64,000 bases of DNA, taken from positions 434,001 to 498,000 of the forward strand of contig NZ_CP041241.1 of the NCBI RefSeq assembly GCF_013488225.1, written 5' to 3'. This DNA is from Sinorhizobium mexicanum. GTDB taxonomy: Bacteria; Pseudomonadota; Alphaproteobacteria; Rhizobiales; Rhizobiaceae. A program made the translations under genes and the position numbers. The notes below the pieces were generated by a model. It saw nothing but the letters and a program-made list of their open reading frames with translations. It was not told the origin of the DNA and searched no databases. Below are positions 1 through 64,000 of this stretch, in pieces (the stretch's first letter is position 1; the number at the start of each line of letters is the position of its first letter).

Positions 1-1
1 G

Positions 2-646
2 CTGCTGCTCGTGGTCAAGGAGCCCGAGCGACCGCAGGAGCTTCGACGCGTTCGCATGCCGTTCCACAAGGATGAACTGGGGCGTCTCGGCAAATCCTAC
101 TGGTGGGTCGTGGCCGTCGCTACCCTGTTTACGCTCGCCCGCTTCAGCGAGGCATTCCTCATCCTGAAGGCACAGTCGATCGGCACGCCGATAGCTTTGG
201 TGCCGCTTGCGCTGGTTCTAATGAGCCTGGCCTATTCGCTCTCGGCCTATCCCGCCGGCGTCCTCTCAGACAAGGTGGACCGGTTCACCATTCTCGTTAT
301 CGGTCTCGTGCTGCTGGTCTGCGCCGATCTCACCCTGGCGTTCGCGCAAAGTGCCATCAGCGCCGGATTCGGTGTCGCTCTCTGGGGCCTGCACATGGGG
401 TTCACGCAGGGGCTGCTGGCGAAGCTGATTGCCGATACATCGCCTGCGGAATTGCGCGGCACGGCCTTCGGCATGTTCAATTTGATCACCGGGCTGGCTC
501 TGCTGCTTGCCAGTGTCATCGCGGGTGCGCTTTGGGATCTCGCAGGGCCGCAAGGAACGTTCCTCGCGGGCGCGGGATTCGCGGCGCTGACTATGATGGG
601 GTTGGTGATGGTCCGCGCCCGGCTCTCTGCACAGGCCAGTGCCTGA
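2..646 (+). CDS. MFS transporter, C-terminal part (cut by window start)
   Basis: The reading frame is open from the first bases, so the gene starts upstream of the window and only about 215 C-terminal residues are present. They contain several hydrophobic segments and the loop YPAGVLSDKVDR, which matches the conserved GxLaDrxGRr-type loop between helices 2 and 3 of each half of Major Facilitator Superfamily carriers. This segment would be the second six-helix half of an inner-membrane transporter. The substrate cannot be read from this part. A convergent or co-directional partner is not evident; the next gene starts 175 bases later. Confidence 0.75.
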   Translation: MLLVVKEPERPQELRRVRMPFHKDELGRLGKSYWWVVAVATLFTLARFSEAFLILKAQSIGTPIALVPLALVLMSLAYSLSAYPAGVLSDKVDRFTILVIGLVLLVCADLTLAFAQSAISAGFGVALWGLHMGFTQGLLAKLIADTSPAELRGTAFGMFNLITGLALLLASVIAGALWDLAGPQGTFLAGAGFAALTMMGLVMVRARLSAQASA

Positions 647-821
647 CACGAGGTAGCAGCACAAAATAGATCGAGCTGACCTCAGAGCAAGGATACGGAG
701 CTGCAAATGTACGACTCAGATGCCTTCCTTACACACGCGATCGGTAGCCTTGCCCGGACCAATTGGGAGGGAATGCGACTGGACCGGCTGATTACCAGGA
801 TTTTGTAAGGGCCGGTCCGGA

Positions 822-1823
822 ATGGCGGCGTCGTTCTTTTCTGTCGTTACCGCATCGATCTCAGCGCATCCGCTCGCTTCGGTGGCAACGCAGAGGGCGC
901 GAACGTGGGCGGCCGTTCACGATTCGCGCTTCAGCCGGTTCGCTCTGGATCTCCTTGATCCCTCGCGCCCGGACATGCGCTTCCTCGCTCTTCTGGCTGT
1001 CGTCCTCTTCGGTATCTTGGAAGACGTTGTTAGCGGCGATCCTTTGGTCAGGGCCGACACAGCAATCTACAATGCTCTCCAGGACCTGCGGACAGCACCC
1101 GGCGACGCGGTGATGATCGCGGTCACCGAATTGGGCGACACCTTCGTCGTCGTAGCTGTGACAATTGCGGTGTTGCTCTGGTTCGCCTGGAATCGCGCGT
1201 GGCGAACGTCGGCATTCTGGTTGCTTGCGATCGCCGGAGCTTCCGCGATCATCACGGTGATCAAGATTACCCTTCATCGCACGCGTCCAGCGGAGTCGCT
1301 TTACACGGGCTCCAGCGCATTCTCCTTTCCGAGCGGCCACAGCACCGCCAACACCGTCCTCTACGGGTTCCTCGCCTTCCTGGTTGCACTCGGGTTGCGC
1401 CGGGCCTGGCGTCTTCCCGTCGCGTTTACGGCCACATTCGTCGCGCTGCTGATCGCGTTTTCGCGCCTCTATCTGGGGGCCCACTGGTTCTCCGATGTGA
1501 CCGGAGGATTGGCATTCGGGACTGCCTGGATCGCTGTGCTCGGTTTCACCTACCTCCGCAAGCCGGCTGAGCCTTACGGCGCGATCGGACTTGCGACTGT
1601 CAGCGCTACGGCGCTCAGTCTCGCGGGAGGCTTGAACGTCTATCGGCATCATTCCCTTGACGCCGAACGTTACGCCTTCAAACCGGTGGTGCGCACGATG
1701 ACGGCGGGTGAATGGCGTACGAACGGTTGGCAACGGCTTCCATCTAACCGCATCGATATGTTTGGCGAGATCGAGGAACCCTTGACGATCCAGTGGGCCG
1801 GCGGCCTGCCAGCAATCCAGTAG
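822..1823 (+). CDS. PAP2-family membrane phosphatase, ended by a premature stop
   Basis: Integral membrane phosphatase of the type 2 phosphatidic acid phosphatase family. All three catalytic motifs are visible: K148-x6-R155-P156, P170-S-G-H173, and S214-R ending in H221-x3-D225, set among about six hydrophobic helices. The family hydrolyses lipid phosphates or pyrophosphates on the membrane face. After the PAP2 domain the protein enters an LssY-type C-terminal domain and is cut by TAG at 1821-1823, with the rest of that domain following in the same frame. Relatives often carry an N-terminal DedA domain, but here the frame is closed by a stop at 789, so none is attached. Start chosen at the first ATG. 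Confidence 0.8.
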   Translation: MAASFFSVVTASISAHPLASVATQRARTWAAVHDSRFSRFALDLLDPSRPDMRFLALLAVVLFGILEDVVSGDPLVRADTAIYNALQDLRTAPGDAVMIAVTELGDTFVVVAVTIAVLLWFAWNRAWRTSAFWLLAIAGASAIITVIKITLHRTRPAESLYTGSSAFSFPSGHSTANTVLYGFLAFLVALGLRRAWRLPVAFTATFVALLIAFSRLYLGAHWFSDVTGGLAFGTAWIAVLGFTYLRKPAEPYGAIGLATVSATALSLAGGLNVYRHHSLDAERYAFKPVVRTMTAGEWRTNGWQRLPSNRIDMFGEIEEPLTIQWAGGLPAIQ

Positions 1824-2261
1824 GACTTGCAGACCAAGGGTTGGCACATGCCTGCACCATGGACCGCGACAAACGCGCTCGGCTGGCTCACAAACAAGGC
1901 TGCTCCCGTCGAATTGCCGGTCGTTCCTCGTCTCAGGAGCGGTAGGCTTCCGGGCCTCACCCTTGTGCTGCCCAACGACAAAATGCCGGAGGCATCGCGC
2001 TTCGTTCTGCGGCTGTGGGCAGGTGACTTCGAATTATCAGGTGAGAGTTCGTCCAACCTCTGGATTGGCTCGGTGGTGGAAGAGCATTTCGATCGCCCGA
2101 TTTCTCTCGTTACTATCTCTGAAACCCGGTCGGACGCGAATGCGCCGCGCGATCTGCTTCTCGGCGCAGCTCAGTCAGCGCGGCCCGTCGCGAGTACCGG
2201 TTCTGCAGGAAGCAACAACTGGGATGGTCGCATTTTGCTGCTGGATGACAATTCGCCGTAA
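1824..2261 (+). pseudogene. LssY-type C-terminal domain, detached by an in-frame TAG
   Basis: This stretch continues the upstream PAP2 gene in the same frame immediately after TAG 1821-1823. Reading through gives AIQ-(stop)-DLQTKGWHMPAPW, followed by the usual LssY-like features: a proline-rich segment, a LVLPNDK strand, FVLRLWAGDF and LWIGSVVEEHF. There is no ribosome-binding site before the possible internal ATG at 1848, so independent translation is doubtful. The most likely reading is a single nonsense mutation that removed the C-terminal domain of an otherwise intact protein. Readthrough of TAG, or a sequencing error, are alternatives. Confidence 0.7.
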
Positions 2262-2401
2262 ACCATCGCCCGCTACGTGCTGCGCAACCGCCGACGCATC
2301 TCGTTCCAGCCGCCCAGTTGGGCCCTCAGCCCCGATGGTCGTCTCGGCTTTTCCGCGTGACGTTCGCGGGATAGTTTCATGGGCCAAGCATGGAGGTCGA
2401 G

Positions 2402-3427
2402 ATGGGAACGGATGGACTTGTCGGCGTCGTGACGCGTGCCTTCGTGGTTGGAATTCTTGAGCTTGGCTCTATAGGTGTCGCTCTCGCGGACACCACGATC
2501 CTGAACGTGTCCTACGATTCGACGCGAACGCTTTATAAGGAATTCAATGCCGCCTTCGCGGAAAAATGGGAGAGAGATACAGGAGAGACGGTGACTATCC
2601 AGACCTCTCATGGCGGCTCCGGAAAACAGGCGCGACTGGTGATCGACGGGCTTGAAGCAGACGTGGTAACACTGGCGCTCGAGGCCGATGTCGATGCGAT
2701 CGCCGCGGCGACTGGCAAGATCCCGGCCAATTGGAAAAGCCGCCTACCAAACAACAGCGCTCCCTATACCTCGACGATCGTCTTCCTGGTCCGCAAGGGC
2801 AACCCGAAAGGCATCAGGGATTGGGGAGACCTGACGAAGGAAGGCATTCAGATCATTGCCCCGAACCCGAAGACCTCGGGCGGTGCCCGTTGGAACTTCC
2901 TGGCGGCCTGGGCCTGGGCGCGTGCCGCTAACAATGGCGATGAGGCCAAGGCGCGGGAATATGTCGCGCAACTCTTCAAGCATGTTCTCGTTCTCGACAC
3001 TGGCGCCTGGGGTGCAATGACCACCTTTGTCCAGCGCGGTTTTGGCGACGTGCTGCTCACCTGGGAAAACGAGGCCTATCTGGCGCTCGAGGAACTTGGC
3101 CCACGCAATTTCGAGATCGTCACGCCGTCGATTTCGATCAAGGCCGAACCGCCTGTGGCACTCATCGACGGCAATGTCGACAACAAGGGCACGCGCAAGG
3201 TGGCGGAAGCCTATCTCAACTATCTCTACAGCGATGTTGGGCAGAAGATCGTCGCCAAGCATTACTACCGCCCCTACAGGCCCGAACTTGCCGATCCTCA
3301 GGACATCGCCCGCTTCGCCGATCTCAAAATGGTTACGATTGACGAATTCGGAGGTTGGCAGGAAGCTCAACGGAAATTCTTCGACACTGGCGGGATTTTC
3401 GATGAGATCTATATGCCGCGTCGATAG
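2402..3427 (+). CDS. sbp: sulfate ABC transporter substrate-binding protein
   Basis: Periplasmic sulfate-binding protein of the Sbp/CysP family, about 341 aa. A short N-terminal hydrophobic segment ending in GVALADTT resembles a signal peptide. Family hallmarks include LNVSYDSTR, TSHGGSGKQARLV, GLEADVVTLAL, NPKTSGGARW and the C-terminal YLYSDVGQ region. An upstream ATG exists at 2390, but GGAGGT at 2392-2397 is well placed for ATG 2402, so that start is preferred. The gene is followed after 73 bases by cysA, with no permease genes between, which is unlike the usual sbp-cysT-cysW-cysA order. A fragment of a second copy lies at about 4.7 kb. Confidence 0.85.
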   Translation: MGTDGLVGVVTRAFVVGILELGSIGVALADTTILNVSYDSTRTLYKEFNAAFAEKWERDTGETVTIQTSHGGSGKQARLVIDGLEADVVTLALEADVDAIAAATGKIPANWKSRLPNNSAPYTSTIVFLVRKGNPKGIRDWGDLTKEGIQIIAPNPKTSGGARWNFLAAWAWARAANNGDEAKAREYVAQLFKHVLVLDTGAWGAMTTFVQRGFGDVLLTWENEAYLALEELGPRNFEIVTPSISIKAEPPVALIDGNVDNKGTRKVAEAYLNYLYSDVGQKIVAKHYYRPYRPELADPQDIARFADLKMVTIDEFGGWQEAQRKFFDTGGIFDEIYMPRR

Positions 3428-3500
3428 GGTTAGGTTCTAGGCAGCCAAGCGTTGAACTCGCCACGGCAATGCGAGCCGGCATTGAAAGGACGAGACATTC

Positions 3501-4544
3501 ATGGAAGTCCGCGTCCAGAAGTTGCGCAAGGAATTCGGCCGCTTTCCGGCGCTCGTCGATGTCAGCCTCGATATTCACTCCGGCGAACTGATTGCGCTGC
3601 TCGGTCCCTCCGGCTCGGGCAAGACAACGCTGCTCAGGCTCATCGCCGGCCTCGAAAGCCCGACCGAAGGCATGATCTTCTTCGATGCGGACGACGCATC
3701 GAAGAAGACGGTGCAGGAAAGAAACATCGGCTTCGTCTTCCAGCACTACGCCCTCTTCCGCCACATGACCGTGCTCGACAATGTTGCCTTCGGTTTGAAG
3801 GTGCGGCCCAGCAAGATGCGGCCGCCGGCCGACGAGATCCGCCGGCGGGCGCTTGATCTCATCGAACTGGTGCAGCTCTCGGGGCTTGAAAAACGCTATC
3901 CGGCGCAGCTTTCCGGTGGCCAGCGACAGCGGGTGGCGCTGGCTCGTGCCATGGCCGTCAAACCCAACGTTCTCCTACTCGACGAGCCCTTCGGCGCGCT
4001 GGACGCAAAGGTGCGCAAGGAACTCCGCCGGTGGCTGCGCGATATCCACGATCGGACTGGTCACACCACGGTTTTCGTCACCCACGACCAGGAGGAGGCA
4101 CTCGAGCTCGCCGACCGGGTTGTCGTGATGAACAAGGGTGTAATCGAGCAGGTCGGCACGCCAGACGAGATCTACGATTACCCGGTTTCTACCTTTGTGT
4201 ACGGCTTCATCGGTCAGTCGAACTGCCTGAAGGTGACGCTTGCGAGTGGCGAGATCTGGTTCGATGAGCGGCCGATCGGCCTCAGCGCGACAAACGAACC
4301 GGATGGGCCGGCAACCCTCTATTTTCGGCCGCACGATGTCGAACTTGTCGACGGTGCCGGTAGCTGTTTCACTGGCCGCGTTACCGCAGGCCGGCGCGTG
4401 GCGGGCACGCGCCACCTGGAATTGGATGTCGGCAAGGAACAGTCTTCGGTCGAGATCGAGTTGTCGCCCGAGCGTGCCTCCTCGGCTGATCGCGCCGATA
4501 TAGCCTTCCGACCCACCAAGTGGGAGTTGTTTCGCGGCGGGTAG
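3501..4544 (+). CDS. cysA: sulfate/thiosulfate import ATP-binding protein
   Basis: ABC-type ATPase of 347 aa that would energise sulfate/thiosulfate import from the inner face of the membrane. Walker A GPSGSGKT is at residues 35-42, the Q-loop near 81, the signature LSGGQ at 137-141 and Walker B LLLDEP at 158-163, followed by the D-loop and a switch histidine in FVTHDQEE. The C-terminal ~110 residues form the TOBE-like regulatory domain typical of CysA. It follows the sulfate-binding protein gene directly; CysT and CysW permeases are absent from the window, so it must borrow permeases encoded elsewhere or be non-functional. Confidence 0.85.
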
Positions 4545-4685
4545 CTGGTGGCCTTCGGTTCACGACATCGATTTCGACCTCTCCAGCGTGCGCCATCACA
4601 GACTGGGGAGCCACGGTGGCAAAAAATTCCCGGATGGAGGTCAAAGAGAATGGGTCATTCCCAAGATCATGTCGGCTGCGTCATC

Positions 4686-4800
4686 TAGACCTCTGATGGC
4701 GGCTGCGGCAAGCAGGCTCGGTCGGTGACGACGGCCTCGAGGCGGACGTCGTGACGCCGGCGCTTGAAGCCGATATCGACACGATAGCCAAGCTGCCGCG
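4686..4800 (+). pseudogene. fragment of a second sulfate-binding protein gene
   Basis: The DNA resembles the region of the sbp gene around 2608-2710. One frame gives GGCGKQARS (compare GGSGKQARL) and, after a frameshift, another gives DGLEADVVTPALEADIDTIA (compare DGLEADVVTLALEADVDAIA). Similarity fades on both sides. No start codon or full-length frame exists, so this is a decayed remnant, probably of a duplicated or horizontally acquired sbp copy. The remaining bases between cysA and 5.0 kb hold nothing else that I recognise. Confidence 0.65.
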
Positions 4801-5004
4801 ACGCAGGGGCTTATCCGTTTGCCCATGGAAGGATATCGACATCGCGAGGTCACTGGCGCGGCCGGGAAGGTGAGGGCGGCTCGTTCCATTCACTCGCTAC
4901 CGATGGGTGACATTCTTGAGGAGTAGCTGGCTTACCCGCCAGCATCTTGCACTGGTCTTGAAGCTTCCTATCTCTGGTGCCATTCCTCGACATGGAGCCT
5001 CGAG

Positions 5005-5181
5005 ATGGATGAGCCGACACCACAAGATCTTCCCCACCACGAAATCGAAGTTATCCCGCCAGAGCGGGATGAGGGAGACTCGCGAAACGCCGTGACGTGC
5101 CTCTGTTGTCAAAAGAAGCGCTTGGCCTCGCGAATGGATGTCGACGGTTGTGGCATATGCGAGGAATGCCTCGCGCCATGA
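5005..5181 (+). CDS. 58-aa cysteine-rich protein of unknown function
   Basis: A small open frame beginning MDEPTPQDLPHHEIEVI and ending CGICEECLAP. It has six cysteines: a CLCC cluster at residues 32-35 and CGICEEC at 49-55, arranged like a minimal zinc-binding knuckle. A GGAG motif at 4994-4997 sits seven bases before the ATG, supporting translation. The N-terminal half is acidic and proline-rich, probably disordered. I do not recognise a family. It survives intact between two gene fragments, which suggests it may still be selected. Metal binding is inferred only from cysteine spacing. Confidence 0.5.
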   Translation: MDEPTPQDLPHHEIEVIPPERDEGDSRNAVTCLCCQKKRLASRMDVDGCGICEECLAP

Positions 5182-5344
5182 CGCCGTCGGCGTCAGAGTT
5201 ACCGTCGGAGGTGCTGATCAAGTTCGGGAAGCCCTCGCGGAGCTTCGCGACGGCTATGTGCAAGGAACCTTCGACGGTCGTCTATGCGGCGCGATCATCA
5301 GACGGTCAGCAGATGGGAGACGGACCTGGCTCTATGGCGGGGGC

Positions 5345-5530
5345 CACGTCGGCGGACACAACCTGCTTGCGGAGATTTTCGATAGACGGGCGCTGCTGTC
5401 CGTCGGCACGGCTGCGCATGGTAAACGCGTAGAGCGTGGCTGTGTTTATGTTGCGCCGCCGATCGCCACTTTGTTGTCATCAATGACGTAAGGCTCGGGC
5501 CGGAGCCTCGGGTATGCATGACTCGGCCGG
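5345..5530 (+). pseudogene. fragment of a CheB-type methylesterase gene
   Basis: One frame reads LLAEIFDRRALLSVGTAAHG then ERGCVYVAPP, and a shift to the next frame continues as DRHFVVINDVRLGPEP. Together these match the CheB catalytic-domain stretch around the motif VYVAPPDRHLLV. The frameshift at about 5462 and the absence of the N- and C-terminal parts show a decayed remnant. The function of the intact ancestor would be chemoreceptor demethylation or a CheB-like signalling role. The sequence between 5182 and 5345 is open in one frame but not recognisable. Confidence 0.5.
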
Positions 5531-5618
5531 CAAACAAACCTCTCTTTCATTCTGCGGAGCGAGCAACGGACCCCGTGAAATCGCTTTGATACTCACCGGA
5601 ATGTTGAACGATTGCGGC

Positions 5619-5643
5619 GGAACCTGCCTCGCCCAGGCCGGTT
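5619..5643 (+). promoter_or_regulatory. EcfG-type stress promoter
   Basis: GGAAC at 5619-5623 and GGTT at 5640-5643, separated by 16 bases. This fits the EcfG/RpoE2 consensus GGAAC-N16/17-NGTT. It lies 23 bases before the preferred start of the pyruvyl transferase gene and would put the alternative ATG at 5646 almost on the -10 box. Confidence 0.65.
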
Positions 5644-5666
5644 AGATGAACCGAGAGGTAGAAGCC

Positions 5667-6731
5667 ATGGCAAAGCTCGGTGTCCTGACGTTTCACCGCT
5701 GCATCAACTACGGGTCGTTCTGGCAAGCACTCTGCCTCGTGCAGGGGCTTCGTTCGCTCGGCGCCCAACCCGTGGTTCTCGACCATCGTTCCGACCGTAT
5801 CAGCCGCGCCGAATGGCGCTGTGCGCTCCAGCCGCTGCTGCCCGCGAGGACCGCGCGACCGGACATCTCGCTTTACGCCTCGAAGATCAGGAAATTCCTG
5901 AACGCATTCGCATCGTTTCCGCTCAGTGCAGCCTTTGCGCTTGAGGAGCCACTCGCCCCGGAAGATTGCGATCTGGTCGTCGTGGGCAGCGACGAAGTCT
6001 GGAACCTTCGCCATCCCTGGTACGGCGGAGTTCCGCTCTTCTATGGCGAAGGCCTTTCCGCAAAGAGGATCGTTTCCTATGCGGCCACGTTCGGAAGTCA
6101 TCCCGCCGCGAACGGGCTTGAGAGCTATTGGGCGGACAAGCTGCAAAAATTTCACGCCATTTCCGTGCGCGACGAGAATTCAAGGATAATTATCGAAAGG
6201 GCGCTTGGACGTGAGGCCGTACTCGTCCTTGATCCCTGCCTGCAATTCCCGGAGACGATCCCGACTCGTCGAAGCGTTGCCGATCGCCGCCCCTACGTTG
6301 CCGTTTACGGCCACTCATTCCCATTGTGGTTTCAACACGAGGTTTGCCGCTCGGCAGAATCGCGCTCGCTCCCGCTGGTCAGCATAGGTTATCGCAACGA
6401 TTGGGCGGACGAGCAGTGGCTCGACGGCGGGCCCTACGAATTCGCGGGCTTCATCGCCGGTGCCGAGGCTGTCGCCACGAACTTCTTTCACGGCTGCGTA
6501 TTCGCGCTCCTCAACGCCAAACCGTTTGTCTGCGCCCTTTCTGACTACCGTTCCAATAAGATTTGCGACCTCACGCGCCTGGTCGGTGCGCAACGGCACG
6601 TGATGTCGCAGAAGACGCCTCCGGCGGACTATGAAACTATTCTTGGCGAAGCGCCGGACCAGGCCATCGCCGATCGACTAGCCGACCTTCGCCGCCAATC
6701 GCGGAACTATCTGACCGATGCCCTCAACTGA
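5667..6731 (+). CDS. polysaccharide pyruvyl transferase family protein
   Basis: A 354-aa protein of the polysaccharide pyruvyl transferase superfamily (CsaB/ExoV-like), which moves pyruvyl groups from PEP to sugars of exopolysaccharides or secondary wall polymers. Features seen include the N-terminal LTFHRCINYGSFWQA, GSDEVWNL and SYAATFGS in the middle, AISVRDENS, and near the C-terminus ATNFFHGCVFAL, which fits the conserved S/T-x-R/F-x-H-G active-site region. GAGAGG precedes ATG 5667; the ATG at 5646 is less likely. The next gene overlaps its end. In many genomes this family is paired with an F420-hydrogenase-beta-like protein, as here. Confidence 0.8.
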   Translation: MAKLGVLTFHRCINYGSFWQALCLVQGLRSLGAQPVVLDHRSDRISRAEWRCALQPLLPARTARPDISLYASKIRKFLNAFASFPLSAAFALEEPLAPEDCDLVVVGSDEVWNLRHPWYGGVPLFYGEGLSAKRIVSYAATFGSHPAANGLESYWADKLQKFHAISVRDENSRIIIERALGREAVLVLDPCLQFPETIPTRRSVADRRPYVAVYGHSFPLWFQHEVCRSAESRSLPLVSIGYRNDWADEQWLDGGPYEFAGFIAGAEAVATNFFHGCVFALLNAKPFVCALSDYRSNKICDLTRLVGAQRHVMSQKTPPADYETILGEAPDQAIADRLADLRRQSRNYLTDALN

Positions 6732-8151
6732 ACGCCAGATGCCACCCGATGGCACCTCGCTCGCGCCGAAGCAGATGGACAGATCGGGCCTATGCATCGG
6801 CTGCGGCGCCTGCACTGCGCGATCTGACGCAAGGGCCACCGGCATGCGGCTTGATCATTACGGGCAATTCAAGCCGCCGGCATCCCACCACCCGCGCGGA
6901 TTCGCCCAACTGTGCCCGTTCTCGCCCGATGCCAAGAACGAAGACGATATCGCTCGTGAGCGGTTTGCATCGGCAAAACATTGCGATCCGCACATTGGGC
7001 GCTTCGAAGCCGCCTATGTGGGATATGTCCGCGAAAACACCTTTCGGACCGACGGCAGTTCCGGTGGCATGGCCAGTTGGACAGCGGTGGAGCTTCTGGA
7101 GACGAACCTGGTCGACGGCGTCGCTCATGTGGTTCCTCGAAGCGAGGACTCCGAGTTATTGTTCCACTACCGCCTGTCGCGAACCGCAGAGGACGTACGC
7201 GCAGGGGCGAAGTCGCGCTACTATCCGGTCGAGCTGTCCGGGGTCATTGATGAAATGAGCCGCTGTCCCGGTCGCTATGCAGTCGTCGGAATCCCCTGTT
7301 TCATCAAGGCCCTGCATCTCTTATGTCTGCAGGATCCGGTGCTGCGCGAGCGTGTCGCCTTTACGCTCGGCCTCTTCTGCGGACACATGAAGAGCACTCG
7401 TTTCGTTGAGAGCATCGCCTGGCAGCTGGGGGAAAAAGTCGAAGCTGTCGCGGATGTCGATTTCAGGGTCAAAGATGTCACCCGCCCTGCGAACTGGTAC
7501 ACGGCCCGGCTGCTGCTGAAGGACGGCAGCACGCGGAGCAAGGACTGGTGGCATCTAGCCGACGGGGACTGGGGAGCGGGATTCTTCCAGAACTCGGCAT
7601 GCAACTTTTGCGACGACGTCGTTGCCGAAACCGCGGACATTTCTTTTGGCGATGCCTGGGCAGAACCTTATGCCAGCGACGGTCGCGGAACGAATGTCGT
7701 CGTCGTTCGCTCTCCTCTGCTCCGACGCCTCGTCGACCACGCCCGTAATGAAGGGCGGCTGGAATTGCAGGAGGTCGACAGTGCATTCGTGGTCGGAACA
7801 CAGGCTGCCGGCTTCAGGCAGAGACGCGAAGGCCTCGCCTTTCGGCTGAGCCGGCCGCGCCGGGGCGTCACGCCGAAAAAGCGCGTCGCCCCACAAAGAG
7901 CCGGTCTTGTTCCCCGGCGGATGACGATCTACTGGTTGCGCAGTCTGGTCAGCGCGCAAAGCCACCGCGTGTTCCGACTTGCCAGAATATTGCATTGGCC
8001 GGCGATCTATACTCGGTGGGCTTCGACCATGCTCGCCTTTTACCAGGGAGTGACCTATTCGCGCGGCTGGATCGGAAAACTTGTCTCCCGCATCTGCCCG
8101 GAAATGGCCGACTCGGGCAGGACATCGAGCGACGATGAACCGGGCGCATAA
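6718..8151 (+). CDS. coenzyme F420 hydrogenase/dehydrogenase beta-subunit family protein
   Basis: A 477-aa iron-sulfur protein of the FrhB/FdhB-like family. The N-terminus carries a ferredoxin-like motif CIGCGAC (residues 22-28) with a further cysteine in QLCPFSP. The middle has the family signature RTDGSSGGMASW, a KSRYYPVEL segment, GIPCFIKAL and FCGHMKS, and later a cysteine pair ACNFC followed by DISFGDAW. Such proteins occur beside polysaccharide pyruvyl transferases in polysaccharide clusters, where their redox partner is unknown; cofactor F420 use is not implied. The start overlaps the upstream gene by 14 bases, indicating translational coupling. Its 3' end overlaps a convergent gene by 97 bases. 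Confidence 0.75.
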   Translation: MPSTERQMPPDGTSLAPKQMDRSGLCIGCGACTARSDARATGMRLDHYGQFKPPASHHPRGFAQLCPFSPDAKNEDDIARERFASAKHCDPHIGRFEAAYVGYVRENTFRTDGSSGGMASWTAVELLETNLVDGVAHVVPRSEDSELLFHYRLSRTAEDVRAGAKSRYYPVELSGVIDEMSRCPGRYAVVGIPCFIKALHLLCLQDPVLRERVAFTLGLFCGHMKSTRFVESIAWQLGEKVEAVADVDFRVKDVTRPANWYTARLLLKDGSTRSKDWWHLADGDWGAGFFQNSACNFCDDVVAETADISFGDAWAEPYASDGRGTNVVVVRSPLLRRLVDHARNEGRLELQEVDSAFVVGTQAAGFRQRREGLAFRLSRPRRGVTPKKRVAPQRAGLVPRRMTIYWLRSLVSAQSHRVFRLARILHWPAIYTRWASTMLAFYQGVTYSRGWIGKLVSRICPEMADSGRTSSDDEPGA

Positions 8152-9026
8152 CGCCCCGTCATTTCCGCGCAGAAATCGGCGAATTCTTCCGGCATGACCG
8201 GCGCGCTTGTGTGGTGCGGCGCCATACCCCGGTGCTCGGGGGTAAAGCAGAACGTGATTGTGACGTCGAATTCTTCAAGGGCGGCCATTTGGCGATCGAA
8301 CCAGGCCAGCGCGTTAGGTCGGAAGCGGTCGGCCCAGGACAGGCCGGTGCGTAGGTGCGTGACGCCGAGGCGCTTCATCCATGAAACGGCGTCGTCAAGC
8401 CGGGGATCCTCGAAATGGAACCATTGCACGAGTCCGATCTCAGGCGTGTGCCGGGCAAACTCTTCCAGTGCCAGTTTGGGCATACCGTCTTCACGCAGGA
8501 GACCCATGTGGAAATGCCGGTAATAGGACGAGCCCTCGGCCTCTTTGTGTCGCGTGGTCGCACCCCAAGCGCGCGGCAGGTCGTAGAGGCTGTACCACTG
8601 GATCCGCTCGACCTTGCCTTTGAGCAACTCGGCGGTCTTCTGCAGCCCCCAAAGCTGGACTTCCTCGGCGCCGAAAGTCGAAACACCAACCTCACTGATC
8701 CATATCGGCAAATCGGTCACGGCGCGTATTTCCGCGAGCCTCAGTGGCCATTCCTCGATTTGCCAAAGATTCCAGTCAAGCGGAAAGCCATGAACCGCCA
8801 CGGCATCGACGTGGTCAAGGACGCCATAGGATTTCATCAGGGCCATGAAATCTGGATCGATCGGCGAAATTCCCCCTAGCACCCGCCTGAGGCCGGGATT
8901 GATGTCTCGGATCGCATTGGCAGCCAGCTTCGCCATATGTGCAAAACGACTCCAGTCCGGGTCGATCTCCGGATCCCAATGCGACTTGTTGTTCGGCTCG
9001 TTCCAGATCATGGCCGCTTCGATCAT
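8055..9026 (-). CDS. glycoside hydrolase-like TIM barrel in permuted order
   Basis: A 323-aa protein with clan GH-A catalytic motifs in an unusual order. The acid/base motif WNEPNN (Glu10) lies at the very N-terminus, the nucleophile-type motif ISEVG (Glu112) follows, then a strand RIQWYSLYDLP. Only after about residue 195 come the strands that open a normal barrel: GLVQWFHFED, GVTHLRTGLSW and VTITFCFTPEHRG. No signal peptide is seen. The ATG is preceded by GGAGGG at suitable distance, so the short N-terminus appears genuine. It is the last gene of the ino1-phosphatase operon. Likely substrate is a glycan, perhaps xyloside-containing, but this is inference. The 3' end overlaps the convergent gene. 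Confidence 0.7.
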   Translation of the reverse strand: MIEAAMIWNEPNNKSHWDPEIDPDWSRFAHMAKLAANAIRDINPGLRRVLGGISPIDPDFMALMKSYGVLDHVDAVAVHGFPLDWNLWQIEEWPLRLAEIRAVTDLPIWISEVGVSTFGAEEVQLWGLQKTAELLKGKVERIQWYSLYDLPRAWGATTRHKEAEGSSYYRHFHMGLLREDGMPKLALEEFARHTPEIGLVQWFHFEDPRLDDAVSWMKRLGVTHLRTGLSWADRFRPNALAWFDRQMAALEEFDVTITFCFTPEHRGMAPHHTSAPVMPEEFADFCAEMTGRYAPGSSSLDVLPESAISGQMRETSFPIQPRE

Positions 9027-9054
9027 CAGCGCCCTCCGTGTTTCTTCCGTTGCA

Positions 9055-9663
9055 TCATCGTGCCGCGTCCTGGGTTTCGTTCAATTGCAGGACCTTCGCC
9101 CCCCAAACACCTGCCACCACGGCGGAGATGGAGGCGGGGGCGATATCGAAGCGCGCCCAGGCGTCAGTCGATAGGCCGAGCACTTGGCAGATCATCGCCT
9201 TAATGACGTCGGCGTGGCTCACGAATACGATCTTTTCGCCGCCGCTCTGCGTGCACAACGTTTCGACAAGCGCCACGATCCGCTGTTGGACGTCCAGCAT
9301 CGTCTCACCGCCAGGGGCGCGTACCAGGCTCCGTGTGCAATTCCATTGGCGCCAAAGCGGGTCCGAGTTGAGGACTTCGAAAGTCTTGCCTGACCAACTG
9401 CCGAAGTCGACTTCGTCCAGCGCATCGACCGTTTTAACCTCGCCGAGCCCCGAGACGGCAGCGATGGCCGCTGCCGTTTCCTGCGTGCGTTTGCGGGGGC
9501 TGGCATAGATCGCGCCGATGTCCTCACGCGCGAGACGCGCTGCCAGGCGCGTGGCCTGTTCGCGTCCGGCGCCGCCGAGCGGAACGTCGGCCGATCGACC
9601 TGCGAGAAAGCTGCCGACGTTGTCGTGCGCAGCGTGCCGCACCAGCAGAAAAGTGGTCGTCAC
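9055..9663 (-). CDS. histidine phosphatase family protein
   Basis: A 202-aa phosphoglycerate-mutase-like phosphatase. The catalytic RH motif is in [11 protein letters not shown] at the N-terminus, [13 protein letters not shown] and [14 protein letters not shown] follow, and the second catalytic histidine is in [14 protein letters not shown] at 9663 is taken as the start because it overlaps the stop of ino1 (GTGA) and places the RH motif at the expected position; longer extensions would run through ino1. Being coupled to inositol-3-phosphate synthase, it may dephosphorylate the inositol phosphate product, although the family is broad and this is inference. Confidence 0.8.
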
Positions 9664-10763
9664 TCTGCCGCCCCCAGGAGTGCGTCGGTATCGCCTTCGA
9701 TGAATTCCTCCAGGCGCCTGCGTGCCTCGGCATCGGTGAATTGCTGTGGCGGGGACTTCATGAAGTAGCTCGACGGGGCGATCAATGGACCGCTGATGTC
9801 GCGGTCCATGGCTAGTTTCGCACACCGGATCGCATCGATTACCACGCCAGCCGAATTGGGTGAGTCCCACACCTCGAGCTTCAGTTCGACATTGAGGGGG
9901 ACGTTGCCGAATGTCGTGCCTTCGACGCGGATGTATGCGAACTTGCGGTCGGCAAGCCAAGGCACGTGGTCACTGGGACCTACATGAATGTCGTTGGCGG
10001 CCAATGGAATGTCCATCTGGCTGACAACCGATTGCGTTTTCGAAATCTTCTTCGATACCAACCGTTCACGCTCCAGCATGTTGAGAAAGTCGGTGTTGCC
10101 GCCAAAATTCAGCTGATAGGTCCGGTCGATGCGCACCCCCCGGTCGCGAAAGAGATTGGCGAGCAGCCGATGCACGATGGTTGCCCCGACCTGGCTCTTT
10201 ATGTCATCACCAATCAGCGGAAGCCCGCGTTCGGCGAATTTGCGCTGCCACGAACTGTCGGAGGCGATGAAAGCGGGAATGCAGTTGACAAAACCGCAAC
10301 CGGCGGCCAGCGCCTGCTCCGCATACCAGCGTGTCGCAACTTCTGAGCCAACGGGGAGATAGGAGACCAGGACGTCCGTTTCCGTCTGCCGCAAAACCTC
10401 CGCGACATCAGCCTCAGGCTTGTCGGATTCCTCTATCTCATCGCGCAGGTACCGTCCGATGCCGTCGAGTGTTCTGCCGCGTTGGACAACGACGCCGCTG
10501 GCGGCGACATCGGCGAAGCGGAAAGTGTTGTTAGGAGGCGCGTAGATTGCGTCTGCCACGTCATGTCCAACCTTCGCCGCGGCGACATCAAAAGCTGCGG
10601 AAACTTCGATATCGTGGACGTGGTAGCCACCGAGGTTGACATGCATCAGTCCGGGAACGGGGTCATCTTCCCTCGCACCCTTATAAAACGTCAGCCCCTG
10701 AACAAGCGAGGATGCGCAGTTCCCGATCCCCACCAGCCCGACCCGAATTGATTTCGATCGCAT
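9660..10763 (-). CDS. ino1: inositol-3-phosphate synthase
   Basis: A 367-aa NAD-dependent enzyme that converts glucose 6-phosphate to 1D-myo-inositol 3-phosphate. The N-terminal dinucleotide-binding motif [15 protein letters not shown] is clear. Further family markers are [49 protein letters not shown] and the C-terminal [18 protein letters not shown]. The length matches the shorter actinobacterial/bacterial form rather than the ~500-aa eukaryotic form. It is first in an operon with a phosphatase and a glycoside hydrolase. An EcfG-type promoter lies 37 bases upstream. An inositol-containing glycan, or inositol as osmolyte, are both possible roles. Confidence 0.9.
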
Positions 10764-10799
10764 CAGTCTGCAACTCCTGCGCAGCTACAATGCTGGCCA

Positions 10800-10824
10800 A
10801 ACCACCGCGTGGCCGAATGGTTCC
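10800..10824 (-). promoter_or_regulatory. EcfG-type stress promoter
   Basis: On the minus strand GGAAC (10820-10824) is followed after 16 bases by GGTT (10800-10803). It matches the GGAAC-N16/17-NGTT consensus and ends 36 bases before the ino1 start codon. Confidence 0.7.
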
Positions 10825-10899
10825 TTCCACGATTTCTTGCGCGCCGGATCGATTCGGCCCGCGGCGCGTTGAAGGCAAACGTGAAGCAATGGGTGGAGC

Positions 10900-12651
10900 A
10901 TGCTTGTATTCGGTGCCGTCACGCGTTTGGAGCGCGCCGACGCTTTGTGCGCGGCTATCGCCGCCCAGTTGCGCGGACTCGAACATCAGCCGCCGGGGAT
11001 CGAGCGCCATGCCGCGCTCGTCGGGATCCTGCTCAAGGTCGGAGAACTCGTGCAGGGACTGTTGGACATCGAGTTCGAAAAAGGGGCGGTCGATGACGTC
11101 TCTGCGTGGCGCCACATCGGCAGCCTCCTTCTCCTCGACCTGGCACGGCTCGTCGTCCAATCGTGGCGTCAGGAACTGGAGGGGCCGCTTGCCGTGCCGC
11201 CGCGTGTCACGGCTCTGCTGGTTCATCTGCGGGTGCCGTGTTCGCTTTGCGTCAGCGAGGCGGAAGGCTACAGTTTTTACGGTCTCTACCCGGAATGCTA
11301 TGCCGAAGCCGCGATGCGCTCCGGACTTGCGGCAAACACGACCGTAATCGGCCTGCGAAGCATCGGAACCAGCCTCTCCGCAATGGTCGCCGCCTCCATC
11401 GGTGCCGCCGAACCCGTGACGCTTCGGCCAGCGGGCCCACCTTTTCAAAAGCGCATTGCGGTCGCGCCACGGCTTTCGCACCGGCTGCTACGCGATCCCA
11501 CGGCGCGTTTTGCCATTGTCGACGAGGGGCCGGGTCTTTCCGGCAGTTCGTTCGGAAGCGTGGCGGACTGGCTTGAGGACCATGGCGTCGGCACCAGGCA
11601 CATTCACTTCTTCCCCGGACACAAGGGAGGACTTGGGCCGGAATCGAGCAGCTGCCACCGCAAGCGCTGGGCTGCAAGCCCTCATCATGTGCTCGACGCA
11701 GATGATCTCCTCTTGGAAGGCTGCCACGGTCTCGCCTCCTGGGTCACGGAGCTCATCGGCCCGCTCGAAAGGCCGCTTGAAGACATTTCGGCGGGCGTCT
11801 GGCGGAAGGCAATTCGTGAGGATCACCGTGCCTGGCCGGTGGTAGACCGCCGATTCGAACGCAGAAAATTCCTCGCCCATACGACCGATGGTACGTGGCT
11901 CGTCAAATTTGCCGGCCTCGGCGACGTGGGCCAGCGCAAGCTGCTCAAGGCGCGTCTCCTGGCGGAGGCAGGCTTCACGCCTCCCGTCGCAGGATTGTGC
12001 CACGGCTTCCTCGTCGAGAGGTGGATAGCGGGCCGACCGGTCGCGCCGAGCGAGTTTCGTCAGACGAAATTCGTTGAGCATCTCGGCCGGTACCTGGCCT
12101 TTCGGGCACGCAGCCTGCCGCGACCGGCGACATCTGGAGCATCGCTTTCGAAGCTGTGCGAGATGGCGACGGTGAATACCAAGGAGGCTCTGGGCACGGC
12201 GGCGGCATTGCGGCTGAAGGCCCTGCTTGGCAATGCTGAGCGCTATGAGCGCTTCCTAAAGCCAGTCGATACCGACAATCGGCTGCACCGCTGGGAATGG
12301 CTTGCGGGAGGCGACCGGGGGTTTCTGAAGACCGATGCGCTCGACCACAGTGCCGCCCATGACTTGGTTGGCCGCCAGGACATCGCCTGGGATCTGGCAG
12401 GGGCAGGCGTCGAGCTCGGGCTTTCGGTGGAGCAATTGGCCGATTTGCGCGCGGTCGTATCCGAGGGATGTTCTAGAGACTTGAATCCGAACCTCCAGGC
12501 AGTCCTCGAGCTCTGTTATCTGGCGTTTCAGCTTGGCCTCTGGATTTCGGCAAAGCCGACAGGCTCCGCGGACGAAGTTCCTCGGCTGGACGCGACCGCG
12601 TCACGTTACGCGAAACTTCTGGTGCGTCGTCTCGAAGCCGACGGCATGTGA
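10900..12651 (+). CDS. phosphoribosyltransferase-like / phosphotransferase-like fusion protein
   Basis: A 583-aa protein that I cannot assign to a characterised family. Residues 206-217 (IVDEGPGLSGSS) look like the PRPP-binding loop of type I phosphoribosyltransferases, preceded by a glycine-rich loop GLRSIGTSLSAM near 151-162. The C-terminal half resembles aminoglycoside-phosphotransferase-like kinases: TWLVKFAG suggests the ATP-binding lysine, and FLKTDALDHSAAHDLVG followed by QDIAWDLAGA resembles the catalytic/metal region. It is divergent from ino1 and convergent with a Gfo/Idh/MocA oxidoreductase. The GGAG at 10894-10897 is closer to the ATG than usual. Sugar or inositol phosphate chemistry is a guess from context. 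Confidence 0.55.
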   Translation: MLVFGAVTRLERADALCAAIAAQLRGLEHQPPGIERHAALVGILLKVGELVQGLLDIEFEKGAVDDVSAWRHIGSLLLLDLARLVVQSWRQELEGPLAVPPRVTALLVHLRVPCSLCVSEAEGYSFYGLYPECYAEAAMRSGLAANTTVIGLRSIGTSLSAMVAASIGAAEPVTLRPAGPPFQKRIAVAPRLSHRLLRDPTARFAIVDEGPGLSGSSFGSVADWLEDHGVGTRHIHFFPGHKGGLGPESSSCHRKRWAASPHHVLDADDLLLEGCHGLASWVTELIGPLERPLEDISAGVWRKAIREDHRAWPVVDRRFERRKFLAHTTDGTWLVKFAGLGDVGQRKLLKARLLAEAGFTPPVAGLCHGFLVERWIAGRPVAPSEFRQTKFVEHLGRYLAFRARSLPRPATSGASLSKLCEMATVNTKEALGTAAALRLKALLGNAERYERFLKPVDTDNRLHRWEWLAGGDRGFLKTDALDHSAAHDLVGRQDIAWDLAGAGVELGLSVEQLADLRAVVSEGCSRDLNPNLQAVLELCYLAFQLGLWISAKPTGSADEVPRLDATASRYAKLLVRRLEADGM

Positions 12652-12672
12652 TCCGCGCGAGGGGAGTGCCGC

Positions 12673-13695
12673 CTATCGCCCGTAAATTCTGTCGAGGACA
12701 TCCGCCACCGCGACAAGACGGTCATTGTGGGGATCGTAGCGCTCACCTGCGGCCAGGCGCTTCGCCCATGCCGCTGCCGCGCGTCCGCCCCAGGCGTCAG
12801 GAGGAAGCGTCAGCACGTGACGTTGGGTGCCGCGATACCGTTCGGCCGAAAAATCGAGATAGGATCCATTCACGTTTCTAAAGCTGGCGCCGCCTCCGGT
12901 GCCGTGAAAGTCGGCGGCAATCACCGCATCTTGTCCAGCCTGCAAATGCCACGAGCATGCGATGCGGGCAACAACGCCGCTCGCCAGTTCGAGGGTCGCA
13001 ACGGCGTAGTCTTCCACCTCGTCGTCGCGGTGGACAGGAGCGCCCTTGCACAGCAACCGGCTTTCGATCCCGACGACGTCCGGGAAGTCCAGAACCCAAA
13101 GGAGGAGATCGACGAGGTGCACCCCGAGGTCGATGACGCAACCGCCACCTGAGAGCGCCTTGTCGTAGAACCATGGCTTGCTTGGCCCGTAGGCGTTGTG
13201 AAAGGTGAGATCCACCGCGAAAACGGTGCCGAGTTCGCCCGCGACAATCAAATCGCGGATCTGTCGCATTCCGTCCGTGTAACGGTAGGAAAGGTCCACG
13301 CCCAATAGCCTGTTGACGCGGCGGGCCGCATCGACCACGGCTGCGGCCTCATCGCGCGTGCGGCCGAGGGGCTTCTGGCAGAAAACTGCCACGCCTTGCT
13401 CGAGCGCCACGATCGACTGGGCAGCGTGAAGCGCGCTTGGCGAAGCGATTACGAGGCCGTCCAGCTGCTGGTCGAGCAGGGTCTCGAAGGAACTTACGAC
13501 TGAGGCCTCGGGCGTCAACTCTCGAGCCGCAGCGGCCATTTCCGGTGAGGGGTCGAAGATCGCGGCGGTTTCGACGGCTTCGGTGTCGACGATCGCTTTC
13601 ATGCGATGGAGGCCGATCCTTCCAACTCCGAGGAAGCCGATACGAGGCCGGCTGAGGACATTTCGGGTCATTGCAAGCGGCGTCGCATCACTCAT
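12673..13695 (-). CDS. Gfo/Idh/MocA family oxidoreductase
   Basis: A 340-aa NAD(P)-dependent dehydrogenase. The Rossmann motif GFLGVGRIGLHRM lies near the N-terminus, and CQKPLGRTRDEA corresponds to the conserved EKP region with the catalytic lysine. The C-terminal domain contains GGGCVIDLGVHLVDLLLW, which carries the conserved D-x3-H pair. Family members oxidise inositols, sugars or nucleotide sugars. Its start overlaps the stop of the upstream alcohol dehydrogenase gene by eight bases, so the two are co-translated. Presence of inositol-3-phosphate synthase nearby makes an inositol or inositol-derived substrate plausible but unproven. Confidence 0.8.
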   Translation of the reverse strand: MSDATPLAMTRNVLSRPRIGFLGVGRIGLHRMKAIVDTEAVETAAIFDPSPEMAAAARELTPEASVVSSFETLLDQQLDGLVIASPSALHAAQSIVALEQGVAVFCQKPLGRTRDEAAAVVDAARRVNRLLGVDLSYRYTDGMRQIRDLIVAGELGTVFAVDLTFHNAYGPSKPWFYDKALSGGGCVIDLGVHLVDLLLWVLDFPDVVGIESRLLCKGAPVHRDDEVEDYAVATLELASGVVARIACSWHLQAGQDAVIAADFHGTGGGASFRNVNGSYLDFSAERYRGTQRHVLTLPPDAWGGRAAAAWAKRLAAGERYDPHNDRLVAVADVLDRIYGR

Positions 13696-14680
13696 CGTAG
13701 ATCACCAGCGCCTTGATGAAACCTTCCGGCCGGTCGCGGGCCATGTCCAGCGCCGCCCCGAGCTGTTCGAGCGGAAACCTGTGCGTATAGAGTGGTGAGG
13801 GCGACATCCGCCCGGCGGCCGTGGCCGCGATCGCCTCATGGATGCCGCGCATGTATACGGCGGGATCCCGCTCGTGTGCATTGATCACATCGAGGCCGCG
13901 CCAGTTCCAGAGCTGCATGTTGACCTGCCGCGGGCCGTCCTGATGATAGCCTGCGATAACCAGTCGCCCCCGCTCCTTTGTCAGTTCGCCTGCAAGATCG
14001 AGCGGCCATTGCTTGCCGACGGCTTCGATAACGCAGTCACAGAAGTTGGCCGAGGTCAGTTCCTTCACCTCCTCGATAATCCGCCAATGATCGTCCATGG
14101 CAACCACATGGCTTGCGCCGACGCGTTCTGCCGATGCAAGCGAGGAAGGCCTGCGCGAGATGGCGATGACTTGCGCGCCTGCAGCGCTCGCGAGTTCGGT
14201 CAGAAGGATTCCGAGAAAACCGATACCCACGATCGCCACGGTCTCCCCCGGCTTGATCGCGCTGCGACGGAAGATATTGAAGGCGCAGCCGAGCGGTTCG
14301 CCAGGAAAGGGTTGACTCGCAAGCGTTGCGGGTAGTGCGGCGAGGGCTGTCTGGTCCGCAATGTCGTGTGTTGCATAGGCGTGGTAGGAGAGTGCCGCGA
14401 CGCGATCACCCGCAGCGAAGCCATGCACATCCTCGCCGACTGCGTCGATTATTCCCCAGCCTTCATGGCCGAGGGCCCCTGGTTCGGCCGGGAACTCCAT
14501 CCAATCCGGCCCCGCCCAGGGGACGAGGTTGGAGGCACAGACACCGCAGCCTTCAAGTCTGATGCGAACTTGGCCGCGGCCTGGATGTGGCAGTGGCAGG
14601 GTTTCGATATGCACTTCACCTGGTCCGGTGAGGATTGCGGCGGACATCGTATCCGCCGGCTGGGCTGCTGTTATGGTCAT
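13688..14680 (-). CDS. medium-chain alcohol dehydrogenase-like protein
   Basis: A 330-aa member of the MDR superfamily. The catalytic-zinc ligands are suggested by GCGVCASNL and LGHEGWG, and the nucleotide-binding motif is VAIVGIGFLGILL. The four-cysteine structural zinc loop common in classical enzymes is not present, the corresponding region reading YHAYATHDIAD. A strong GGGAGG precedes the ATG. It heads a two-gene operon with a Gfo/Idh/MocA oxidoreductase and is divergent from the large glycosyltransferase operon, with a 320-base intergenic region between. Together the pair would carry out two redox steps on a sugar or cyclitol; the substrate is unknown. Confidence 0.75.
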   Translation of the reverse strand: MTITAAQPADTMSAAILTGPGEVHIETLPLPHPGRGQVRIRLEGCGVCASNLVPWAGPDWMEFPAEPGALGHEGWGIIDAVGEDVHGFAAGDRVAALSYHAYATHDIADQTALAALPATLASQPFPGEPLGCAFNIFRRSAIKPGETVAIVGIGFLGILLTELASAAGAQVIAISRRPSSLASAERVGASHVVAMDDHWRIIEEVKELTSANFCDCVIEAVGKQWPLDLAGELTKERGRLVIAGYHQDGPRQVNMQLWNWRGLDVINAHERDPAVYMRGIHEAIAATAAGRMSPSPLYTHRFPLEQLGAALDMARDRPEGFIKALVIYDE

Positions 14681-14842
14681 GTGTTCCCTCCCGCCGTCGA
14701 GACCAATCCGGGCAGCCGGCCGTCAAGTCTGAGCGGCAAGAGCCGGTCCAACTCGTCGAGGCGAACTGCGACCGGCGCCCGGCTGCCTTCGCGCACTTAA
14801 CTTGATGTTGCAACTTTTGTTCCTGACGCCCCCATCTCACGC

Positions 14843-14867
14843 GGAACACTCGCGCGAAAGCGAGGTT
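14843..14867 (+). promoter_or_regulatory. EcfG-type stress promoter of the glycan operon
   Basis: GGAAC at 14843-14847 and GGTT at 14864-14867 with a 16-base spacer. It lies in the divergent intergenic region, 136 bases before the first gene of the eight-gene operon at 15004-23529. The leader contains a purine-rich AAGAAGAACAAGAAG tract. Confidence 0.6.
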
Positions 14868-15003
14868 TGTACCTTCGGGCCGGCGATGCCGCTCGGGGCA
14901 ATCAAAGAAGAACAAGAAGAAGAAGTCATGGATGAAGGAACATTTGCTACCGAGGCTTGTTGGAGCTTGTCACTATCTCCCATGGAATGTGGTCAGGTAT
15001 GTC

Positions 15004-16110
15004 ATGACAAAGGTTCTTGTTACCGGCGGATGCGGCTTCATAGGCCGGCATGTGGTCGAGGAACTCCTCTCAAGGAACTACAGCGTGCGCGTGTTGGACG
15101 TGCTCAATGAGCAGGTTCATGCGGATGCACAGGTCACGTTGCCGTCGGACGTGGACGTACGACGCGCGGACATTCGAGATGCGGACGCGGTAAAAGGCGC
15201 CCTGACGGACGTCGACTGCGTTGTCCATCTTGCAGCTGAGGTGGGGGTCGGTCAGTCGATGTATGAAATCGCCCGCTATGTGGGCGTCAACGACTTCGGG
15301 ACGGCCGTCCTGCTCGAGGCGATCATTGGAATGCCGATCCGGCGCATCGTCGTCGCATCGTCGATGAGTGTGTATGGCGAAGGGCTCTACGAGACCATAA
15401 CGGGCGAGCGTTGTTCCCATGTCAGACGGTTCCCTGCCGCTATCAGGGCAGGTTCGTGGAACCCGACCGGACCTGACGGGGAGCGTCTCAGGCCGGTCCC
15501 GACGGATGAGCAGAAGCCAGTCGATCTCGCGTCCATCTACGCGCTCACGAAGTTTGCGCAGGAACGCCAAGTGCTGATTTTTGGAGAAGCTTATGGCGTG
15601 GAGACCGTGGCCCTTCGTCTGTTCAACGTGTATGGCGCCGGTCAGGCGCTTTCCAACCCGTATACGGGCGTGCTTGCCAACTTTGCCTCGCGGCTTGCCA
15701 ACGGACAAGCGCCGATGGTGTTCGAAGATGGCAGACAAAGGCGGGATTTCGTTCATATCCGCGACGTGGCGCGGGCCTTTCGGTTGGCGCTCGAACAGGC
15801 GCCGGCTGCCGGCCACGTCATCAATATCGGCAGCGGCCGTGCCTATACCATCGCCGACGTCGCCTTGCTGCTCGCGGATGCGATGGGATTACCCGAGCTT
15901 GAGCCGGAGATCATGAACAAGGCTCGTTCGGGCGATATCCGCAATTGTTTCGCCGACATTACCGCAGCACGGGACCTGCTCGGCTTCGAACCCGCACATC
16001 AACTTGAAAATTCGCTGACCGATTTCGCGCAATGGGTCGGCAGCGTCGGCGCGATCGACCGGGGACCCGAGATGAAGCGACACCTGGAAGCGCGGGGATT
16101 GGTGCTATGA
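15004..16110 (+). CDS. NAD-dependent epimerase/dehydratase (SDR)
   Basis: A 368-aa extended short-chain dehydrogenase. The protein opens with VLVTGGCGFIGRHV, the NAD-binding TGGxGFIG motif; HLAAEVGVGQSM, a catalytic serine in SSMSVYGEG and YALTK (Tyr-x3-Lys) follow. Such enzymes epimerise or dehydrate nucleotide sugars, and the closest recognisable group is UDP-glucose 4-epimerase-like. ATG 15004 was chosen because the NAD motif then starts at the usual position; an in-frame ATG at 14932 would add 24 residues of unlikely sequence. The stop overlaps the next start (ATGA). It is the first gene of the glycan operon. Confidence 0.8.
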   Translation: MTKVLVTGGCGFIGRHVVEELLSRNYSVRVLDVLNEQVHADAQVTLPSDVDVRRADIRDADAVKGALTDVDCVVHLAAEVGVGQSMYEIARYVGVNDFGTAVLLEAIIGMPIRRIVVASSMSVYGEGLYETITGERCSHVRRFPAAIRAGSWNPTGPDGERLRPVPTDEQKPVDLASIYALTKFAQERQVLIFGEAYGVETVALRLFNVYGAGQALSNPYTGVLANFASRLANGQAPMVFEDGRQRRDFVHIRDVARAFRLALEQAPAAGHVINIGSGRAYTIADVALLLADAMGLPELEPEIMNKARSGDIRNCFADITAARDLLGFEPAHQLENSLTDFAQWVGSVGAIDRGPEMKRHLEARGLVL

Positions 16111-17228
16111 GCGCCGGTTCTCCGGATCGGCGTGCGCGCCTGGCGGCACCCAGCCTTTCCAGGAAGGCGGCAGCAATCGTCATTGTAGGAGGCAGCGGTT
16201 TCGTCGGCAGCAATCTCGCCGACAGTTTCTTGCGGGACGGCGAGGAGGTGATTGTTCTTGACAATCTCAGCCGGGCTGGCGTCGAGCGAAATCTTGAATG
16301 GTTGGTGGCTACTCATCGCGGCGCTGTCCACCCCGTGCTCGCCGATATTCGCGAGCTCACTGCGATAGAGCCGGTCTTCAAGGATGCCAAGGCGGTCTTT
16401 CATCTCGCGGCGCAAACGGCCGTGACGACCAGCCTGCAGCAGCCGATCGACGATTTCGAAACGAATGCGCGCGGCACGCTCAATGTGCTTGAAGCGGCGC
16501 GCAAGGCCGGACGCCGGGCCCCCGTCATATTCGCCAGCAGCAACAAGGTCTATGGCGCGCTGGCGCAAATGCGGGTGCAGGAGTTCGGGGGTCGCCACTT
16601 GCCGGCCGATGATCTGGTACGCAGCCATGGCGTCAGCGAGGCGCAGCCGCTTGACTTTTGCACCCCCTATGGCTGCTCGAAAGGTGTCGCCGACCAATAC
16701 GTGCTGGACTACAGGAGGTCGTTCGGGCTTCCGACGGCCGTGCTCCGAATGAGCTGCATCTATGGTCCAAGGCAGTTCGGCACGGAAGATCAGGGATGGG
16801 TCGCGCATTTCCTCATTCGCGCGCTCGCGGGTGAGCCGATATCGATCTATGGCGACGGAAAGCAGGTCCGCGACATCCTCCATGTCAGAGATGCGGTCGC
16901 CGCCTACCGAGCACTTCTCAAATCGATCGATCGTCTCAATGGGCGACCCTTCAATCTCGGCGGCGGGCCTGAGAACGCCGTCAGCATCTCCCAGGTCCTC
17001 GGCGAGATTGAACTCCTGGTGGGCCGTCCACTCTCGACAGAAGAGCACGACTGGCGGGCTGGCGACCAACTGTTTTTCGTTGCCGATACGCGGGCGCTTG
17101 CCGATGCGGTCGGCTGGAAGGCTCGCACGTCCTGGCGCGCGGGACTGCGCGAACTGCACGGCTGGCTTCTGGAAGATTGGGACGTGGTTCACGGAGCCCG
17201 CCATCAAACAAAGAGGATCACCGCATGA
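16107..17228 (+). CDS. NAD-dependent epimerase (SDR, CDP-paratose epimerase-like)
   Basis: A 373-aa extended SDR. After about 20 linker residues comes VIVGGSGFVGSNLADSFL, then HLAAQTAVTTSL, SSNKVYGAL and the catalytic TPYGCSKGVADQYVLDY. The segment SCIYGPRQFGTEDQGWVAHF is typical of CDP-paratose/tyvelose 2-epimerase-like enzymes, as is GDGKQVRDILHV. A specific nucleotide-sugar substrate cannot be decided. The start is taken at ATG 16107, overlapping the previous stop by four bases, and the stop overlaps the next gene in the same way, showing a tightly coupled operon. Confidence 0.8.
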   Translation: MSAGSPDRRARLAAPSLSRKAAAIVIVGGSGFVGSNLADSFLRDGEEVIVLDNLSRAGVERNLEWLVATHRGAVHPVLADIRELTAIEPVFKDAKAVFHLAAQTAVTTSLQQPIDDFETNARGTLNVLEAARKAGRRAPVIFASSNKVYGALAQMRVQEFGGRHLPADDLVRSHGVSEAQPLDFCTPYGCSKGVADQYVLDYRRSFGLPTAVLRMSCIYGPRQFGTEDQGWVAHFLIRALAGEPISIYGDGKQVRDILHVRDAVAAYRALLKSIDRLNGRPFNLGGGPENAVSISQVLGEIELLVGRPLSTEEHDWRAGDQLFFVADTRALADAVGWKARTSWRAGLRELHGWLLEDWDVVHGARHQTKRITA

Positions 17229-18376
17229 GCAATCGCGCTGGTTCCGCCCTTCGCGTTCTCGGTGATGACGGCACCCGAGGTCGGCTGCCGCGGCGGATCA
17301 TCATGAGCGTCGATGCGGTGGGCGGGGTATGGCGCTACGCCATGGACCTCGCCGATGCCATTCGAGCTGCTGGCGTGGAAACACTTTTCGTCGGATTCGG
17401 TCCAGAGCCTTCCTCGCATCAGCGGCGTGAGGCTGCGCGCATCGGCACGCTCGAATGGTTCGCCGCGCCGCTCGACTGGACGGCCGGCGATGAAAGCGAG
17501 TTCGACGTGGTGGCGGACCTGCTGACCGAACTTTCGCTCAGGCATTCGGTCGACCTGCTGCATCTGAACCTGCCGTCTCAGGCGGCCGGTCTTCCGGCGC
17601 AAACGCCTGTCGTCGCTGCCTCGCATTCGTGTGTCACCACCTGGTTCGATACCGTGCGTGCTTCTGGCTTGCCGCGGGAGTGGCTTTGGCAAAAGCGGCT
17701 GAACCGGCAGGGTTTCGACCGCGCCGACATAGTTCTGGCCCCGAGTTCCAGTCATGCTGCGGGCCTCGTGCGCTGCTATGGCCGGATCGACGGTCTCAAA
17801 GTCGTCCATAATGGCAGCCGAAACTCGTATCCGGTCATGTCCAAGGAGAACTTCGTTTTTGCGGCGGGCCGGTGGTGGGACGAGGGCAAGAACGGCGCGG
17901 TGCTGGACCAGGCGGCCGCGCATATCAACTGGCCGGTGCTGATGGCCGGGGCATGCGATGGCCCAAACCGTGAGCGTTTGGCGATCCAGCACGCCGATCA
18001 TCGAGGGGAACTCAGTCACGATCGGGCCTTGGCGCTGATATCGAAAGCCGCGATCGTCGTCTCACCGTCGATCTACGAACCGTTCGGACTTGTTGCACTG
18101 GAGGCGGCGTGCGCCGGCGCAGCCTTGGTGCTTGCCGACATCGACACCTATCGTGAGCTTTGGGACGGTGCGGCCCTTTTTGCCGATCCCGGCGATCCCG
18201 TCGCCTTCGCGAATGTCATCAATGCTTTGGCGAAGGATGCGGAATTCAGGGCTGAGTTGGGCCACCAGGCACGCTTGCGGTCGCGCGAATTTTCCATCGA
18301 AGCCCAACGCGACGCGGTGCTTGCCGCCTACCGGCAAGCCATGCACCGGTCTCCTCGATTGACGGCTGCGGAGTGA
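17225..18376 (+). CDS. glycosyltransferase family 4 protein
   Basis: A 383-aa GT-B fold glycosyltransferase. The N-terminal domain has VDAVGGVWRYAMDLADAI, typical of GT4 acceptor-side glycine loops, and the C-terminal domain has VSPSIYEPFGLVALEAA, the E-x7-E nucleotide-sugar-binding motif. No membrane segment is present, so the enzyme is cytoplasmic or peripheral. GAGGATC lies before the ATG, and the start overlaps the previous stop (ATGA). It probably adds one sugar during assembly of the glycan encoded by the operon; donor and acceptor are unknown. Confidence 0.85.
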   Translation: MSNRAGSALRVLGDDGTRGRLPRRIIMSVDAVGGVWRYAMDLADAIRAAGVETLFVGFGPEPSSHQRREAARIGTLEWFAAPLDWTAGDESEFDVVADLLTELSLRHSVDLLHLNLPSQAAGLPAQTPVVAASHSCVTTWFDTVRASGLPREWLWQKRLNRQGFDRADIVLAPSSSHAAGLVRCYGRIDGLKVVHNGSRNSYPVMSKENFVFAAGRWWDEGKNGAVLDQAAAHINWPVLMAGACDGPNRERLAIQHADHRGELSHDRALALISKAAIVVSPSIYEPFGLVALEAACAGAALVLADIDTYRELWDGAALFADPGDPVAFANVINALAKDAEFRAELGHQARLRSREFSIEAQRDAVLAAYRQAMHRSPRLTAAE

Positions 18377-19509
18377 TGCGATTTCTCTTCTACACCCATT
18401 CACTTATTTCCGATTGGAACCACGGCAATGCCCACTTTCTGCGTGGTGTCATGCGGGAACTCCTGCAACGGGGTCATGAGGCCGTGGCGCTCGAACCGCG
18501 CGATTCCTGGAGCCGCCTCAATCTGATCGCGGAGCAGGGGGTCGGGCCGATTGTAGCGTTCCGCAAGCACTTTCCCGATCTGCACGTCGAGATCTATGGA
18601 GCCGATTTCGACCACGAGGCCGCGGTCAGCGAGACCGACCTGGTCGTCGTGCATGAATGGTCCGATCCCGACCTTGTCGCCCGGCTCGGTCGCATCCGTC
18701 ACGCAGGTGGCAACTTCACGCTCGCCTTCCACGATACACATCATCGCGCCGTCACCGCCAAGGGTGCTGTCGCCCGGCTCGACCTTTCCGGATACGACTT
18801 CGTCCTGGCCTTCGGAGAAACGCTCCGCGAACGGTATCTCAGCGCGGGCTGGGGTAGAGACGTCTTCACTTGGCATGAGGCTGCAGACACGTCGCTGTTC
18901 CGTCCAATTCCGCACGCCGACAAAAAAGGCGATCTCGTCTGGATCGGCAACTGGGGCGATGATGAGCGCAGTGCCGAGATCTCGTCCTTCCTCATCGAGC
19001 CAGCGCGACAACTGAAGCTTCTGGCAACCGTGCGGGGTGTGAGATATCCCGACGCTGCGCTCAAGGCACTGCGTGCGGCACGGATAGACTATGGGGGCTG
19101 GCTCGCGAACGCCGCCGTTCCGCGGGCTTTTGCCGAGCATCGGGCCACAGTGCATATTCCTCGGCGGCCTTATGTCGAATCCCTCCCGGGCATACCGACC
19201 ATCCGGGTCTTCGAAGCGCTTGCCTGCGGCATTCCGCTGATCTCGGCGCCATGGAACGACGCGGAAGGTCTTTTCCGCCCCGGCACCGATTTCCTTTTTG
19301 CCGGTACCGGCAAGGAAATGACGCGCCTGCTGCGTCAAGTGCTCTCGGAGCCAGCCGCCGCACAGGAACTGGCTGCCTCCGGCTTGGCAACTATCCGGGC
19401 ACGCCATACCTGCAGTCATCGCGTCGACGAACTACTCGACATCGTTGCTTCGTACCGCCCGAGCAAGGTCAAGCGCGATCGCAGCGCTTCAACGGAGGTC
19501 GCGATATGA
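18376..19509 (+). CDS. CgeB-like glycosyltransferase (first of three)
   Basis: A 377-aa protein with the layout of CgeB-type GT-B glycosyltransferases: N-terminal FLFYTHSLISDWNHGNAHFL, a central WIGNWGDDERS segment where CgeB-like proteins have a conserved glycine/asparagine loop, and C-terminal IPTIRVFEALACGIPLISAPW, which is the donor-binding region. ATG 18376 overlaps the previous stop by one base (TGATG); a GTG three bases earlier is the alternative. Its two downstream neighbours share the same architecture, so the operon contains a family of three related enzymes. Confidence 0.75.
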   Translation: MRFLFYTHSLISDWNHGNAHFLRGVMRELLQRGHEAVALEPRDSWSRLNLIAEQGVGPIVAFRKHFPDLHVEIYGADFDHEAAVSETDLVVVHEWSDPDLVARLGRIRHAGGNFTLAFHDTHHRAVTAKGAVARLDLSGYDFVLAFGETLRERYLSAGWGRDVFTWHEAADTSLFRPIPHADKKGDLVWIGNWGDDERSAEISSFLIEPARQLKLLATVRGVRYPDAALKALRAARIDYGGWLANAAVPRAFAEHRATVHIPRRPYVESLPGIPTIRVFEALACGIPLISAPWNDAEGLFRPGTDFLFAGTGKEMTRLLRQVLSEPAAAQELAASGLATIRARHTCSHRVDELLDIVASYRPSKVKRDRSASTEVAI

Positions 19510-20594
19510 GGATCGCGTTTTATGGGTCGAGCCTTCTTTCAGCCTATTGGAACGGCGCAGCAACCTATTATCGCGGGTTGCTCCGGGCGCTTGCCGCGCG
19601 TGGATATCAAATCACCTTTTATGAGCCGGACGTTTACGACCGGCAGAGACACCGCGATATTGATGTGCCGGACTGGTGCAGGGTTGTGGTCTATCAGGGA
19701 ACAGTCGCGGCGTTGAAGCGTGTCGCGGCGGAAGCCGTCGATGCCGATGTCGTTGTCAAGGCAAGTGGTGTCGGCTTCGAGGACGACCTGCTGCTCGCGG
19801 AGATTATGGGGTCGGCAAATCCGACTGCGCTCAGGATTTTCTGGGATGTCGATGCACCTGCCACGCTTGCGGACTTGAGCGCCGCACCCGATCATCCGCT
19901 CCGGCGTGCGCTTCCTTCGCTGGATCTCGTGCTGACCTATGGCGGCGGCGATCCCGTAATCGAGTCCTATCGTGCCATTGGTGCCCGCGACTGCATCCCC
20001 GTCTACAATGCCGTCGATCCTGAGACTCATCATCCCGTATCCGCGGATTCGCGTTTTGCTGCTGATCTTGCCTTCCTCGGCAACCGCTTGCCCGATCGCG
20101 AGACACGGGTCGAAGCCTTCTTCCTCGATCCCGCTGGCAAGGTCGGAGATCGGCGATTCCTGCTCGGCGGAGCTGGCTGGGACGATAAGCCCTTGCCCGA
20201 GAATGTCGCCTACATAGGCCACGTTCCTACTGCCGACCACAACGCGTTCAATGCGACTCCGACTGCGGTTCTGAACATTTCGCGCGCCAGCATGGCGCAG
20301 AATGGCTTCTCGCCGGCGACCCGCGTCTTCGAGGCGGCAGGGGCGAGCGCATGCCTGATCACCGATGCATGGGAAGGCATCGAACTCTTCCTGACGCCCG
20401 GAGAGGAAGTGCTGGTTGCCAGAGACGGACAGGACGTCGCCGAGCTGATGCGCGAGCTTACGCCCGCCGGCGCCAAAAAGATCGGAGAGCGGGCGCTTAG
20501 TCGCGTGCTCGCTGAGCACACCTATGCGCACCGCGCCAAGAACCTGGACCGTGTTTTGCGGAGTAGGGCAGGCCAGGTGGAGGCGGCCGAATGA
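19506..20594 (+). CDS. CgeB-like glycosyltransferase (second of three)
   Basis: A 362-aa protein beginning MRIAFYGSSLLSAYWNGAAT, with an FLGNRLPDRETRVEAFF loop in the middle and the C-terminal donor-site region FSPATRVFEAAGASACLITD. The same architecture is found in the genes on either side. ATG 19506 overlaps the upstream stop by four bases, and much longer in-frame extensions into the previous gene are not credible. Role: probably one transfer step in assembling the operon's glycan; the donor sugar is unknown. Confidence 0.75.
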   Translation: MRIAFYGSSLLSAYWNGAATYYRGLLRALAARGYQITFYEPDVYDRQRHRDIDVPDWCRVVVYQGTVAALKRVAAEAVDADVVVKASGVGFEDDLLLAEIMGSANPTALRIFWDVDAPATLADLSAAPDHPLRRALPSLDLVLTYGGGDPVIESYRAIGARDCIPVYNAVDPETHHPVSADSRFAADLAFLGNRLPDRETRVEAFFLDPAGKVGDRRFLLGGAGWDDKPLPENVAYIGHVPTADHNAFNATPTAVLNISRASMAQNGFSPATRVFEAAGASACLITDAWEGIELFLTPGEEVLVARDGQDVAELMRELTPAGAKKIGERALSRVLAEHTYAHRAKNLDRVLRSRAGQVEAAE

Positions 20595-21709
20595 ACCGTC
20601 CGCTCGATATCGTCGTTCTCGGCCTCTCGCTGTCCTCGTCCTGGGGTAACGGCCATGCGACCACGTATCGGGCCTTGCTTGGCGGCGTCCACGCAGCCGG
20701 GCACAAAGTGACCTTCCTGGAACGGGATGTACCGTGGTACGCCTGCCATCGGGATATGGTCGCGCCGGACTTTTGCGACCTCGTCCTCTACAAGAGCATC
20801 GACGAATTGCTCGCCCGGGATGCTGGCATGCTGGCCGGGGCCGATGCCGTGGTCATCGGATCTTATGTGCCGGACGGAGTGGAACTTATCGACGCCGTTG
20901 TCGATCTCTCCCCAAAGCGATTGTGCTTCTATGACATCGACACGCCGGTTACGCTCGCCAAGCTCGCCGGCGGTGACGAGGAATATCTCGCCCGTCGGCA
21001 GGTGCCGCTCTTCGATCTCTACTTTTCCTTCTCCGGTGGCAGTACGCTCGATCGGCTGCGAAGCGAGTTTGCCGCGAGACGCCCGGTGGCACTCTACTGC
21101 GCCGTCGATCTCGACCTCTATCGCAACACCGGCGCGCCAAGGGAATGGGACCTTGGCTACCTCGGCACGTTCAGCCGTGACAGGCAACCCACTCTCGAAC
21201 GCCTGTTGTTCGAGCCCGCGCGCCAATTGTTGGAGATGCGCTTTGTCGTTGCCGGACCAAGCTATCCCGCCGATATGCGCTGGCCGGAAAACGTGGTGCA
21301 CATTGAGCACCTGCCGCCTTCCGAGCACGCGGAATTCTACAGCCGCCAGCGATTCACCCTGAACGTAACGCGCGCCGACATGGTGGCGGCCGGTTGGTCT
21401 CCGAGCGTTCGGCTCTTCGAGGCGGCCGCGTGCCACACGCCGTTGATCAGTGATTGGTGGGAGGGGATCGATAGCTTCTTTCCATCGGGAAAGGCTGCCG
21501 TCATTGCATATGACAGCATCGATGTCGTCGCAGCACTAACGAATCTCACCGAACAACAGCGCCAGTCGTACGCCGATGACGCTCGTCAGCGCGTTGCACA
21601 CGCGCACAGCGCGGCGGCTCGCGCCACGACCTTCATCGACGCAATCGAAGGCGTCGCGCCCGAAACCAATCTCGCCACGAGACACTCCGGACGGAGACTT
21701 CCGGCCTAA
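20591..21709 (+). CDS. CgeB-like glycosyltransferase (third of three)
   Basis: A 372-aa relative of the two preceding proteins. Visible are LGLSLSSSWGNGHATTYRAL at the N-terminus, FYDIDTPVTLAKL (similar to FWDVDAPATLADL in the second enzyme), YLGTFSRDRQPTLERLLFEP, and WSPSVRLFEAAACHTPLISD at the donor site. Its start overlaps the previous stop (ATGA). The third enzyme shares the DxDTPxTLA-type segment specifically with the second, so these two look like the closer pair, probably a duplication. Confidence 0.75.
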   Translation: MNRPLDIVVLGLSLSSSWGNGHATTYRALLGGVHAAGHKVTFLERDVPWYACHRDMVAPDFCDLVLYKSIDELLARDAGMLAGADAVVIGSYVPDGVELIDAVVDLSPKRLCFYDIDTPVTLAKLAGGDEEYLARRQVPLFDLYFSFSGGSTLDRLRSEFAARRPVALYCAVDLDLYRNTGAPREWDLGYLGTFSRDRQPTLERLLFEPARQLLEMRFVVAGPSYPADMRWPENVVHIEHLPPSEHAEFYSRQRFTLNVTRADMVAAGWSPSVRLFEAAACHTPLISDWWEGIDSFFPSGKAAVIAYDSIDVVAALTNLTEQQRQSYADDARQRVAHAHSAAARATTFIDAIEGVAPETNLATRHSGRRLPA

Positions 21710-21730
21710 CAACCGAAGGGAGAACGGCCC

Positions 21731-22765
21731 ATGGCAAGAAGAATGCACGTAAGTCGAGGGAAAGCCATCCTGGTCGCCGGAGGGGCCGGCTTTGTCGGGT
21801 CCCACCTTTGTTCAGCGCTTCTGGACGCCGGCAACCGGGTGATCTGCGTCGACAACTATCTCACGGGCTCCCCTGCCAATGTCAGCAATCTCAAGGGAAA
21901 CCCGTATTTCATGTTGATCGAGCAGGACGTCTGCGATGATGTCGCGATAGATGAGCCGCTCGACCACATTTATAATCTGGCCTGCCCGGCCTCGCCGCCG
22001 TCCTATCAGGCCGATCCCATCCACACGATGATGACCAGTGTGACGGGCACGGGCAACCTCCTACGGCTTGCCGCGCGGCGAGGAGCCGTCTTCCTTCAGG
22101 CGTCTACGAGCGAGATCTACGGCGATCCCGAAGAACATCCGCAGCAGGAGGATTACTGGGGTCACGTCAACTGCACCGGACCGCGGGCGTGCTACGACGA
22201 AGGCAAGCGCGCGGCGGAGGCCTTGTGCTTCGACAGTCTGAGGGCTGGAAGCGTGGATGTGCGTGTTGCTCGCATCTTCAACACCTACGGTCCGTGCATG
22301 CAGCCCAACGACGGCCGGATCGTCTCGAACTTCATTGTCCAGGCCCTGAAAAACGAACCGCTTACGATCTATGGTAGCGGCGAGCAGACTCGTTCGTTTT
22401 GCTACGTCTCCGATCTCGTCGAAGGCTTGATCAGGCTCATGAACCGTCAGCCCAATCCGGGCGTGCCAGTAAACCTCGGGAACCCAGGGGAGTTCACGGT
22501 CATGGAACTGGCCGAGCTGGTATTGTCCAAGATCGCCACCGCTTCGATAGTCGTCCATGCACCTTTGCCTCCGGACGACCCGCAGCGCCGGCGGCCAGAT
22601 ATCGCAAGGGCAAGAAGGCTTCTTGGATGGCAGCCGAAAGTAGCGTTGCAGGACGGGTTGTCGCACACGATCGCTTGGTTTGAAAGCACGCTCGCCAAGC
22701 AGCAGGCGGTGCGCCGGCGCTCGCGCCGCCCCCGACCACAACCTGTCCTTTCTCAGGATCTTTGA
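21731..22765 (+). CDS. UDP-glucuronic acid decarboxylase (UDP-xylose synthase)-like
   Basis: A 344-aa extended SDR matching UXS enzymes, which convert UDP-glucuronate to UDP-xylose using bound NAD. Markers are ILVAGGAGFVGSHLCSAL, NLACPASPPSYQADPI, ASTSEIYGDPEEHPQ, YWGHVNCTGPRACYDEGKRA (containing Tyr-x3-Lys) and RIFNTYGPCMQPNDGRI. Typical relatives have VNPIGPR where this has VNCTGPR, a small deviation. AAGGGAG precedes the ATG. It would supply a xylose-type donor to the glycosyltransferases upstream. Confidence 0.8.
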   Translation: MARRMHVSRGKAILVAGGAGFVGSHLCSALLDAGNRVICVDNYLTGSPANVSNLKGNPYFMLIEQDVCDDVAIDEPLDHIYNLACPASPPSYQADPIHTMMTSVTGTGNLLRLAARRGAVFLQASTSEIYGDPEEHPQQEDYWGHVNCTGPRACYDEGKRAAEALCFDSLRAGSVDVRVARIFNTYGPCMQPNDGRIVSNFIVQALKNEPLTIYGSGEQTRSFCYVSDLVEGLIRLMNRQPNPGVPVNLGNPGEFTVMELAELVLSKIATASIVVHAPLPPDDPQRRRPDIARARRLLGWQPKVALQDGLSHTIAWFESTLAKQQAVRRRSRRPRPQPVLSQDL

Positions 22766-22767
22766 TC

Positions 22768-23529
22768 ATGGCTCAGCAGATGCAGGACTGCATGACCATA
22801 GAGGATCAGGTCGCGGCGCTGGGCCCGTGGTTTCACAACATGCGGATCAAGGGAGTCGAGACATCGCCGGATCATTTTCTCGGAGATTACCCCGCAGTCA
22901 AATGGAAAGCTTTCAAACATGTCGTGCCGGACGACCTTGAAGGCAGAAGCGTGCTCGACATCGGCTGCAACGCCGGATTCTACGCGCAGGAAATGAAGCG
23001 CCGCAATGCCGGCCGCGTGCTCGGCATCGATTCCGATCCTCGCTATTTGCGGCAAGCGAAATTCGCGGCCACACAGAACGGGATCGATATCGAATTCAAG
23101 TTGATGTCCGTCTACGATGTGGCCCAACTCCACGAGAAGTTTGATCTGGTCCTCTTCATGGGGGTCCTCTACCATCTCCGTTATCCGCTCCTGGCGCTTG
23201 ATCTTCTCTATGAGCACGTCGTGGGTGAGGAGATGCTCTTCCAGTGCATGCAGCGCGGCGCGGAGTCTGTGGCGCCGGTGGAGGCAGATTACGATTTCCA
23301 GGAGTGGGAGGTTTTCGATCGCCCCGGTTATCCCAAGCTGTTCTTCGTCGAACACCGTTTCTCGGACGATCCCACCAATTGGTTCATTCCGAACAGGGCT
23401 GGCGTGGAAGCGATGCTTCGCAGTTCCGGTTTCGTCATCGAAGCGAATCCCGAACGGGAGGTCTACCTCGTGCAACGAGGGCAGCGTCCGTACATGAGCG
23501 AGGCTGTTCCGCGGATAGGTGGTCCTTAG
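22768..23529 (+). CDS. SAM-dependent methyltransferase of a glycan locus (CmoB-like)
   Basis: A 253-aa class I methyltransferase. The SAM-binding motif is VLDIGCNAGFYAQEMKRR, with the acidic loop GIDSDPRYLRQA and a motif IV-like DLVLFMGVLYHLRYPLLAL. The overall layout resembles the CmoB-like methyltransferases, including the group catalogued as TIGR04290 that occurs in glycan neighbourhoods; that assignment is from memory. An ATG at 22768 follows AGGA at normal spacing just after the previous stop. It is the last gene of the operon and may O-methylate a sugar or cyclitol. Confidence 0.75.
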   Translation: MAQQMQDCMTIEDQVAALGPWFHNMRIKGVETSPDHFLGDYPAVKWKAFKHVVPDDLEGRSVLDIGCNAGFYAQEMKRRNAGRVLGIDSDPRYLRQAKFAATQNGIDIEFKLMSVYDVAQLHEKFDLVLFMGVLYHLRYPLLALDLLYEHVVGEEMLFQCMQRGAESVAPVEADYDFQEWEVFDRPGYPKLFFVEHRFSDDPTNWFIPNRAGVEAMLRSSGFVIEANPEREVYLVQRGQRPYMSEAVPRIGGP

Positions 23530-23640
23530 ATTGTTTTACAGTCTAGGCCCGCGAAATGATCCAACTTTTGGATGCAATTGCGGACGGGAAAACCGCATAC
23601 CCGTGCCGTATTACTCGCCCTGGCCGGTTTCTTCGAGAGC

Positions 23641-23832
23641 TCACCCGTGTTGCCGAAGCTGTTTGGCCTCCTGCTCAAGCAGTTCGGCCACTTCGCTGAG
23701 CGTCATGTGGGTCACGCAGAGGTGAATGGCGCACTCGAGAAAGCGTGTCGATGAACGGCGCAGATAGTGGGCTTCTTCCTGGGCTGCTAGCCTCGATAGC
23801 GGATTGTTTCTGTCGTCGTGGCGATCAGGCAT
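23641..23832 (-). CDS. 63-aa hypothetical protein
   Basis: A small, charged protein (MPDRHDDRNNPLSRLAAQEE at its start) with a predicted helical middle, ending TLSEVAELLEQEAKQLRQHG. GAAGGAG sits eight bases before the ATG, which is strong support for translation. No family is recognised. It lies downstream of the small membrane-anchored protein gene at 23914-24249, on the same strand. Confidence 0.55.
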   Translation of the reverse strand: MPDRHDDRNNPLSRLAAQEEAHYLRRSSTRFLECAIHLCVTHMTLSEVAELLEQEAKQLRQHG

Positions 23833-23913
23833 TCGAAAACTCCTTCGCTCCCCTTGAAAATTGGTTGTGCGGCCGCGGGAGCATTTTCTCGGTGCGGCCG
23901 TTCAATCGCGCTA

Positions 23914-24249
23914 TCATCCGGTACCGATCGCGAGAGCAAGCACGCCGGCTATGACGAGAATGCCCGCCATCAGGAGGACCAGACGATAGTTCGGCGATTG
24001 GCGGCGGTCGGCAGCTGGGAGTGGACGCATAGCGTCTCCGTACTCCGTGGAGGTGTCGGCCAGCCCATCCGGCCGCTGTCCGATCCTCGCTGTTCCCGCC
24101 GCGTCTGGAGTCAGAGGCATGCCGGCCGCTTCGTCGTCCGTCTCCAACGGTGCCGCTGAAGGATCAAAGCCGCGCTTCTTGTCTCCCGTCCTTCCGTGCT
24201 GGATATCGCCGCGCACCTGCGCGGGATTGCTCTCAGGCAGTTTGGACAT
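23914..24249 (-). CDS. 111-aa protein with C-terminal membrane anchor, unknown function
   Basis: A hydrophilic, probably disordered N-terminal 85 residues (MSKLPESNPAQVRGDIQHGR at the start) followed by one hydrophobic segment LVLLMAGILVIAGVLALAIG at the C-terminus, i.e. a tail-anchored inner-membrane protein. The start at 24249 was chosen because GGAAGGAG precedes it and the upstream extension overlaps the promoter region. An EcfG-type promoter is placed 27 bases upstream. Divergent from the P450 gene. No known domain is visible. Confidence 0.65.
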   Translation of the reverse strand: MSKLPESNPAQVRGDIQHGRTGDKKRGFDPSAAPLETDDEAAGMPLTPDAAGTARIGQRPDGLADTSTEYGDAMRPLPAADRRQSPNYRLVLLMAGILVIAGVLALAIGTG

Positions 24250-24275
24250 GATCGCTCCTTCCTCCCCAGCAGAAC

Positions 24276-24300
24276 AACCGGCTCGCACTTCGTTTGTTCC
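24276..24300 (-). promoter_or_regulatory. EcfG-type stress promoter
   Basis: Minus strand GGAAC (24296-24300), 16-base spacer, GGTT (24276-24279), 26 bases before the start of the tail-anchored protein gene. Confidence 0.7.
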
Positions 24301-24349
24301 GACGGTGCCACCGGCGACACGTCTGCAACGGTTCCGGATCTCAGGCGGA

Positions 24350-24374
24350 GGAACATCCGCGGCGCCGAAGAGTT
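24350..24374 (+). promoter_or_regulatory. EcfG-type stress promoter
   Basis: GGAAC at 24350-24354, 16-base spacer, AGTT at 24371-24374, 26 bases before the GTG start of the P450 gene. With the site at 24276-24300 it forms a divergent promoter pair. Confidence 0.6.
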
Positions 24375-24400
24375 CGACCACGGAAGGAGGCTGGCAGAAG

Positions 24401-25651
24401 GTGAAGCCCATTCCACAAACATCATCGCTCGACAGCACCCTGGCGCTCTTCCGCGAAGGTTACGCGTTCATCTCGAACCACTGCGACGAGCTCGGAACGG
24501 ATATCTTTCAGAGCCGGTTGATGCTTCGTTCAGTCGTGTGCATGCGCGGCGAGGAAGCAGCGCGTCTGTTCTATGGTGCAGACGATGTGACGCGTGTCGG
24601 CTCGATGCCGTGGACCGTGCTCCGGCTGCTGCAGGACAAGGATAGCGTCCAGCAGCTCGACGGAGCGGCGCATCTGCGGCGCAAGGCCATGTTCATCGAT
24701 GTCACGATGGACGACGCTGCTGTCGCCTCGCTCGTGGAGCGATTCCGGCAGCACTGGCTCGTACATTTCGACAGGCGTGCTGGGGCTTGCGATCTGCGGG
24801 ACGCGGCGAATCTCATCCTCACAAAAGCCTCCGCAGACTGGATAGGGATTGCGCCGCGGTGGCGCCACGATGACGTGAAGCTTGCTCGGCAGCTAGGACG
24901 AATGATCGACCGCACCGGCCGACCAGGCCCGGCCGCGTGGTTCGCCCTCGCTTCGCGTCGCCGCATCGAGCGCTGGCTCGCAACGATCGTGGCGGCGGTT
25001 CGCGACGGGTCGCTTGAGGTGCCCCAGGGATGCGCGCTAAAGCAGATCGGTTTGGACTATCGAGACGCCGACGGGGAGAGGCTTTCGCCGCAGGTCGCCG
25101 CGGTCGAACTGCTCAACCTCCTGCGACCGATTGCGGCCATCAGCCGATGGATTGTTTTCTTGGCTCTTGCGCTTGCCCGAAATCCGCAGTGGCCGGAACG
25201 CTTCGGTCACGGCCATGACGACGAGATCGAAGCTTTTGTCGAGGAGGTACGGCGCCTCTATCCATTCTTCCCATTCGTCGGCGCACGGCTGACGCGCAGA
25301 CATGTTTGGCAAGGCTATTCATTGCGCGAAGGCAGTTGGCTGCTACTCGACCTCTATGGAACGACGCATGACCCGAGACTGTTTGCATCACCGATGAATT
25401 TCAGCGCGGAGCGGAAATTGAGCTGGCGCGAGCGGGACTTCCGCTTTATCCCGCACGGCGGCGGCCGGCCGGAGTCGAGCCATCGATGTCCGGGGGAAAA
25501 GATAACGGTCGAAATCCTGAAGGAAACCGTGAAGCTACTATGCGGATTTCTTCCGCTCCGGATAGCGCCCGTCAACGCCGAGGTTCCGCTAAGCGCAATT
25601 CCAGCATCTCCGGTTCCGTCTGTTCGGATCACGTCTCGCTCTTCCGCGTAA
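24401..25651 (+). CDS. cytochrome P450, CYP152 (fatty acid peroxygenase)-like
   Basis: A 416-aa P450. The heme-binding loop FIPHGGGRPESSHRCPGE carries the axial cysteine, and the preceding region RRLYPFFPFVGARLTRR with LLLDLYGTTHDPRLF is characteristic of CYP152 enzymes, which hydroxylate or decarboxylate fatty acids using hydrogen peroxide instead of an electron-transfer chain. No ferredoxin or reductase gene is adjacent, which fits. GTG 24401 was preferred because GGAAGGAGG lies ten bases before it; the longer in-frame extension reads through the promoter region. An H2O2-driven enzyme under a stress promoter is a sensible pairing. Confidence 0.8.
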   Translation: MKPIPQTSSLDSTLALFREGYAFISNHCDELGTDIFQSRLMLRSVVCMRGEEAARLFYGADDVTRVGSMPWTVLRLLQDKDSVQQLDGAAHLRRKAMFIDVTMDDAAVASLVERFRQHWLVHFDRRAGACDLRDAANLILTKASADWIGIAPRWRHDDVKLARQLGRMIDRTGRPGPAAWFALASRRRIERWLATIVAAVRDGSLEVPQGCALKQIGLDYRDADGERLSPQVAAVELLNLLRPIAAISRWIVFLALALARNPQWPERFGHGHDDEIEAFVEEVRRLYPFFPFVGARLTRRHVWQGYSLREGSWLLLDLYGTTHDPRLFASPMNFSAERKLSWRERDFRFIPHGGGRPESSHRCPGEKITVEILKETVKLLCGFLPLRIAPVNAEVPLSAIPASPVPSVRITSRSSA

Positions 25652-25695
25652 GCGGCAAAGCCAAAAGACGCGGCGTTCCGTGACCGAGCCACGGC

Positions 25696-25866
25696 TTACT
25701 GCGACTGATCTTCCTGCGATTCCCGGTAGAGCTCACGGACCTTCCGCTCCTGTGCTTCCTTCAGGGCCCGCGGAAGCGGCCTCTGCCGCATGACCACATA
25801 GGCGAGAGCGGCACCAAGAGCAAAGGCCCCGCCCGCTGTTACCAATAGCCAGAGATAGTCCGTCAT
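25696..25866 (-). CDS. 56-aa single-pass membrane protein
   Basis: A mini-protein beginning MTDYLWLLVTAGGAFALGAA, whose first 25 residues form a transmembrane helix, followed by a positively charged amphipathic tail rich in Arg, Glu and Gln. GAGGAGG lies seven bases before the ATG. No domain name is known to me. It is convergent with the P450 gene and has its own EcfG-type promoter, so a stress-related envelope role is likely. Confidence 0.7.
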   Translation of the reverse strand: MTDYLWLLVTAGGAFALGAALAYVVMRQRPLPRALKEAQERKVRELYRESQEDQSQ

Positions 25867-25889
25867 TGCTACGCCTCCTCAAAGAGGCC

Positions 25890-25914
25890 AACCGATGTGA
25901 GGACCGAAGGTTCC
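25890..25914 (-). promoter_or_regulatory. EcfG-type stress promoter
   Basis: Minus strand GGAAC (25910-25914), 16-base spacer, GGTT (25890-25893). The -10 box ends 23 bases before the start of the 56-aa membrane protein gene. Confidence 0.7.
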
Positions 25915-26065
25915 AGCGCAGATATCTCATTTCATCGTCCGCGCGTGGGGTGGATCATGAACACCAATCCTTGAAATCGGAACAATACCGACGATTGGCG
26001 ATTGGACAAGCCGCGGGCTTTTGCCGGTTACCCGAATCGGCACCGCGTAATGCGGAGGGCAGCTC

Positions 26066-26389
26066 ATGGAGCAAGAACTGAAAATATTCCGGCTGTCGCC
26101 GCTGGCGCAACCGCACGATCCGAACTGGCAGAACGCCACCTACCAAGGCGAATTGATCGTGGCTGCAAGATCGAGCGGCGATGCCCGTGTCGTTGCTGCC
26201 GAGGCGGAACTCGATTTCCGCGAAATCGACGCCAAGCCTGCGGAAGGTGTTACGACCGACATGGCGAGCGCCTTCCGAAGCGAAAGGCTCTACACCGTTG
26301 TCGAGGAGGGGCCGGCACCCGCGGGAGCGAAGCGCGGAGTGATCGGCGGCAAGGTGCGGCTCGACAACATCATTTCGACGCAGCGTTGA
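26066..26389 (+). CDS. 107-aa hypothetical protein
   Basis: Soluble protein starting MEQELKIFRLSPLAQPHDPN. It contains a mixed alpha/beta middle (GELIVAARSSGDARVVAAEA) and no cysteines or membrane segments. GGAGGG lies six bases before the ATG. I do not recognise a family, although it has the look of a conserved rhizobial hypothetical. A GGAAC at 25979-25983 upstream lacks a good -10 partner, so no stress promoter is claimed. Confidence 0.65.
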   Translation: MEQELKIFRLSPLAQPHDPNWQNATYQGELIVAARSSGDARVVAAEAELDFREIDAKPAEGVTTDMASAFRSERLYTVVEEGPAPAGAKRGVIGGKVRLDNIISTQR

Positions 26390-26517
26390 GCAGAAGCCGA
26401 TGGGTGCATTCCCGTGTCCCCGAGGCGCTCCCCTTCCTTACACCAATTCAAGCTCTGCTGACCCGGCGCCAAGTTCCGGTTCAACGGAACGTCGTTGCCT
26501 GCAAAGCAAGGGATGGC

Positions 26518-26542
26518 GGAACTTTATCCTCATTTCGCGGTT
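26518..26542 (+). promoter_or_regulatory. EcfG-type stress promoter
   Basis: GGAAC at 26518-26522, 16-base spacer, GGTT at 26539-26542, 40 bases before the 48-aa basic protein gene. Confidence 0.65.
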
Positions 26543-26582
26543 GCGTTGTCCACGAGACCTGAAAGCTTTCGAGGAGGGCGAG

Positions 26583-26729
26583 ATGGCCACAAATGTGAAG
26601 AACGGAAAGATCGCAAAGGCTTCAAAGGGCACGCATGGTGGAAATCGCGGAGGCGATCAGGGCAAGAAAAACGACGTGAAGAAAAGCAGCCAGGCCGCGG
26701 GCAAGGATCCAAACCGAGATAGCCGCTGA
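26583..26729 (+). CDS. 48-aa basic, lysine/glycine-rich protein
   Basis: A very basic protein beginning MATNVKNGKIAKASKGTHGG and rich in Lys, Gly, Asn and Ser, probably disordered. GAGGAGG is placed five bases before the ATG. It resembles small stress-induced, hydrophilin-like or nucleic-acid-binding peptides, but I cannot name a family. The EcfG-type promoter directly upstream fits a stress protein. Confidence 0.6.
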   Translation: MATNVKNGKIAKASKGTHGGNRGGDQGKKNDVKKSSQAAGKDPNRDSR

Positions 26730-26789
26730 CATGCGCCTCGCTCCGACTTTGCGGAGAACTGGTCTCTTTGAGAAGGAGAAGGTGTTGCA

Positions 26790-26963
26790 GTGCTAAAATG
26801 GGCTCTTATTTTCTTCGTCATCTCGTTGATAGCTGGATTGCTCGGCTTCTCAGGCATTTCGTCAGCGGCCGCAGGTATCGCCAAGGTATTGTTTTACATC
26901 GCCGTGTTGATTTTCCTGGTGTTCCTCATTCTGGCGCTGATGGTCGGGGGTGCAGTCACCTAG
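26790..26963 (+). CDS. DUF1328 family membrane protein (YtjA-like)
   Basis: A 57-aa hydrophobic protein with two transmembrane helices, [20 protein letters not shown] and a second from about residue 31 to 55, separated by [14 protein letters not shown]. This is the standard DUF1328/UPF0391 layout, whose members are common stress-associated inner-membrane proteins of unknown function. GTG 26790 is the start, with AGAAGGAG upstream. It follows the 48-aa basic protein gene by 60 bases and may share its promoter. Confidence 0.8.
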
Positions 26964-27149
26964 CTCGCGAGCAGCAATATCGGTCGGTCGCGGCTACCTC
27001 GTGGGTTGTGCGCGCACGTCTGGGAGCGGGACGCGTCTTGGGCCCCGACATCGATGCCGGAGCGAGCGCCGTCTCGCAGGCCTCGCCGGCACACTTCGGC
27101 CGACCCAGCAAGGTGCCCGTTGATCAGGGGCCAGTGCTCTGGAGCTTGA

Positions 27150-27764
27150 ATGATGCCAGGGAAGGTTCTTAAGGCTAGCGCTGCGCATCCGTTGGCCGCT
27201 GTCTTGTTATTTTCCTCGCTTGTTGGCCTCTCGGCACTTACCGGATGGGAACGTCAGCCGCGGCAATATCGGACAGACCCCCCGGTCGCAGTCGCTCTCA
27301 ACCAGTTGCGCCTGATGCCCAGCGGCATCGGTGGTGCACCTCCCGAAATCTATTTCGCGCTCGATACGCCCTACGAAACGAGTGCCTATGACCTGAGCCA
27401 GGGCAAGCGGCTCTATTCCTGGTTCGGGTGTGCGTCCTGCCATGGCGACGGCCGAGGTGGGGCGGGGCCGTCTTTGCTCGACGGATGGTGGTTATACGGG
27501 CCCTCGGTGGTCGCGATAGCGGCCTCCATTCGAGACGGACGTCCGCGGGGAATGCCGGCTTTCAGCAACCGCATGACGACAGACCAGGTCTGGCAGCTTG
27601 CTGGGTATGTGAAAACGATAGGCGCCTATTCGGCCTCCCTGGCAGCCCCGAGCCGGAACGACGACAAGCATACCCGACCGGCGGAAAACCGGGCACCGGC
27701 CGCCATTCTCTTCGATGAAGCTCCCCCTGTACCGGTTCTTTCCGAGCAAGGGCCGCCATCTTGA
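27150..27764 (+). CDS. membrane-anchored monoheme cytochrome c
   Basis: A 204-aa cytochrome c. The N-terminus has an uncleaved-looking hydrophobic segment (HPLAAVLLFSSLVGLSALTG), and a heme-binding CASCH occurs in FGCASCHGDGRGGAGP near residue 95; the methionine ligand is probably in GMPAFSNRMT. It is the first gene of the upstream cytochrome oxidase operon and overlaps subunit II by four bases. It could donate electrons to the CuA centre. ATG 27150 is followed by a second ATG at 27153. Confidence 0.8.
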   Translation: MMPGKVLKASAAHPLAAVLLFSSLVGLSALTGWERQPRQYRTDPPVAVALNQLRLMPSGIGGAPPEIYFALDTPYETSAYDLSQGKRLYSWFGCASCHGDGRGGAGPSLLDGWWLYGPSVVAIAASIRDGRPRGMPAFSNRMTTDQVWQLAGYVKTIGAYSASLAAPSRNDDKHTRPAENRAPAAILFDEAPPVPVLSEQGPPS

Positions 27765-28747
27765 AAAGCACCTCGGCTTTCCTCCTGCTGGCATTACTTG
27801 TTTCGGGGTGCAGCGGCGCTCAGTCGGTCCTGAATGCAGAAGGCCACGCGGCGATCGAGCTTAGGACATTGATTCTTGGGACAATCCTGGTCTGCGCTGC
27901 CGTGTGGTTGGTGGTCACGATGGCTTTGGTCTCGGCACTTGTGCGTCGGAGCGATCGGGACGGTGGCGCGGTTTCCGAGCGCAAAGCAGCCGCTGCGGTC
28001 TCCGGCGCGGTAGGCGCAACAGTGCTCGTCATTACCGGTTTGACCATAGCGAGCTTCTATACGACCCGCGCGCTCTCAGAAGCTCCGACTCCGGAGCTGA
28101 CGATCGACGTCACGGCTCAGCAATGGTGGTGGCAATTCAACTATGTCGATCAGAACTCCGCACGCGCCTTTGTGGTAGCCAACGAACTCCACATCCCCGT
28201 CGGCAAAGCCGTCCGACTGCGGCTCAAAAGCAGCGACGTCATTCATTCCTTTTGGGTACCAAGCCTTGCCGGCAAACAGGACCTCATCCCGGGCCGCGAG
28301 AACTCGCTGACGCTCCAAGCGGAAAGGCCCGGCATCTATCGAGGCCAGTGCGCCGAGTTCTGCGGCCTGCAGCATAGCCACATGGCACTCTTCGTAATCG
28401 CAGAAGCGCAGGCTGATTACGAGCGCTGGGCTGAGCGACAACGCGGAGCCGGCGCGGAGCCAACCGAACCCGAGATGGTCGCAGGCAAAGCCTTGTTCAT
28501 GGCCAGGCAATGCGCCGCGTGCCACACGATACGCGGCACAAGAGCCGCAGGCGCGACTGGGCCGGACCTGACCCACATTGGCAGCCGCCGGACCATTGCG
28601 GCAGGCTTGCTCGAAAACACCCGTGGTTCGCTTGCCGCCTGGATCGCCGATCCCCAGACCCTGAAACCCGGAAACAACATGCCGCTGGTTCCTCTCACAA
28701 GCGACGAGCTACGACAACTTGCCGCTTATATGGAGAACCTCCAATGA
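27761..28747 (+). CDS. cytochrome c oxidase subunit II with fused cytochrome c
   Basis: A 328-aa caa3-type subunit II. It starts with a lipoprotein-like signal LLALLVSGCSG, has two transmembrane helices, then the CuA domain with QWWWQFNY, the first ligand in VIHSFWVPSL and the ligand cluster CAEFCGLQHSHM. A C-terminal heme c domain carries CAACH and a methionine in NNMPLVPL. All CuA ligands are present. It overlaps its neighbours by ATGA junctions. A second, independent subunit II is at 40023-41021. Confidence 0.9.
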   Translation: MKSTSAFLLLALLVSGCSGAQSVLNAEGHAAIELRTLILGTILVCAAVWLVVTMALVSALVRRSDRDGGAVSERKAAAAVSGAVGATVLVITGLTIASFYTTRALSEAPTPELTIDVTAQQWWWQFNYVDQNSARAFVVANELHIPVGKAVRLRLKSSDVIHSFWVPSLAGKQDLIPGRENSLTLQAERPGIYRGQCAEFCGLQHSHMALFVIAEAQADYERWAERQRGAGAEPTEPEMVAGKALFMARQCAACHTIRGTRAAGATGPDLTHIGSRRTIAAGLLENTRGSLAAWIADPQTLKPGNNMPLVPLTSDELRQLAAYMENLQ

Positions 28748-30657
28748 CTGAGGGCCGGAAGCAATCTCCGTTGATGGATGACGGATTGGACGACGCCGAA
28801 CTCGAGCGGCATCTCTTGCAGCGCTGGGAAACACCGCATGGGGTTTGGAATGCGCTTGCGACGGTTGACCACAAGATTATCGCTCGCCGTTACCTCGTCA
28901 CTGCATTCGTCTTCCTCATTCTTGGGGGGCTGCTGGCGGTCGCAATGCGCATTCAGCTGGCGCAGCCGGAAGCGCGCATTCTCGATCCGGACCGATACAA
29001 TCAGATCTTCACCATGCACGGGAGCACCATGATGTTCCTGTTCGCAGTCCCGGTGATGGAAGCGATGGCCATCTACCTCGTGCCGCTCATGGTCGGCACC
29101 AGAAATATCGCATTTCCCCGGCTGAATGCCTATTCCTACTGGATCATACTGGTTGGCGGTCTGCTCCTGTGGATATCCTTCGCTCTCGATGCCGCGCCGG
29201 ACGTCGGCTGGTTCGCCTATGTACCGCTTTCCGGCCCGGAATATGGTTCCGGGAAGCGCGCTGACATCTGGGCGCAGATGATCACCTTCACCGAGCTGTC
29301 GGCACTTGCGGTGGCGGTGGAAATCGTTGTCACGGTGTTCAAGCAACGCGCCCCCGGCATGTCGCTCGACCGCATACCTCTGCTGGTCTGGTCCATGCTC
29401 GTCATGGCGTTCATCGTCATCATGGCGATGCCGGCGATCATGTTTGCCAGTTCAACGCTAATCCTCGATCGACTGGTCGAAACGCAATTCTACAATCCGG
29501 CCGCGGGCGGCGACGTCTTGCTCTGGCAGCACGTGTTCTGGTTCTTCGGCCATCCCGAGGTCTACATCATATTTCTGCCCGCCGCTGGGATGGCATCGAC
29601 CATAGTCGCCACATTTTCCCGCCGGACAATATTCGGCTATCTGCCGCTGGTGATGGCTTTCATCGCCACGGGTGTCCTGGCTTTTGGACTTTGGGTACAC
29701 CACATGTTCGTCGTTGGCCTGCCGCGGCTCGGCGAGGGCTTCTTCACGGCGTCGAGCATGGCGATCGCAGTGCCGGCGGGAATACAGATTTTCTGCTGGT
29801 TGGCGACCTTGTGGCTCGGCCGGCCGGTATTTGCGACACCGCTCCTGTTCGTGATCGGCTTCATCGTCACATTTGTGATCGGTGGCCTCACCGGCGTCAT
29901 GGTCGCATCCGTGCCGTTCGACACACAGGTCCACGACACATACTTCGTCGTTGCGCACTTCCATTATGTGCTGGTCGGTGGCGCGGTCTTTCCGCTGCTC
30001 GGCGCCATCTATTACTGGTTTCCAAAAATGACCGGCCGAATGATGAGCGAGCGGCTTGGACGATGGGCCTTCGGCCTCATTTTCCTCGGTTTCAATCTCA
30101 CATTCTTCCCGATGCACATTCTCGGTCTTCTGGGAATGCCGCGCCGAGTCTACACGTACCAGCCGGAACTGCCCTGGGCCGGGCTGAACCTTTTCATCAG
30201 CCTGAGCGCGTTGCTTCTGGTTTCTGGCTTTGTCGTCTTCTTCATCGACGTTCTGCGCGCCTGGCGGTCAGGTGAACCGGCGGGCCCAAATCCCTGGAAG
30301 GCAGGCACGCTGGAGTGGGCGACGTCTTCGCCGCCCCCAGCGTATAACTTTCGCAGGATCCCGGTTGTCGATGCCTGCAATCCTCTTTGGGTGCATCCCG
30401 ACGAACTCGCTGTGACGACGGGACTGCGCGTCGATCGCCGGGAACTCATTGCGAGCAGCGTGGTTGAGGCCTTGCCGCAAGCGCGAGAATCGTCGCCGCG
30501 AGACTCTATCTGGCCGTTCTGGGCGGCGATCGCCACTTCGATCATGCTGATCGGCTCGATTTTCACGCCGTGGGCGGTCGTCTGGGGGTCGATCCCGATT
30601 GCGGTCACTTTGATCGGCTGGTTCTGGCCGAAGGGCACGGCGGAGGACACATCATGA
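28744..30657 (+). CDS. ctaD: cytochrome c oxidase subunit I
   Basis: A 637-aa heme-copper oxidase catalytic subunit. The heme and CuB ligands are visible in FTMHGSTMMFLF, FGHPEVYI (including the cross-linking Tyr), LWVHHMF and VVAHFHYVL. Two proton-channel positions differ from canonical A-type enzymes: the D-channel entrance Asp is Asn in TRNIAFPRLN, and the K-channel lysine is Gln in VPAGIQIFCW. The glutamate in GHPEVY is kept. Start at 28744 overlaps the subunit II stop; the longer in-frame extension lies inside subunit II. The C-terminal extension is soluble. Confidence 0.9.
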   Translation: MTEGRKQSPLMDDGLDDAELERHLLQRWETPHGVWNALATVDHKIIARRYLVTAFVFLILGGLLAVAMRIQLAQPEARILDPDRYNQIFTMHGSTMMFLFAVPVMEAMAIYLVPLMVGTRNIAFPRLNAYSYWIILVGGLLLWISFALDAAPDVGWFAYVPLSGPEYGSGKRADIWAQMITFTELSALAVAVEIVVTVFKQRAPGMSLDRIPLLVWSMLVMAFIVIMAMPAIMFASSTLILDRLVETQFYNPAAGGDVLLWQHVFWFFGHPEVYIIFLPAAGMASTIVATFSRRTIFGYLPLVMAFIATGVLAFGLWVHHMFVVGLPRLGEGFFTASSMAIAVPAGIQIFCWLATLWLGRPVFATPLLFVIGFIVTFVIGGLTGVMVASVPFDTQVHDTYFVVAHFHYVLVGGAVFPLLGAIYYWFPKMTGRMMSERLGRWAFGLIFLGFNLTFFPMHILGLLGMPRRVYTYQPELPWAGLNLFISLSALLLVSGFVVFFIDVLRAWRSGEPAGPNPWKAGTLEWATSSPPPAYNFRRIPVVDACNPLWVHPDELAVTTGLRVDRRELIASSVVEALPQARESSPRDSIWPFWAAIATSIMLIGSIFTPWAVVWGSIPIAVTLIGWFWPKGTAEDTS

Positions 30658-31256
30658 AAGAGAGGGCGGTGCTGGATGTATCGAAGCTGCCCCTGCACGG
30701 GATGGGTACCGCTAGCCCCGCTTGGTGGGGAACCTGCGGTTTCATGCTCATCGAGGGCAGCGGCTTCGCCCTGGCGATTGCCATCTATTTCTACTTGTTC
30801 AGCATCGCTCCGAACTGGCCCATCGATGCGCCGGCGCCCGATCTTTTCGCGGGGACCGCTCTGACGCTCCTCCTTCTGGCAAGCATCGTCCCGAATATCC
30901 TCGTTTTACGCTGGGCCAAGGCGAGGGCGCTGGTGAAGGTCCGTATCGGGCTGATCGCGATGTCGCTCCTCGAGGCGGCGCCGCTCGCACCCCGCATCTT
31001 CGAATTTCCTGCCATGCATGTCAGCTGGGATGAAAATGCTTATGGCTCGATCGTGTGGACGTTGCTGGGACTTCATACCACTCACATCGTCACCGACCTC
31101 ATCGATACGCTTGTGCTCACCTGCCTGATGTTCAGCCGGCACGGCGACAACACACGCCGCTACGGCGACGTCGAGGATAATTGCCTCTATTGGACCTTCG
31201 TGATCGTCGCGTGGCTCCCCCTCTACGTCTGTATCTACTGGGTGCCCCGGCTATGA
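30654..31256 (+). CDS. cytochrome c oxidase subunit III-like protein
   Basis: A 200-aa membrane protein with about five helices. WWGTCGFMLIEGSGFALAIA and LLGLHTTHIVTDLIDTLVL match subunit III of heme-copper oxidases. It is shorter than the mitochondrial-type subunit III (~260 aa), as usual for alternative oxidases. Start at 30654 overlaps the subunit I stop by four bases, and its own stop overlaps the next gene, so the operon is translationally coupled throughout. Confidence 0.8.
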   Translation: MKERAVLDVSKLPLHGMGTASPAWWGTCGFMLIEGSGFALAIAIYFYLFSIAPNWPIDAPAPDLFAGTALTLLLLASIVPNILVLRWAKARALVKVRIGLIAMSLLEAAPLAPRIFEFPAMHVSWDENAYGSIVWTLLGLHTTHIVTDLIDTLVLTCLMFSRHGDNTRRYGDVEDNCLYWTFVIVAWLPLYVCIYWVPRL

Positions 31257-31561
31257 GCACTGGTATCGCCAAATACGCTGGCTTGCTTCTCGCGCCCGGC
31301 GCTTGGGCGATCAATACTCAGCTCGGTCAAATCCTGCCTTACATCGATTGCGGCGCCGGCGTCTCCTGGTCGGTGATTGCCTCGTTTGGTGCTGTGGCCC
31401 TGGCACTTCTCGGAACCGTTGTCTCTCAGGCCCGTCTCGGACCAAGCGAACCTCGGGCAAACCGGTTCATTGCCAGGCTGAACGTGCTTGCTGGCCTCGC
31501 TTTCGCCTTTGCCGTTTTCCTGCAGGGAGCCGCTGCCATGCTGCTGGACCCATGCCTGTGA
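31253..31561 (+). CDS. small membrane protein of the oxidase operon
   Basis: A 102-aa protein with three hydrophobic segments, starting MSTGIAKYAGLLLAPGAWAI. It contains LPYIDCGAGVSWSVIASF. Homologues of this type accompany alternative cytochrome oxidases in alphaproteobacteria, but their role is not established. Overlaps of four bases upstream and ten bases downstream place it firmly in the operon. A comparable 131-aa protein occupies the same position in the second oxidase operon at 43543. Confidence 0.65.
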   Translation: MSTGIAKYAGLLLAPGAWAINTQLGQILPYIDCGAGVSWSVIASFGAVALALLGTVVSQARLGPSEPRANRFIARLNVLAGLAFAFAVFLQGAAAMLLDPCL

Positions 31562-32448
31562 TAGTCGCCGCCCTGGTGCTGTCCCTTCTGACGAGGCCGG
31601 CTGCCGCCCACGAGGCCGAGCCGCATGTCTCAATGCTCGTCTGGAGCTTCGATCCATGGGTTGTGGCGCCGATCGCCATTGCGGGACTGCTCTATGCGTT
31701 CGGTTCCTTCCGGCTATGGCTGCGCGCGCGCAACAGCCAAGGCATAACTGGAAGGTCCGCCTTGATCTGGTGGGCTGGATGGCTGGTGCTCGCGGTGGCG
31801 TTGGTATCGCCGGTCCACTTCCTTGGGGAGCACCTTTTCGCCCTGCACATGATCGAGCATGAACTCGTCATGGCGGTATCGGCACCTCTTCTCGTTCTCT
31901 CCCGTCCGGTGGCGGGCCTTGTTTGGGGGCTGCCAAGAAAAATCCGGCGCCTCATCAGGCGGGGTATGAAGGAGAAACACGTCGAGATCGCATGGGATTG
32001 GCTCACCCGCCCAAGCGTTGCCACCCTCATGCATGGGGCAGCAATCTGGGCCTGGCATGCGCCGCTGCTGTTTGATGCGACATTGGGCGATATGGTGCTT
32101 CATCGGCTGCAACATCTCAGTTTTTTCGTCACGGCGCTCTTGTTCTGGTGGTCGATGCTTTGGCGGAGCGACCGAGGCGTTGCGGCTTTTCATCTTTTCC
32201 TCACCATGCTGCACACAAGCGCGCTCGGTGCCCTGATCGCGCTTGCGCCGCGCGTGGTCTATCCGGTCCAGACGCAGACGGCGCCGGAGTGGGGCCTGAC
32301 GCAGCTCGAGGATCAGCAACTCGCCGGCATGTTGATGTGGATGCCCGGCGGCATCCTTTATGGCGGCGCGGGGCTGGCGCTGCTGGCGCTCTGGATCGCA
32401 AGGTCGAGCAGAGGAGGATCCCATGCAAGCCGTTTACACTCGCCTTAG
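31552..32448 (+). CDS. CtaG-type cytochrome c oxidase assembly protein
   Basis: A 298-aa polytopic membrane protein of the caa3_CtaG family, which helps assemble caa3-type oxidases, probably in copper delivery. It has a signal-like N-terminus ending in AAAHEAEPHV, then seven or so helices with conserved histidines in HMIEHELVMAVSAPLLVL, MHGAAIWAWHAPLLFD, LHRLQHLSFFV and LTMLHTSALG. Start at ATG 31552 was preferred over a long extension through the preceding gene. A second CtaG-like gene is at 43935. Confidence 0.8.
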   Translation: MPVIVAALVLSLLTRPAAAHEAEPHVSMLVWSFDPWVVAPIAIAGLLYAFGSFRLWLRARNSQGITGRSALIWWAGWLVLAVALVSPVHFLGEHLFALHMIEHELVMAVSAPLLVLSRPVAGLVWGLPRKIRRLIRRGMKEKHVEIAWDWLTRPSVATLMHGAAIWAWHAPLLFDATLGDMVLHRLQHLSFFVTALLFWWSMLWRSDRGVAAFHLFLTMLHTSALGALIALAPRVVYPVQTQTAPEWGLTQLEDQQLAGMLMWMPGGILYGGAGLALLALWIARSSRGGSHASRLHSP

Positions 32449-32836
32449 AGCTTCGCTCCTGCTGACCGGCATTGTCGTCGTGCTGCCTCTCATCATGGTT
32501 GGCGCGAATGTCTTGAAAGAGAGGCAGCAACGGCGTTCCGTGGCGATGGCTATGACCCAGGGCGATCCATCGCAAGCGCCTCCCATCTTTCGCAAATATG
32601 GCTGCGGTGGATGCCACGTCATTCCGGGCGTGCCCGGCGCCGATGGCAAGGTTGGCGGTCCGCTCGTCAATCTGCGCGAGAGCGTCTATCTTGCCGGCGT
32701 CGTCGAAAATACCTCGGACAATCTCGTAAACTGGATCGTCTCTCCACAGCGCTTTTCGCAGCATTCCGCCATGCCCGCGACCGGGATCACCGAGCCGGAG
32801 GCGAGGCATCTCGCAGCCTATCTATACGCACAGTGA
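32423..32836 (+). CDS. membrane-anchored monoheme cytochrome c
   Basis: A 137-aa cytochrome c: an N-terminal helix LLLTGIVVVLPLIMVGANVL anchors it, a heme motif CGGCH occurs in YGCGGCHVIPG, and the distal methionine is probably in HSAMPATGITE. GAGGAGG precedes ATG 32423. It overlaps the 3' end of the CtaG-like gene and closes the first oxidase operon. It is convergent with the diheme cytochrome gene, with only two bases between stops. Confidence 0.8.
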   Translation: MQAVYTRLRASLLLTGIVVVLPLIMVGANVLKERQQRRSVAMAMTQGDPSQAPPIFRKYGCGGCHVIPGVPGADGKVGGPLVNLRESVYLAGVVENTSDNLVNWIVSPQRFSQHSAMPATGITEPEARHLAAYLYAQ

Positions 32837-32838
32837 CT

Positions 32839-33768
32839 TCAAGGATGCGGCGTTGGACGAGATGGCAGTGACTTGACATACCTGGCGATTGCAATTCGAT
32901 CGCTTTCCGGCAATTGCGATGTGTTGGCGACGACATCGCTCATCGACGATCCCACTCTCCCGTGACTGGGCGTCCTGCCACTCTTCAGCATTTCGGCGAG
33001 TTGCGTCTCGGACCAGGCGCCGATCCGCGCCGGCGTTATGTTGGGCACGAAACCGGTTCCCTCCGCATCCGGCCCGCCGGCAAAACGGGTGGCCGGCCAT
33101 ATGGCGCCAAAGATGTTGCGCGTCGAGTGACAGTCGGCGCAGTGCGCGAGCGTTTCGACGAGGTAGGCTCCTCTGTCGTGGACGGGATCCTTGTTCAGGA
33201 CCGCTGCTGATTTGCCTGCGCGAAAGAACAGGAGCTTCCAGAAGCCGACGAAGCGGCGGATCCGGAAAAAGGGGAAGAGGTCGTGCTGAGGCGCCCGACC
33301 GGAAATGCGCGGCAGTGTCTGGAGATATGAATAGAGGTCTCTGACGTCCTCGATCCGCATGCCGGTATAACTGGGATAGGGAAACGCCGGATAATAGTGC
33401 GTGCCCTCCGGTGAGACGCCGCTGATCAAGGCGTTTGCCAAATCGGCGACGGACCACGATCCTATCCCATCCACGGGATCGGGCGAGATATTGGGAACCC
33501 TGAACGTTCCGAAGGGTGATGCAAGCGCGAGGCCGCCACCGAGTTTCAGATGATCCGGCTGTCCCGGCGTCGCGTGGCAGGAGGCGCACCCTCCTGCGGC
33601 AAAGATGATCTTGCCGCGCGATGCGCTCCCTTCGGCCGAGGTCGATCCGGTGGATTCGAACCTGGCAACCGGCATCGTCAAGAGCCAGCATGCGCCGACC
33701 GTGAACAGCGCCAATGCGCTCGCCAAGGTCAGGAGCCAGTCGAACCCGAGCGGGCGTATATCGCGCAT
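32839..33768 (-). CDS. diheme cytochrome c
   Basis: A 309-aa protein with an N-terminal hydrophobic segment (DWLLTLASALALFTVGACWL) and two heme-binding motifs, GCASCH and CADCHS. The family resembles cytochrome c subunits of membrane dehydrogenases, with VPNISPDPVDGIGSW and PSYTGMRIEDVRDLYSYL as markers. GGAG eight bases before ATG 33768 supports that start over a GTG 24 bases upstream. Faces the first oxidase operon tail to tail and may feed it electrons. Confidence 0.8.
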   Translation of the reverse strand: MRDIRPLGFDWLLTLASALALFTVGACWLLTMPVARFESTGSTSAEGSASRGKIIFAAGGCASCHATPGQPDHLKLGGGLALASPFGTFRVPNISPDPVDGIGSWSVADLANALISGVSPEGTHYYPAFPYPSYTGMRIEDVRDLYSYLQTLPRISGRAPQHDLFPFFRIRRFVGFWKLLFFRAGKSAAVLNKDPVHDRGAYLVETLAHCADCHSTRNIFGAIWPATRFAGGPDAEGTGFVPNITPARIGAWSETQLAEMLKSGRTPSHGRVGSSMSDVVANTSQLPESDRIAIARYVKSLPSRPTPHP

Positions 33769-33879
33769 ACGCTGGTCTCCGAGAGCTTCCACCCAATCTT
33801 TGAGCGGCCGCTATGTTCCCGCCGCAGGCGCCCGTCGGTCACAGGTTTTCAGCTTGGGGACGAGCCGGATGGGCACCAG

Positions 33880-33904
33880 GGAACAAGTTCGATTCTCCTT
33901 TGTT
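33880..33904 (+). promoter_or_regulatory. EcfG-type stress promoter
   Basis: GGAAC at 33880-33884, 16-base spacer, TGTT at 33901-33904; 27 bases before the DUF4142 gene. Confidence 0.65.
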
Positions 33905-33931
33905 CGAACGGCTGCATGAAGGAGAAAGACG

Positions 33932-34459
33932 ATGCGAGAGATTGCTTTGATGGCCGCCGTGATGATGGTGGCAACATCTGCCCTGGCGCAGTCAGCGGCG
34001 GAGAAGTCGGGTGTAAATACCTTGGTCGGAGTGCCCCCCAAAACGGAGGACTTCGTGAAGGAAGTCTCCATGAGTGACATGTTCGAACTCGAGTCCAGCA
34101 AAGTCGCCGTTGAGCGAACCGACGGTGCGACAAAGGCATTCGCCCAGCAGATGATCCAGGATCATCAGAAAACGACCGCCGAACTCAAGGCACTCATCGA
34201 TGGCGGAAAGGTCAAAGCTGCGCCGGCCACGGCCATGTCTGAGGATAACCAAGAAACGCTCAACGAACTCAAAGGGCTCCAAGGTGCGGAGTTCAACGAG
34301 CAATACCGTGAAGACCAGGTTGAGGCGCATGAGGATGCTGTGGATGTCTTCAAACGCTACGCCGAAGAAGGGGATAACCCCGATCTTAAGGCCTGGGCGG
34401 CGAAGACGCTTCCCGCCCTCGAGCATCACCTTCAGACAGCGCGCGACCTGGCCAAGTAA
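33932..34459 (+). CDS. DUF4142 domain-containing exported protein
   Basis: A 175-aa protein with a signal peptide (MREIALMAAVMMVATSALAQ) followed by a helical DUF4142 domain, a ferritin-like bundle with repeated E-x-H type residues: VSMSDMFELESSKVAVER, MIQDHQKTTAEL, EAHEDAV and LEHHLQTARDLAK. The paired His/Glu residues could bind metal, but no function is established. GGAG precedes the ATG. These proteins are common periplasmic stress-associated proteins in rhizobia, consistent with the EcfG-type promoter. Confidence 0.85.
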   Translation: MREIALMAAVMMVATSALAQSAAEKSGVNTLVGVPPKTEDFVKEVSMSDMFELESSKVAVERTDGATKAFAQQMIQDHQKTTAELKALIDGGKVKAAPATAMSEDNQETLNELKGLQGAEFNEQYREDQVEAHEDAVDVFKRYAEEGDNPDLKAWAAKTLPALEHHLQTARDLAK

Positions 34460-34701
34460 CCTCGTCGCCGTTAAGGCGCGGCCGCGTCATCCTTGCGCCG
34501 CGTAGGCGGCGCATTGCCATGGCGGCGACCCCGTGTACCAGGTGCGCACTGTTTCAAGAGATCTGGACTGCGGGCTGCACTAGCTTCAAGGCGGCCTGCC
34601 CTCGGGAGCAGCGTATGGTCGGCCTCCCAATAACGACCCTCCTTCAAATTTCTTCAGCCAGGGGATATCCTTTGCTGGGATTGGGCTTGAGGGGAAAACA
34701 A

Positions 34702-35685
34702 GTGAACGAAGCGTCTGGCTTCCGACTGACCAAGCGGCTTGTCTCCCGTTTGCCCCAGGGGCCCGTTTCCTTTTCGCACGCTTTCGCGGTTGCGGCGCTA
34801 GCCGTGGCCATCGCCAGCCTGATTCGCTACCTTATCAATCCTCTCGTTACAGGCGTGCCTTTCATCACCATGTTTCCGGCGGTGATGGCCGCCTCTATGT
34901 TCGGCGGCGCGTACGGTGGTCTGATGACCGCTGTCCTGGGAGGAGCAATCGCCGCCTATGTTTGGCTGCCGCCACAGAACTCTTTTGCACTCACGGCGCA
35001 GTCCTGGATGGTATTGGCAACCTTCTTCCTCGCCAGCATACTGATTATCGCGGTGGCCCAGCTCGTGCATCTTCTCATCCGAGCATTGAGACAGGCCGAA
35101 AGTCGATCAGAACTGATCGCCGGGGAGATGAAGCACCGCGTCAGCAATCTTCTTCAGATGACCAATGCACTGGCAAGGCAGACCTTCAAGGACGTTGACC
35201 ATAGCCAACGGCGGGTGTTCAGCCAGCGCCTCAATTCGATGTCGGCCGTTTTGCGAATGTCGGATCCAGTTTCCAAGCGAGACCTGAAGGGCGTTTTACA
35301 GGCCGTGCTCGGCCCCATATCTGAACGGTTTGCAATGCGCGGGCCGGAAGTGGACGTGTCGCCGGAGCTGGCGATCAAGCTGGCGCTTCTCTTCAACGAA
35401 CTAGCCACGAATGCAACGAAATACGGTGCGTTGTCGGCGGACAAGGGTCGTGTGCACATAGAGTGGCGGCGGGACGAGAATACCCTCTACCTGCAGTGGA
35501 AGGAAACCGGTGGACCACCCGTCGAACCGCCACGGACACGTGGTTTCGGCAGCCAATTGATAGAGGCTATCCTGAATGCCGACGAAGGTGAATCGATCAT
35601 GGATTTCGCACCCGCCGGACTCATCTGCTCCGTTCGTATTCTCCTGGTTGTCGCTGGGCCTAAAGTCTTCGGCAACATGCATTGA
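34702..35685 (+). CDS. HisKA_2-type sensor histidine kinase with DUF4118 membrane domain
   Basis: A 327-aa inner-membrane kinase. Residues ~20-130 form four transmembrane helices of DUF4118 type (FITMFPAVMAASMFGGAYGG). The phosphoacceptor histidine lies in ELIAGEMKHRVSNLLQMTNA, a HisKA_2/HWE-like motif, and the ATPase domain has LALLFNELATNATKYGALS and GFGSQLIEAIL. GTG 34702 follows GAGGGG at good distance; the earlier in-frame ATG lacks a site. No response regulator is adjacent, so it is an orphan kinase. In alphaproteobacteria such kinases often feed the PhyR-NepR-EcfG pathway; here that is inferred from context. Confidence 0.8.
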   Translation: MNEASGFRLTKRLVSRLPQGPVSFSHAFAVAALAVAIASLIRYLINPLVTGVPFITMFPAVMAASMFGGAYGGLMTAVLGGAIAAYVWLPPQNSFALTAQSWMVLATFFLASILIIAVAQLVHLLIRALRQAESRSELIAGEMKHRVSNLLQMTNALARQTFKDVDHSQRRVFSQRLNSMSAVLRMSDPVSKRDLKGVLQAVLGPISERFAMRGPEVDVSPELAIKLALLFNELATNATKYGALSADKGRVHIEWRRDENTLYLQWKETGGPPVEPPRTRGFGSQLIEAILNADEGESIMDFAPAGLICSVRILLVVAGPKVFGNMH

Positions 35686-35703
35686 ACCCATTAGCTTCCC
35701 GCA

Positions 35704-35743
35704 TCGGACCAAGCCTGCGTGGGACTAAAGTGCGTGGGTAAGC
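35704..35743 (-). repeat. 40-nt hairpin element, copy 1
   Basis: On the minus strand the sequence GGCTTACCCACGCACTTTAG is nearly identical to the start of copy 3 (GGGTTACCCACGGACTTTAG) and continues with TCCCACGCAGGCTTGGTCC. It lies just beyond the 3' end of the histidine kinase gene. See the other copies at 37310, 37735 and 38441. Confidence 0.55.
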
Positions 35744-35851
35744 CGTTTCTATCGTGGCAATATCGGTGTCGGTTACGCACGGAGGCATCGTGAGGGACAG
35801 AGCCACCGGCGACATCGCGAAACCCCAAAAGGGGGCAGGTTCGCTGGAGAT

Positions 35852-36010
35852 CTATCGAAGGCGAGCTGTCCTTACGGCCGGATTATCCGTGTCGGTCCAC
35901 TCCAGTGCCGCAATGGCGGAGCCGAACAGGAGAGCAGGTATAGCCAGAGCTCCCATGAACCTGAGCACTTGGAGCCGACGTGTGCGCTTTCCATCCCAAT
36001 CGTAAGCCAT
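35852..36010 (-). CDS. 52-aa single-pass membrane protein
   Basis: A mini-protein starting MAYDWDGKRTRRLQVLRFMG with one transmembrane helix (ALAIPALLFGSAIAAL) and a short polar tail. GAGGG lies eight bases before the ATG. Orientation positive-inside suggests the C-terminus is periplasmic. Family not recognised. It is one of several such tiny membrane proteins in this block; no clear EcfG site was found upstream. Confidence 0.5.
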   Translation of the reverse strand: MAYDWDGKRTRRLQVLRFMGALAIPALLFGSAIAALEWTDTDNPAVRTARLR

Positions 36011-36622
36011 CTGCTACGCCCTCAAAAGCTACCCGGAAACAGTACGTGAGGATAGAACCAGAGAAAGACTTTTCGGTCGAGTCTATTTTCAAGTATTACT
36101 TTTGAACCAATTTACCGCGAGTATTTATATTGCGCATCCAAGGGCGAGCGCAGAAAACTATAAGTAGAGGTAGCCAAGTATTCGAATCATGACGATCGCC
36201 TTGGCCGTGACGGCTGGCGGGATCTCCAGAAGGCGGCGCCCCGCGGCATACTCGCCTCGGGTCGAACCTGCTCCAACGTATACGGATCGCCACTATCATC
36301 AAATTTGGGGACAATGAAAACAGGGCGCCGTTCATATCAAGTGATACCTGAGGGTCTTTCACACGCCTTGCCCGACGGCGTCCGGTCGCCGCTTCAGCCC
36401 GGAACTCGACATTCTTCACCGTGCTGACACTGTCGCCGAACGCAAGTAGTTCGGGCCTAGGGAGCGCGAGCCCATTCAGTTTCGCAAGAAGTTCGGCACG
36501 GCCGACATGACGTCACTGGTCAAGCGGGTTACCTGCCTCGCGGTTTTCCTGCGTAAAAACGACCGGAAATCGAAGCCGCCTCATGCTGCTCGACGCTCCA
36601 TCACATTCGACCGTGGCACCGA
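36011..36622. other. intergenic, no supported gene
   Basis: About 600 bases. Minus-strand frames near 36.1-36.4 kb are open for 107 codons but have atypical composition and no ribosome site. A phrase KFDDSGDPYTLEQVRPE in another minus frame looks protein-like, so a decayed gene is possible, but I do not recognise it. Confidence 0.4.
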
Positions 36623-37024
36623 TCACTTTTCCCCGATCACGTCCTTGATTTCCGCCAGCTTCTTCATGCAGCCCTGCTCATCACCGGCTTTGGCCATTTT
36701 CCGGGCTTCTGTCGCGAGCTGGCTTGGTTTATCGGCAGTTTGACCGGTCCGTTTCCCGGTTACTTGCTCCTGATGGGGTGAGGTTGCTTTCGTCTGGGCG
36801 CCCGTTGACCCCGTTATTTCAGTTCCAGCGCCCTTCTTCTGTTTGCCGGGCATGACTTCTTCCTGGTGCTCCGTAACGGGCGCGCCGGATCCGCTGCCAG
36901 CCGCCCCGGTTTCTGCCGAGACGATGGCTGCGTCGAGTTTATCGAGTTCTTGACGGCAGTCCGCAAATGCCGGCGCAGACAGGAGAAGCGGGAGGGCAGT
37001 AAGTGCTGTGAGACGTATTGACAT
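36623..37024 (-). CDS. 133-aa exported hypothetical protein
   Basis: Signal peptide MSIRLTALTALPLLLSAPAF followed by a mature protein with two cysteines (DCRQELDKLDAAIVSAE near the N-terminus and EQGCMKKLAEIKDVIGE near the C-terminus) that may pair. The middle is a low-complexity Gly/Thr/Gln/Lys-rich linker. Start at 37024 places the signal peptide at the N-terminus. An EcfG-type promoter is 56 bases upstream. Periplasmic location is inferred from the signal peptide; no family is known to me. Confidence 0.65.
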   Translation of the reverse strand: MSIRLTALTALPLLLSAPAFADCRQELDKLDAAIVSAETGAAGSGSGAPVTEHQEEVMPGKQKKGAGTEITGSTGAQTKATSPHQEQVTGKRTGQTADKPSQLATEARKMAKAGDEQGCMKKLAEIKDVIGEK

Positions 37025-37079
37025 TGTACTCTTCGCTCGACTGTTGGGGATGCAATGCATCTGATTACGCTGTGGAGCA

Positions 37080-37104
37080 AACCGTGCTGAGCGCGAAGAG
37101 TTCC
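37080..37104 (-). promoter_or_regulatory. EcfG-type stress promoter
   Basis: Minus strand GGAAC (37100-37104), 16-base spacer, GGTT (37080-37083), 55 bases before the exported hypothetical protein gene. Confidence 0.7.
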
Positions 37105-37309
37105 GCTATATCGTTCGAGGTGAAATTTCGCGCGTTGTGGCAAGGGGTGCAGCCGCATCGCGACATGACCAATCGACCCAACCCCGACGACCTAAATCTT
37201 CCCCGGCAAGCCGGGCCCAGTCGTCCACAACAGCGTCGATCGCGAGCGCGAGCTGGTCAATTTCACCTAGTCTCTCCGCGGGTCCCACGCCTCTGTAGCG
37301 GATTCGATC

Positions 37310-37350
37310 TATGGGACTTTAGCCCGACACAGGTCGGGCAAAGGTCCTAT
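37310..37350 (+). repeat. hairpin element, copy 2
   Basis: GGAC (37314-37317) pairs with GTCC (37344-37347) as outer stem, TTT with AAA next, and GCCCGAC (37322-37328) with GTCGGGC (37333-37339) as a perfect seven-base inner stem. The 3' edge AAAGGTCCTAT is shared with copy 4. An EcfG-type promoter begins 15 bases downstream. Confidence 0.65.
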
Positions 37351-37364
37351 GCAGTTTCAAGAGC

Positions 37365-37389
37365 GGAACGATGCACTGAAAATATCGTT
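37365..37389 (+). promoter_or_regulatory. EcfG-type stress promoter, near-perfect
   Basis: GGAAC at 37365-37369, 16-base spacer, CGTT at 37386-37389. No gene with a strong ribosome site follows closely, so the transcript may be a small RNA or lead to the weak 54-codon frame at 37539. Confidence 0.65.
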
Positions 37390-37538
37390 TGAAGATCGGT
37401 CGCTTTTGTTAGCGATCCTCACGGAGGCTGCCGGTTCGACGAGGGCCGGCAACTAGCGATGTCGGCCCCTCCAATTCCGGCTGGCATCGCTCTTTCCCGG
37501 CCGCGATGTTCGCCCGTCGTGCCCGCCCGGAACCCCGC

Positions 37539-37703
37539 ATGAAAAGCACTCGGAACCCTGCGGACCGAGAAAAAGCAAAAGGCCCGGCGACCGACGGCCT
37601 GCCGAGCCCGGGTTACGTTGCTTGGGACATTGGGCCGCTGGGACTCGCTCTCTGGCTCGAGGCGATGTCACTGGTGGCTCTGGTCCCTCGCGATGCCTCC
37701 TAG
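37539..37703 (+). CDS. possible 54-aa protein
   Basis: A short frame starting MKSTRNPADREKAKGPATDG and ending with a moderately hydrophobic segment LALWLEAMSLVALVPRDAS. The ribosome site is weak (GGAA six bases upstream). It is supported mainly by sensible amino-acid composition and by the EcfG-type promoter 150 bases upstream. It may instead be part of a non-coding stress transcript. Confidence 0.3.
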   Translation: MKSTRNPADREKAKGPATDGLPSPGYVAWDIGPLGLALWLEAMSLVALVPRDAS

Positions 37704-37734
37704 TAACCGAACCCGATATTGTCACAATAGCAAG

Positions 37735-37779
37735 GGGTTACCCACGGACTTTAGTCCGACGTAGATGGGCAAAGGTCCC
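37735..37779 (+). repeat. hairpin element, copy 3
   Basis: GGGTTACCCACGGACTTTAG followed by TCCGACGTAGATGGGCAAAG and GTCCC. It shares its 5' half with copy 1 and its 3' half with copy 2. GGAC at 37745-37748 can pair with the terminal GTCC. An EcfG-like site begins eight bases downstream. Confidence 0.6.
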
Positions 37780-37786
37780 ACGGAGC

Positions 37787-37811
37787 GGAACCGTGCATCG
37801 TGCATAACGTC
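37787..37811 (+). promoter_or_regulatory. EcfG-like site, imperfect -10
   Basis: GGAAC at 37787-37791, 16-base spacer, CGTC at 37808-37811 instead of NGTT. It lies about 205 bases before the 68-aa protein gene at 38017. The segment GAGCGGAAC with a downstream TGCA is shared with the promoter that follows copy 2. Confidence 0.45.
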
Positions 37812-38016
37812 AATTGCTTGCGTCTCTCGGCCGGCCCTGGCTTCCATTCCGCGAAAATGATGCATTTCATATCGCCAGCGTGAAAAGCCAGCCCACTTTG
37901 CTTTTTTAATAGCGAAGCCTCTCGGTGAGGTGCACAATTCTAGCATCGGTGGCAAGTGACACGGGCGCCACTGGCTGGGAGATATGCGCTTTCGCCCCAA
38001 TCAAGGAAGACGCGCA

Positions 38017-38223
38017 ATGTATCCTTCCCGCGACTTTCATTCCGATCTTTTCCAGCCTGGGGAAATCGAACTGCTTCAGTGCATTTTCAATGCCGCGCTG
38101 GAAGCAAACGAGATCAAATGCAATAGCCCCGAAGCTGAAGCGCTCGCAAAGAGGCTCTTCTCGCTCTACCAGGCGGGCGTCAGGGACGCGACCGAGCTGA
38201 GCGACCGTTTGAAAGCGGCTTGA
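38017..38223 (+). CDS. 68-aa hypothetical protein, paralogue of the gene at 53415
   Basis: A small helical protein starting MYPSRDFHSDLFQPGEIELL. It aligns along its length with the 68-aa protein at 53415-53621: PGE-x-E-x-L near residue 14, then a conserved EAxxLAxRLxxLYxxGVRDxTxL toward the C-terminus. AGGA precedes the ATG at a good distance; an in-frame ATG at 37984 is less likely. No function known. Equal lengths of the paralogues support the chosen starts. Confidence 0.65.
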   Translation: MYPSRDFHSDLFQPGEIELLQCIFNAALEANEIKCNSPEAEALAKRLFSLYQAGVRDATELSDRLKAA

Positions 38224-38440
38224 TCGCGAACACGCAAATTGCCCTCGTCGGCAGGAACGCGATCGAGGAACATCTTCACGATATACCGTCAAGTGGATTT
38301 GCCGCGGGCGACCAATGCCGCCACAGGAACGCGGCGCTGCGCGTTCGACATCGGGCGCCGAGCTCGCAAAATCAGCGTTCGGAGATAGATAGGCGATTCA
38401 ATTGATAGCAACTCAGTCTAGGCGTGCCGGCAACTCCAAC

Positions 38441-38480
38441 CGTGGACCTAAGTCCCAAGGAGGTGCGCTAAAGGTCCTAT
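38441..38480 (+). repeat. hairpin element, copy 4 (divergent)
   Basis: GGACCT at 38444-38449 pairs with AGGTCC at 38472-38477; the sequence begins CGTGGACCTAAGTCCCAAGG and ends AAAGGTCCTAT like copy 2. The inner stem is weaker. No EcfG site follows directly. Confidence 0.5.
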
Positions 38481-38666
38481 TGCCGTTGACGAGCACTCTC
38501 ATCGCACCAGTTTGCACTGTGAGCGCCTACCCAAGAATGCCCGCCAGTGGCCGCTGTAGGCGCGCGAGGTCCCGAGGAGGTGCCCCCGATAGTTCCCCTT
38601 CTGGGCCGGGCGGCGCGGGACCTCGCAACCGTTCCGTCAGTTGGGATGCGGGGAAACCCCGCCGCC

Positions 38667-38840
38667 CTATTTGCGCTCCAGATACTCCAGGACCTTTTCC
38701 CGGCTCGGCCCCGCTTCGCGGATCGCCTCCAGCGCCTTCTGCCGGGTCACCTTCGCCGTTTTGACGATGTAGGCGACCTCATGCTCCTGGGTGGATGCCA
38801 ACTTTCGATCGCGGGCTTGCTTCTTTGGATCGTCTGCCAT
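38667..38840 (-). CDS. DUF3606-like small protein
   Basis: A 57-aa protein beginning MADDPKKQARDRKLASTQEH with the DUF3606 pattern: a basic N-terminus, EHEVAYIVKTAKVTRQKALE, and a GPSREKVLEYL C-terminus resembling GpSxxxVxxxL. GGAGG lies five bases before ATG 38840. DUF3606 proteins are small, often stress-induced cytoplasmic proteins in alphaproteobacteria without a defined activity. Divergent from the 79-aa gene at 38945. Confidence 0.7.
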   Translation of the reverse strand: MADDPKKQARDRKLASTQEHEVAYIVKTAKVTRQKALEAIREAGPSREKVLEYLERK

Positions 38841-38899
38841 TCCTTCCTCCATTTTGATTCATGAAGAGTAGGAGCCGTTTAAGCTCAGGCAAGACCCGG

Positions 38900-38924
38900 G
38901 GAACAGTTAGGGCGGTGAGATGTT
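38900..38924 (+). promoter_or_regulatory. EcfG-type stress promoter
   Basis: GGAAC at 38900-38904, 16-base spacer, TGTT at 38921-38924; 20 bases before the ATG of the 79-aa protein gene, leaving a very short leader. Confidence 0.65.
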
Positions 38925-38944
38925 TGGCCTACAAGGAGATCACC

Positions 38945-39184
38945 ATGGCTGATGCCGACAAGATGAAGAGACTGATAGAGGATTGCCGGAAAGATATCGC
39001 CGCCTACCTGCCGCCGGATAGTGCCCTCGCGCCCGAAGAGCTGCTCAACAGACTTCTCTGCCGTCTGGACGGCCGACAGGCGAAGGAGGCCCTGTGCGAC
39101 GATTGGCAAGGTTGGTGTCCTGCTGATGGAGAAGGCGATGGCGACGTGGACCGTGCTGGGCAGAGCGCGCCAGAGATCGCCTGA
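38945..39184 (+). CDS. 79-aa hypothetical protein
   Basis: Soluble protein starting MADADKMKRLIEDCRKDIAA. It contains an amphipathic helix, then LAPEELLNRLLCRLDGRQA and a C-terminal acidic, Gly-rich tail. Three cysteines (in EDCRKD, LLCRL and ALCDDW). AAGGAG lies seven bases before the ATG. No family recognised. Its stress promoter sits immediately upstream. Confidence 0.6.
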   Translation: MADADKMKRLIEDCRKDIAAYLPPDSALAPEELLNRLLCRLDGRQAKEALCDDWQGWCPADGEGDGDVDRAGQSAPEIA

Positions 39185-39233
39185 CTTCTTGGGGACTAGG
39201 CCGATAGCGAAAGATTGCCGGACGGTCCGCCGG

Positions 39234-39518
39234 TCATTTGTCCCGCCGACCGGGTGGGTCCGGATGGTCAATTGTCCCGCGCTCAGCCGGTTGCTGCACG
39301 AAACCCGCTCTTTCTCCGATCAATCGGTCGCGGTCGGCCAAGTGGGATTCGTATAATGCTTCGAAGGTTGCAAGAAGTTCACCCGCCAAGGATGTATCGT
39401 GTCCGTCCCGCTCGAGCTCGTCGAGAATCGTGCGTTGTTTCTTCAAGTGGCGGATCGCATCAGTCACGTGGCGTTCTGCCTGCGCGAGATGCTGCTCAAT
39501 GACGGCGCGTTCATCCAT
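39234..39518 (-). CDS. 94-aa coiled-coil-like hypothetical protein
   Basis: A helical protein starting MDERAVIEQHLAQAERHVTD, continuing with heptad-like HLKKQRTILDELERDGHDTS and LLATFEALYESHLADRDRLI. It resembles a common rhizobial hypothetical family with the ELERDGHDT phrase. The last 20 residues are proline-rich. The ribosome site is weak. It is convergent with the 79-aa protein gene. Confidence 0.6.
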   Translation of the reverse strand: MDERAVIEQHLAQAERHVTDAIRHLKKQRTILDELERDGHDTSLAGELLATFEALYESHLADRDRLIGERAGFVQQPAERGTIDHPDPPGRRDK

Positions 39519-39958
39519 GGCTCAAGATCTCGAAGGCGTCCGTTAGCGCGAAACATCCGCCAGACCGCAACAACTATCGCGCTTGAAACCTCATCCAGCA
39601 AGACTTTTTCGAAGGTTCGAGAAGACGCAGTGCAGTGCACGAGAAGTTAGAGGTGCAATGCGCTCATCGTCGTAGCCTCCTGGATCGGCGATCAGCGCCT
39701 AGGATCATTGTTGATCGTCCTAGCGGATCTTGATCATCCCTGCGTTCGCCATACCTGCTCATCACAGCGAATAGCGGAACGCGCTACATGGTTTTCAGGG
39801 GCTGGCGAACCTATCAGAAATATCGACGGCGCAGACGGCGCCTGTCACGACGCGTCGGGAAGAAAACGAAGGCTTGATGGGGCGGATCCCATGACAGGAT
39901 GCCGGAGCGTGTAAGCCCAGGCGTCCCGTAGACCCCTTCGGGCTCTGAGGCGAGCACC
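39519..39958. other. intergenic, no supported gene
   Basis: About 440 bases without a convincing coding frame. A minus-strand AGGAGG before ATG at 39680 leads only to a six-codon frame. The promoter of the second oxidase operon starts at its right edge. Confidence 0.4.
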
Positions 39959-39983
39959 GGAACTTTGGACGCAATCAGCGGTT
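39959..39983 (+). promoter_or_regulatory. EcfG-type stress promoter of the second oxidase operon
   Basis: GGAAC at 39959-39963, 16-base spacer, GGTT at 39980-39983; 39 bases before the GTG start of subunit II. The first oxidase operon has no comparable site. Confidence 0.65.
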
Positions 39984-40022
39984 CCTCCGGATTGGTTTAT
40001 GCGCTGAAAGACGGACATCGCC

Positions 40023-41021
40023 GTGATTTTTGGTTGCCATCCTCAGCAGCGCCGCTCTGCGTTTGCGCGTTTTGCGACGGGCTCGCCGCTTTTCTGCTGC
40101 GGATGCGCCGGCCGTCAATCTGCGCTCGACGCCGCCGGATCGGAAGCGGATGCTACTTCATTTCTATTCTGGGTCCTGGTTATCACCGGTGCGCTCATAT
40201 GGCTCGCGCTTGCCGGCCTGCTTGTCTACGCGATACGCAATCGACGTCGCACCTGGAGCGAGGATGCCGCTGGAAGGCTCATCCTGTGGGCAGGACCGGT
40301 TTTTTCCTCCACGGTCCTGTTCGGGCTGCTGACATACACATTGTGGTTGATGCCGGGTTTGCGCCCGCCGACGGACAGCGCCTTACGCGTCGAAGTAATC
40401 GGTACTCAGTTTTGGTGGCGCGTCGTTTATCGGAAGTCGGCGAGGCCGCCGGTTACATCAGCCAACGAGATCAGGCTACCGGTGGGCGAGCGTGTCGAGT
40501 TCGTTCTGCGCAGCGACGATGTCGTCCACTCGTTCTGGATACCGTCGCTTGGCGGAAAGATGGACATGATACCGGGGCGCACCAACACACTCTCCCTCCT
40601 GGCGGAGAGGGCGGGTAGCTATGGCGGCGCCTGCGCGGAGTTCTGCGGGACGTCGCATGCGCTGATGGCCTTTTCGGCAGTGGCGATGATGCCGGATGAC
40701 TTCGAACGTTGGCTGGACACCCAGTCAAGGCCCGCCCCGGGTGCGCCGGGCCCCGGCCGGGATCTTTTCATGAGACATGGTTGCGGAAGCTGCCATCGGA
40801 TCGACGGCACCGAGGCACGCGGTCTCCTCGGCCCGGATCTGTCCCACATCGGGGGGAGGGAGACCGTTGGGGCGGGTATCCTCCCCAACACCGAGGAGAC
40901 GATCGCTCGCTTCGTCGCGGAGCCCGCCGCACTCAAGCCGGGAACCCGAATGCCGTCTTTTTCCATGTTGCCACCAGAGGAGATCCGGGCCATCGCCACT
41001 TATCTCAAGGGGCTCAAATGA
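40023..41021 (+). CDS. cytochrome c oxidase subunit II with fused cytochrome c (second set)
   Basis: A 332-aa caa3-type subunit II. After a CAGRQSALDAAG segment come two transmembrane helices, QFWWRVVYRKS, a CuA ligand in VVHSFWIPSLGGKMDMIP, and the cluster CAEFCGTSHALM. The C-terminal cytochrome c domain has CGSCH and MPSFSML. All CuA ligands are present. The first 25 residues are not a normal signal sequence and neighbouring frames look equally plausible there, so the N-terminus may be mis-called or carry a frameshift. GTG start. It is co-translated with subunit I (ATGA). Confidence 0.8.
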   Translation: MIFGCHPQQRRSAFARFATGSPLFCCGCAGRQSALDAAGSEADATSFLFWVLVITGALIWLALAGLLVYAIRNRRRTWSEDAAGRLILWAGPVFSSTVLFGLLTYTLWLMPGLRPPTDSALRVEVIGTQFWWRVVYRKSARPPVTSANEIRLPVGERVEFVLRSDDVVHSFWIPSLGGKMDMIPGRTNTLSLLAERAGSYGGACAEFCGTSHALMAFSAVAMMPDDFERWLDTQSRPAPGAPGPGRDLFMRHGCGSCHRIDGTEARGLLGPDLSHIGGRETVGAGILPNTEETIARFVAEPAALKPGTRMPSFSMLPPEEIRAIATYLKGLK

Positions 41022-43540
41022 GTGTTCAGCCTGATACCAACGCACAAAAGATCCTCCAGGCGCAGGAGGAGCGATTGCGCGCGGTTTGGGCCAATCCGAG
41101 CGGCTGGCGTTACTGGACTTCGGTCAACAACTTCCAGGTTGGACTATGGTACTCGGCGGCGGCGTTCGCGTTCATGCTGTTTGCTGGCGTTCTGGCACTG
41201 TTGGTGCGTCTGCAACTGGCAATCCCGCGGAACGATCTGCTTTCGGCAGATTTCTACAACCAGGCCTTCACACTCCACGGAACGGTGATGATGTTCCTCT
41301 TCGCCGTGCCGATCTTCGAGGCGGCGGCGATCTTCCTGCTGCCGCCGATGCTCGGCGCAAGAGACCTGCCCTTTCCGCGGCTCGGTGCATTCGGCTTCTG
41401 GAGCTTCCTGATCGGCGGCGTCTTCGTGTGCGGCTCCATCTTTTTCGACGCGGCACCGTCTTCGGGATGGTTCATGTACCCGCCGCTCGCCACCGACCCA
41501 GAATTGTCTGGCGTGGGCGCCGACATCTGGCTGCTTGGCCTCTCGTTCATCGAGATCGCCTCGATAGCCGCCGCGGTCGAGATCATCGTCGGCATCATGA
41601 AATGCCGTGCCCCCGGCATGCGCATCAATTTGATGCCGCTGTTTGCCTGGTACCTGCTGATCGTCGCGGGAATGATCCTGTTCGCCTTTCCGCCGCTGAT
41701 CGCCGGAGACATCCTGTTCGAAATGCAGCGAATGTTCGACTGGCCGTTCTTCGATCCTGAGCGCGGAGGTGATCCGCTTCTATGGCAACACCTGTTCTGG
41801 ATATTCGGCCATCCGGAGGTCTATATAATTTTCCTGCCGGCGATCGCGCTGATGGCCATGATCGTGCCGACGTTTTCGCAGCGCCCGATCGTCGGATACT
41901 CCTGGATCGTTCTCGCCGCCGTCGGCACCGGCTTCCTGTCCTTCGGCTTGTGGGTCCACCACATGTTCGCAACTGGGCTGCCACAGATCTCGCTGGCGTT
42001 CTTCTCGGCAGCATCGGAAGCGGTGGCCATTCCGACCGGCGTGCAGATTTTCGTCTTCATCGCAACCATGCTTGCCGGCCGCGTCATCTTCTCGGTTCCG
42101 ATGTTATTCGGCACCGGTGGAATCGCCATCTTTGTCATCGGCGGCTTTACAGGCGTCATGGTGGCGCTCGCACCCTTCGACTGGCAGGCGCACGACACAT
42201 ATTTTGTCGTCGCGCATCTCCATTACGTGCTGATCGGCGGCATGCTGTTCCCGGTCACAGCCGGGATCTACTATTACTATCCTCTCATAGACGCGAAGCA
42301 CCTTTCGGATCTACTCGGACGCATAGCCTTCTGGCTGATGTTTTTTGGCTTCAACCTTGCGTTCTTTCCAATGCACCTCACGGGCCTGCGCGGCATGCCT
42401 CGCAGGGTGTTCACCTATCAAGCGGAACTCGGCTGGGATTGGCTGAACCTGATCTCCACCGCAGGCGCTTTCGTCTTTGCCTCCGGCGTGCTGCTCGTCG
42501 TCTTCGACGTCGTACGTCCCAAGCATCGTTATCGACGTGGTGAGCTGAACCCGTGGAACGCCGGCACGCTCGAATGGATTTCGGAACCAGAGGAGAACTG
42601 GGGTGTCCGCTCCATTCCCGTGATCACCAGCCGTTATCCCCTGTGGGACCAGAAAACCTTAGCGCGCGACATCAGCGAAGGCCGCGGCTACCTCCCAGAC
42701 GCAGAGGAGGGCCAGCGGGAGGGCCTAGTCACCTCCGTGCTCGATGCCAGGCCCCTGCAAGTCCTGCGCGTCGGTGGGACGTCCTACCTTACAATCATCT
42801 CGGCTGCATCGCTCGGCGCAGCCTTCATTTCCCTCACCTTTCATTGGTGGATCGCTTCCGTTGCGGCTGCGATCATCGCCTTCACAGCCATCATCTGGTG
42901 GCTTTGGACCGGAACGGCCGGGATCCCGGAAAAGCCCGAGAAGGACATCGGCCTCGATCTCACATTGCCTGTTTACTCTTCAGGCCCGGCGTCGGTCGGC
43001 TGGTGGGCAATGTTTATCACCATGGTTGGTGATAGCACGGCATTTGCAAGCCTCGTTTTTGGATACTTTTTCTACTGGACGGTCCACCCGGATTTCACCG
43101 GCGGCATCGCTGGTCCGGGGGCCTTCTGGCCACTGCTCGCGCTGGCGCTCTTCGCAGCGGCATGGGGGTTGGTTGTTCTGGCGCGACGGTACAACGCCGT
43201 GGGTTATGTGCTCATCATGCGGCTTTGTCTTACAGCGTCCTTCGCCCTCACCTGCGCCGCAAGCGTCGCTGCTCTCGCGGGGCCCTGGGCGCACGTCATG
43301 CAGCCGACCACACACGTCTATCCTGCCATTGTCTGGATCCTGGTCATATGGGTGCTCGCTCATGCAGCGGTCGGCGCAGTCATGCAAATCTATTGCCTTG
43401 CGCGGAGTTTCGCAGGGAGCCTGACGCGCCAATACGATGCGGATCTCAGCAACGTCGTGCTCTTCTGGCATTTCTTCGTGATTACGGCCGCACTCACCTT
43501 TCCGGTGCTTGCGCTCTTTCCGCAAGCCGGGTGGAGATAG
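41018..43540 (+). CDS. cytochrome c oxidase subunit I/III fusion (second set)
   Basis: An 840-aa fusion. The subunit I part has FTLHGTVMMFLF, FGHPEVYIIFLP, LWVHHMF and VVAHLHYVL, with heme and CuB ligands intact. The K-channel lysine is Gln (IPTGVQIFVF); the D-channel Asp is kept in ARDLPFPRL, but the nearby conserved Asn is Gly. From about residue 650 a subunit III-like region of five helices follows (VGWWAMFITMVGDSTAFASL). Start at 41018 overlaps subunit II. The frame extends far upstream but that part is inside subunit II. Confidence 0.9.
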   Translation: MSVQPDTNAQKILQAQEERLRAVWANPSGWRYWTSVNNFQVGLWYSAAAFAFMLFAGVLALLVRLQLAIPRNDLLSADFYNQAFTLHGTVMMFLFAVPIFEAAAIFLLPPMLGARDLPFPRLGAFGFWSFLIGGVFVCGSIFFDAAPSSGWFMYPPLATDPELSGVGADIWLLGLSFIEIASIAAAVEIIVGIMKCRAPGMRINLMPLFAWYLLIVAGMILFAFPPLIAGDILFEMQRMFDWPFFDPERGGDPLLWQHLFWIFGHPEVYIIFLPAIALMAMIVPTFSQRPIVGYSWIVLAAVGTGFLSFGLWVHHMFATGLPQISLAFFSAASEAVAIPTGVQIFVFIATMLAGRVIFSVPMLFGTGGIAIFVIGGFTGVMVALAPFDWQAHDTYFVVAHLHYVLIGGMLFPVTAGIYYYYPLIDAKHLSDLLGRIAFWLMFFGFNLAFFPMHLTGLRGMPRRVFTYQAELGWDWLNLISTAGAFVFASGVLLVVFDVVRPKHRYRRGELNPWNAGTLEWISEPEENWGVRSIPVITSRYPLWDQKTLARDISEGRGYLPDAEEGQREGLVTSVLDARPLQVLRVGGTSYLTIISAASLGAAFISLTFHWWIASVAAAIIAFTAIIWWLWTGTAGIPEKPEKDIGLDLTLPVYSSGPASVGWWAMFITMVGDSTAFASLVFGYFFYWTVHPDFTGGIAGPGAFWPLLALALFAAAWGLVVLARRYNAVGYVLIMRLCLTASFALTCAASVAALAGPWAHVMQPTTHVYPAIVWILVIWVLAHAAVGAVMQIYCLARSFAGSLTRQYDADLSNVVLFWHFFVITAALTFPVLALFPQAGWR

Positions 43541-43542
43541 CC

Positions 43543-43938
43543 ATGCGCACGAGACTCCCACAGCCCCGTCCGAGCGGCCCGGAGTCCCTCTGGACGCTTT
43601 TCACCGCTCCGGTCGTCTGGGGCGGTCACTTCCTGATCTGTTACCTGAGCGTGGCGATCTATTGCGCCAAACGGGAGAAATTCTCGATCGGCTTCGATGC
43701 CGTCCGCATCGGCGTAGGTATTGCGACGGCATTCGCGCTCGTCGCTATCCTGGTGTCCGCCTGGCTTGCCTGGCGGCAGTGGGGCTTCGGCGCCCATGAC
43801 CCTCCGCACGATGAGCCGACGCGCCATGACCGCACGCTTTTCCAGGGTTTCGCCACGTTGTTGCTTTCCGGCCTGAGTTTCATTGCCGTGATCTTCGTCG
43901 CACTGCCGATATTGTTCGTGACGGAGTGTTGGCGATGA
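43543..43938 (+). CDS. small membrane protein of the second oxidase operon
   Basis: A 131-aa protein with three hydrophobic segments, starting MRTRLPQPRPSGPESLWTLF and including APVVWGGHFLICYLSVAIYC. It occupies the same operon position as the 102-aa protein of the first oxidase set. GGTGGAG precedes the ATG. Similar proteins accompany alternative oxidases; function unknown. Confidence 0.65.
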   Translation: MRTRLPQPRPSGPESLWTLFTAPVVWGGHFLICYLSVAIYCAKREKFSIGFDAVRIGVGIATAFALVAILVSAWLAWRQWGFGAHDPPHDEPTRHDRTLFQGFATLLLSGLSFIAVIFVALPILFVTECWR

Positions 43939-44579
43939 GGCGTATTACACTGCTGTCAGGCGTGATGCTGCTGGCCCTGATCGCGGGCGGCTCTCTTCTG
44001 CCTGGTTCGCAAGGATCATTTGCTGGCCATATGCTGGCGCATATGGGCATCGTCGCGATGGCGGCGCCGCTGCTGGCGGTGGGGTTGAGCGAGCGTAGGA
44101 TTCACCGATCCGTCGCGGCCCTTCTGTTTGCGCCGGCAACGCCCCTGATCGCCTCATTGGTGGAATTGGTTGTCGTCTGGACATGGCATACGCCGATCTT
44201 GCGTGCATTCGCCCGGACGAATGTCATCGCGCTCTTGCTTGAGCAGGCAACCTTTCTTGCCGCCGGCCTTTTCCTGTGGCTCACCTCGGTGGGCCAGTGT
44301 GGCGGAAGGGAGCGAGCGACACCGCCCACCGGGGTCTTCGCACTTCTTCTTACCTCCGTACACATGACCTTGATGGGCGTGCTGCTCGCGCTCAGCCCGC
44401 GACCGCTCTACGGAACGGGCTTTGTGGTCTGCTTCGGCGCCCCCATCAGCCCCCAGCAGGACCAGGTGCTCGGTGGAATCATCATGCTCGCCACCGGCGC
44501 GGTCGTTTATCTCGCGGGTGGCTTGGTGCTTCTCGCTCGCCTGCTGGCGCCGGACAACCAGAGGAAAGCTGAAGGCTGA
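43935..44579 (+). CDS. CtaG-type cytochrome c oxidase assembly protein (second set)
   Basis: A 214-aa polytopic membrane protein of the caa3_CtaG family. Conserved histidines are seen in HMLAHMGIVAMAAPLLAVGL, VVVWTWHTPILRAFAR and LLTSVHMTLMGVLLAL. It is shorter than its counterpart at 31552 because the N-terminal helices are missing. Start at 43935 overlaps the previous stop by four bases, and its stop overlaps the triheme cytochrome gene. Confidence 0.75.
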   Translation: MRRITLLSGVMLLALIAGGSLLPGSQGSFAGHMLAHMGIVAMAAPLLAVGLSERRIHRSVAALLFAPATPLIASLVELVVVWTWHTPILRAFARTNVIALLLEQATFLAAGLFLWLTSVGQCGGRERATPPTGVFALLLTSVHMTLMGVLLALSPRPLYGTGFVVCFGAPISPQQDQVLGGIIMLATGAVVYLAGGLVLLARLLAPDNQRKAEG

Positions 44580-45709
44580 TGCATGTCGATTGGAAACACC
44601 TGGCTCTTGCTCTTGCGATCCTTCCGTTCGCGGTGATTTTCGCGGCCTGGATCGGTTTCTTCAATGTCGGCGCATCGAGTGGCCATTGGAAGGTCACCGA
44701 CTGGTTCCTGCATTTCGCAATGCGCTCAGCAGTCAGGACCTATGCTCTGGCCGTCGAAGTCCCTTCAGAACTTCCCAACTACGCAGTCCAGACGGCGGCG
44801 GGCCATTTTCCGCGCGGTTGTGCCATTTGCCACGGCGCACCGGGAGAGCCCCGCTCGCCTGCCGTCTTGCGCATGCTGCCGCAACCACCGGATCTCGCCG
44901 AGCGGGTCAATAGCTGGAGCGATGCCGAACTCTTTCGCATCGTCAAACATGGCGTGCGGTTTACGGGAATGCCGGCCTGGCCCAGCCAAAAGCGCGACGA
45001 TGAGGTCTGGGCGATGGTCGCATTCCTGCGTCGGCTGCCGGCGCTCGGCGCCGAGGCCTATCGCGACCTCGCCTACGGCCCGGTGGGCTCACTCGTTGAC
45101 CGGCCTGCGACCTTTGAACAGGCTGTCGCGGATTGCACGCGATGCCATGGCGCTGATGGCAGGGGCCGCAGTACGGCCACGCCGGTCATTGCAGGTCAAA
45201 AGGAATCCTATCTTCTCCAAAGTCTCGCAGCCTACGCCGCCGACCGCCGACCGAGCGGCGTCATGGGCGTCGTCGCAAAGGCCGTCGGTCGTCGCTATTG
45301 GCAAGACCTCGCCGCCCACTTCGCGGCATTGCCTCCACCACAGGGAAGAGCAGGCGCCGCGACGGTGCTTATCGAAGCAGGCAAGAAACTTGCGACCGAA
45401 GGAAACCCATCGAGGCGTATTCCCGCTTGCCTTGTCTGCCACGCAAGCCGGGATCGCAATCCGGCATTCCCGTCGCTGATCGGTCAGCCCGGTCCCTATG
45501 TCGAGCAACAACTCCGCCTATTTCGCGACGGACAGCGTGGGGACAGCGGATATGGCCGCGTGATGCGGGAGGTAGCGAGGCCGCTTTCCGACAACGACAT
45601 CGCAGCGCTTGCCGCATACTTTGCGACTGCTGACTTGCGGCCGACACGTCCGATCGCCTCAGCGAGAGACGATGAGGTGTATCGATCACGCGGCGCTGGC
45701 GATCGTTGA
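44579..45709 (+). CDS. membrane-anchored triheme cytochrome c
   Basis: A 376-aa protein with an N-terminal anchor helix (HLALALAILPFAVIFAAWIG) and three heme c motifs: CAICH in the first third, CTRCH in the middle and CLVCH in the last third, each in a separate cytochrome c-like domain. Possible distal methionines are in FTGMPAWP and YGRVMREVA. It overlaps the CtaG gene by one base and ends the second oxidase operon. A three-domain cytochrome would form an electron wire to subunit II. Confidence 0.8.
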   Translation: MHVDWKHLALALAILPFAVIFAAWIGFFNVGASSGHWKVTDWFLHFAMRSAVRTYALAVEVPSELPNYAVQTAAGHFPRGCAICHGAPGEPRSPAVLRMLPQPPDLAERVNSWSDAELFRIVKHGVRFTGMPAWPSQKRDDEVWAMVAFLRRLPALGAEAYRDLAYGPVGSLVDRPATFEQAVADCTRCHGADGRGRSTATPVIAGQKESYLLQSLAAYAADRRPSGVMGVVAKAVGRRYWQDLAAHFAALPPPQGRAGAATVLIEAGKKLATEGNPSRRIPACLVCHASRDRNPAFPSLIGQPGPYVEQQLRLFRDGQRGDSGYGRVMREVARPLSDNDIAALAAYFATADLRPTRPIASARDDEVYRSRGAGDR

Positions 45710-45798
45710 AGTATGTACGGCCACGCAGAATCTGGTCGTCGGCTTCCGATTTCGGGGCCATTCCGCTTGTCGTCCGCCACTATGGCCAGAACACTTAT

Positions 45799-46239
45799 TC
45801 AGTGTCTGGAAAGCGGATCCGGCCATAAGGCACGGATGTCTTGGGGCAAGCTTTCGCGCACCTTCGCGATCTGACCAGGATCAAGGTAATGCGACAGCAC
45901 GGCGAAAACCGTCTGTACCGCATCTTTCGCGTCGACCGGCCGAGTGAAGGCGAGTTCCTCCTTCACCTGGTCGAGGAATTCATCCAGGGAATGCAGCTGC
46001 GCCGGCTGCTTGGACGGCTGATACTGCTCGTAATAGGCGCCGCGCACCAGCAGGGGCAATTGGGCGGCAAGATGGGCGGACAGGTCTGTCGGCAGGCGGT
46101 CTCGGATCGTATGCAAGACTGCACCAAGGATATGCCACGCGGCTTGGCGATCTGGTCCTTGCTGTTTCATGATGTCATCCAACCATGTGTTGGTGACCTG
46201 GAGTGTCTTGTCGAAGGTAGCGACACCAGAAGGGCTCAT
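45799..46239 (-). CDS. DUF2267 domain-containing protein
   Basis: A 146-aa protein with the DUF2267 pattern: FDKTLQVTNTWLDDIMKQ at the N-terminus, AWHILGAVLHTIRDRLPTDL, then AHLAAQLPLLVRGAYYEQY, and near the C-terminus AVLSHYLDPGQIAKVRESLP with the typical LP..IRALWP ending. GGAGGAAG precedes the ATG. The domain is frequent in small stress-related proteins of rhizobia; biochemical role unknown. Tail to tail with the second oxidase operon. Confidence 0.85.
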   Translation of the reverse strand: MSPSGVATFDKTLQVTNTWLDDIMKQQGPDRQAAWHILGAVLHTIRDRLPTDLSAHLAAQLPLLVRGAYYEQYQPSKQPAQLHSLDEFLDQVKEELAFTRPVDAKDAVQTVFAVLSHYLDPGQIAKVRESLPQDIRALWPDPLSRH

Positions 46240-46270
46240 GATCTCTTCCTCCTATGTTTCACGAGGGTCG

Positions 46271-46295
46271 AACCGCCGTTGCTTTTGATTGTTCC
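46271..46295 (-). promoter_or_regulatory. EcfG-type stress promoter
   Basis: Minus strand GGAAC (46291-46295), 16-base spacer, GGTT (46271-46274), 31 bases before the DUF2267 gene. Confidence 0.7.
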
Positions 46296-46316
46296 GCAGC
46301 CGACTACGACGAATCG

Positions 46317-46342
46317 GGAACATTGTCGGGCGGCAAAGGGTT
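46317..46342. promoter_or_regulatory. possible bidirectional EcfG-like site
   Basis: GGAAC at 46317-46321 and the inverted GTTCC at the right edge are arranged so that both strands read GGAAC-N17-NGTT (GGTT on plus, TGTT on minus). On the plus strand it precedes the weak small frame at 46379. Confidence 0.4.
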
Positions 46343-46378
46343 CCGAGACTCCGGCTCACGGAGCGAGGAAACTGCCAT

Positions 46379-46531
46379 ATGGACGTAGGCACGGAATTCA
46401 AGAAGACATTTTATAAGAATGCGCCCGCATTCTTGACGCGGAACATTCCTATACACCGTGGTCATACGGCAGGATCACACGGTGGAACAACCGCGCGGCC
46501 GGGAACGGCCGTTTTCCCGGATATGGTCTAA
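46379..46531 (+). CDS. possible 50-aa protein
   Basis: Starts MDVGTEFKKTFYKNAPAFLT and ends in a Gly/Thr-rich tail. GAGG lies ten bases before the ATG, and the possible EcfG-like site is 36 bases upstream. The N-terminal half looks protein-like; the rest is less convincing. No family recognised. Confidence 0.3.
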   Translation: MDVGTEFKKTFYKNAPAFLTRNIPIHRGHTAGSHGGTTARPGTAVFPDMV

Positions 46532-46674
46532 TCCGGATGTTCGGGCGTCATCATATCCAGATAGCGCTGCGCCGGCCGACCGAACTCAACCTTCTGTGTC
46601 ATTCCGCGGAGGAAGCTTTTGCAGCCTTGCGAACGGCGCAGCTGACCCAGCCACGGTCATGAGATCTGCCGCCC

Positions 46675-46699
46675 GGAACCTTCCGGTGTTGCGTCAGTT
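46675..46699 (+). promoter_or_regulatory. EcfG-type stress promoter
   Basis: GGAAC at 46675-46679, 16-base spacer, AGTT at 46696-46699; 24 bases before the 187-aa protein gene. Confidence 0.65.
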
Positions 46700-46723
46700 G
46701 GTGCCTTTACACGGAGGTAGATC

Positions 46724-47287
46724 ATGCCCGAACGGAAATTCTCCAAACACGTCAAGGACTGGCCCGAGGAGTCTCGCGAGGCGGCCCAGCTTGTTATCGA
46801 TCAGTACGGCGAACCCCATGAGGCGACGGACAGCCAGCTGGTGTGGTATCGGCCTGGTCCCTGGAAGCGGATCGTCGCATCGAAGATATTCTACGATCAC
46901 AACTTTCCCGCTCCTCACAATGACTCGGTAGAGTCGGTCATCGACTACCGGGTTCCACCGGAGAAATTTTCCGAGCTTGCGGCGTTCGACGGTAGCGTGA
47001 TCGTTGAACGCACGGCCGGTGAAGTCTCGGCGCGCTGCCACGACGAACAGGCGAACCTCCTGGCGCTCAATCTGATGCATGACATTGTGACCGGCGCGAA
47101 AAGCGTGGAGCAGGCGCGCGCCTACTACGCCAAGGAGTTTGGCGACTATCGTCGCAGGAAGCCGACGCCGTACATGGAGAAGCTGCGCTTCAGTCCGCAG
47201 GGACGCGAGGCTGCCGATCCTGACGAACGTGTCCTGACGGAGGACGATCTCGCCAAGGCCGAACGCGAAGGCGAGCTGCACGACTAG
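46724..47287 (+). CDS. 187-aa hypothetical protein
   Basis: Soluble protein beginning MPERKFSKHVKDWPEESREA, with WYRPGPWKRIVASKIFYDHN, a beta-like VIDYRVPPEKFSELAAFDGS and a helical NLLALNLMHDIVTGAKSVEQ. It has no membrane segment or clear catalytic motif. The gene is preceded by an EcfG-type promoter with a short leader and GGAGG near the ATG. Similar conserved hypotheticals are seen in rhizobia, but I cannot give a function. Confidence 0.7.
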   Translation: MPERKFSKHVKDWPEESREAAQLVIDQYGEPHEATDSQLVWYRPGPWKRIVASKIFYDHNFPAPHNDSVESVIDYRVPPEKFSELAAFDGSVIVERTAGEVSARCHDEQANLLALNLMHDIVTGAKSVEQARAYYAKEFGDYRRRKPTPYMEKLRFSPQGREAADPDERVLTEDDLAKAEREGELHD

Positions 47288-47376
47288 TGTCGAGACTTGG
47301 CTAACCCGCGTACTCAAGCGCTACCGGGCCGTCGGCGGTGTCTGGTGGCCGAAGGCGACATTTTGACGGCCGCAAA

Positions 47377-48546
47377 TCACGGCCTCAGGACGACCTTCAC
47401 GCACCCATCCTTCCTGTCAGCGAAGGTACTGTAGAGCACCGGCCCCTCGTCGAGGCTACCCCTATGAGTGATGACGAAAGAAGGATCGATCTCGCCCTTT
47501 GCGATCCGACCGAGGAGCGACGGCAGATACCGTTGCACCGGCGTCTGGCCCATACGCAACGTCAGTCCGCGGTTGATTGCTGATCCCATCGGTATTTTAT
47601 CGAGGTATCCGCCATAGACACCGACAATCGAGACCGTTCCGAAGTTTCGGCAGCAATGGATCGCCTGCCGCAAGACATGCGGGCGATCGGTACCCATGTA
47701 GGTGGCCACTTTCACACGATCGACAAAGGAATCGAGGCTTGCCCGGCTATCTGCCTCCGTGCCGACCGCATCGATGCAGGCGTCCGCTCCCCGGCCATGG
47801 GTTAGCTCCATGACCCGTTCATAGATATCCTCCTGCATGAAATCGAGAGTCATCGCGCCGGCCGTTTCGGCGAGCCTTAGCCGCTCCGGAACCGTGTCCA
47901 CCGCAATCACTCGTTCGGCTCCGAGCAGGAAGGCCGAGCGGATCGCCATCTGGCCGACGGGGCCGCAGCCCCAGATTGCAATCGTGTCGGCCGGTTTGAT
48001 CTCGCAGAACTCGGCGGCCATGTAGCCGGTCGGGAAAATGTCGGAAAGAAACAGCACCTGCTCGTCTGTAAGCTCATCCGGAACCTTGATCGGCCCCACA
48101 TCCGCGTAGGGCACGCGAAGATACTCAGCCTGTCCACCACTGTAACCGCCGAGGAGGTGCGAATAGCCGAACAGCCCGGCAGGCGAATTGCCCCATAGCT
48201 TCTTTGCCTTTTCCCGATCGGGATTGGTTCGTTCGCAACCCGAATAGAAGCCGCGCTGACAGAAAAAGCACTCGCCGCAGGCAATGGTGAAAGGGACGAC
48301 GACACGGTCGCCGATGCTTAATCCGGTCGCCCTCTTGCCCACCTCGACCACCTCGCCCATCGTTTCATGGCCAAGGACGTCGCCCCCCTCCATCGAAGGG
48401 ATGAGGCCGTTGAAAATATGGACGTCGGAGCCGCAGATCGCACAGGCGTTGACCTTGATGATGACATCGCGATCGTCCTCGATCTTCGGATCGGGCACGC
48501 TCTCGCATCGGATGTCGCCCTTGCCGTGCCAGGTCAAAGCCTTCAT
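47377..48546 (-). CDS. zinc-dependent alcohol dehydrogenase (formaldehyde dehydrogenase-like)
   Basis: A 389-aa MDR enzyme. Catalytic zinc ligands lie in [11 protein letters not shown] and [13 protein letters not shown]; the structural zinc loop is [16 protein letters not shown] with four cysteines. The NAD-binding motif is [20 protein letters not shown] and the acidic residue after it is in [11 protein letters not shown]. The length and FPTGYMAAE segment resemble glutathione-independent formaldehyde dehydrogenase-like enzymes. It overlaps the upstream SDR gene by four bases and shares its EcfG-type promoter. Confidence 0.85.
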
Positions 48547-49532
48547 CTCAGGACTCCTCTGTAGGAAACGCGTGATTTTCCGGTGATCAGGACGGCGACT
48601 GCCAATCCGAAGACTGCCACGGCCGCCACCGTTGCGACAGGAATCCTGCGGGATGATCGCAGACCTCCGTCAATGCCACCAGCTACGGCCGGCGCTCTGA
48701 ACAAGTTGCCGTTGCTGTTCTCCGTCTGCGGCGCCTGGCTCAAATAATGCGACGTAAGCCGCGCCAGCAGCCGCGTCGTGATGTTCGGTGCGAGAAAGTG
48801 CGCAAACCGGGCCAGTTCCGCGACGATGCCCACCGTGGTCGAGGTGCGCGGACGTTCCGCGAGACGGACAATGGCGCGAGCGGCGCGACGCGCGTTGTAG
48901 ACGGGTGGCGGAACGTTGAGTTTGCGGCCGGTGTAATTCGCCCCGTGGGCTACACCCGGAGTGTCCATGAATGTCGGATAGACATCGCAAATATGGATGT
49001 CTGGTTCATCGGCGAGTTCGGCGCGAAGCGCTTCGGAGAAACCTCTGAGACCAAACTTGCTGGCGCTGTAGGCTGTCGCGAAGGGGGTTGATGCAAAGCC
49101 ACCAAGAGAAATCATATTGATGAAGGTGCCGTGGCGCTGCTTCAGAAAGATCGGAATGACGGCATGTGCATCGTTGATGTGGCCGATCAGGTTGGTGCGA
49201 ATGACCTGCTCATGGGCGGCAATCGGCGTATCAACGAAGCGGCCAACCGCGCCGACGCCGACGTTGCTGAACCAGACATCGATTTTGCCGAAGCTCGTTG
49301 CCTTTTCTGCCAGCTCCCTGACGGCGTCCGCATCCGTCACGTCGGTCGGTACGACCAAAACCTCGGTCCCCAATTCACGGCAGGTCTTCGCCACACGCTG
49401 AAGCGCGGAGGCATCGCGCGCGGCCAGGACAAGTTTCGAACCGCGTCGCGCGAACGCCTCGGCCGTGGCCTGTCCCACTCCGGACGAGGCGCCGGTGATG
49501 ACCACCACCGCATCTCTCAAAGCTTGCTTCAT
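48543..49532 (-). CDS. SDR family oxidoreductase with C-terminal membrane helix
   Basis: A 329-aa short-chain dehydrogenase. Coenzyme motif [23 protein letters not shown] in [12 protein letters not shown], and catalytic Ser and Y-x3-K in [24 protein letters not shown]. After the ~250-aa core comes an extension with a hydrophobic segment [15 protein letters not shown], probably a membrane anchor. GGAGG precedes ATG 49532. First gene of an operon with the alcohol dehydrogenase. Substrate unknown; lipid or aldehyde detoxification would suit the stress context. Confidence 0.8.
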
Positions 49533-49565
49533 GTCGCACCTCCATCTCCAACGACGTCCCGAACG

Positions 49566-49590
49566 AACCGGCAGAGGCTGAAGATGTTCC
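49566..49590 (-). promoter_or_regulatory. EcfG-type stress promoter
   Basis: Minus strand GGAAC (49586-49590), 16-base spacer, GGTT (49566-49569), 33 bases before the SDR gene. Confidence 0.7.
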
Positions 49591-49820
49591 GGCGTCGCAG
49601 CGCGACGCTTGGCAGGGCTGTCAGGCGAGTACCGAGTTTGCAAAACGGCTTGGGATTTGCGCGCGCACGGTCAGCGGAGAAGAGCTTGTCCTGACTGGTT
49701 GACCGCATGAGGCCATCAAAGCGGGATGCTTTGTTCCGCCGCCGCAGGAACAAATCGCGGTGAAATGGCTTCAATTTGCAGTCGCAACAGATGGGATGAA
49801 TAGGCTTGGCTTGGAAAAGC

Positions 49821-51389
49821 ATGTTTAGCAGAAGGCCACGTGACCGAGAGCGTGGGGAGCGCCGACCAATTGTCAAGGAGGCGCAAAATGCCTGGCGCAA
49901 CGTGCCGGCGAGGCGCTTATCCTTTCTCATCGATGCCGCCGCCTATTATGCCTGTCTGGAACGCACGCTCGAGGAGGCCGAAGAGCAGATCTGGATAACG
50001 GGATGGGACTTTGATCCACGTATCAAATTACGCCCCGGCAGTCCGCATGCGGAAGCGCTCGGCAACCTGCTGGAGCGTTTGGTCGCGCAAAACCCGAACC
50101 TCAGGATCCGCATTCTCGTCTGGGCGATGGGGCCGATCTATTCTGGAAAGTCTCTGCGGCTGTTTCGGAAGCAGAAATGGGCCGCGCATCCTCGGATTGA
50201 ACTTCGCTTCGCAAACCATCGATCGCTGCGCGGTTCGCATCATCAGAAGCTTATCTCCATCGATGATGGTATCGCTTTCGCCGGTGGCATCGATCTGACC
50301 GCGCGGCGCTGGGATACGCCGGCCCATCTGGCCGACAACGAGCTCCGGCGCGATCCGGATGGTCGACCCTACGATCCGGTGCATGACGTCCAGGTGGTGC
50401 TCGATGGCGACGCCAGCCGCACGATCGGAGACCTCTGTCGCACCCGCTGGAAGGCGTCGACCGGCGATGAGATCGCTGCGCCACGCACAACGAGAGTTGC
50501 GTGGCCAGCCGGCAATGTCCCAATCCTGCAGAACTGCTCGGTTGCGATCGCGCGCACCGAGCCCGCGATCAGAAAAGGAAGGGGCCGGCGAGAAGCGTTG
50601 CGCCTTACACTCGACGCTTTACGCAGTGCGCGGCGCCATATCTACATCGAGAACCAGTATTTCGCCTCGCGGAAGATCGGCGCATTGCTTTGCCGACGAC
50701 TGAAGGAGCCGGAGGGTCCTGAAATCGTCATTGTCACCACCCGCAACTCGCATGGCTTGCTCGAGAAGATTTTCATGGGGGGCAATCGCGACCGCCTCAT
50801 TCGACGGCTGAAGCAGGCTGATCGTTATGGCAGGCTGCGGGTCGGCTACCCGGTCGTGCCTGCGGGCGATGGATCGGACCAGGAGGTGTTGATTCATTCC
50901 AAGGTGGTGGCGATCGACGGCCGATTTCTCCGCGTCGGTTCATCGAATTTCAATCACCGTTCCGAAAGTCTCGACACGGAATGCGACGTCGCGGTTGAAG
51001 CGGCAAACGAAGAGCAGAGTGCTGCAATCGTCGGTGTTCGCAACGGGCTTTTGGCGGAACATCTCGACGTCGACGCGAGCGAAATCGAGAGCGCGTTAAG
51101 GGACACTGGCTCCCTCATCGCTGCCTTCGACCGATTAAACACCCGCCGCCGCGGCATACGCGCCTTCGATGGTGTCGACCGCGGTGGGGCGACCAACCTT
51201 GTCTGGGGCACTGGCCTTGTCGATCCGCGCAGGCCGATACGACCATTCTACCGGATGCACAAATTGATACGACGCTGGGGCGGTCAGGTCTTTGCCTTGC
51301 TCGCCAAGTTTCCTGCGTCGTCTCGACGAACGACGAACTCTGCAATCGAGAGCGAGAGCAACCCGAGCGGCAGCGGCAGGAAGAAATAG
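49821..51389 (+). CDS. phospholipase D family protein (cardiolipin synthase-like)
   Basis: A 522-aa protein with two HKD active-site motifs: HHQKLISIDDGIAFAGG in the first half and IHSKVVAIDGRFLRVGSSNF in the second. Additional PLD features are WITGWDFDPR and HIYIENQYF. No N-terminal membrane helices, so it resembles soluble PLD enzymes more than classical Cls. Start at ATG 49821; a TTG 15 bases earlier is possible. Its neighbours (a UPF0104 membrane protein and an endonuclease/phosphatase) often occur with it, suggesting lipid or phosphodiester metabolism at the membrane. Its 3' end overlaps the convergent gene by 106 bases. Confidence 0.8.
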   Translation: MFSRRPRDRERGERRPIVKEAQNAWRNVPARRLSFLIDAAAYYACLERTLEEAEEQIWITGWDFDPRIKLRPGSPHAEALGNLLERLVAQNPNLRIRILVWAMGPIYSGKSLRLFRKQKWAAHPRIELRFANHRSLRGSHHQKLISIDDGIAFAGGIDLTARRWDTPAHLADNELRRDPDGRPYDPVHDVQVVLDGDASRTIGDLCRTRWKASTGDEIAAPRTTRVAWPAGNVPILQNCSVAIARTEPAIRKGRGRREALRLTLDALRSARRHIYIENQYFASRKIGALLCRRLKEPEGPEIVIVTTRNSHGLLEKIFMGGNRDRLIRRLKQADRYGRLRVGYPVVPAGDGSDQEVLIHSKVVAIDGRFLRVGSSNFNHRSESLDTECDVAVEAANEEQSAAIVGVRNGLLAEHLDVDASEIESALRDTGSLIAAFDRLNTRRRGIRAFDGVDRGGATNLVWGTGLVDPRRPIRPFYRMHKLIRRWGGQVFALLAKFPASSRRTTNSAIESESNPSGSGRKK

Positions 51390-52225
51390 ATCGCCCGAAA
51401 GGCGATCAAAGCGCCGATGCCGGCCGAGCTGCCAAGCAGGAACGCTACCGTTGCCTCGATCACGCCGATGCCTCCCGGAACATGGCTGACAAGTGCCGCC
51501 GCATTGGCACTCACATACGCTGTCGCCGTATCGAAGAAGCCTGGATTTCCGAAGGCCAGCAGCAACTGATGGAGACACGCACTGACAAAAAGGAAATTGA
51601 CCGTGCCGACAATCACTTGGCAGATCGCAATCCGTGGCGACGGCATCTCGAAATTCCAGCGAAATACCCGAACCGACCCTTTGAAAAATCGCGCAAGAAC
51701 CAGATAGCCACCCGAGGCGGCGATGCAGCTTGCGCCGAAGATGAGGACGCCGGTTTGCGACAATCCGATGATCCGCGCGGGCCCCGCCGGCACGATCAGA
51801 CAACAAAGACCGGCCAATGTGATGAGACCCAGGCCGACGGTGACTCCGCAGAAGAGAATGATCTTTGCGACTTCTTCGGCATTCAGCCCCCAGCGCGAAT
51901 AGAACCGATATCGGACGGCTCCGCTGCTTAAAGCCGCGCCTCCGACGTTGTGGCCAATCGCAAGGCTGGTGAATGAGGCGATGGCGACTTGCGTATAGGC
52001 AAGCTCTCGCCCGACATAGCGCACGGCAAGCGCATCGAAAAATGTCAGACTGAAATAAGAAAGAAAAACGAACCCGACAGCGGTGAGCAGACGTCCCGGA
52101 GGGATCTGCATGATCGAGGTCGCGATCTCGTCCAGGCTATACTGGCTGAGCGTGCGATAGATCAACCACCCCGCCAGACCGATGGCGGCAACGACAAGCA
52201 ATCTTGCAAACAGCTTCATGACCAT
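51284..52225 (-). CDS. UPF0104/lysylphosphatidylglycerol synthase transmembrane-domain protein
   Basis: A 313-aa polytopic membrane protein with about eight helices, similar to the flippase half of MprF (LPG_synthase_TM). Features: FTSLAIGHNVGGAALSSGAV near the middle of the first half and AALVSHVPGGIGVIEATVAF near the C-terminus, both diagnostic. No synthase domain is attached. The start is probably ATG 52225, with a second ATG at 52219. It has an EcfG-type site 25 bases upstream shared with the divergent gene. Confidence 0.8.
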   Translation of the reverse strand: MVMKLFARLLVVAAIGLAGWLIYRTLSQYSLDEIATSIMQIPPGRLLTAVGFVFLSYFSLTFFDALAVRYVGRELAYTQVAIASFTSLAIGHNVGGAALSSGAVRYRFYSRWGLNAEEVAKIILFCGVTVGLGLITLAGLCCLIVPAGPARIIGLSQTGVLIFGASCIAASGGYLVLARFFKGSVRVFRWNFEMPSPRIAICQVIVGTVNFLFVSACLHQLLLAFGNPGFFDTATAYVSANAAALVSHVPGGIGVIEATVAFLLGSSAGIGALIAFRAIYFFLPLPLGLLSLSIAEFVVRRDDAGNLASKAKT

Positions 52226-52249
52226 AATTGCCGTTCCCACACCTCCACC

Positions 52250-52277
52250 GGAACGAAATGCACCTCCCGCGTGTTCC
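52250..52277. promoter_or_regulatory. bidirectional EcfG-type promoter
   Basis: GGAAC at 52250-52254 and inverted GTTCC at 52273-52277. Plus strand reads GGAAC-N17-TGTT; minus strand reads GGAAC-N17-CGTT. Each -10 box lies about 25-30 bases from a start codon (52304 on plus, 52225 on minus). Confidence 0.6.
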
Positions 52278-52303
52278 AAACGCGCGACCACAGAAACAAG
52301 AGC

Positions 52304-53068
52304 ATGCGACGGCGGATACGTTTCCTCACCTATAACGTGCACAGTTGCTTCGGCACCGACCGCAAGCTCGACCCCGCCCGTATCGCTGCCGTCATCAACG
52401 AATGCCGCGCCGATATTATCGCCTTGCAGGAAGTGGATGTCGGCCGCGCGCGCAGTGGCGGAATTGACCAGGCACACATGATCGCCGCGCATCTGCAAAT
52501 GGAGGCGCAATTTCACCCGGCTCTCCACCTGAAGGACGAAAAGTATGGAGATGCGCTGCTGACTGCCTTGCCGATGCGCTTGGTCAAAGCCGCCGCTCTG
52601 CCGTCGGTCGGAGAAGCACGAGGGGCACTTTGGGTGGAGGTCGATCTGGCTGAAGTCAAGCTTCAAATCGTCGTCACGCATCTCGGGCTCCGTGGTGCCG
52701 AGCGCGTGCGCCAGGTAACGACGCTTTTGGGACCAGGCTGGCTGGGTGGAATAGATCAGCGTGAGACGCCCGTGGTGCTGGCGGGCGACCTCAATGCGAC
52801 GGCGCGTTCGGCCGCCTATGGGCTCGTGGCGCGACAGCTTAGGGATGCGCAACTTCAGACCGATGCAAAGCCGCGACCGACCTTTCCCTCGAGATTGCCG
52901 CTCTTGCGGATAGACCACATCTTTGTCGGTGCAGAAATAGAGGTGAGACATTGCGGGGTGCACAATACTGCCTCAGCGCGCGTCGCTTCCGATCACCTAC
53001 CGCTTGTCGCGGAACTGGAGATCGGCGTCTCGGAACAAGTGAACGACGACACCGGGAGCGGAGATTGA
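52304..53068 (+). CDS. endonuclease/exonuclease/phosphatase family protein
   Basis: A 254-aa EEP-fold phosphodiesterase or phosphatase. Motifs: FLTYNVHSCFG at the start, IIALQEVDVGR with the metal-binding Glu, VTHLGLRG, VVLAGDLNATARS, RIDHIFVG, and SDHLPLVAEL at the end; together the complete catalytic set. ATG 52304 puts the first motif near the N-terminus. Family includes sphingomyelinase-like and nuclease enzymes. With the divergent membrane protein and the PLD gene it forms a lipid-related trio. Confidence 0.85.
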   Translation: MRRRIRFLTYNVHSCFGTDRKLDPARIAAVINECRADIIALQEVDVGRARSGGIDQAHMIAAHLQMEAQFHPALHLKDEKYGDALLTALPMRLVKAAALPSVGEARGALWVEVDLAEVKLQIVVTHLGLRGAERVRQVTTLLGPGWLGGIDQRETPVVLAGDLNATARSAAYGLVARQLRDAQLQTDAKPRPTFPSRLPLLRIDHIFVGAEIEVRHCGVHNTASARVASDHLPLVAELEIGVSEQVNDDTGSGD

Positions 53069-53356
53069 AAATGACAACCCGCGCCTTCCGGCCGGCAGCC
53101 GGGACGACACAGTCTGTGTAGCCGTCCGCCCGGCCGCTTGAGTGCCGCCATGTTCGGGCTGCAAGCATGGCGCTGTCATGCTTGTCGCAGCTCTCGGACC
53201 GGCGAGAGGCGCTCCACGAAGATCTCTCGACTATGAACCGTCCTGCGGATCACTCGTTGAAGAGAGTTGCTCGCGCAACACGGCTCGCGCTCCCTTTGTC
53301 ATTGAGCCGATTGGTAGGCAGTGCTAGCCTTCCTCCTCGGCGAGGGCATTGCTCGG

Positions 53357-53381
53357 CTTCGGGACCTCCGCCGTCCCGAAG
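53357..53381. other. perfect hairpin before the 68-aa protein gene
   Basis: CTTCGGGAC (53357-53365) and GTCCCGAAG (53373-53381) form a nine-base perfect stem with a seven-base loop, 33 bases before the ATG of the gene at 53415. No T-run follows, so it is not a typical terminator; a 5'-leader regulatory hairpin or a protein-binding site is possible. The rest of 53069-53414 holds nothing recognised. Confidence 0.5.
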
Positions 53382-53414
53382 TGGCGCTTCGCACCGCGTC
53401 AGGAGGCAAATATC

Positions 53415-53621
53415 ATGGCCACATACACCGGCAACGCATCTCATCCGATCTTGCCGGGTGAGTTCGAGATGCTCAGGGATGTCCTTGAGATTTCCGTCCA
53501 AGAGCGCAACCTGTCGATCGACAGCGAGGAAGCAAGGGAACTCGCCGGACGGCTGATCGAACTCTATGAAAGCGGCGTCAGGGATCTCACGGCGCTGCGC
53601 GCCATGGCGAAGCTTTTTTAG
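53415..53621 (+). CDS. 68-aa hypothetical protein, paralogue of the gene at 38017
   Basis: Starts MATYTGNASHPILPGEFEML and ends with SEEARELAGRLIELYESGVR followed by DLTALRAM. It aligns without gaps in its C-terminal two thirds with the 68-aa protein at 38017-38223, sharing PGE, EA-x-x-LA-x-RL and GVRD. AGGAGG lies before the ATG. The function is unknown; two copies in one 64-kb window point to a conserved small stress protein family. Confidence 0.7.
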   Translation: MATYTGNASHPILPGEFEMLRDVLEISVQERNLSIDSEEARELAGRLIELYESGVRDLTALRAMAKLF

Positions 53622-53796
53622 GCTTCCGCCATGGGCTCAATCAGCCCCGTCGAGAGCTTGGTGCAAGGTTTCGGGCTTGCCGCAACATCGCGCTTCGTTT
53701 CCCTACTGTTTCAACATCCGAACTAACGGGATGCTCGGGGGGCCTTCGGTTTCCTCGAACGCCGCTAAACGTCGCTGTTTAGGCACGATCCTCAAA

Positions 53797-54417
53797 CTAA
53801 GCGGTAGCCTCTTCGAGAAATGTTTCGGTCATTACGAGTTGCAGCTGCGCAGAAAAGCGCTCGCCCAACAGCTCCAACGAGGCGTCATGTGAATCGTCTG
53901 CGCTGCTGCATACGGCGTCCGTCAGGAGGATGACCCGGTAGCCGAGATCAATTGCGCCCAGCGTAGCGGCGAGAACGCAGACATCCGTTTCGCCGCCGCT
54001 GATGGCGAGCGTAGAGACCCGGTCACGTTGAAGCTTTGCGTGGAGAGTGCCGTCAAACCATGGTGAATAGGTGCGTTTGTCGTGTATTTCGGCAGGTGGA
54101 ACGAGAGCGGCGAGCGGCTCAATCAACTCAATCATGTCGGGGGGCAAATGCTCACCGGTCATCATCCACCATTTCGTATAATACGCCGCCCACGCCCCTG
54201 GCATTCCAGCAGCAGTCCTTGGAGGAATGAAACGGGTGAAGATCGTTTGTTGCGGATGACGGCTGGCCACCTCAACGACCTCGGGAGACACCTTCTCCAT
54301 CCACGCAACGTGCCATGGCGTGTCCTCGGCAAACATCTTCTGCATATCGACACAGAGATGCCGCCAATTGCCAAGAACTCCCGCCCGGAACCGGTTCTCC
54401 ACGTCCAGTGCGCTCAT
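53797..54417 (-). CDS. isochorismatase-family cysteine hydrolase
   Basis: A 206-aa hydrolase of the isochorismatase/nicotinamidase fold. The catalytic triad appears as Asp in LCVDMQKMFAEDTPW, Lys in IHDKRTYSPW, and Cys in SGGETDVCVLAATLGAIDLG. No signal peptide. It overlaps the 86-aa gene upstream by four bases (ATGA) and shares its EcfG-type promoter. Substrate unknown. A second, exported member of the family is at 57740. Confidence 0.85.
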   Translation of the reverse strand: MSALDVENRFRAGVLGNWRHLCVDMQKMFAEDTPWHVAWMEKVSPEVVEVASRHPQQTIFTRFIPPRTAAGMPGAWAAYYTKWWMMTGEHLPPDMIELIEPLAALVPPAEIHDKRTYSPWFDGTLHAKLQRDRVSTLAISGGETDVCVLAATLGAIDLGYRVILLTDAVCSSADDSHDASLELLGERFSAQLQLVMTETFLEEATA

Positions 54418-54674
54418 GATTTGTCAAATGATTGGGCGCCGATCGCCGACGAGCCGTCGCCTTTGCGGAGTCTACGAAGCTGGTTGACAAGCTGAAGGGG
54501 AATTGATGCGCGAGCGGCCGAAATATCGCAACTCTCGGCTATCAGCTTCAGCATCTCCTGGGCCTCGTCTGCGCTGACCACGCCGCGCATGGCCAATCGC
54601 CCGATAAGAATTAACAACGCTCCCTCGGTCCCAAGCGAACGCCGCGTGACTTCCTTCTCGAATGTATTTTCCAT
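54414..54674 (-). CDS. 86-aa hypothetical protein
   Basis: Helical protein starting MENTFEKEVTRRSLGTEGAL, with LILIGRLAMRGVVSADEAQE and MLKLIAESCDISAA. GGAGG lies ten bases before the ATG. First gene of a two-gene operon with the isochorismatase-type hydrolase and directly downstream of a near-perfect EcfG promoter. No family recognised. Confidence 0.65.
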   Translation of the reverse strand: MENTFEKEVTRRSLGTEGALLILIGRLAMRGVVSADEAQEMLKLIAESCDISAARASIPLQLVNQLRRLRKGDGSSAIGAQSFDKS

Positions 54675-54703
54675 TCGTTTGGTGCCTCCAATATCTCTTG
54701 GCT

Positions 54704-54728
54704 AACGACCGATCAGAACGATTGTTCC
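54704..54728 (-). promoter_or_regulatory. EcfG-type stress promoter, near-perfect
   Basis: Minus strand GGAAC (54724-54728), 16-base spacer, CGTT (54704-54707), 29 bases before the 86-aa protein gene. Confidence 0.75.
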
Positions 54729-54816
54729 CGGATCAAGGTGCAGTCAGAGCAGCGATACGGGGCTCCGTCGCCGACCGTCGCCCTCTCCAGGCAGGTGGTC
54801 ATCCGGACAGGCCTCA

Positions 54817-54842
54817 GGAACCAAATTCAGCCATAGCGAGTT
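54817..54842 (+). promoter_or_regulatory. EcfG-type stress promoter
   Basis: GGAAC at 54817-54821, 17-base spacer, AGTT at 54839-54842; 36 bases before the CsbD-family gene. Confidence 0.6.
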
Positions 54843-54878
54843 CCTGCACCACGCAAACAAACGCACCAGGAGATAGTC

Positions 54879-55085
54879 ATGGATTGGAATCGCGTCGAAG
54901 GTAACTGGAAGCAAGTCAAAGGTAAGATCAAGGAACAATGGGGACGACTTACCGACGATGATCTCGACGAGATTGCCGGCAAGCGCGAGCAACTGGAAGG
55001 TAAGATCCAGGAACGCTACGGCATCGAAAAGGACCTCGTAAGACGAGATATTGACGATTGGTACGGCCGTCAGAGGTGGAATTGA
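54879..55085 (+). CDS. CsbD family stress protein
   Basis: A 68-aa protein with the whole CsbD signature: MDWNRVEGNWKQVKGKIKEQ at the start, WGRLTDDDLDEIAGKREQLE, then GKIQERYGIEKD. CsbD-like proteins are small, abundant, hydrophilic proteins induced by general stress in many bacteria, with no defined activity. AGGAG precedes the ATG. An intrinsic terminator follows within 25 bases, so the gene is monocistronic. Confidence 0.9.
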   Translation: MDWNRVEGNWKQVKGKIKEQWGRLTDDDLDEIAGKREQLEGKIQERYGIEKDLVRRDIDDWYGRQRWN

Positions 55086-55107
55086 CGACGCCGCGAACAG
55101 ATTGTCA

Positions 55108-55135
55108 AAAACCCCGCCTCGGCGGGGTTCCCTTT
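55108..55135 (+). terminator. intrinsic terminator after the CsbD gene
   Basis: AACCCCGCC (55110-55118) and GGCGGGGTT (55121-55129) form a GC-rich stem with a tiny loop, preceded by an A-run and followed by CCCTTT. It could act in both directions. Confidence 0.7.
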
Positions 55136-55211
55136 GTGCCGGCCCTTTGACCCGCAACAGACAAGATCACGCGCAAGCGGGTTCGACAGGCTTGGTCCTT
55201 CGAGCCTTTGT

Positions 55212-55784
55212 CTATTTGTCCTTGGGGGCGAGCCGCTTTAGGATTTCGGCCGCAACTGCGTTTGCCGTGGCCGGGTTCTGGCCGGTGATCAACTCGCGGT
55301 CGGTCACCACATTCGGCTCGAAGGGCTTCTTGTTGCTGACGAAAACCGCACCGGCCTGTTCTAGCGCATCCTGCGGGTAGAACTTCATCTCGCCGCCGCC
55401 GAGCAGGGGCTTGGCCATTTCTTCCTCTTCGTTACTGAAGACGGTGATCCTGTAGCCGGCATAAATCCAGTCCGGGGAGGCTTTCGGCCCGGTGCCAGCG
55501 GCCATGTCCTGCTCGAAGGCGGGTGCGTCCTTGAGTGTGGAGATCAGCCCGATGGGCCCATGGCACATCAGCGCCGTTACCTTACCCTGCGTGTGGAAGT
55601 GCCGGAGAAGCTTGCCGAGGCCAGGGCTGATCAGAAGGTCCTGCATCGGCGCATGGCCGCCCGGAACGTAGACGGCATCGAAGCTCGCATAGCCGGCCCG
55701 TTCGATTTGGTCGAGGCTGACAACCGGCGAGTCCTTTTCGTCCGTGATCTTCAGCTTCGTAAGCAGGGCTTCGCTTGTGCGCAT
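55212..55784 (-). pseudogene. 5'-truncated DJ-1/PfpI-family gene
   Basis: The frame encodes the C-terminal ~190 residues of a type 1 glutamine amidotransferase-like (DJ-1/PfpI, HchA-like) protein: [16 protein letters not shown], the nucleophile cysteine in [13 protein letters not shown], and FEPNVVTDRELITGQNPATA near the end. The first ~60-80 residues of the family, with the opening beta strand and conserved Glu, are missing; upstream sequence on this strand is antisense to an ETF alpha fragment. An ATG happens to lie at the break point (55784), so a short product could still be made, but it lacks a good ribosome site. Confidence 0.7.
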
Positions 55785-55787
55785 CGC

Positions 55788-56540
55788 CTGGTCGCCGACG
55801 ACGCCAGCCTCGGCAACAATCTCGCCGAGCCGCTCGCCGCAACGATCGTCGCGCTGGCCGGCGGCTACGACACCATCATTGCCGCCGCCACCTCGGTCGG
55901 CAAGAACGTTTTGCCGCGCGTCACTGCTCGACGTCGCCCAGGTCTCGGAATCATCGAGGTGGTCTCCGCCGACACCTTCAAGCGGCCGATCTATGCCGGC
56001 AACGCCATCCAGACGGTGCAGACGAGCGAAGCCAAGCGCGTCATCACCGTGCGCACCGCCTCGTTCGCCGCTGCCGCCGAGGGCGGTTCGGCCGCGGTCG
56101 AGACGGTTGCGGCCGCCGCCGATCCGGGTCTTTCCAGCCATGTTGCCGATGCGCTGTCGTCGTCGGACCGGCCGGAACTGACCTCGGCGAAGATCATCAT
56201 CTCCGGCGGCCGCGCACTCGGCTCGTCGGAAAAGTTCAAGGAAATGATCCTGCCGGTCGCCGACAAGCTCGGCGCCGCCGTCGGCGCGTCGCGCGCCGCC
56301 GTCGACGCCGGCTACGCCCCGAACGACTGGCAGGTCGGCCAGACCGGCAAGGTGGTCGCGCCCGACCTCTACATCGCCTGCGGCATCTCCGGGGCGATCC
56401 AGCATCTCGCCGGCATGAAGGATTCCAAGGTGATCGTCGCCATCAACAAGGACGAGGAGGCGCCGATCTTCCAGGTCGCCGACTACGGCCTCGTCGCCGA
56501 CCTCTTCGACGTCCTGCCGGAACTCGAAAAGGCGCTGTGA
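55788..56540 (+). pseudogene. 5'-truncated, frameshifted electron transfer flavoprotein alpha gene
   Basis: Encodes the C-terminal two thirds of ETF alpha: [40 protein letters not shown], the FAD domain with [40 protein letters not shown] and [20 protein letters not shown]. The N-terminal domain is missing. Near 55912-55955 the proper LLDVAQVSE phrase appears in another frame, so two compensating frameshifts are present. It starts within a few bases of the truncated DJ-1 gene's break point, on the opposite strand. Intact ETF would carry electrons from acyl-CoA dehydrogenases. Confidence 0.75.
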
Positions 56541-56679
56541 TCCTGATGACGAGCAGGATTTGCCGGAAGGCGGGGAGTATCGGTCTTTGGCGGGCGAATA
56601 CCGAAATCCGCAGGCGGGCCGGGTGGTTGAGCCCTTCGATTTTGGAATGTCAGCATGATCGAAAACGCTAGCGGCCGGA

Positions 56680-57312
56680 GTGGGCAACACGGGTAGGCTC
56701 TTGAAGAGAGATCCAGAACGCACCAGAGACACGATACTGCGGGCCGCCACGGGCGAATTCGCCGCCTATGGCATGGGCGGCGCGCGAATTGACAACATCG
56801 CGCGAAGATCAGGCTCGAACAAGCGTATGATCTACCATTATTTTGGCGATAAGGAGGGGCTGTATGCGGAGGTACTGGATCATGCTTTCGCCAGGATGCG
56901 GAGTGCCGAGCAATCCTTAGATTTCGACCTCCTCACGCCCATGGAAGGCGTTGAGAAGATCGCTCGATTTATCTGGCAGTACTTTCTGACGAATCCAGAA
57001 ATTCTAAGCCTTCTTGGTACGGAGAACCTACATCAGGCACGCTTTCTTGACCGATCCTCGAACGGAAAACTGCTCAACCACCAACTGGTGCGCAAGTTGC
57101 AGGCGTTAATCCGGCACGGTCAGGCGGACGGCGTGATGAAGGGCGATATCGATGCTTTGAAGGTGTTTCTCACCATGTTGTCCATGAGCTTCTTTTACCT
57201 TTCCAACCGGTACACGTTATCAACGATGTTCAACAAGGACCTTGAACAGGAAGACGTACTTGCGAGGTGGGAGGATCATATCGTTCATGTCGTTTCACAG
57301 TCGCTCCGGTAG
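56680..57312 (+). CDS. TetR/AcrR family transcriptional regulator
   Basis: A 210-aa regulator. The N-terminal helix-turn-helix is clear: RDTILRAATGEFAAYGMGGA then RIDNIARRSGSNKRMIYHYF and GDKEGLYAEVL. The C-terminal ligand domain contains a TetR_C-like FIWQYFLTNPEILSLLGTEN. GTG 56680 is used as the start; no strong ribosome site is visible. It lies between two decayed genes; its target is unknown, although the exported hydrolase at 57740 is a possible one. Confidence 0.8.
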   Translation: MGNTGRLLKRDPERTRDTILRAATGEFAAYGMGGARIDNIARRSGSNKRMIYHYFGDKEGLYAEVLDHAFARMRSAEQSLDFDLLTPMEGVEKIARFIWQYFLTNPEILSLLGTENLHQARFLDRSSNGKLLNHQLVRKLQALIRHGQADGVMKGDIDALKVFLTMLSMSFFYLSNRYTLSTMFNKDLEQEDVLARWEDHIVHVVSQSLR

Positions 57313-57489
57313 TCAACGTTGGTGGTGCTCGTCGCGGAGCGAGTCACGACAGGGCCGAGGGTCAAGATTCCTTCAAGGCGACGAATGCAAAGGGCGACTC
57401 GCCAATGCGCCGGTTCCGTCGCCATCGACCGATCGTCTCAGGTGGGTGGAGACCGGCATGGAGCTGCACTTGCATCGACGCTTCCACTC

Positions 57490-57671
57490 GGCGCGAAGCC
57501 ACGGCTGAGCGAAGAAAGCGATCAAAGCCGACCAGCTCGCGCGCTTCGCAAAAAACCGATCATGGTGCGCCCCCGGCCGAGCAGCGAAATATCGGCGATG
57601 CTGTAGTCAGCGCCGCCCATCACCCAGTCGCGGCCCGCGAGCCGTTCCCGATTTGTGAGGTGGGAAGCGAC
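57490..57671 (-). pseudogene. glutathione S-transferase gene fragment
   Basis: Minus strand reads NRERLAGRDWVMGGADYSIA then DISLLGRGRTMIGF, matching the C-terminal domain of a GST (R-L-A-G-R-D-W-ihmG-d-YsIADI). A neighbouring frame continues REL-VGFDRFLRSAVASR, typical of the family's end, so there are frameshifts. No N-terminal thioredoxin-like domain exists. The rest of 57313-57739 holds nothing else recognised. Confidence 0.6.
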
Positions 57672-57739
57672 TGTCGAGCTCCCGGACTCGATGCCATCGG
57701 GACGGGCAGCCGAACCGGCTGCCCCGAGACGGCCATGCC

Positions 57740-58543
57740 TCATTGCGTGATCATCATCTTTACGGCATCATCGGTGGTCCAAAGTCCGTTCGCCATATAT
57801 CGGAAATTGACCAGCGCCGCTTGATAGCCATCGCCTTCAGGCAGTTTAGTTGCGGCTATCGCGTCTCGTATGACCGCTACTTCAAATCCCTCTTCGAGGA
57901 ATTCGCGAAGATGTGATTCAACACACATGTTCGCAAGCATTCCTGCGAGAATTATCTGCGTGACGCCCTGCTTGCGGAGTTGGAAGGAGAGGTCGTTCAG
58001 TTGGGGACCGTATAGCTTGTGCGGCGAGGCAATGATCGTTTTGTCGTCCTCGATATACTTCTTGAAATCGGGTAGGAAGTCTGCGCCAGATCCCTCGAAG
58101 CCGTCCAATGTATAAGGACCCTTCCGGTCGAAGACGCCAACATCATGCTGAAAGATCTCGAGCGGACCCTGCACCTTCCAGGTATGATCCCAGTGGTAAT
58201 AATGATGGGGCGATATCGCGACCACCATTCCTGCCTGTTTTGCGGCGGCGAAGAGCTGATCCAGGTGGGGAACAACTTGATGTTCGGTAACACTTTCACC
58301 CACGACGGGCCAAGCAAGCCCCTTGGGGCTCATGAAATCATTCTGTGGATCGATAACGACGAGCGCCGCTCTTGAAACGTCGAGTTTCATGTTGCCTTTG
58401 GTCAGTGCTGGATTGGCTGGATCTTTGTACAAATCGGCGGCTGACTGTGCATTGGCGGGTGCGCTGGCTGTAATAAGAATAACTGCCCAAGCCAGAATTG
58501 CTGATTCGAAATTTCGAAGTTTTTTCAGCTTTTGGACTAACAT
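57740..58543 (-). CDS. exported isochorismatase-family cysteine hydrolase
   Basis: A 267-aa protein with an N-terminal signal segment (SAILAWAVILITASAPANAQ) and the isochorismatase fold: Asp in LVVIDPQNDFMSPKGLAW, Lys in IIASPHKLYGPQ, and Cys in LAGMLANMCVESHLREFLEE. Family members hydrolyse amides or vinyl ethers; export to the periplasm is less usual. AGGAGACAG lies before the ATG. It is intact in a zone of decayed genes, so it may have arrived separately. Substrate unknown. Confidence 0.8.
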   Translation of the reverse strand: MLVQKLKKLRNFESAILAWAVILITASAPANAQSAADLYKDPANPALTKGNMKLDVSRAALVVIDPQNDFMSPKGLAWPVVGESVTEHQVVPHLDQLFAAAKQAGMVVAISPHHYYHWDHTWKVQGPLEIFQHDVGVFDRKGPYTLDGFEGSGADFLPDFKKYIEDDKTIIASPHKLYGPQLNDLSFQLRKQGVTQIILAGMLANMCVESHLREFLEEGFEVAVIRDAIAATKLPEGDGYQAALVNFRYMANGLWTTDDAVKMMITQ

Positions 58544-58799
58544 TGAACTGTCTCCTGTCGACGATATTGTCCGTTACGCCCGAAGTCGGAACTGCGCGTC
58601 CGCAATGTATTACCTGGAAGGCGATCAGGAATTGCTTCGTGGTTCTACGCTAAATTAGCAGCAACCAAGCCGAAACTATACTTTGGTTTTGGGGGCGCCG
58701 ATGAGAACGTTTTCTATCACACCTTGAAAATCCCGGCCGGACAGGAACCCCGCTGTGATAGACCCCGTTCCGTGACGTCATGGCTGCGGTCCCCTTACG

Positions 58800-59070
58800 C
58801 TACTGCGCAAGGGCGAGGCGGACGACGCCGCCTACAAATGGATCAACTTCCTGCTGCGTCCGGAAATCGTGGCCAAGGTTTCGGCCGCGGCAGGCGAGAC
58901 CATTGCGGTCAAGGACGGCATCAGCCTGTTGCCCGATAACATGCGCGCAGTGGTTGGGGGCCTTCACCGAGGAAGATCTGACGAAGATCAAGTTCGCGGC
59001 ACACATCCCGCCCGGCGTCGAAGACCTCGACGCCAAGGCGCTCGAGCGGATCAAGGCCGCGACGAACTGA
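58800..59070 (+). pseudogene. C-terminal fragment of a family 1 solute-binding protein gene
   Basis: One frame reads KGEADDAAYKWINFLLRPEI then VAKVSAAAGETIAVKDGISL, and after a shift near 58955 another reads GAFTEEDLTKIKFAAHIPPG then EDLDAKALERIKAATN with a stop. This is the C-terminus of a polyamine-type (PotD-like) periplasmic binding protein. The 5' part is missing. Frameshift and truncation show it is non-functional. Confidence 0.65.
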
Positions 59071-59588
59071 TCGGCTTTCTGCGAACGATCCCGGCCGCGC
59101 ATATACCGGGATCGCAAGGTCGGGTTCTACTCCCTGGCGCGCTTGCTGACTCTCGGGTGCGTTCACAACATTTGCCACTTGGAGCGATCGTTTTTCCTCG
59201 TTAGACTCTCGTCATACGCATAGAGCCGGCATCGACCTTGAGACCTGATCTACTGCAATTCGCTGCAGGTGCGCGACGGAAGGACGAGCGTTGAAGGATC
59301 CCAAATCTAAAGACAGCGCCGCGCCAAGCGACCAGCCGGCTTACCGCCCGATCGGGTTCCGGGCGATAGCGGCCGCGTTCAGCGTTCGCCGCCCTCCCGC
59401 TGTCATCAGCAATGAAAGCGAAGCGGCGTCGGGCGAATCCTTCCTGCCCTCCGGATTTCATTCGCCACCAGACGACTGAACTGGTGGAGACACCAGACAC
59501 TCACACGCCTGGCGGGAAACGCGGGGCAGCGCCTTGCCCTCAACGAACACGAGTTTGTGTTCTCGGCGCAAGGCCCGCCCCATCAAGT
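59071..59588. other. intergenic, no supported gene
   Basis: About 520 bases. A 62-codon plus-strand frame at 59291 has a modest AGGACGAGCG upstream, but its composition is not convincing and it matches nothing that I know. Confidence 0.35.
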
Positions 59589-60248
59589 TCAGTTCTTAGC
59601 GAAGCAGTAGAGCAGCCCGCCGCCACCCGTGGATTTCAGTGCTTCTGTGCCGCAGCCGCCGCGGCTGGGGTGGGCGGAATTCCAGGAATTGATCCCCGCT
59701 TCACGACCACGGCGGTCGTGGTGACCGAGCATTGCGGCGCCTTCAGTGCTGGACGTCCAGTTGTTGCAGGTGCGGTCTTCGCCGGCGGCAAAGGCGGTGC
59801 CGTCCGGCTGGCTGCCGGTCAACATGTCGTGCAGGTTCGTTTCGTCGCCCACGCCGCTGATCTGCTCGCCCTTTTCGGTCAGGGCAGTTTCCTTGTTGAT
59901 GTTGACTTGCTTCGTGTGCAAGGCCTCGACGTTCGCGGCTATTTCTACGCCCTTGGCGTTGACCCAGGGGCCCGAGCCGATGCGGTCGCGGGCATTTACG
60001 GCATTGTCACCCTGAGTGCTGAGATAGGCGGCCCATTGGCGGGCGCCTGCGCCTGCCGCCTTGGCCAATTGCCCGCAATGGGCATCGGCACCTTCAAGCC
60101 CGCCGAGATCGGCTCCCTTGCCCGGATTGGTGCTGGTAACGAAAAACGTCATATTGGCCTTCGCATCCTGCGCCACGGCCGGCGGGGCCAAAAGAGCCAA
60201 GGCAGTGAGGCCACCGGCGGCCATGAGGATATTCGACAGAGATTTCAT
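59589..60248 (-). CDS. exported C-type-lectin-like protein
   Basis: A 219-aa protein with signal peptide MKSLSNILMAAGGLTALALL ending AVAQ. The mature part resembles bacterial lectin-like/DUF1554-type domains: FFVTSTNPGKGADLGGLEGA, ADAHCGQLAKAAGAG, WAAYLSTQGDNAVNARDRIG, TCNNWTSSTEGAAMLGHHDR, and HPSRGGCGTEALKSTGG at the end. Four cysteines likely form two disulfides. Probably periplasmic or secreted; ligand unknown. Stands alone between two long intergenic regions. Confidence 0.75.
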   Translation of the reverse strand: MKSLSNILMAAGGLTALALLAPPAVAQDAKANMTFFVTSTNPGKGADLGGLEGADAHCGQLAKAAGAGARQWAAYLSTQGDNAVNARDRIGSGPWVNAKGVEIAANVEALHTKQVNINKETALTEKGEQISGVGDETNLHDMLTGSQPDGTAFAAGEDRTCNNWTSSTEGAAMLGHHDRRGREAGINSWNSAHPSRGGCGTEALKSTGGGGLLYCFAKN

Positions 60249-61421
60249 GTGTTCTCCTGCGCTGTACGTTCACGTTGTCGTGGTCTTAGCCCCGCGGGGC
60301 GATGGCTTGAGCAGGGTAGAAACGAGGCGGGGCCTTATCAAATTCCATTTGCCCTTAGCAAAATAAGCAGACGTTATCGAGCGCGCTCATTTCAGCGCCG
60401 GCGCGAGGGCGTCGATATCGGCCGCCATACGCATGATTGCCTCCTATGGCACTGTCCGTGTCGGCGCGGCCCCTTCCCAAACGCGTTGCTCGACACGTCA
60501 TGCTGACTGGCGCTGCTCGGCGTTTTCGGCCTGCTGGATACCGAATGTATTTCGCCGCTTGGAATTATATTTTATGCGAGTGGTATTCCTTGCCGGTTAT
60601 TGTTGCCGTGAACCCTCGAATTCGCAGCAAATTCGGATCTGGCCTCTCCAGAAGCTTTTTCCTCCTTGCGAGATGAATACAGGCATTGGCCACCGCGGAT
60701 TGGCTGTCATGCGCAGCCATGTCGGCATGGTCGCATCCGTCCGCTGCCGCACAGTGATCGTGCGGGAGGCCTGCATCCCGCCTGCCGCGCATGGATCGGC
60801 GAAGACTGATGACACCGCGGGCATCCACGAGGTTGCTCAATGCTTGCGGCGCGGTCTGCAATTCGCGCGCCTAGCGATGTTCGTAACCAATTCATGATTC
60901 CCGCGGGAACGGAACAAGGCACGCGTATCGGCATATCTGATGCGCGCAACCTTACCGGGCATGATGATTTCGAATGTCAAATCGAACATGCCATGGACCG
61001 GATGTTGAAGGACCGGCATCGCGGCGCCGCAACGACGGGGCCATGGCGGGGGGCATGGGAGCCTCCGAGCCTTGCTAATTCTACCGATGCTTGTGTCGTG
61101 GCCGCCCGCCGACGGGTCATGCGAGGGTTCCCAAATAACCTGCGGGTTATAGCGAGGGCGGCAAATGTCAGTTTACAGGACGGCCGCCGCGTGAGTTATT
61201 TTGCCGCGTCTTCAGCGGATTGCGGGAGGCAGAAGTGCTTGGGAGGGCACTGGCAAAGAGATTCTTGAAAAGAAGCATGAGGCGCGTCGGAGCTGGGTTG
61301 CCTGCTCCTGTCGATGCGCCTGGCGGAGACGGCTAGGAGGGGGATGCCTTCCTGCTTTGTTGGTGGACAGGCGCTGTGTGGCGCCGGGCCGCCCATTTCA
61401 CCCCGACGGAAAGGAACGAGA
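60249..61421. other. long intergenic region, no supported gene
   Basis: About 1.2 kb. Several frames up to 154 codons are open but none has family similarity, codon pattern and ribosome site together. On the minus strand GGAGG precedes a 15-codon frame (MRMAADIDALAPALK, about 60386-60433), which may be a remnant or leader. The region probably holds decayed genes and the promoter of the YceI operon. Confidence 0.4.
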
Positions 61422-62033
61422 GTGAAGCACGAATTCATCAAAACTCTGGCAACGGCGGCAATTGTCTGCGGCATGTCGTTTGGGGCTGCAAGCGCTCAGG
61501 AAGGTATCGACCTGGTCAATGGACAGACCAAGTTTGATATCGACCCGCACCATGCCACGGTTCTGCTAGCATGGAATCATGTGGGAATGTCCACAACCTA
61601 CGCTGTGGTCCGCGAGTTCGAAGGCACGCTGGATCTGGATCCGGCGAAAGTCGAAGACGCCAATCTCTCGGTGTCGCTGAAGCTCGGCTCGCTTGACACA
61701 ATGGAGCAAAAGCGCACCGAAGACCTGCAAGGTCCGCGCTTCTTTAACGTCGCGAACTTCCCCACGGCGACCTTCAAGAGCACCTCGGTCAAGCGCACCA
61801 GCGATACCACGGCCGACGTGACCGGTGATTTCACCCTGCTGGGGCAGACCAAGCCGCTTACGCTCAAGGTCAAGTACAACAAGGCGTCAAAAAATAAAGA
61901 CAAGCTCCTGGTGGGCTTTGATGCCGAAACGGTCATTACCCGTGCCGACTACGGTGTTGCGACCCTGGCCCCGATGGTTGGCCCGGAAGTGACGGTGAAA
62001 ATCAGCACCGAACTGCTTGCCGCCGCAAAATAA
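61422..62033 (+). CDS. YceI family periplasmic protein (first copy)
   Basis: A 203-aa protein with a signal peptide (FIKTLATAAIVCGMSFGAAS) and a YceI lipocalin-like domain: FDIDPHHATVLLAWNHVGMS, SVSLKLGSLDTM, FFNVANFPTATFKSTSVKRT, and DFTLLGQTKPLTLKVKYNKA. YceI proteins bind long isoprenoid chains such as polyprenyls or quinones in a barrel. GTG 61422 follows AAGGA. It heads an operon with a cytochrome b561 and a second YceI gene. Confidence 0.85.
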   Translation: MKHEFIKTLATAAIVCGMSFGAASAQEGIDLVNGQTKFDIDPHHATVLLAWNHVGMSTTYAVVREFEGTLDLDPAKVEDANLSVSLKLGSLDTMEQKRTEDLQGPRFFNVANFPTATFKSTSVKRTSDTTADVTGDFTLLGQTKPLTLKVKYNKASKNKDKLLVGFDAETVITRADYGVATLAPMVGPEVTVKISTELLAAAK

Positions 62034-62043
62034 TATCGCGCAT

Positions 62044-62063
62044 CCCGGGGCTTCGGCCCCGGG
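62044..62063 (+). other. strong hairpin with TTCG loop between yceI and b561 genes
   Basis: CCCGGGGC (62044-62051), loop TTCG, GCCCCGGG (62056-62063): an eight-base perfect stem with a stable tetraloop, ten bases after the first YceI stop. No T-run follows, so it is more likely an mRNA processing or stability element, or an attenuator, than a full terminator. Confidence 0.5.
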
Positions 62064-62088
62064 GCCATGCCAGCACGAGGAAGAAGAA

Positions 62089-62697
62089 ATGCCCCTGAAG
62101 CACGCCAACAGCGATACCGCTGGTGACGCGGTCGGACCGGCGGAAGCCTATGACTGGTTCGCCAAGACGCTGCACTGGGGGATGGCTGCGGCTCTGCTGG
62201 GTCTGGGCCTTCTTGGATACTACATGAGCGGCCAGCCATTCTCCCTGCGGACCTTCAAGCTGTTCGATCTGCACAAATCGCTGGGACTGATCATGCTGGG
62301 TCTCGCGGCCCTGCGGTTGTTGCGTCGTTGGCAGAAGGGCGCTCCGGAACCGCTGACACAGGACGCCAAGGCGTGGGAGCTGCTGCTGGCCAGGATCGTG
62401 CATCTGGCGCTTTACGTGCTGATGTTTGCCGTGCCGATCCTGGGCTGGATCGGCGCTTCTGCCTCGGGATTGCCGATGACGTGGTTCGGCCTTGCCAATA
62501 TCCCATCGGTAACCCCTGCCGACAAGGAGGTTCAGGACTGGGCCTTCCTCCTGCACGAATGGGGAGTCTGGCTGCTGCTGGCCTGTGTCGGCCTGCACGC
62601 TGCCGGCGCGTTGAAGCGCCATTTCATGCTGAAAGATGAAACGCTTGTGCGAATGCTGCCGTTCGGCTGGGCCTTGGCTGCCCGCCTGCGTCGGTAA
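62089..62697 (+). CDS. cytochrome b561 family protein
   Basis: A 202-aa membrane protein with four helices and heme-ligand histidines in AKTLHWGMAAALLGLGLLG, LFDLHKSLGLIMLGLAALRL, IVHLALYVLMFAVPILGWIG and CVGLHAAGALKRHFM. This is the bacterial CybB-like diheme b561 that passes electrons from quinol, sometimes to superoxide. GAGGAAG precedes the ATG. The YceI-b561-YceI arrangement is a known combination, suggesting a shared lipid-redox function in the periplasm. Confidence 0.85.
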   Translation: MPLKHANSDTAGDAVGPAEAYDWFAKTLHWGMAAALLGLGLLGYYMSGQPFSLRTFKLFDLHKSLGLIMLGLAALRLLRRWQKGAPEPLTQDAKAWELLLARIVHLALYVLMFAVPILGWIGASASGLPMTWFGLANIPSVTPADKEVQDWAFLLHEWGVWLLLACVGLHAAGALKRHFMLKDETLVRMLPFGWALAARLRR

Positions 62698-62725
62698 ATG
62701 CGCCTGCCAGAATACTGAGGTTAGA

Positions 62726-63307
62726 ATGATGTACCAATCCTGGAAGCTGGTCTGCGCCGCCGTCGCGCTGATCTTCGGTATCAGTTCGCCCGCCGTGGCG
62801 ATCGAGTGGCAGATGCTGCCGGAAAAGAGCACGCTCACTTTTGAGGGCACTCAGACAGGCAGCGCCTTTTCCGGTAGTTTCGGCAAATTCGACGCAGACA
62901 TCGTGTTCGACCCGGCGGCGCCGGGAAACGCGAATATTTCGGTGGTCGTCGAGACGGCCTCTTTCTCAAGCGGGTCTTCAGACCGCGACTCGCAGGCGGT
63001 CGGGCCTGAATGGTTTGCGACAGAAGCCTTTCCGAAAGCGCAATTCACTGCAACCGCGGTGGAAAAGCGGGGCGATGGCTGGCTGGCCAAAGGAAAACTG
63101 CGCATCAAGGAAGCAGAATTACCCGTAGAGTTGCCCTTCACGCTGACGGTCAATGGGGAGAGCGCCGTCGCCGAGGGAGAGATGAAGTTGGATCGCACCC
63201 AGTGGAGTGTGGGAACCGGCGACTGGTCGGATGGCAGCTTTGTCGGTACCGACGTGACTTTGCATTTCCATGTCGAAGCGACGAGCCGGGTGGCGGTGGG
63301 AGAGTAG
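62726..63307 (+). CDS. YceI family periplasmic protein (second copy)
   Basis: A 193-aa YceI protein distinct in sequence from the first copy. Signal peptide LVCAAVALIFGISSPAVA, then IEWQMLPEKSTLTFEGTQTG, SGSFGKFDADIVFDPAAPGN, FPKAQFTATAVEKRGDGWLA and FTLTVNGESAVAEGEMKLDR. GAGG precedes tandem ATG codons at 62726 and 62729. It ends the operon; the next gene is 560 bases away. Confidence 0.85.
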   Translation: MMYQSWKLVCAAVALIFGISSPAVAIEWQMLPEKSTLTFEGTQTGSAFSGSFGKFDADIVFDPAAPGNANISVVVETASFSSGSSDRDSQAVGPEWFATEAFPKAQFTATAVEKRGDGWLAKGKLRIKEAELPVELPFTLTVNGESAVAEGEMKLDRTQWSVGTGDWSDGSFVGTDVTLHFHVEATSRVAVGE

Positions 63308-63865
63308 CCTCGCCGAAGGGCCAGCAACATGATGATAGCGTTGGTGCCGCGGCAGGCACCATGGCGGAAGCGGAGCGGGATGCATAGCGGGGCCCATGTG
63401 CTCACGGCCATGTCATTGCTCCATTATCGGCTGTTGCGTTGCTCGGTCGGTGGGGCTGCTTTCCTGATGACCGGTTGCTTCCTTTGGCCGTTGGGATGGC
63501 GGATGCTGTCGCACTCTTGATCGGGCACCGATCCGGCGCCTGCCAGGTCTGGCCTTTGTTTGCAGTCTGGCAACAATGATTGCAGGAGCATACTGGCCCT
63601 CGATGCTATTGGGGGCAAATACGATCCGTTCGAGACCCTCGGCTTCAACTTCAGCACGGATCTGGGTCTCTCGCCCGCATGGAGGTGTTGGGAGTGCGAC
63701 TTGCGCTGGCGGCAATGCCGGCGATCTTTCGGTCTGCGCCTAGCTTTTGGTGCAGGTCCGTCAAGGCTGATGCCGCCTGAAACAGGCAGCAGCTTTACGG
63801 AAAGAATACCGCAGGTTCCCAGCCGGGCTATGCGTCGCGCGGCGGGAATGGGTGAGGAGAGAAAG
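63308..63865. other. intergenic, no supported gene
   Basis: About 560 bases without a convincing coding sequence or clear promoter; open frames on both strands look like shadows. Confidence 0.4.
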
Positions 63866-64000
63866 ATGACGCGAAGACTGTTCAATCCGCGCCTTCGGCT
63901 GCGCCACATCGTCTGTTTTCTCGAAGTGGCGCGTTTGGGGGGCATCGCCAAGGTGGCGATGGAACTCCATATAACGCAGCCAGCTGTCACCAAGACCATC
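63866..64000 (+). CDS. LysR family transcriptional regulator, N-terminal part (cut by window end)
   Basis: The first 45 residues show a LysR-type winged helix-turn-helix: RLRHIVCFLEVARLGGIAKV then AMELHITQPAVTKTI. The TQPAVTKTI recognition helix resembles PcaQ/GbpR-type LysR regulators. GAGGAGAG precedes the ATG. The effector domain lies beyond the window, so its target cannot be stated. Confidence 0.8.
   Translation, partial: MTRRLFNPRLRLRHIVCFLEVARLGGIAKVAMELHITQPAVTKTI

Follow-up and report, generated by a model that had tools for sequence, protein, structure and literature searches.

The window analysed here, a stretch of 64 kb on a pSymB-like replicon, is very probably the core of a general-stress-response island in which about 20 units each start with an ECF15/EcfG-type promoter. 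The excess of the promoter motif, its position in front of genes, its conservation in relatives, and the EcfG, NepR and PhyR genes encoded in the genome together point to an array of EcfG-type promoters; the last three of these also support the promoter type that a first-pass annotation had assigned to these sites.

An exact scan of both strands of the window for GGAAC-N16/17-NGTT returns 31 matches at 26 distinct places, because five palindromic places (39959, 46317, 52250, 54817 and 58744) score on both strands. All 17 sites listed by strand in the first-pass annotation are exact matches at the positions it gave, as are its two-way sites at 46317 and 52250, and the site at 37787 is imperfect, as it had said, with a -10 that reads CGTC; its list lacked the sites at 14799 (-) and 14937 (+) and the two-way site at 58744. 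The roughly four matches it had expected by chance agree with both controls: 100 dinucleotide shuffles of the window gave 2.96 matches on average (maximum 10), and 14 wrong spacers gave 4.0 matches per two spacers. Only spacers of 16 (20 matches) and 17 (11 matches) are enriched, the 13 other lengths within 10–24 yielding 0–4 matches apiece. As for the base before GTT, the window has 13 G versus 4 C, so that GGTT is commoner than the canonical CGTT, whereas the other intergenic sites of the replicon have 15 G versus 25 C (p 0.01, a post hoc comparison). A preference for C at this place is a trait of EcfG/ECF15 promoters which we did not treat as defining, and in the window C is not the commonest base. 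No window match to Rfam rises above the gathering score.

The sites are not equally dense inside and outside genes: 27 of the 31 are intergenic and 4 are genic (5767, 24494, 25358 and 30441), though coding sequence makes up about 83% of the window. The promoter-positioned matches number 23, at 21–145 nt ahead of a correctly oriented start where 0.43 would be expected; they represent 20 distinct sites and serve about 20 units, in line with the figure of about twenty first claimed. The site at 37365 (+) is not among them, its nearest called start being 628 nt away. Gene starts came from a simple dicodon caller and individual starts may be wrong; in the window only, four gene boundaries were corrected and two genes added before the final counts, which moved the intergenic matches from 24 to 27, and those near a start from 21 within 250 nt to 23 within 150 nt. 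The features of the window are given below; promoters and two-way sites are predicted, and "kept" gives the aligned relatives that retain the motif.

5619–5643 (+): EcfG-type promoter, 24 nt before a polysaccharide pyruvyl transferase gene (ATG 5667, PF04230); kept 6/6.
5667–23529: glycan-type gene block (Pfam families) with pyruvyl transferase, FrhB-like, histidine phosphatase, inositol-phosphate synthase, Gfo/Idh oxidoreductase, epimerase, glycosyltransferase and methyltransferase genes; one aligned block of 18–20 kb in 6/6 relatives.
9660–10763 (-): inositol-phosphate synthase gene (PF01658; TIGR03450 match below its cut-off).
10800–10824 (-): EcfG-type promoter, 37 nt before the inositol-phosphate synthase gene; kept 6/6.
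14799–14823 (-): EcfG-type promoter, 119 nt before a zinc dehydrogenase gene, 13688–14680 (-) (Pfam); kept 6/6.
14843–14867 (+): EcfG-type promoter, upstream of two, 137 nt before an NAD-dependent epimerase gene (ATG 15004, Pfam); kept 6/6.
14937–14961 (+): EcfG-type promoter, nearer of the two, 43 nt before the same epimerase gene; kept 6/6.
24276–24300 (-): EcfG-type promoter, 27 nt before a small gene without family match, 23914–24249 (-); kept 6/6.
24350–24374 (+): EcfG-type promoter, 27 nt before the P450 gene; kept 6/6.
24401–25651 (+): P450 gene, CYP152-like (PF00067; NF053744 match below its cut-off).
25890–25914 (-): EcfG-type promoter, 24 nt before a 56-aa gene, 25696–25866 (-); kept 6/6.
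26518–26542 (+): EcfG-type promoter, 41 nt before a 48-aa gene at 26583; kept 4/4.
26790, then 27150–32448: DUF1328 gene and first cytochrome oxidase gene set (COX families), downstream of the 26583 gene; a shared transcript is not assumed.
33880–33904 (+): EcfG-type promoter, 28 nt before a DUF4142 gene, 33932–34459 (PF13628); kept 4/4.
34702–35685 (+): HWE-family sensor kinase, a candidate stress-input kinase (PF07536, DUF4118); its NCBIfam LOV-kinase and PhyK matches are far below their cut-offs.
37080–37104 (-): EcfG-type promoter, 56 nt before a gene at 36623–37024 (-); kept 3/3.
37365 (+): motif match, not promoter-positioned; no aligned counterpart in relatives.
38900–38924 (+): EcfG-type promoter, 21 nt before a small gene at 38945; no aligned relative.
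39959–39985: two-way EcfG-type site, its + strand 40 nt before the caa3-type oxidase genes; both strands kept 6/6.
40023–45709 (+): caa3-type oxidase genes, with COX2 carrying a cytochrome c domain, COX1 and Caa3_CtaG (Pfam); for the COX1-family gene Pfam gives COX1 only.
46271–46295 (-): EcfG-type promoter, 32 nt before a DUF2267 gene, 45799–46239 (-) (PF10025); kept 6/6.
46317–46344: two-way EcfG-type site between the DUF2267 gene (-) and a 50-aa ORF, 46379–46531 (+) (37 and 80 nt); + strand kept 6/6, - strand 5/6.
46675–46699 (+): EcfG-type promoter, 25 nt before a gene at 46724–47287; kept 3/4.
49566–49590 (-): EcfG-type promoter, 34 nt before short-chain dehydrogenase and alcohol dehydrogenase genes, 47377–49532 (-) (Pfam); kept 6/6.
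52250–52277: two-way EcfG-type site between an LPG-synthase-TM gene, 51284–52222 (-), and an endonuclease/exonuclease/phosphatase gene, 52304–53068 (+) (Pfam), 29 and 30 nt from their starts; both strands kept 3/3.
54704–54728 (-): EcfG-type promoter, 30 nt before genes at 53797–54674 (-), one isochorismatase-family (PF00857); kept 3/3.
54817–54844: two-way EcfG-type site, its + strand 37 nt before a CsbD gene, 54879–55085 (PF05532); both strands kept 4/4.
58744: two-way EcfG-type site; no aligned relative.

The comparison with six relatives, which amount to about four lineages since they include two near-identical pairs, sets the -35 and -10 elements apart from their surroundings. Their letters are identical in 1049 of 1064 cells (98.6%), as against 84.4% for the spacers (1941/2300) and 80.0% for the flanks (6029/7534), percentages that take in every aligned match, genic ones and both strands included. 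The motif is retained in 114 of 116 alignments of intergenic matches versus 8 of 17 for the genic ones (5767, 5/6; 24494, 0/4; 25358, 2/3; 30441, 1/4). In a column profile of 19 chosen sites, which omits the genic, unaligned and second-strand palindrome matches of the 31, the GGAAC and GTT columns are conserved at 0.99–1.00 and the adjoining bases are also raised. The corresponding DNA of the six relatives is also rich in sites, with 25–35 per 48–60 kb versus 2.6–4.0 in the control. A motif of only eight fixed letters might be expected to arise by chance in GC-rich DNA, and four matches do lie inside genes; the spacer control, the gene position and the conservation all contradict such an origin, and we regard it as refuted, with a negligible probability left to it.

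Palindromic places of the form GGAAC-N17/18-GTTCC number nine on the whole replicon (C4, 1.93 Mb), and all are intergenic because, on our reading, they are promoters. They resemble the bidirectional, pseudo-symmetric bacterial promoters described in the available text of PMC12825309 and PMC10268837 in that one stretch could bind polymerase both ways; compared with what is described there, the -35 of one strand here overlaps the -10 of the other, and the two-way activity is putative. The idea that two-way sites form a selected class of their own found no support. The two letters after GTT are about equally conserved in one-way (137/144) and two-way sites (75/76), and in many genomes of the family sample (not tallied) palindromes are outnumbered by the reversed control; the genome itself has 21 versus 18.

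It should be pointed out that the bare motif is hardly in excess over the genome as a whole (454 versus 379 for the reversed control) and falls below the control in many of 121 family genomes (not tallied). The motif by itself is thus weak and was discarded as evidence; what carries the case is where the sites lie, how dense they are locally and how well they are conserved. On C4 (1934 kb), no other 64-kb stretch exceeds the window in motif count. The window holds 23 of the 68 promoter-positioned sites of C4 versus 43 of its 1124 eligible starts (hypergeometric p 8e-19), and 3000 permutations of random placement on C4 never put more than 12 in any 64 kb. Of the chromosome (C1, 4.3 Mb), the analysis covered three 20-kb stretches and short loci returned by searches. 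To call the window a general-stress-response island, as had been suggested, is fair as to the term and too narrow as to the extent: the clusters run on outside it, and 40 of the 68 sites fall in one 132-kb region, C4 410–541 kb, with the window as its middle. The GC content is 60.5%, compared with 61.6% for C4; as to signs of mobile elements, there is no tRNA in the window and no integrase among the subset of its ORFs whose proteins were searched against Pfam.

The gene order of the region is less stable than its promoters. Between relatives, gene blocks are inverted and relocated while the promoter sequences stay nearly unchanged, and the DNA of the relatives that has no match on C4 carries 19 sites in 78 kb versus 3.3 in the control, equivalent to about 14 independent sites once repeats among near-identical genomes and in one shared insert are discounted. 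Among 32 other genomes of the genus, only 6 have long stretches homologous to the oxidase region, and G025 has a shorter part. A link between breakpoints and promoters was also considered and dropped: of 15 merged rearrangement ends, 5 fall no more than 100 nt from a site, and the expectation is 5.1 with random intergenic points (p 0.62) and 2.6 with gene boundaries (p 0.09). There is close to an even chance that the clustering of real EcfG promoters is a by-product of easy gene gain and loss on accessory replicons, with no advantage of proximity, a reading compatible with the array proposed here. The shuffled order, patchy presence and sites in lineage-specific DNA speak for it; the concentration of 40 of the 68 promoter-positioned sites in 132 kb, and the gap between 23 and at most 12 per 64 kb under random placement, speak against it.

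Dense arrays of such sites are found in other Rhizobiaceae genera as well, where they draw on the same genes and lie beside the same caa3-type oxidase gene, which has an EcfG-type site ahead of it there too. Across 80 oxidase loci there are 287 sites versus 71 in the control; a site precedes ctaD in 32 of them (3.4 expected) and 48 are without one. The distance from site to ctaD among the 32 is 1.0–1.3 kb in 27 (counted by eye), about 1.5 kb in four (Aureimonas-type) and 0.4 kb in one. For the ORFs served by EcfG-type sites at 77 loci, which partly share ancestry, 42 of 79 best C4 matches fall in the 132-kb region, which holds 7.9% of the genes (p 1e-25). The set began with 232 ORFs, 128 of them lacking a C4 homologue; of the 104 matches, 25 to oxidase genes were set aside, and among the 37 best matches elsewhere 5 are to the gene C4:408622–410076, just outside the chosen edge. 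The array thus looks modular: blocks move, lineage-specific DNA carries sites, and related arrays exist in other genera. We would tentatively go further, at somewhat less than an even chance, and suggest that the Rhizobiaceae have in common a modular pool of units driven by EcfG, from which dense arrays form again and again. The present array, on a secondary replicon, would have as its anchor a caa3-type oxidase controlled by the general stress response, and the regulon would evolve as a movable neighbourhood and not as scattered genes.

The PhyR–NepR–EcfG partner switch governs the general stress response of alphaproteobacteria, and its components are encoded in this genome. An EcfG-type sigma factor adjoins NepR and PhyR on C1 at 3312 kb, and a second NepR/PhyR pair lies at 869 kb; NepR (PF18557) and PhyR (NF006623) score above cut-off at both loci, and the ECF sigma factor (NF009169) does so at the first. 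C4 itself carries a second EcfG-type factor at 532 kb, within the next promoter cluster of the replicon (18 EcfG-type sites), adjoined by a NepR-like ORF whose Pfam NepR match (E 0.005) is below cut-off. It resembles the replicon-borne ECF15 paralogue RpoE5/SMb21484 of S. meliloti, where, in the available text of PMC6180224, the adjoining NepR-like ORF lies on the opposite strand, and also the plasmid-borne accessory EcfG2 of R. etli, for which the available text of PMC3892343 describes no promoter array of the kind seen here. That the paralogue mainly reads the array, as a partly separate stress circuit, would fit its place beside the NepR-like ORF in the neighbouring cluster, the window's leaning to GGTT, with 57 of 61 aligned cells retaining that G, and the statement in PMC3892343 that R. 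etli EcfG1 and EcfG2 each favour their own promoter. We nonetheless consider this unlikely: overexpression of RpoE5 gave one putative target versus 320 for RpoE2 (PMC6180224, available text), and the paralogue is present in 32 of 33 genomes of the genus versus 7 of 33 for the oxidase part of the island. It is more improbable still that some of the sites are served by further ECF sigma factors whose -35 is similar (ECF26, GGAATA). The available text of PMC6180224 does liken the RpoE6 motif to that of ECF15, and EcfG, counting itself, has 10 matches in the genome at an E of 0.001 or better; nearly all aligned cells of the relatives, however, keep GGAAC and not GGAATA.

The array of EcfG-type promoters shares its promoter form and sigma system with the RpoE2 regulon of S. 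meliloti and the EcfG1 regulon of R. etli. It also shares target classes typical of this response (CsbD, DUF4142, BON, CBS, and glycogen/trehalose genes in the neighbouring clusters). The EcfG1 promoter is given as GGAAC-N16-CGTT in the available text of PMC3892343. No island of this kind is described in the available parts of the papers on the RpoE2 regulon, whereas here it gathers over half of the promoter-positioned sites of its replicon.

Under stress, phosphorylated PhyR would sequester NepR and so free EcfG, a step we propose because the partner switch is known and its genes are present. The freed EcfG would direct RNA polymerase to all these promoters together, and small stress proteins, the caa3-type oxidase, glycan enzymes, and membrane-lipid and redox enzymes may then be induced jointly. 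The island would be a modular pool, its blocks taking their own promoters along when they are relocated or inverted, and lineage-specific DNA likewise carries such promoters. With promoters that stay fixed amid rearrangement, the 132-kb region offers a test system for whether the grouping of stress genes brings any benefit, and it bears on how stress regulons grow. It also invites the question why the stress response of these soil bacteria would include a terminal oxidase and a block of glycan genes.

Matches to GGAAC-N16/17-NGTT, the EcfG-type (ECF15) stress promoter pattern, number 31 on the two strands of the window, against 2.96 on average and at most 10 in 100 dinucleotide shuffles, and each site named in the first-pass annotation is present. 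Since five palindromic places are each scored on both strands, the 31 matches correspond to 26 places. When the spacer was varied from 10 to 24, 20 matches fell at 16, 11 at 17 and only 0-4 at every other length; the spacing thus carries signal. Gene starts came from a simple gene caller run on the entire replicon C4, the pSymB-like secondary replicon. On this uncorrected map 24 of the 31 matches were intergenic and 21 lay at most 250 nt upstream of a correctly oriented start, while 12 wrong spacers (the same motif halves at other distances) gave 586 matches on C4, 83 of them intergenic and 31 placed within 250 nt upstream in the right direction. With the gene map mended in the window only (four boundaries corrected, two genes added), the intergenic matches rise to 27 of 31, and 23 stand 21-145 nt upstream of a start, where 0.43 would be expected from 14 wrong spacers. 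These 23 reduce to 20 distinct sites, which serve about 20 units, in agreement with the proposal that some twenty transcription units carry an EcfG-type promoter.

The source genome comprises 7.14 Mb in four contigs. The window occupies 434001-498000 of C4 (1,933,675 bases), which has 151 matches in total, at a rate of 4.1 per 64 kb beyond the window. The window's 31 is the top count of any sliding 64-kb stretch on C4, tied by overlapping neighbours, and the clustering extends to both sides.

Clusters flanking the window
C4 410-413 kb: 5 matches, 4 intergenic
C4 520-541 kb (third cluster): 18 matches, 18 intergenic

The resulting 132-kb region (C4 409.5-541.5 kb) holds 54 matches; of C4's 68 promoter-positioned matches, 40 fall in it. 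Random placement of 68 promoters on eligible C4 starts reached a maximum of 12 per 64 kb in 3000 trials, versus 23 in the window.

Gene content
Window unit: glycan-type gene block
Window unit: P450
Window units: two cytochrome oxidase gene sets
Window units: DUF4142, DUF2267, DUF1328 and CsbD proteins
Window units: LPG-synthase-TM gene; endonuclease/exonuclease/phosphatase gene
Window: HWE-family kinase
Neighbouring clusters: starch-synthase-type (GlgA-like), alpha-amylase-family, GlgX, BON and CBS proteins

Several small window ORFs had no family match in the family search. For two ORFs overlapping on opposite strands the evidence conflicts, 55560-56537(+) matching ETF-alpha (1e-34) and 55212-56690(-) matching DJ-1/PfpI (6e-13). 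A YceI - cytochrome b561 - YceI trio at 61422-63307 has no EcfG-type site nearby. Near-palindromic boxes in tandem, GGACTTTAGYCC / GGGCAAAGGTCC, with starts 21-22 nt apart, occupy window 37314-37347, directly before the 37365 site, and 37746-37778, directly before the imperfect 37787 site; a looser copy lies near 38446. They resemble DosR-like boxes. Two of the 33 genus genomes, counting the own one, have the exact pattern, and C4 has one additional such pair, at 1298675.

In 6 of 32 other genus genomes the oxidase region has long homologues (83-87% identity, at least 4 kb); further genomes, such as G025, have shorter parts. The 48-60 kb around the oxidase homologues were compared in these six relatives, which amount to about four lineages, G031/G032 and G017/G028 being near-identical pairs in the alignments. 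Identical cells made up 1049/1064 of motif letters, 1941/2300 of the spacer and 6029/7534 of the flanks, and the motif was retained in 114 of 116 alignments for 23 intergenic matches and in 8 of 17 for four genic ones. Across 19 chosen intergenic sites, GGAAC and GTT are conserved at 0.99-1.00, the four columns after GGAAC at 0.92-0.98, the two after GTT at 0.98 and 0.94, and most remaining columns at 0.63-0.89, with single ones up to 0.95.

The region appears modular, its blocks rearranged between relatives. All six relatives have the glycan block in inverted orientation with respect to the second oxidase operon, and the displacement of other blocks reaches 48 kb. The relatives' fetched stretches contain 25-35 sites each, versus 2.6-4.0 with wrong spacers. 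Their DNA without a match on C4, which could lie elsewhere in the own genome, has 19 sites in 78 kb versus 3.3 expected, about 14 of them independent, since some are repeated by near-identical genomes and by one insert, placed between own 25.9 and 26.0 kb, that four relatives share. The transposase listed below is a possible route of rearrangement.

Features in the third cluster
C4:538319-538816: DDE transposase ORF (PF01609), among stress-promoter units
C4:532466-532933, minus strand: second EcfG-type factor, sigma regions 2 and 4, 41% identical to the first
C4:532270-532428, plus strand: small ORF, tail-to-tail with the second EcfG, ends about 22 nt away

Beyond the genus, more than 582 loci encode relatives of the 840-aa ctaD, and we sampled the best 80, three of which are the Sinorhizobium relatives. 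These best 80 contain 287 sites versus 71 with wrong spacers; a site lies within 1.7 kb before ctaD on the coding strand in 32 of the 80, versus 3.4 expected, and is lacking in 48. Seven loci of 16-22 kb in this best-80 sample have 10-16 sites each (Rhizobium terrae, Ensifer adhaerens Lc04, two Pseudorhizobium, Xaviernesmea oryzae B4P, R. populisoli and R. lemnae), and the Stutzerimonas and Pseudomonas loci among the 80 have zero before ctaD. The first ORFs behind sites (232, from 77 of the best 80 loci) gave 104 best hits on C4; minus 25 oxidase-gene hits, 42 of 79 fall in the 132-kb region, which has 7.9% of the genes.

As for the sigma system, NepR (PF18557) scores above cut-off at two chromosomal loci. 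At C1:3312 kb it is accompanied by an ECF sigma factor of 184 aa and a divergently encoded PhyR, at C1:869 kb by PhyR; the PhyR proteins of the two loci score above the NF006623 (PhyR family) cut-off. The second EcfG and its neighbour lie inside the third promoter cluster, outside the window (C4:532270-532933, or window coordinates 98270-98933). The neighbouring ORF matches NepR weakly, below cut-off (E 0.005), and the pair resembles RpoE5 plus an unannotated RsiA-like ORF of S. meliloti, as reported in PMC6180224. Of 33 genus genomes, the own one among them, 32 carry the second EcfG at 84% identity or higher; the lone exception is a 70%-complete genome. In the window's -10 elements GGTT is commoner than CGTT and its G is retained in 57 of 61 aligned cells, so the bias may reflect weaker promoters or a preference by the second EcfG.

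The EcfG system, multiple EcfG copies and bidirectional promoters are known from the literature; the papers compared were PMC6180224, PMC3616915, PMC3892343 and PMC8877191. An EcfG-promoter island and a caa3-type oxidase under EcfG are unnamed in the titles and abstract openings among the matches listed, a weak absence, with the subscription literature mostly outside; PMC7713065 mentions EcfG as well as cytochrome c oxidase and the general stress response. We infer that EcfG transcribes the array, and the simplest account of the region is that it is, as first proposed, a general-stress-response island, carried on a chromid-like replicon.
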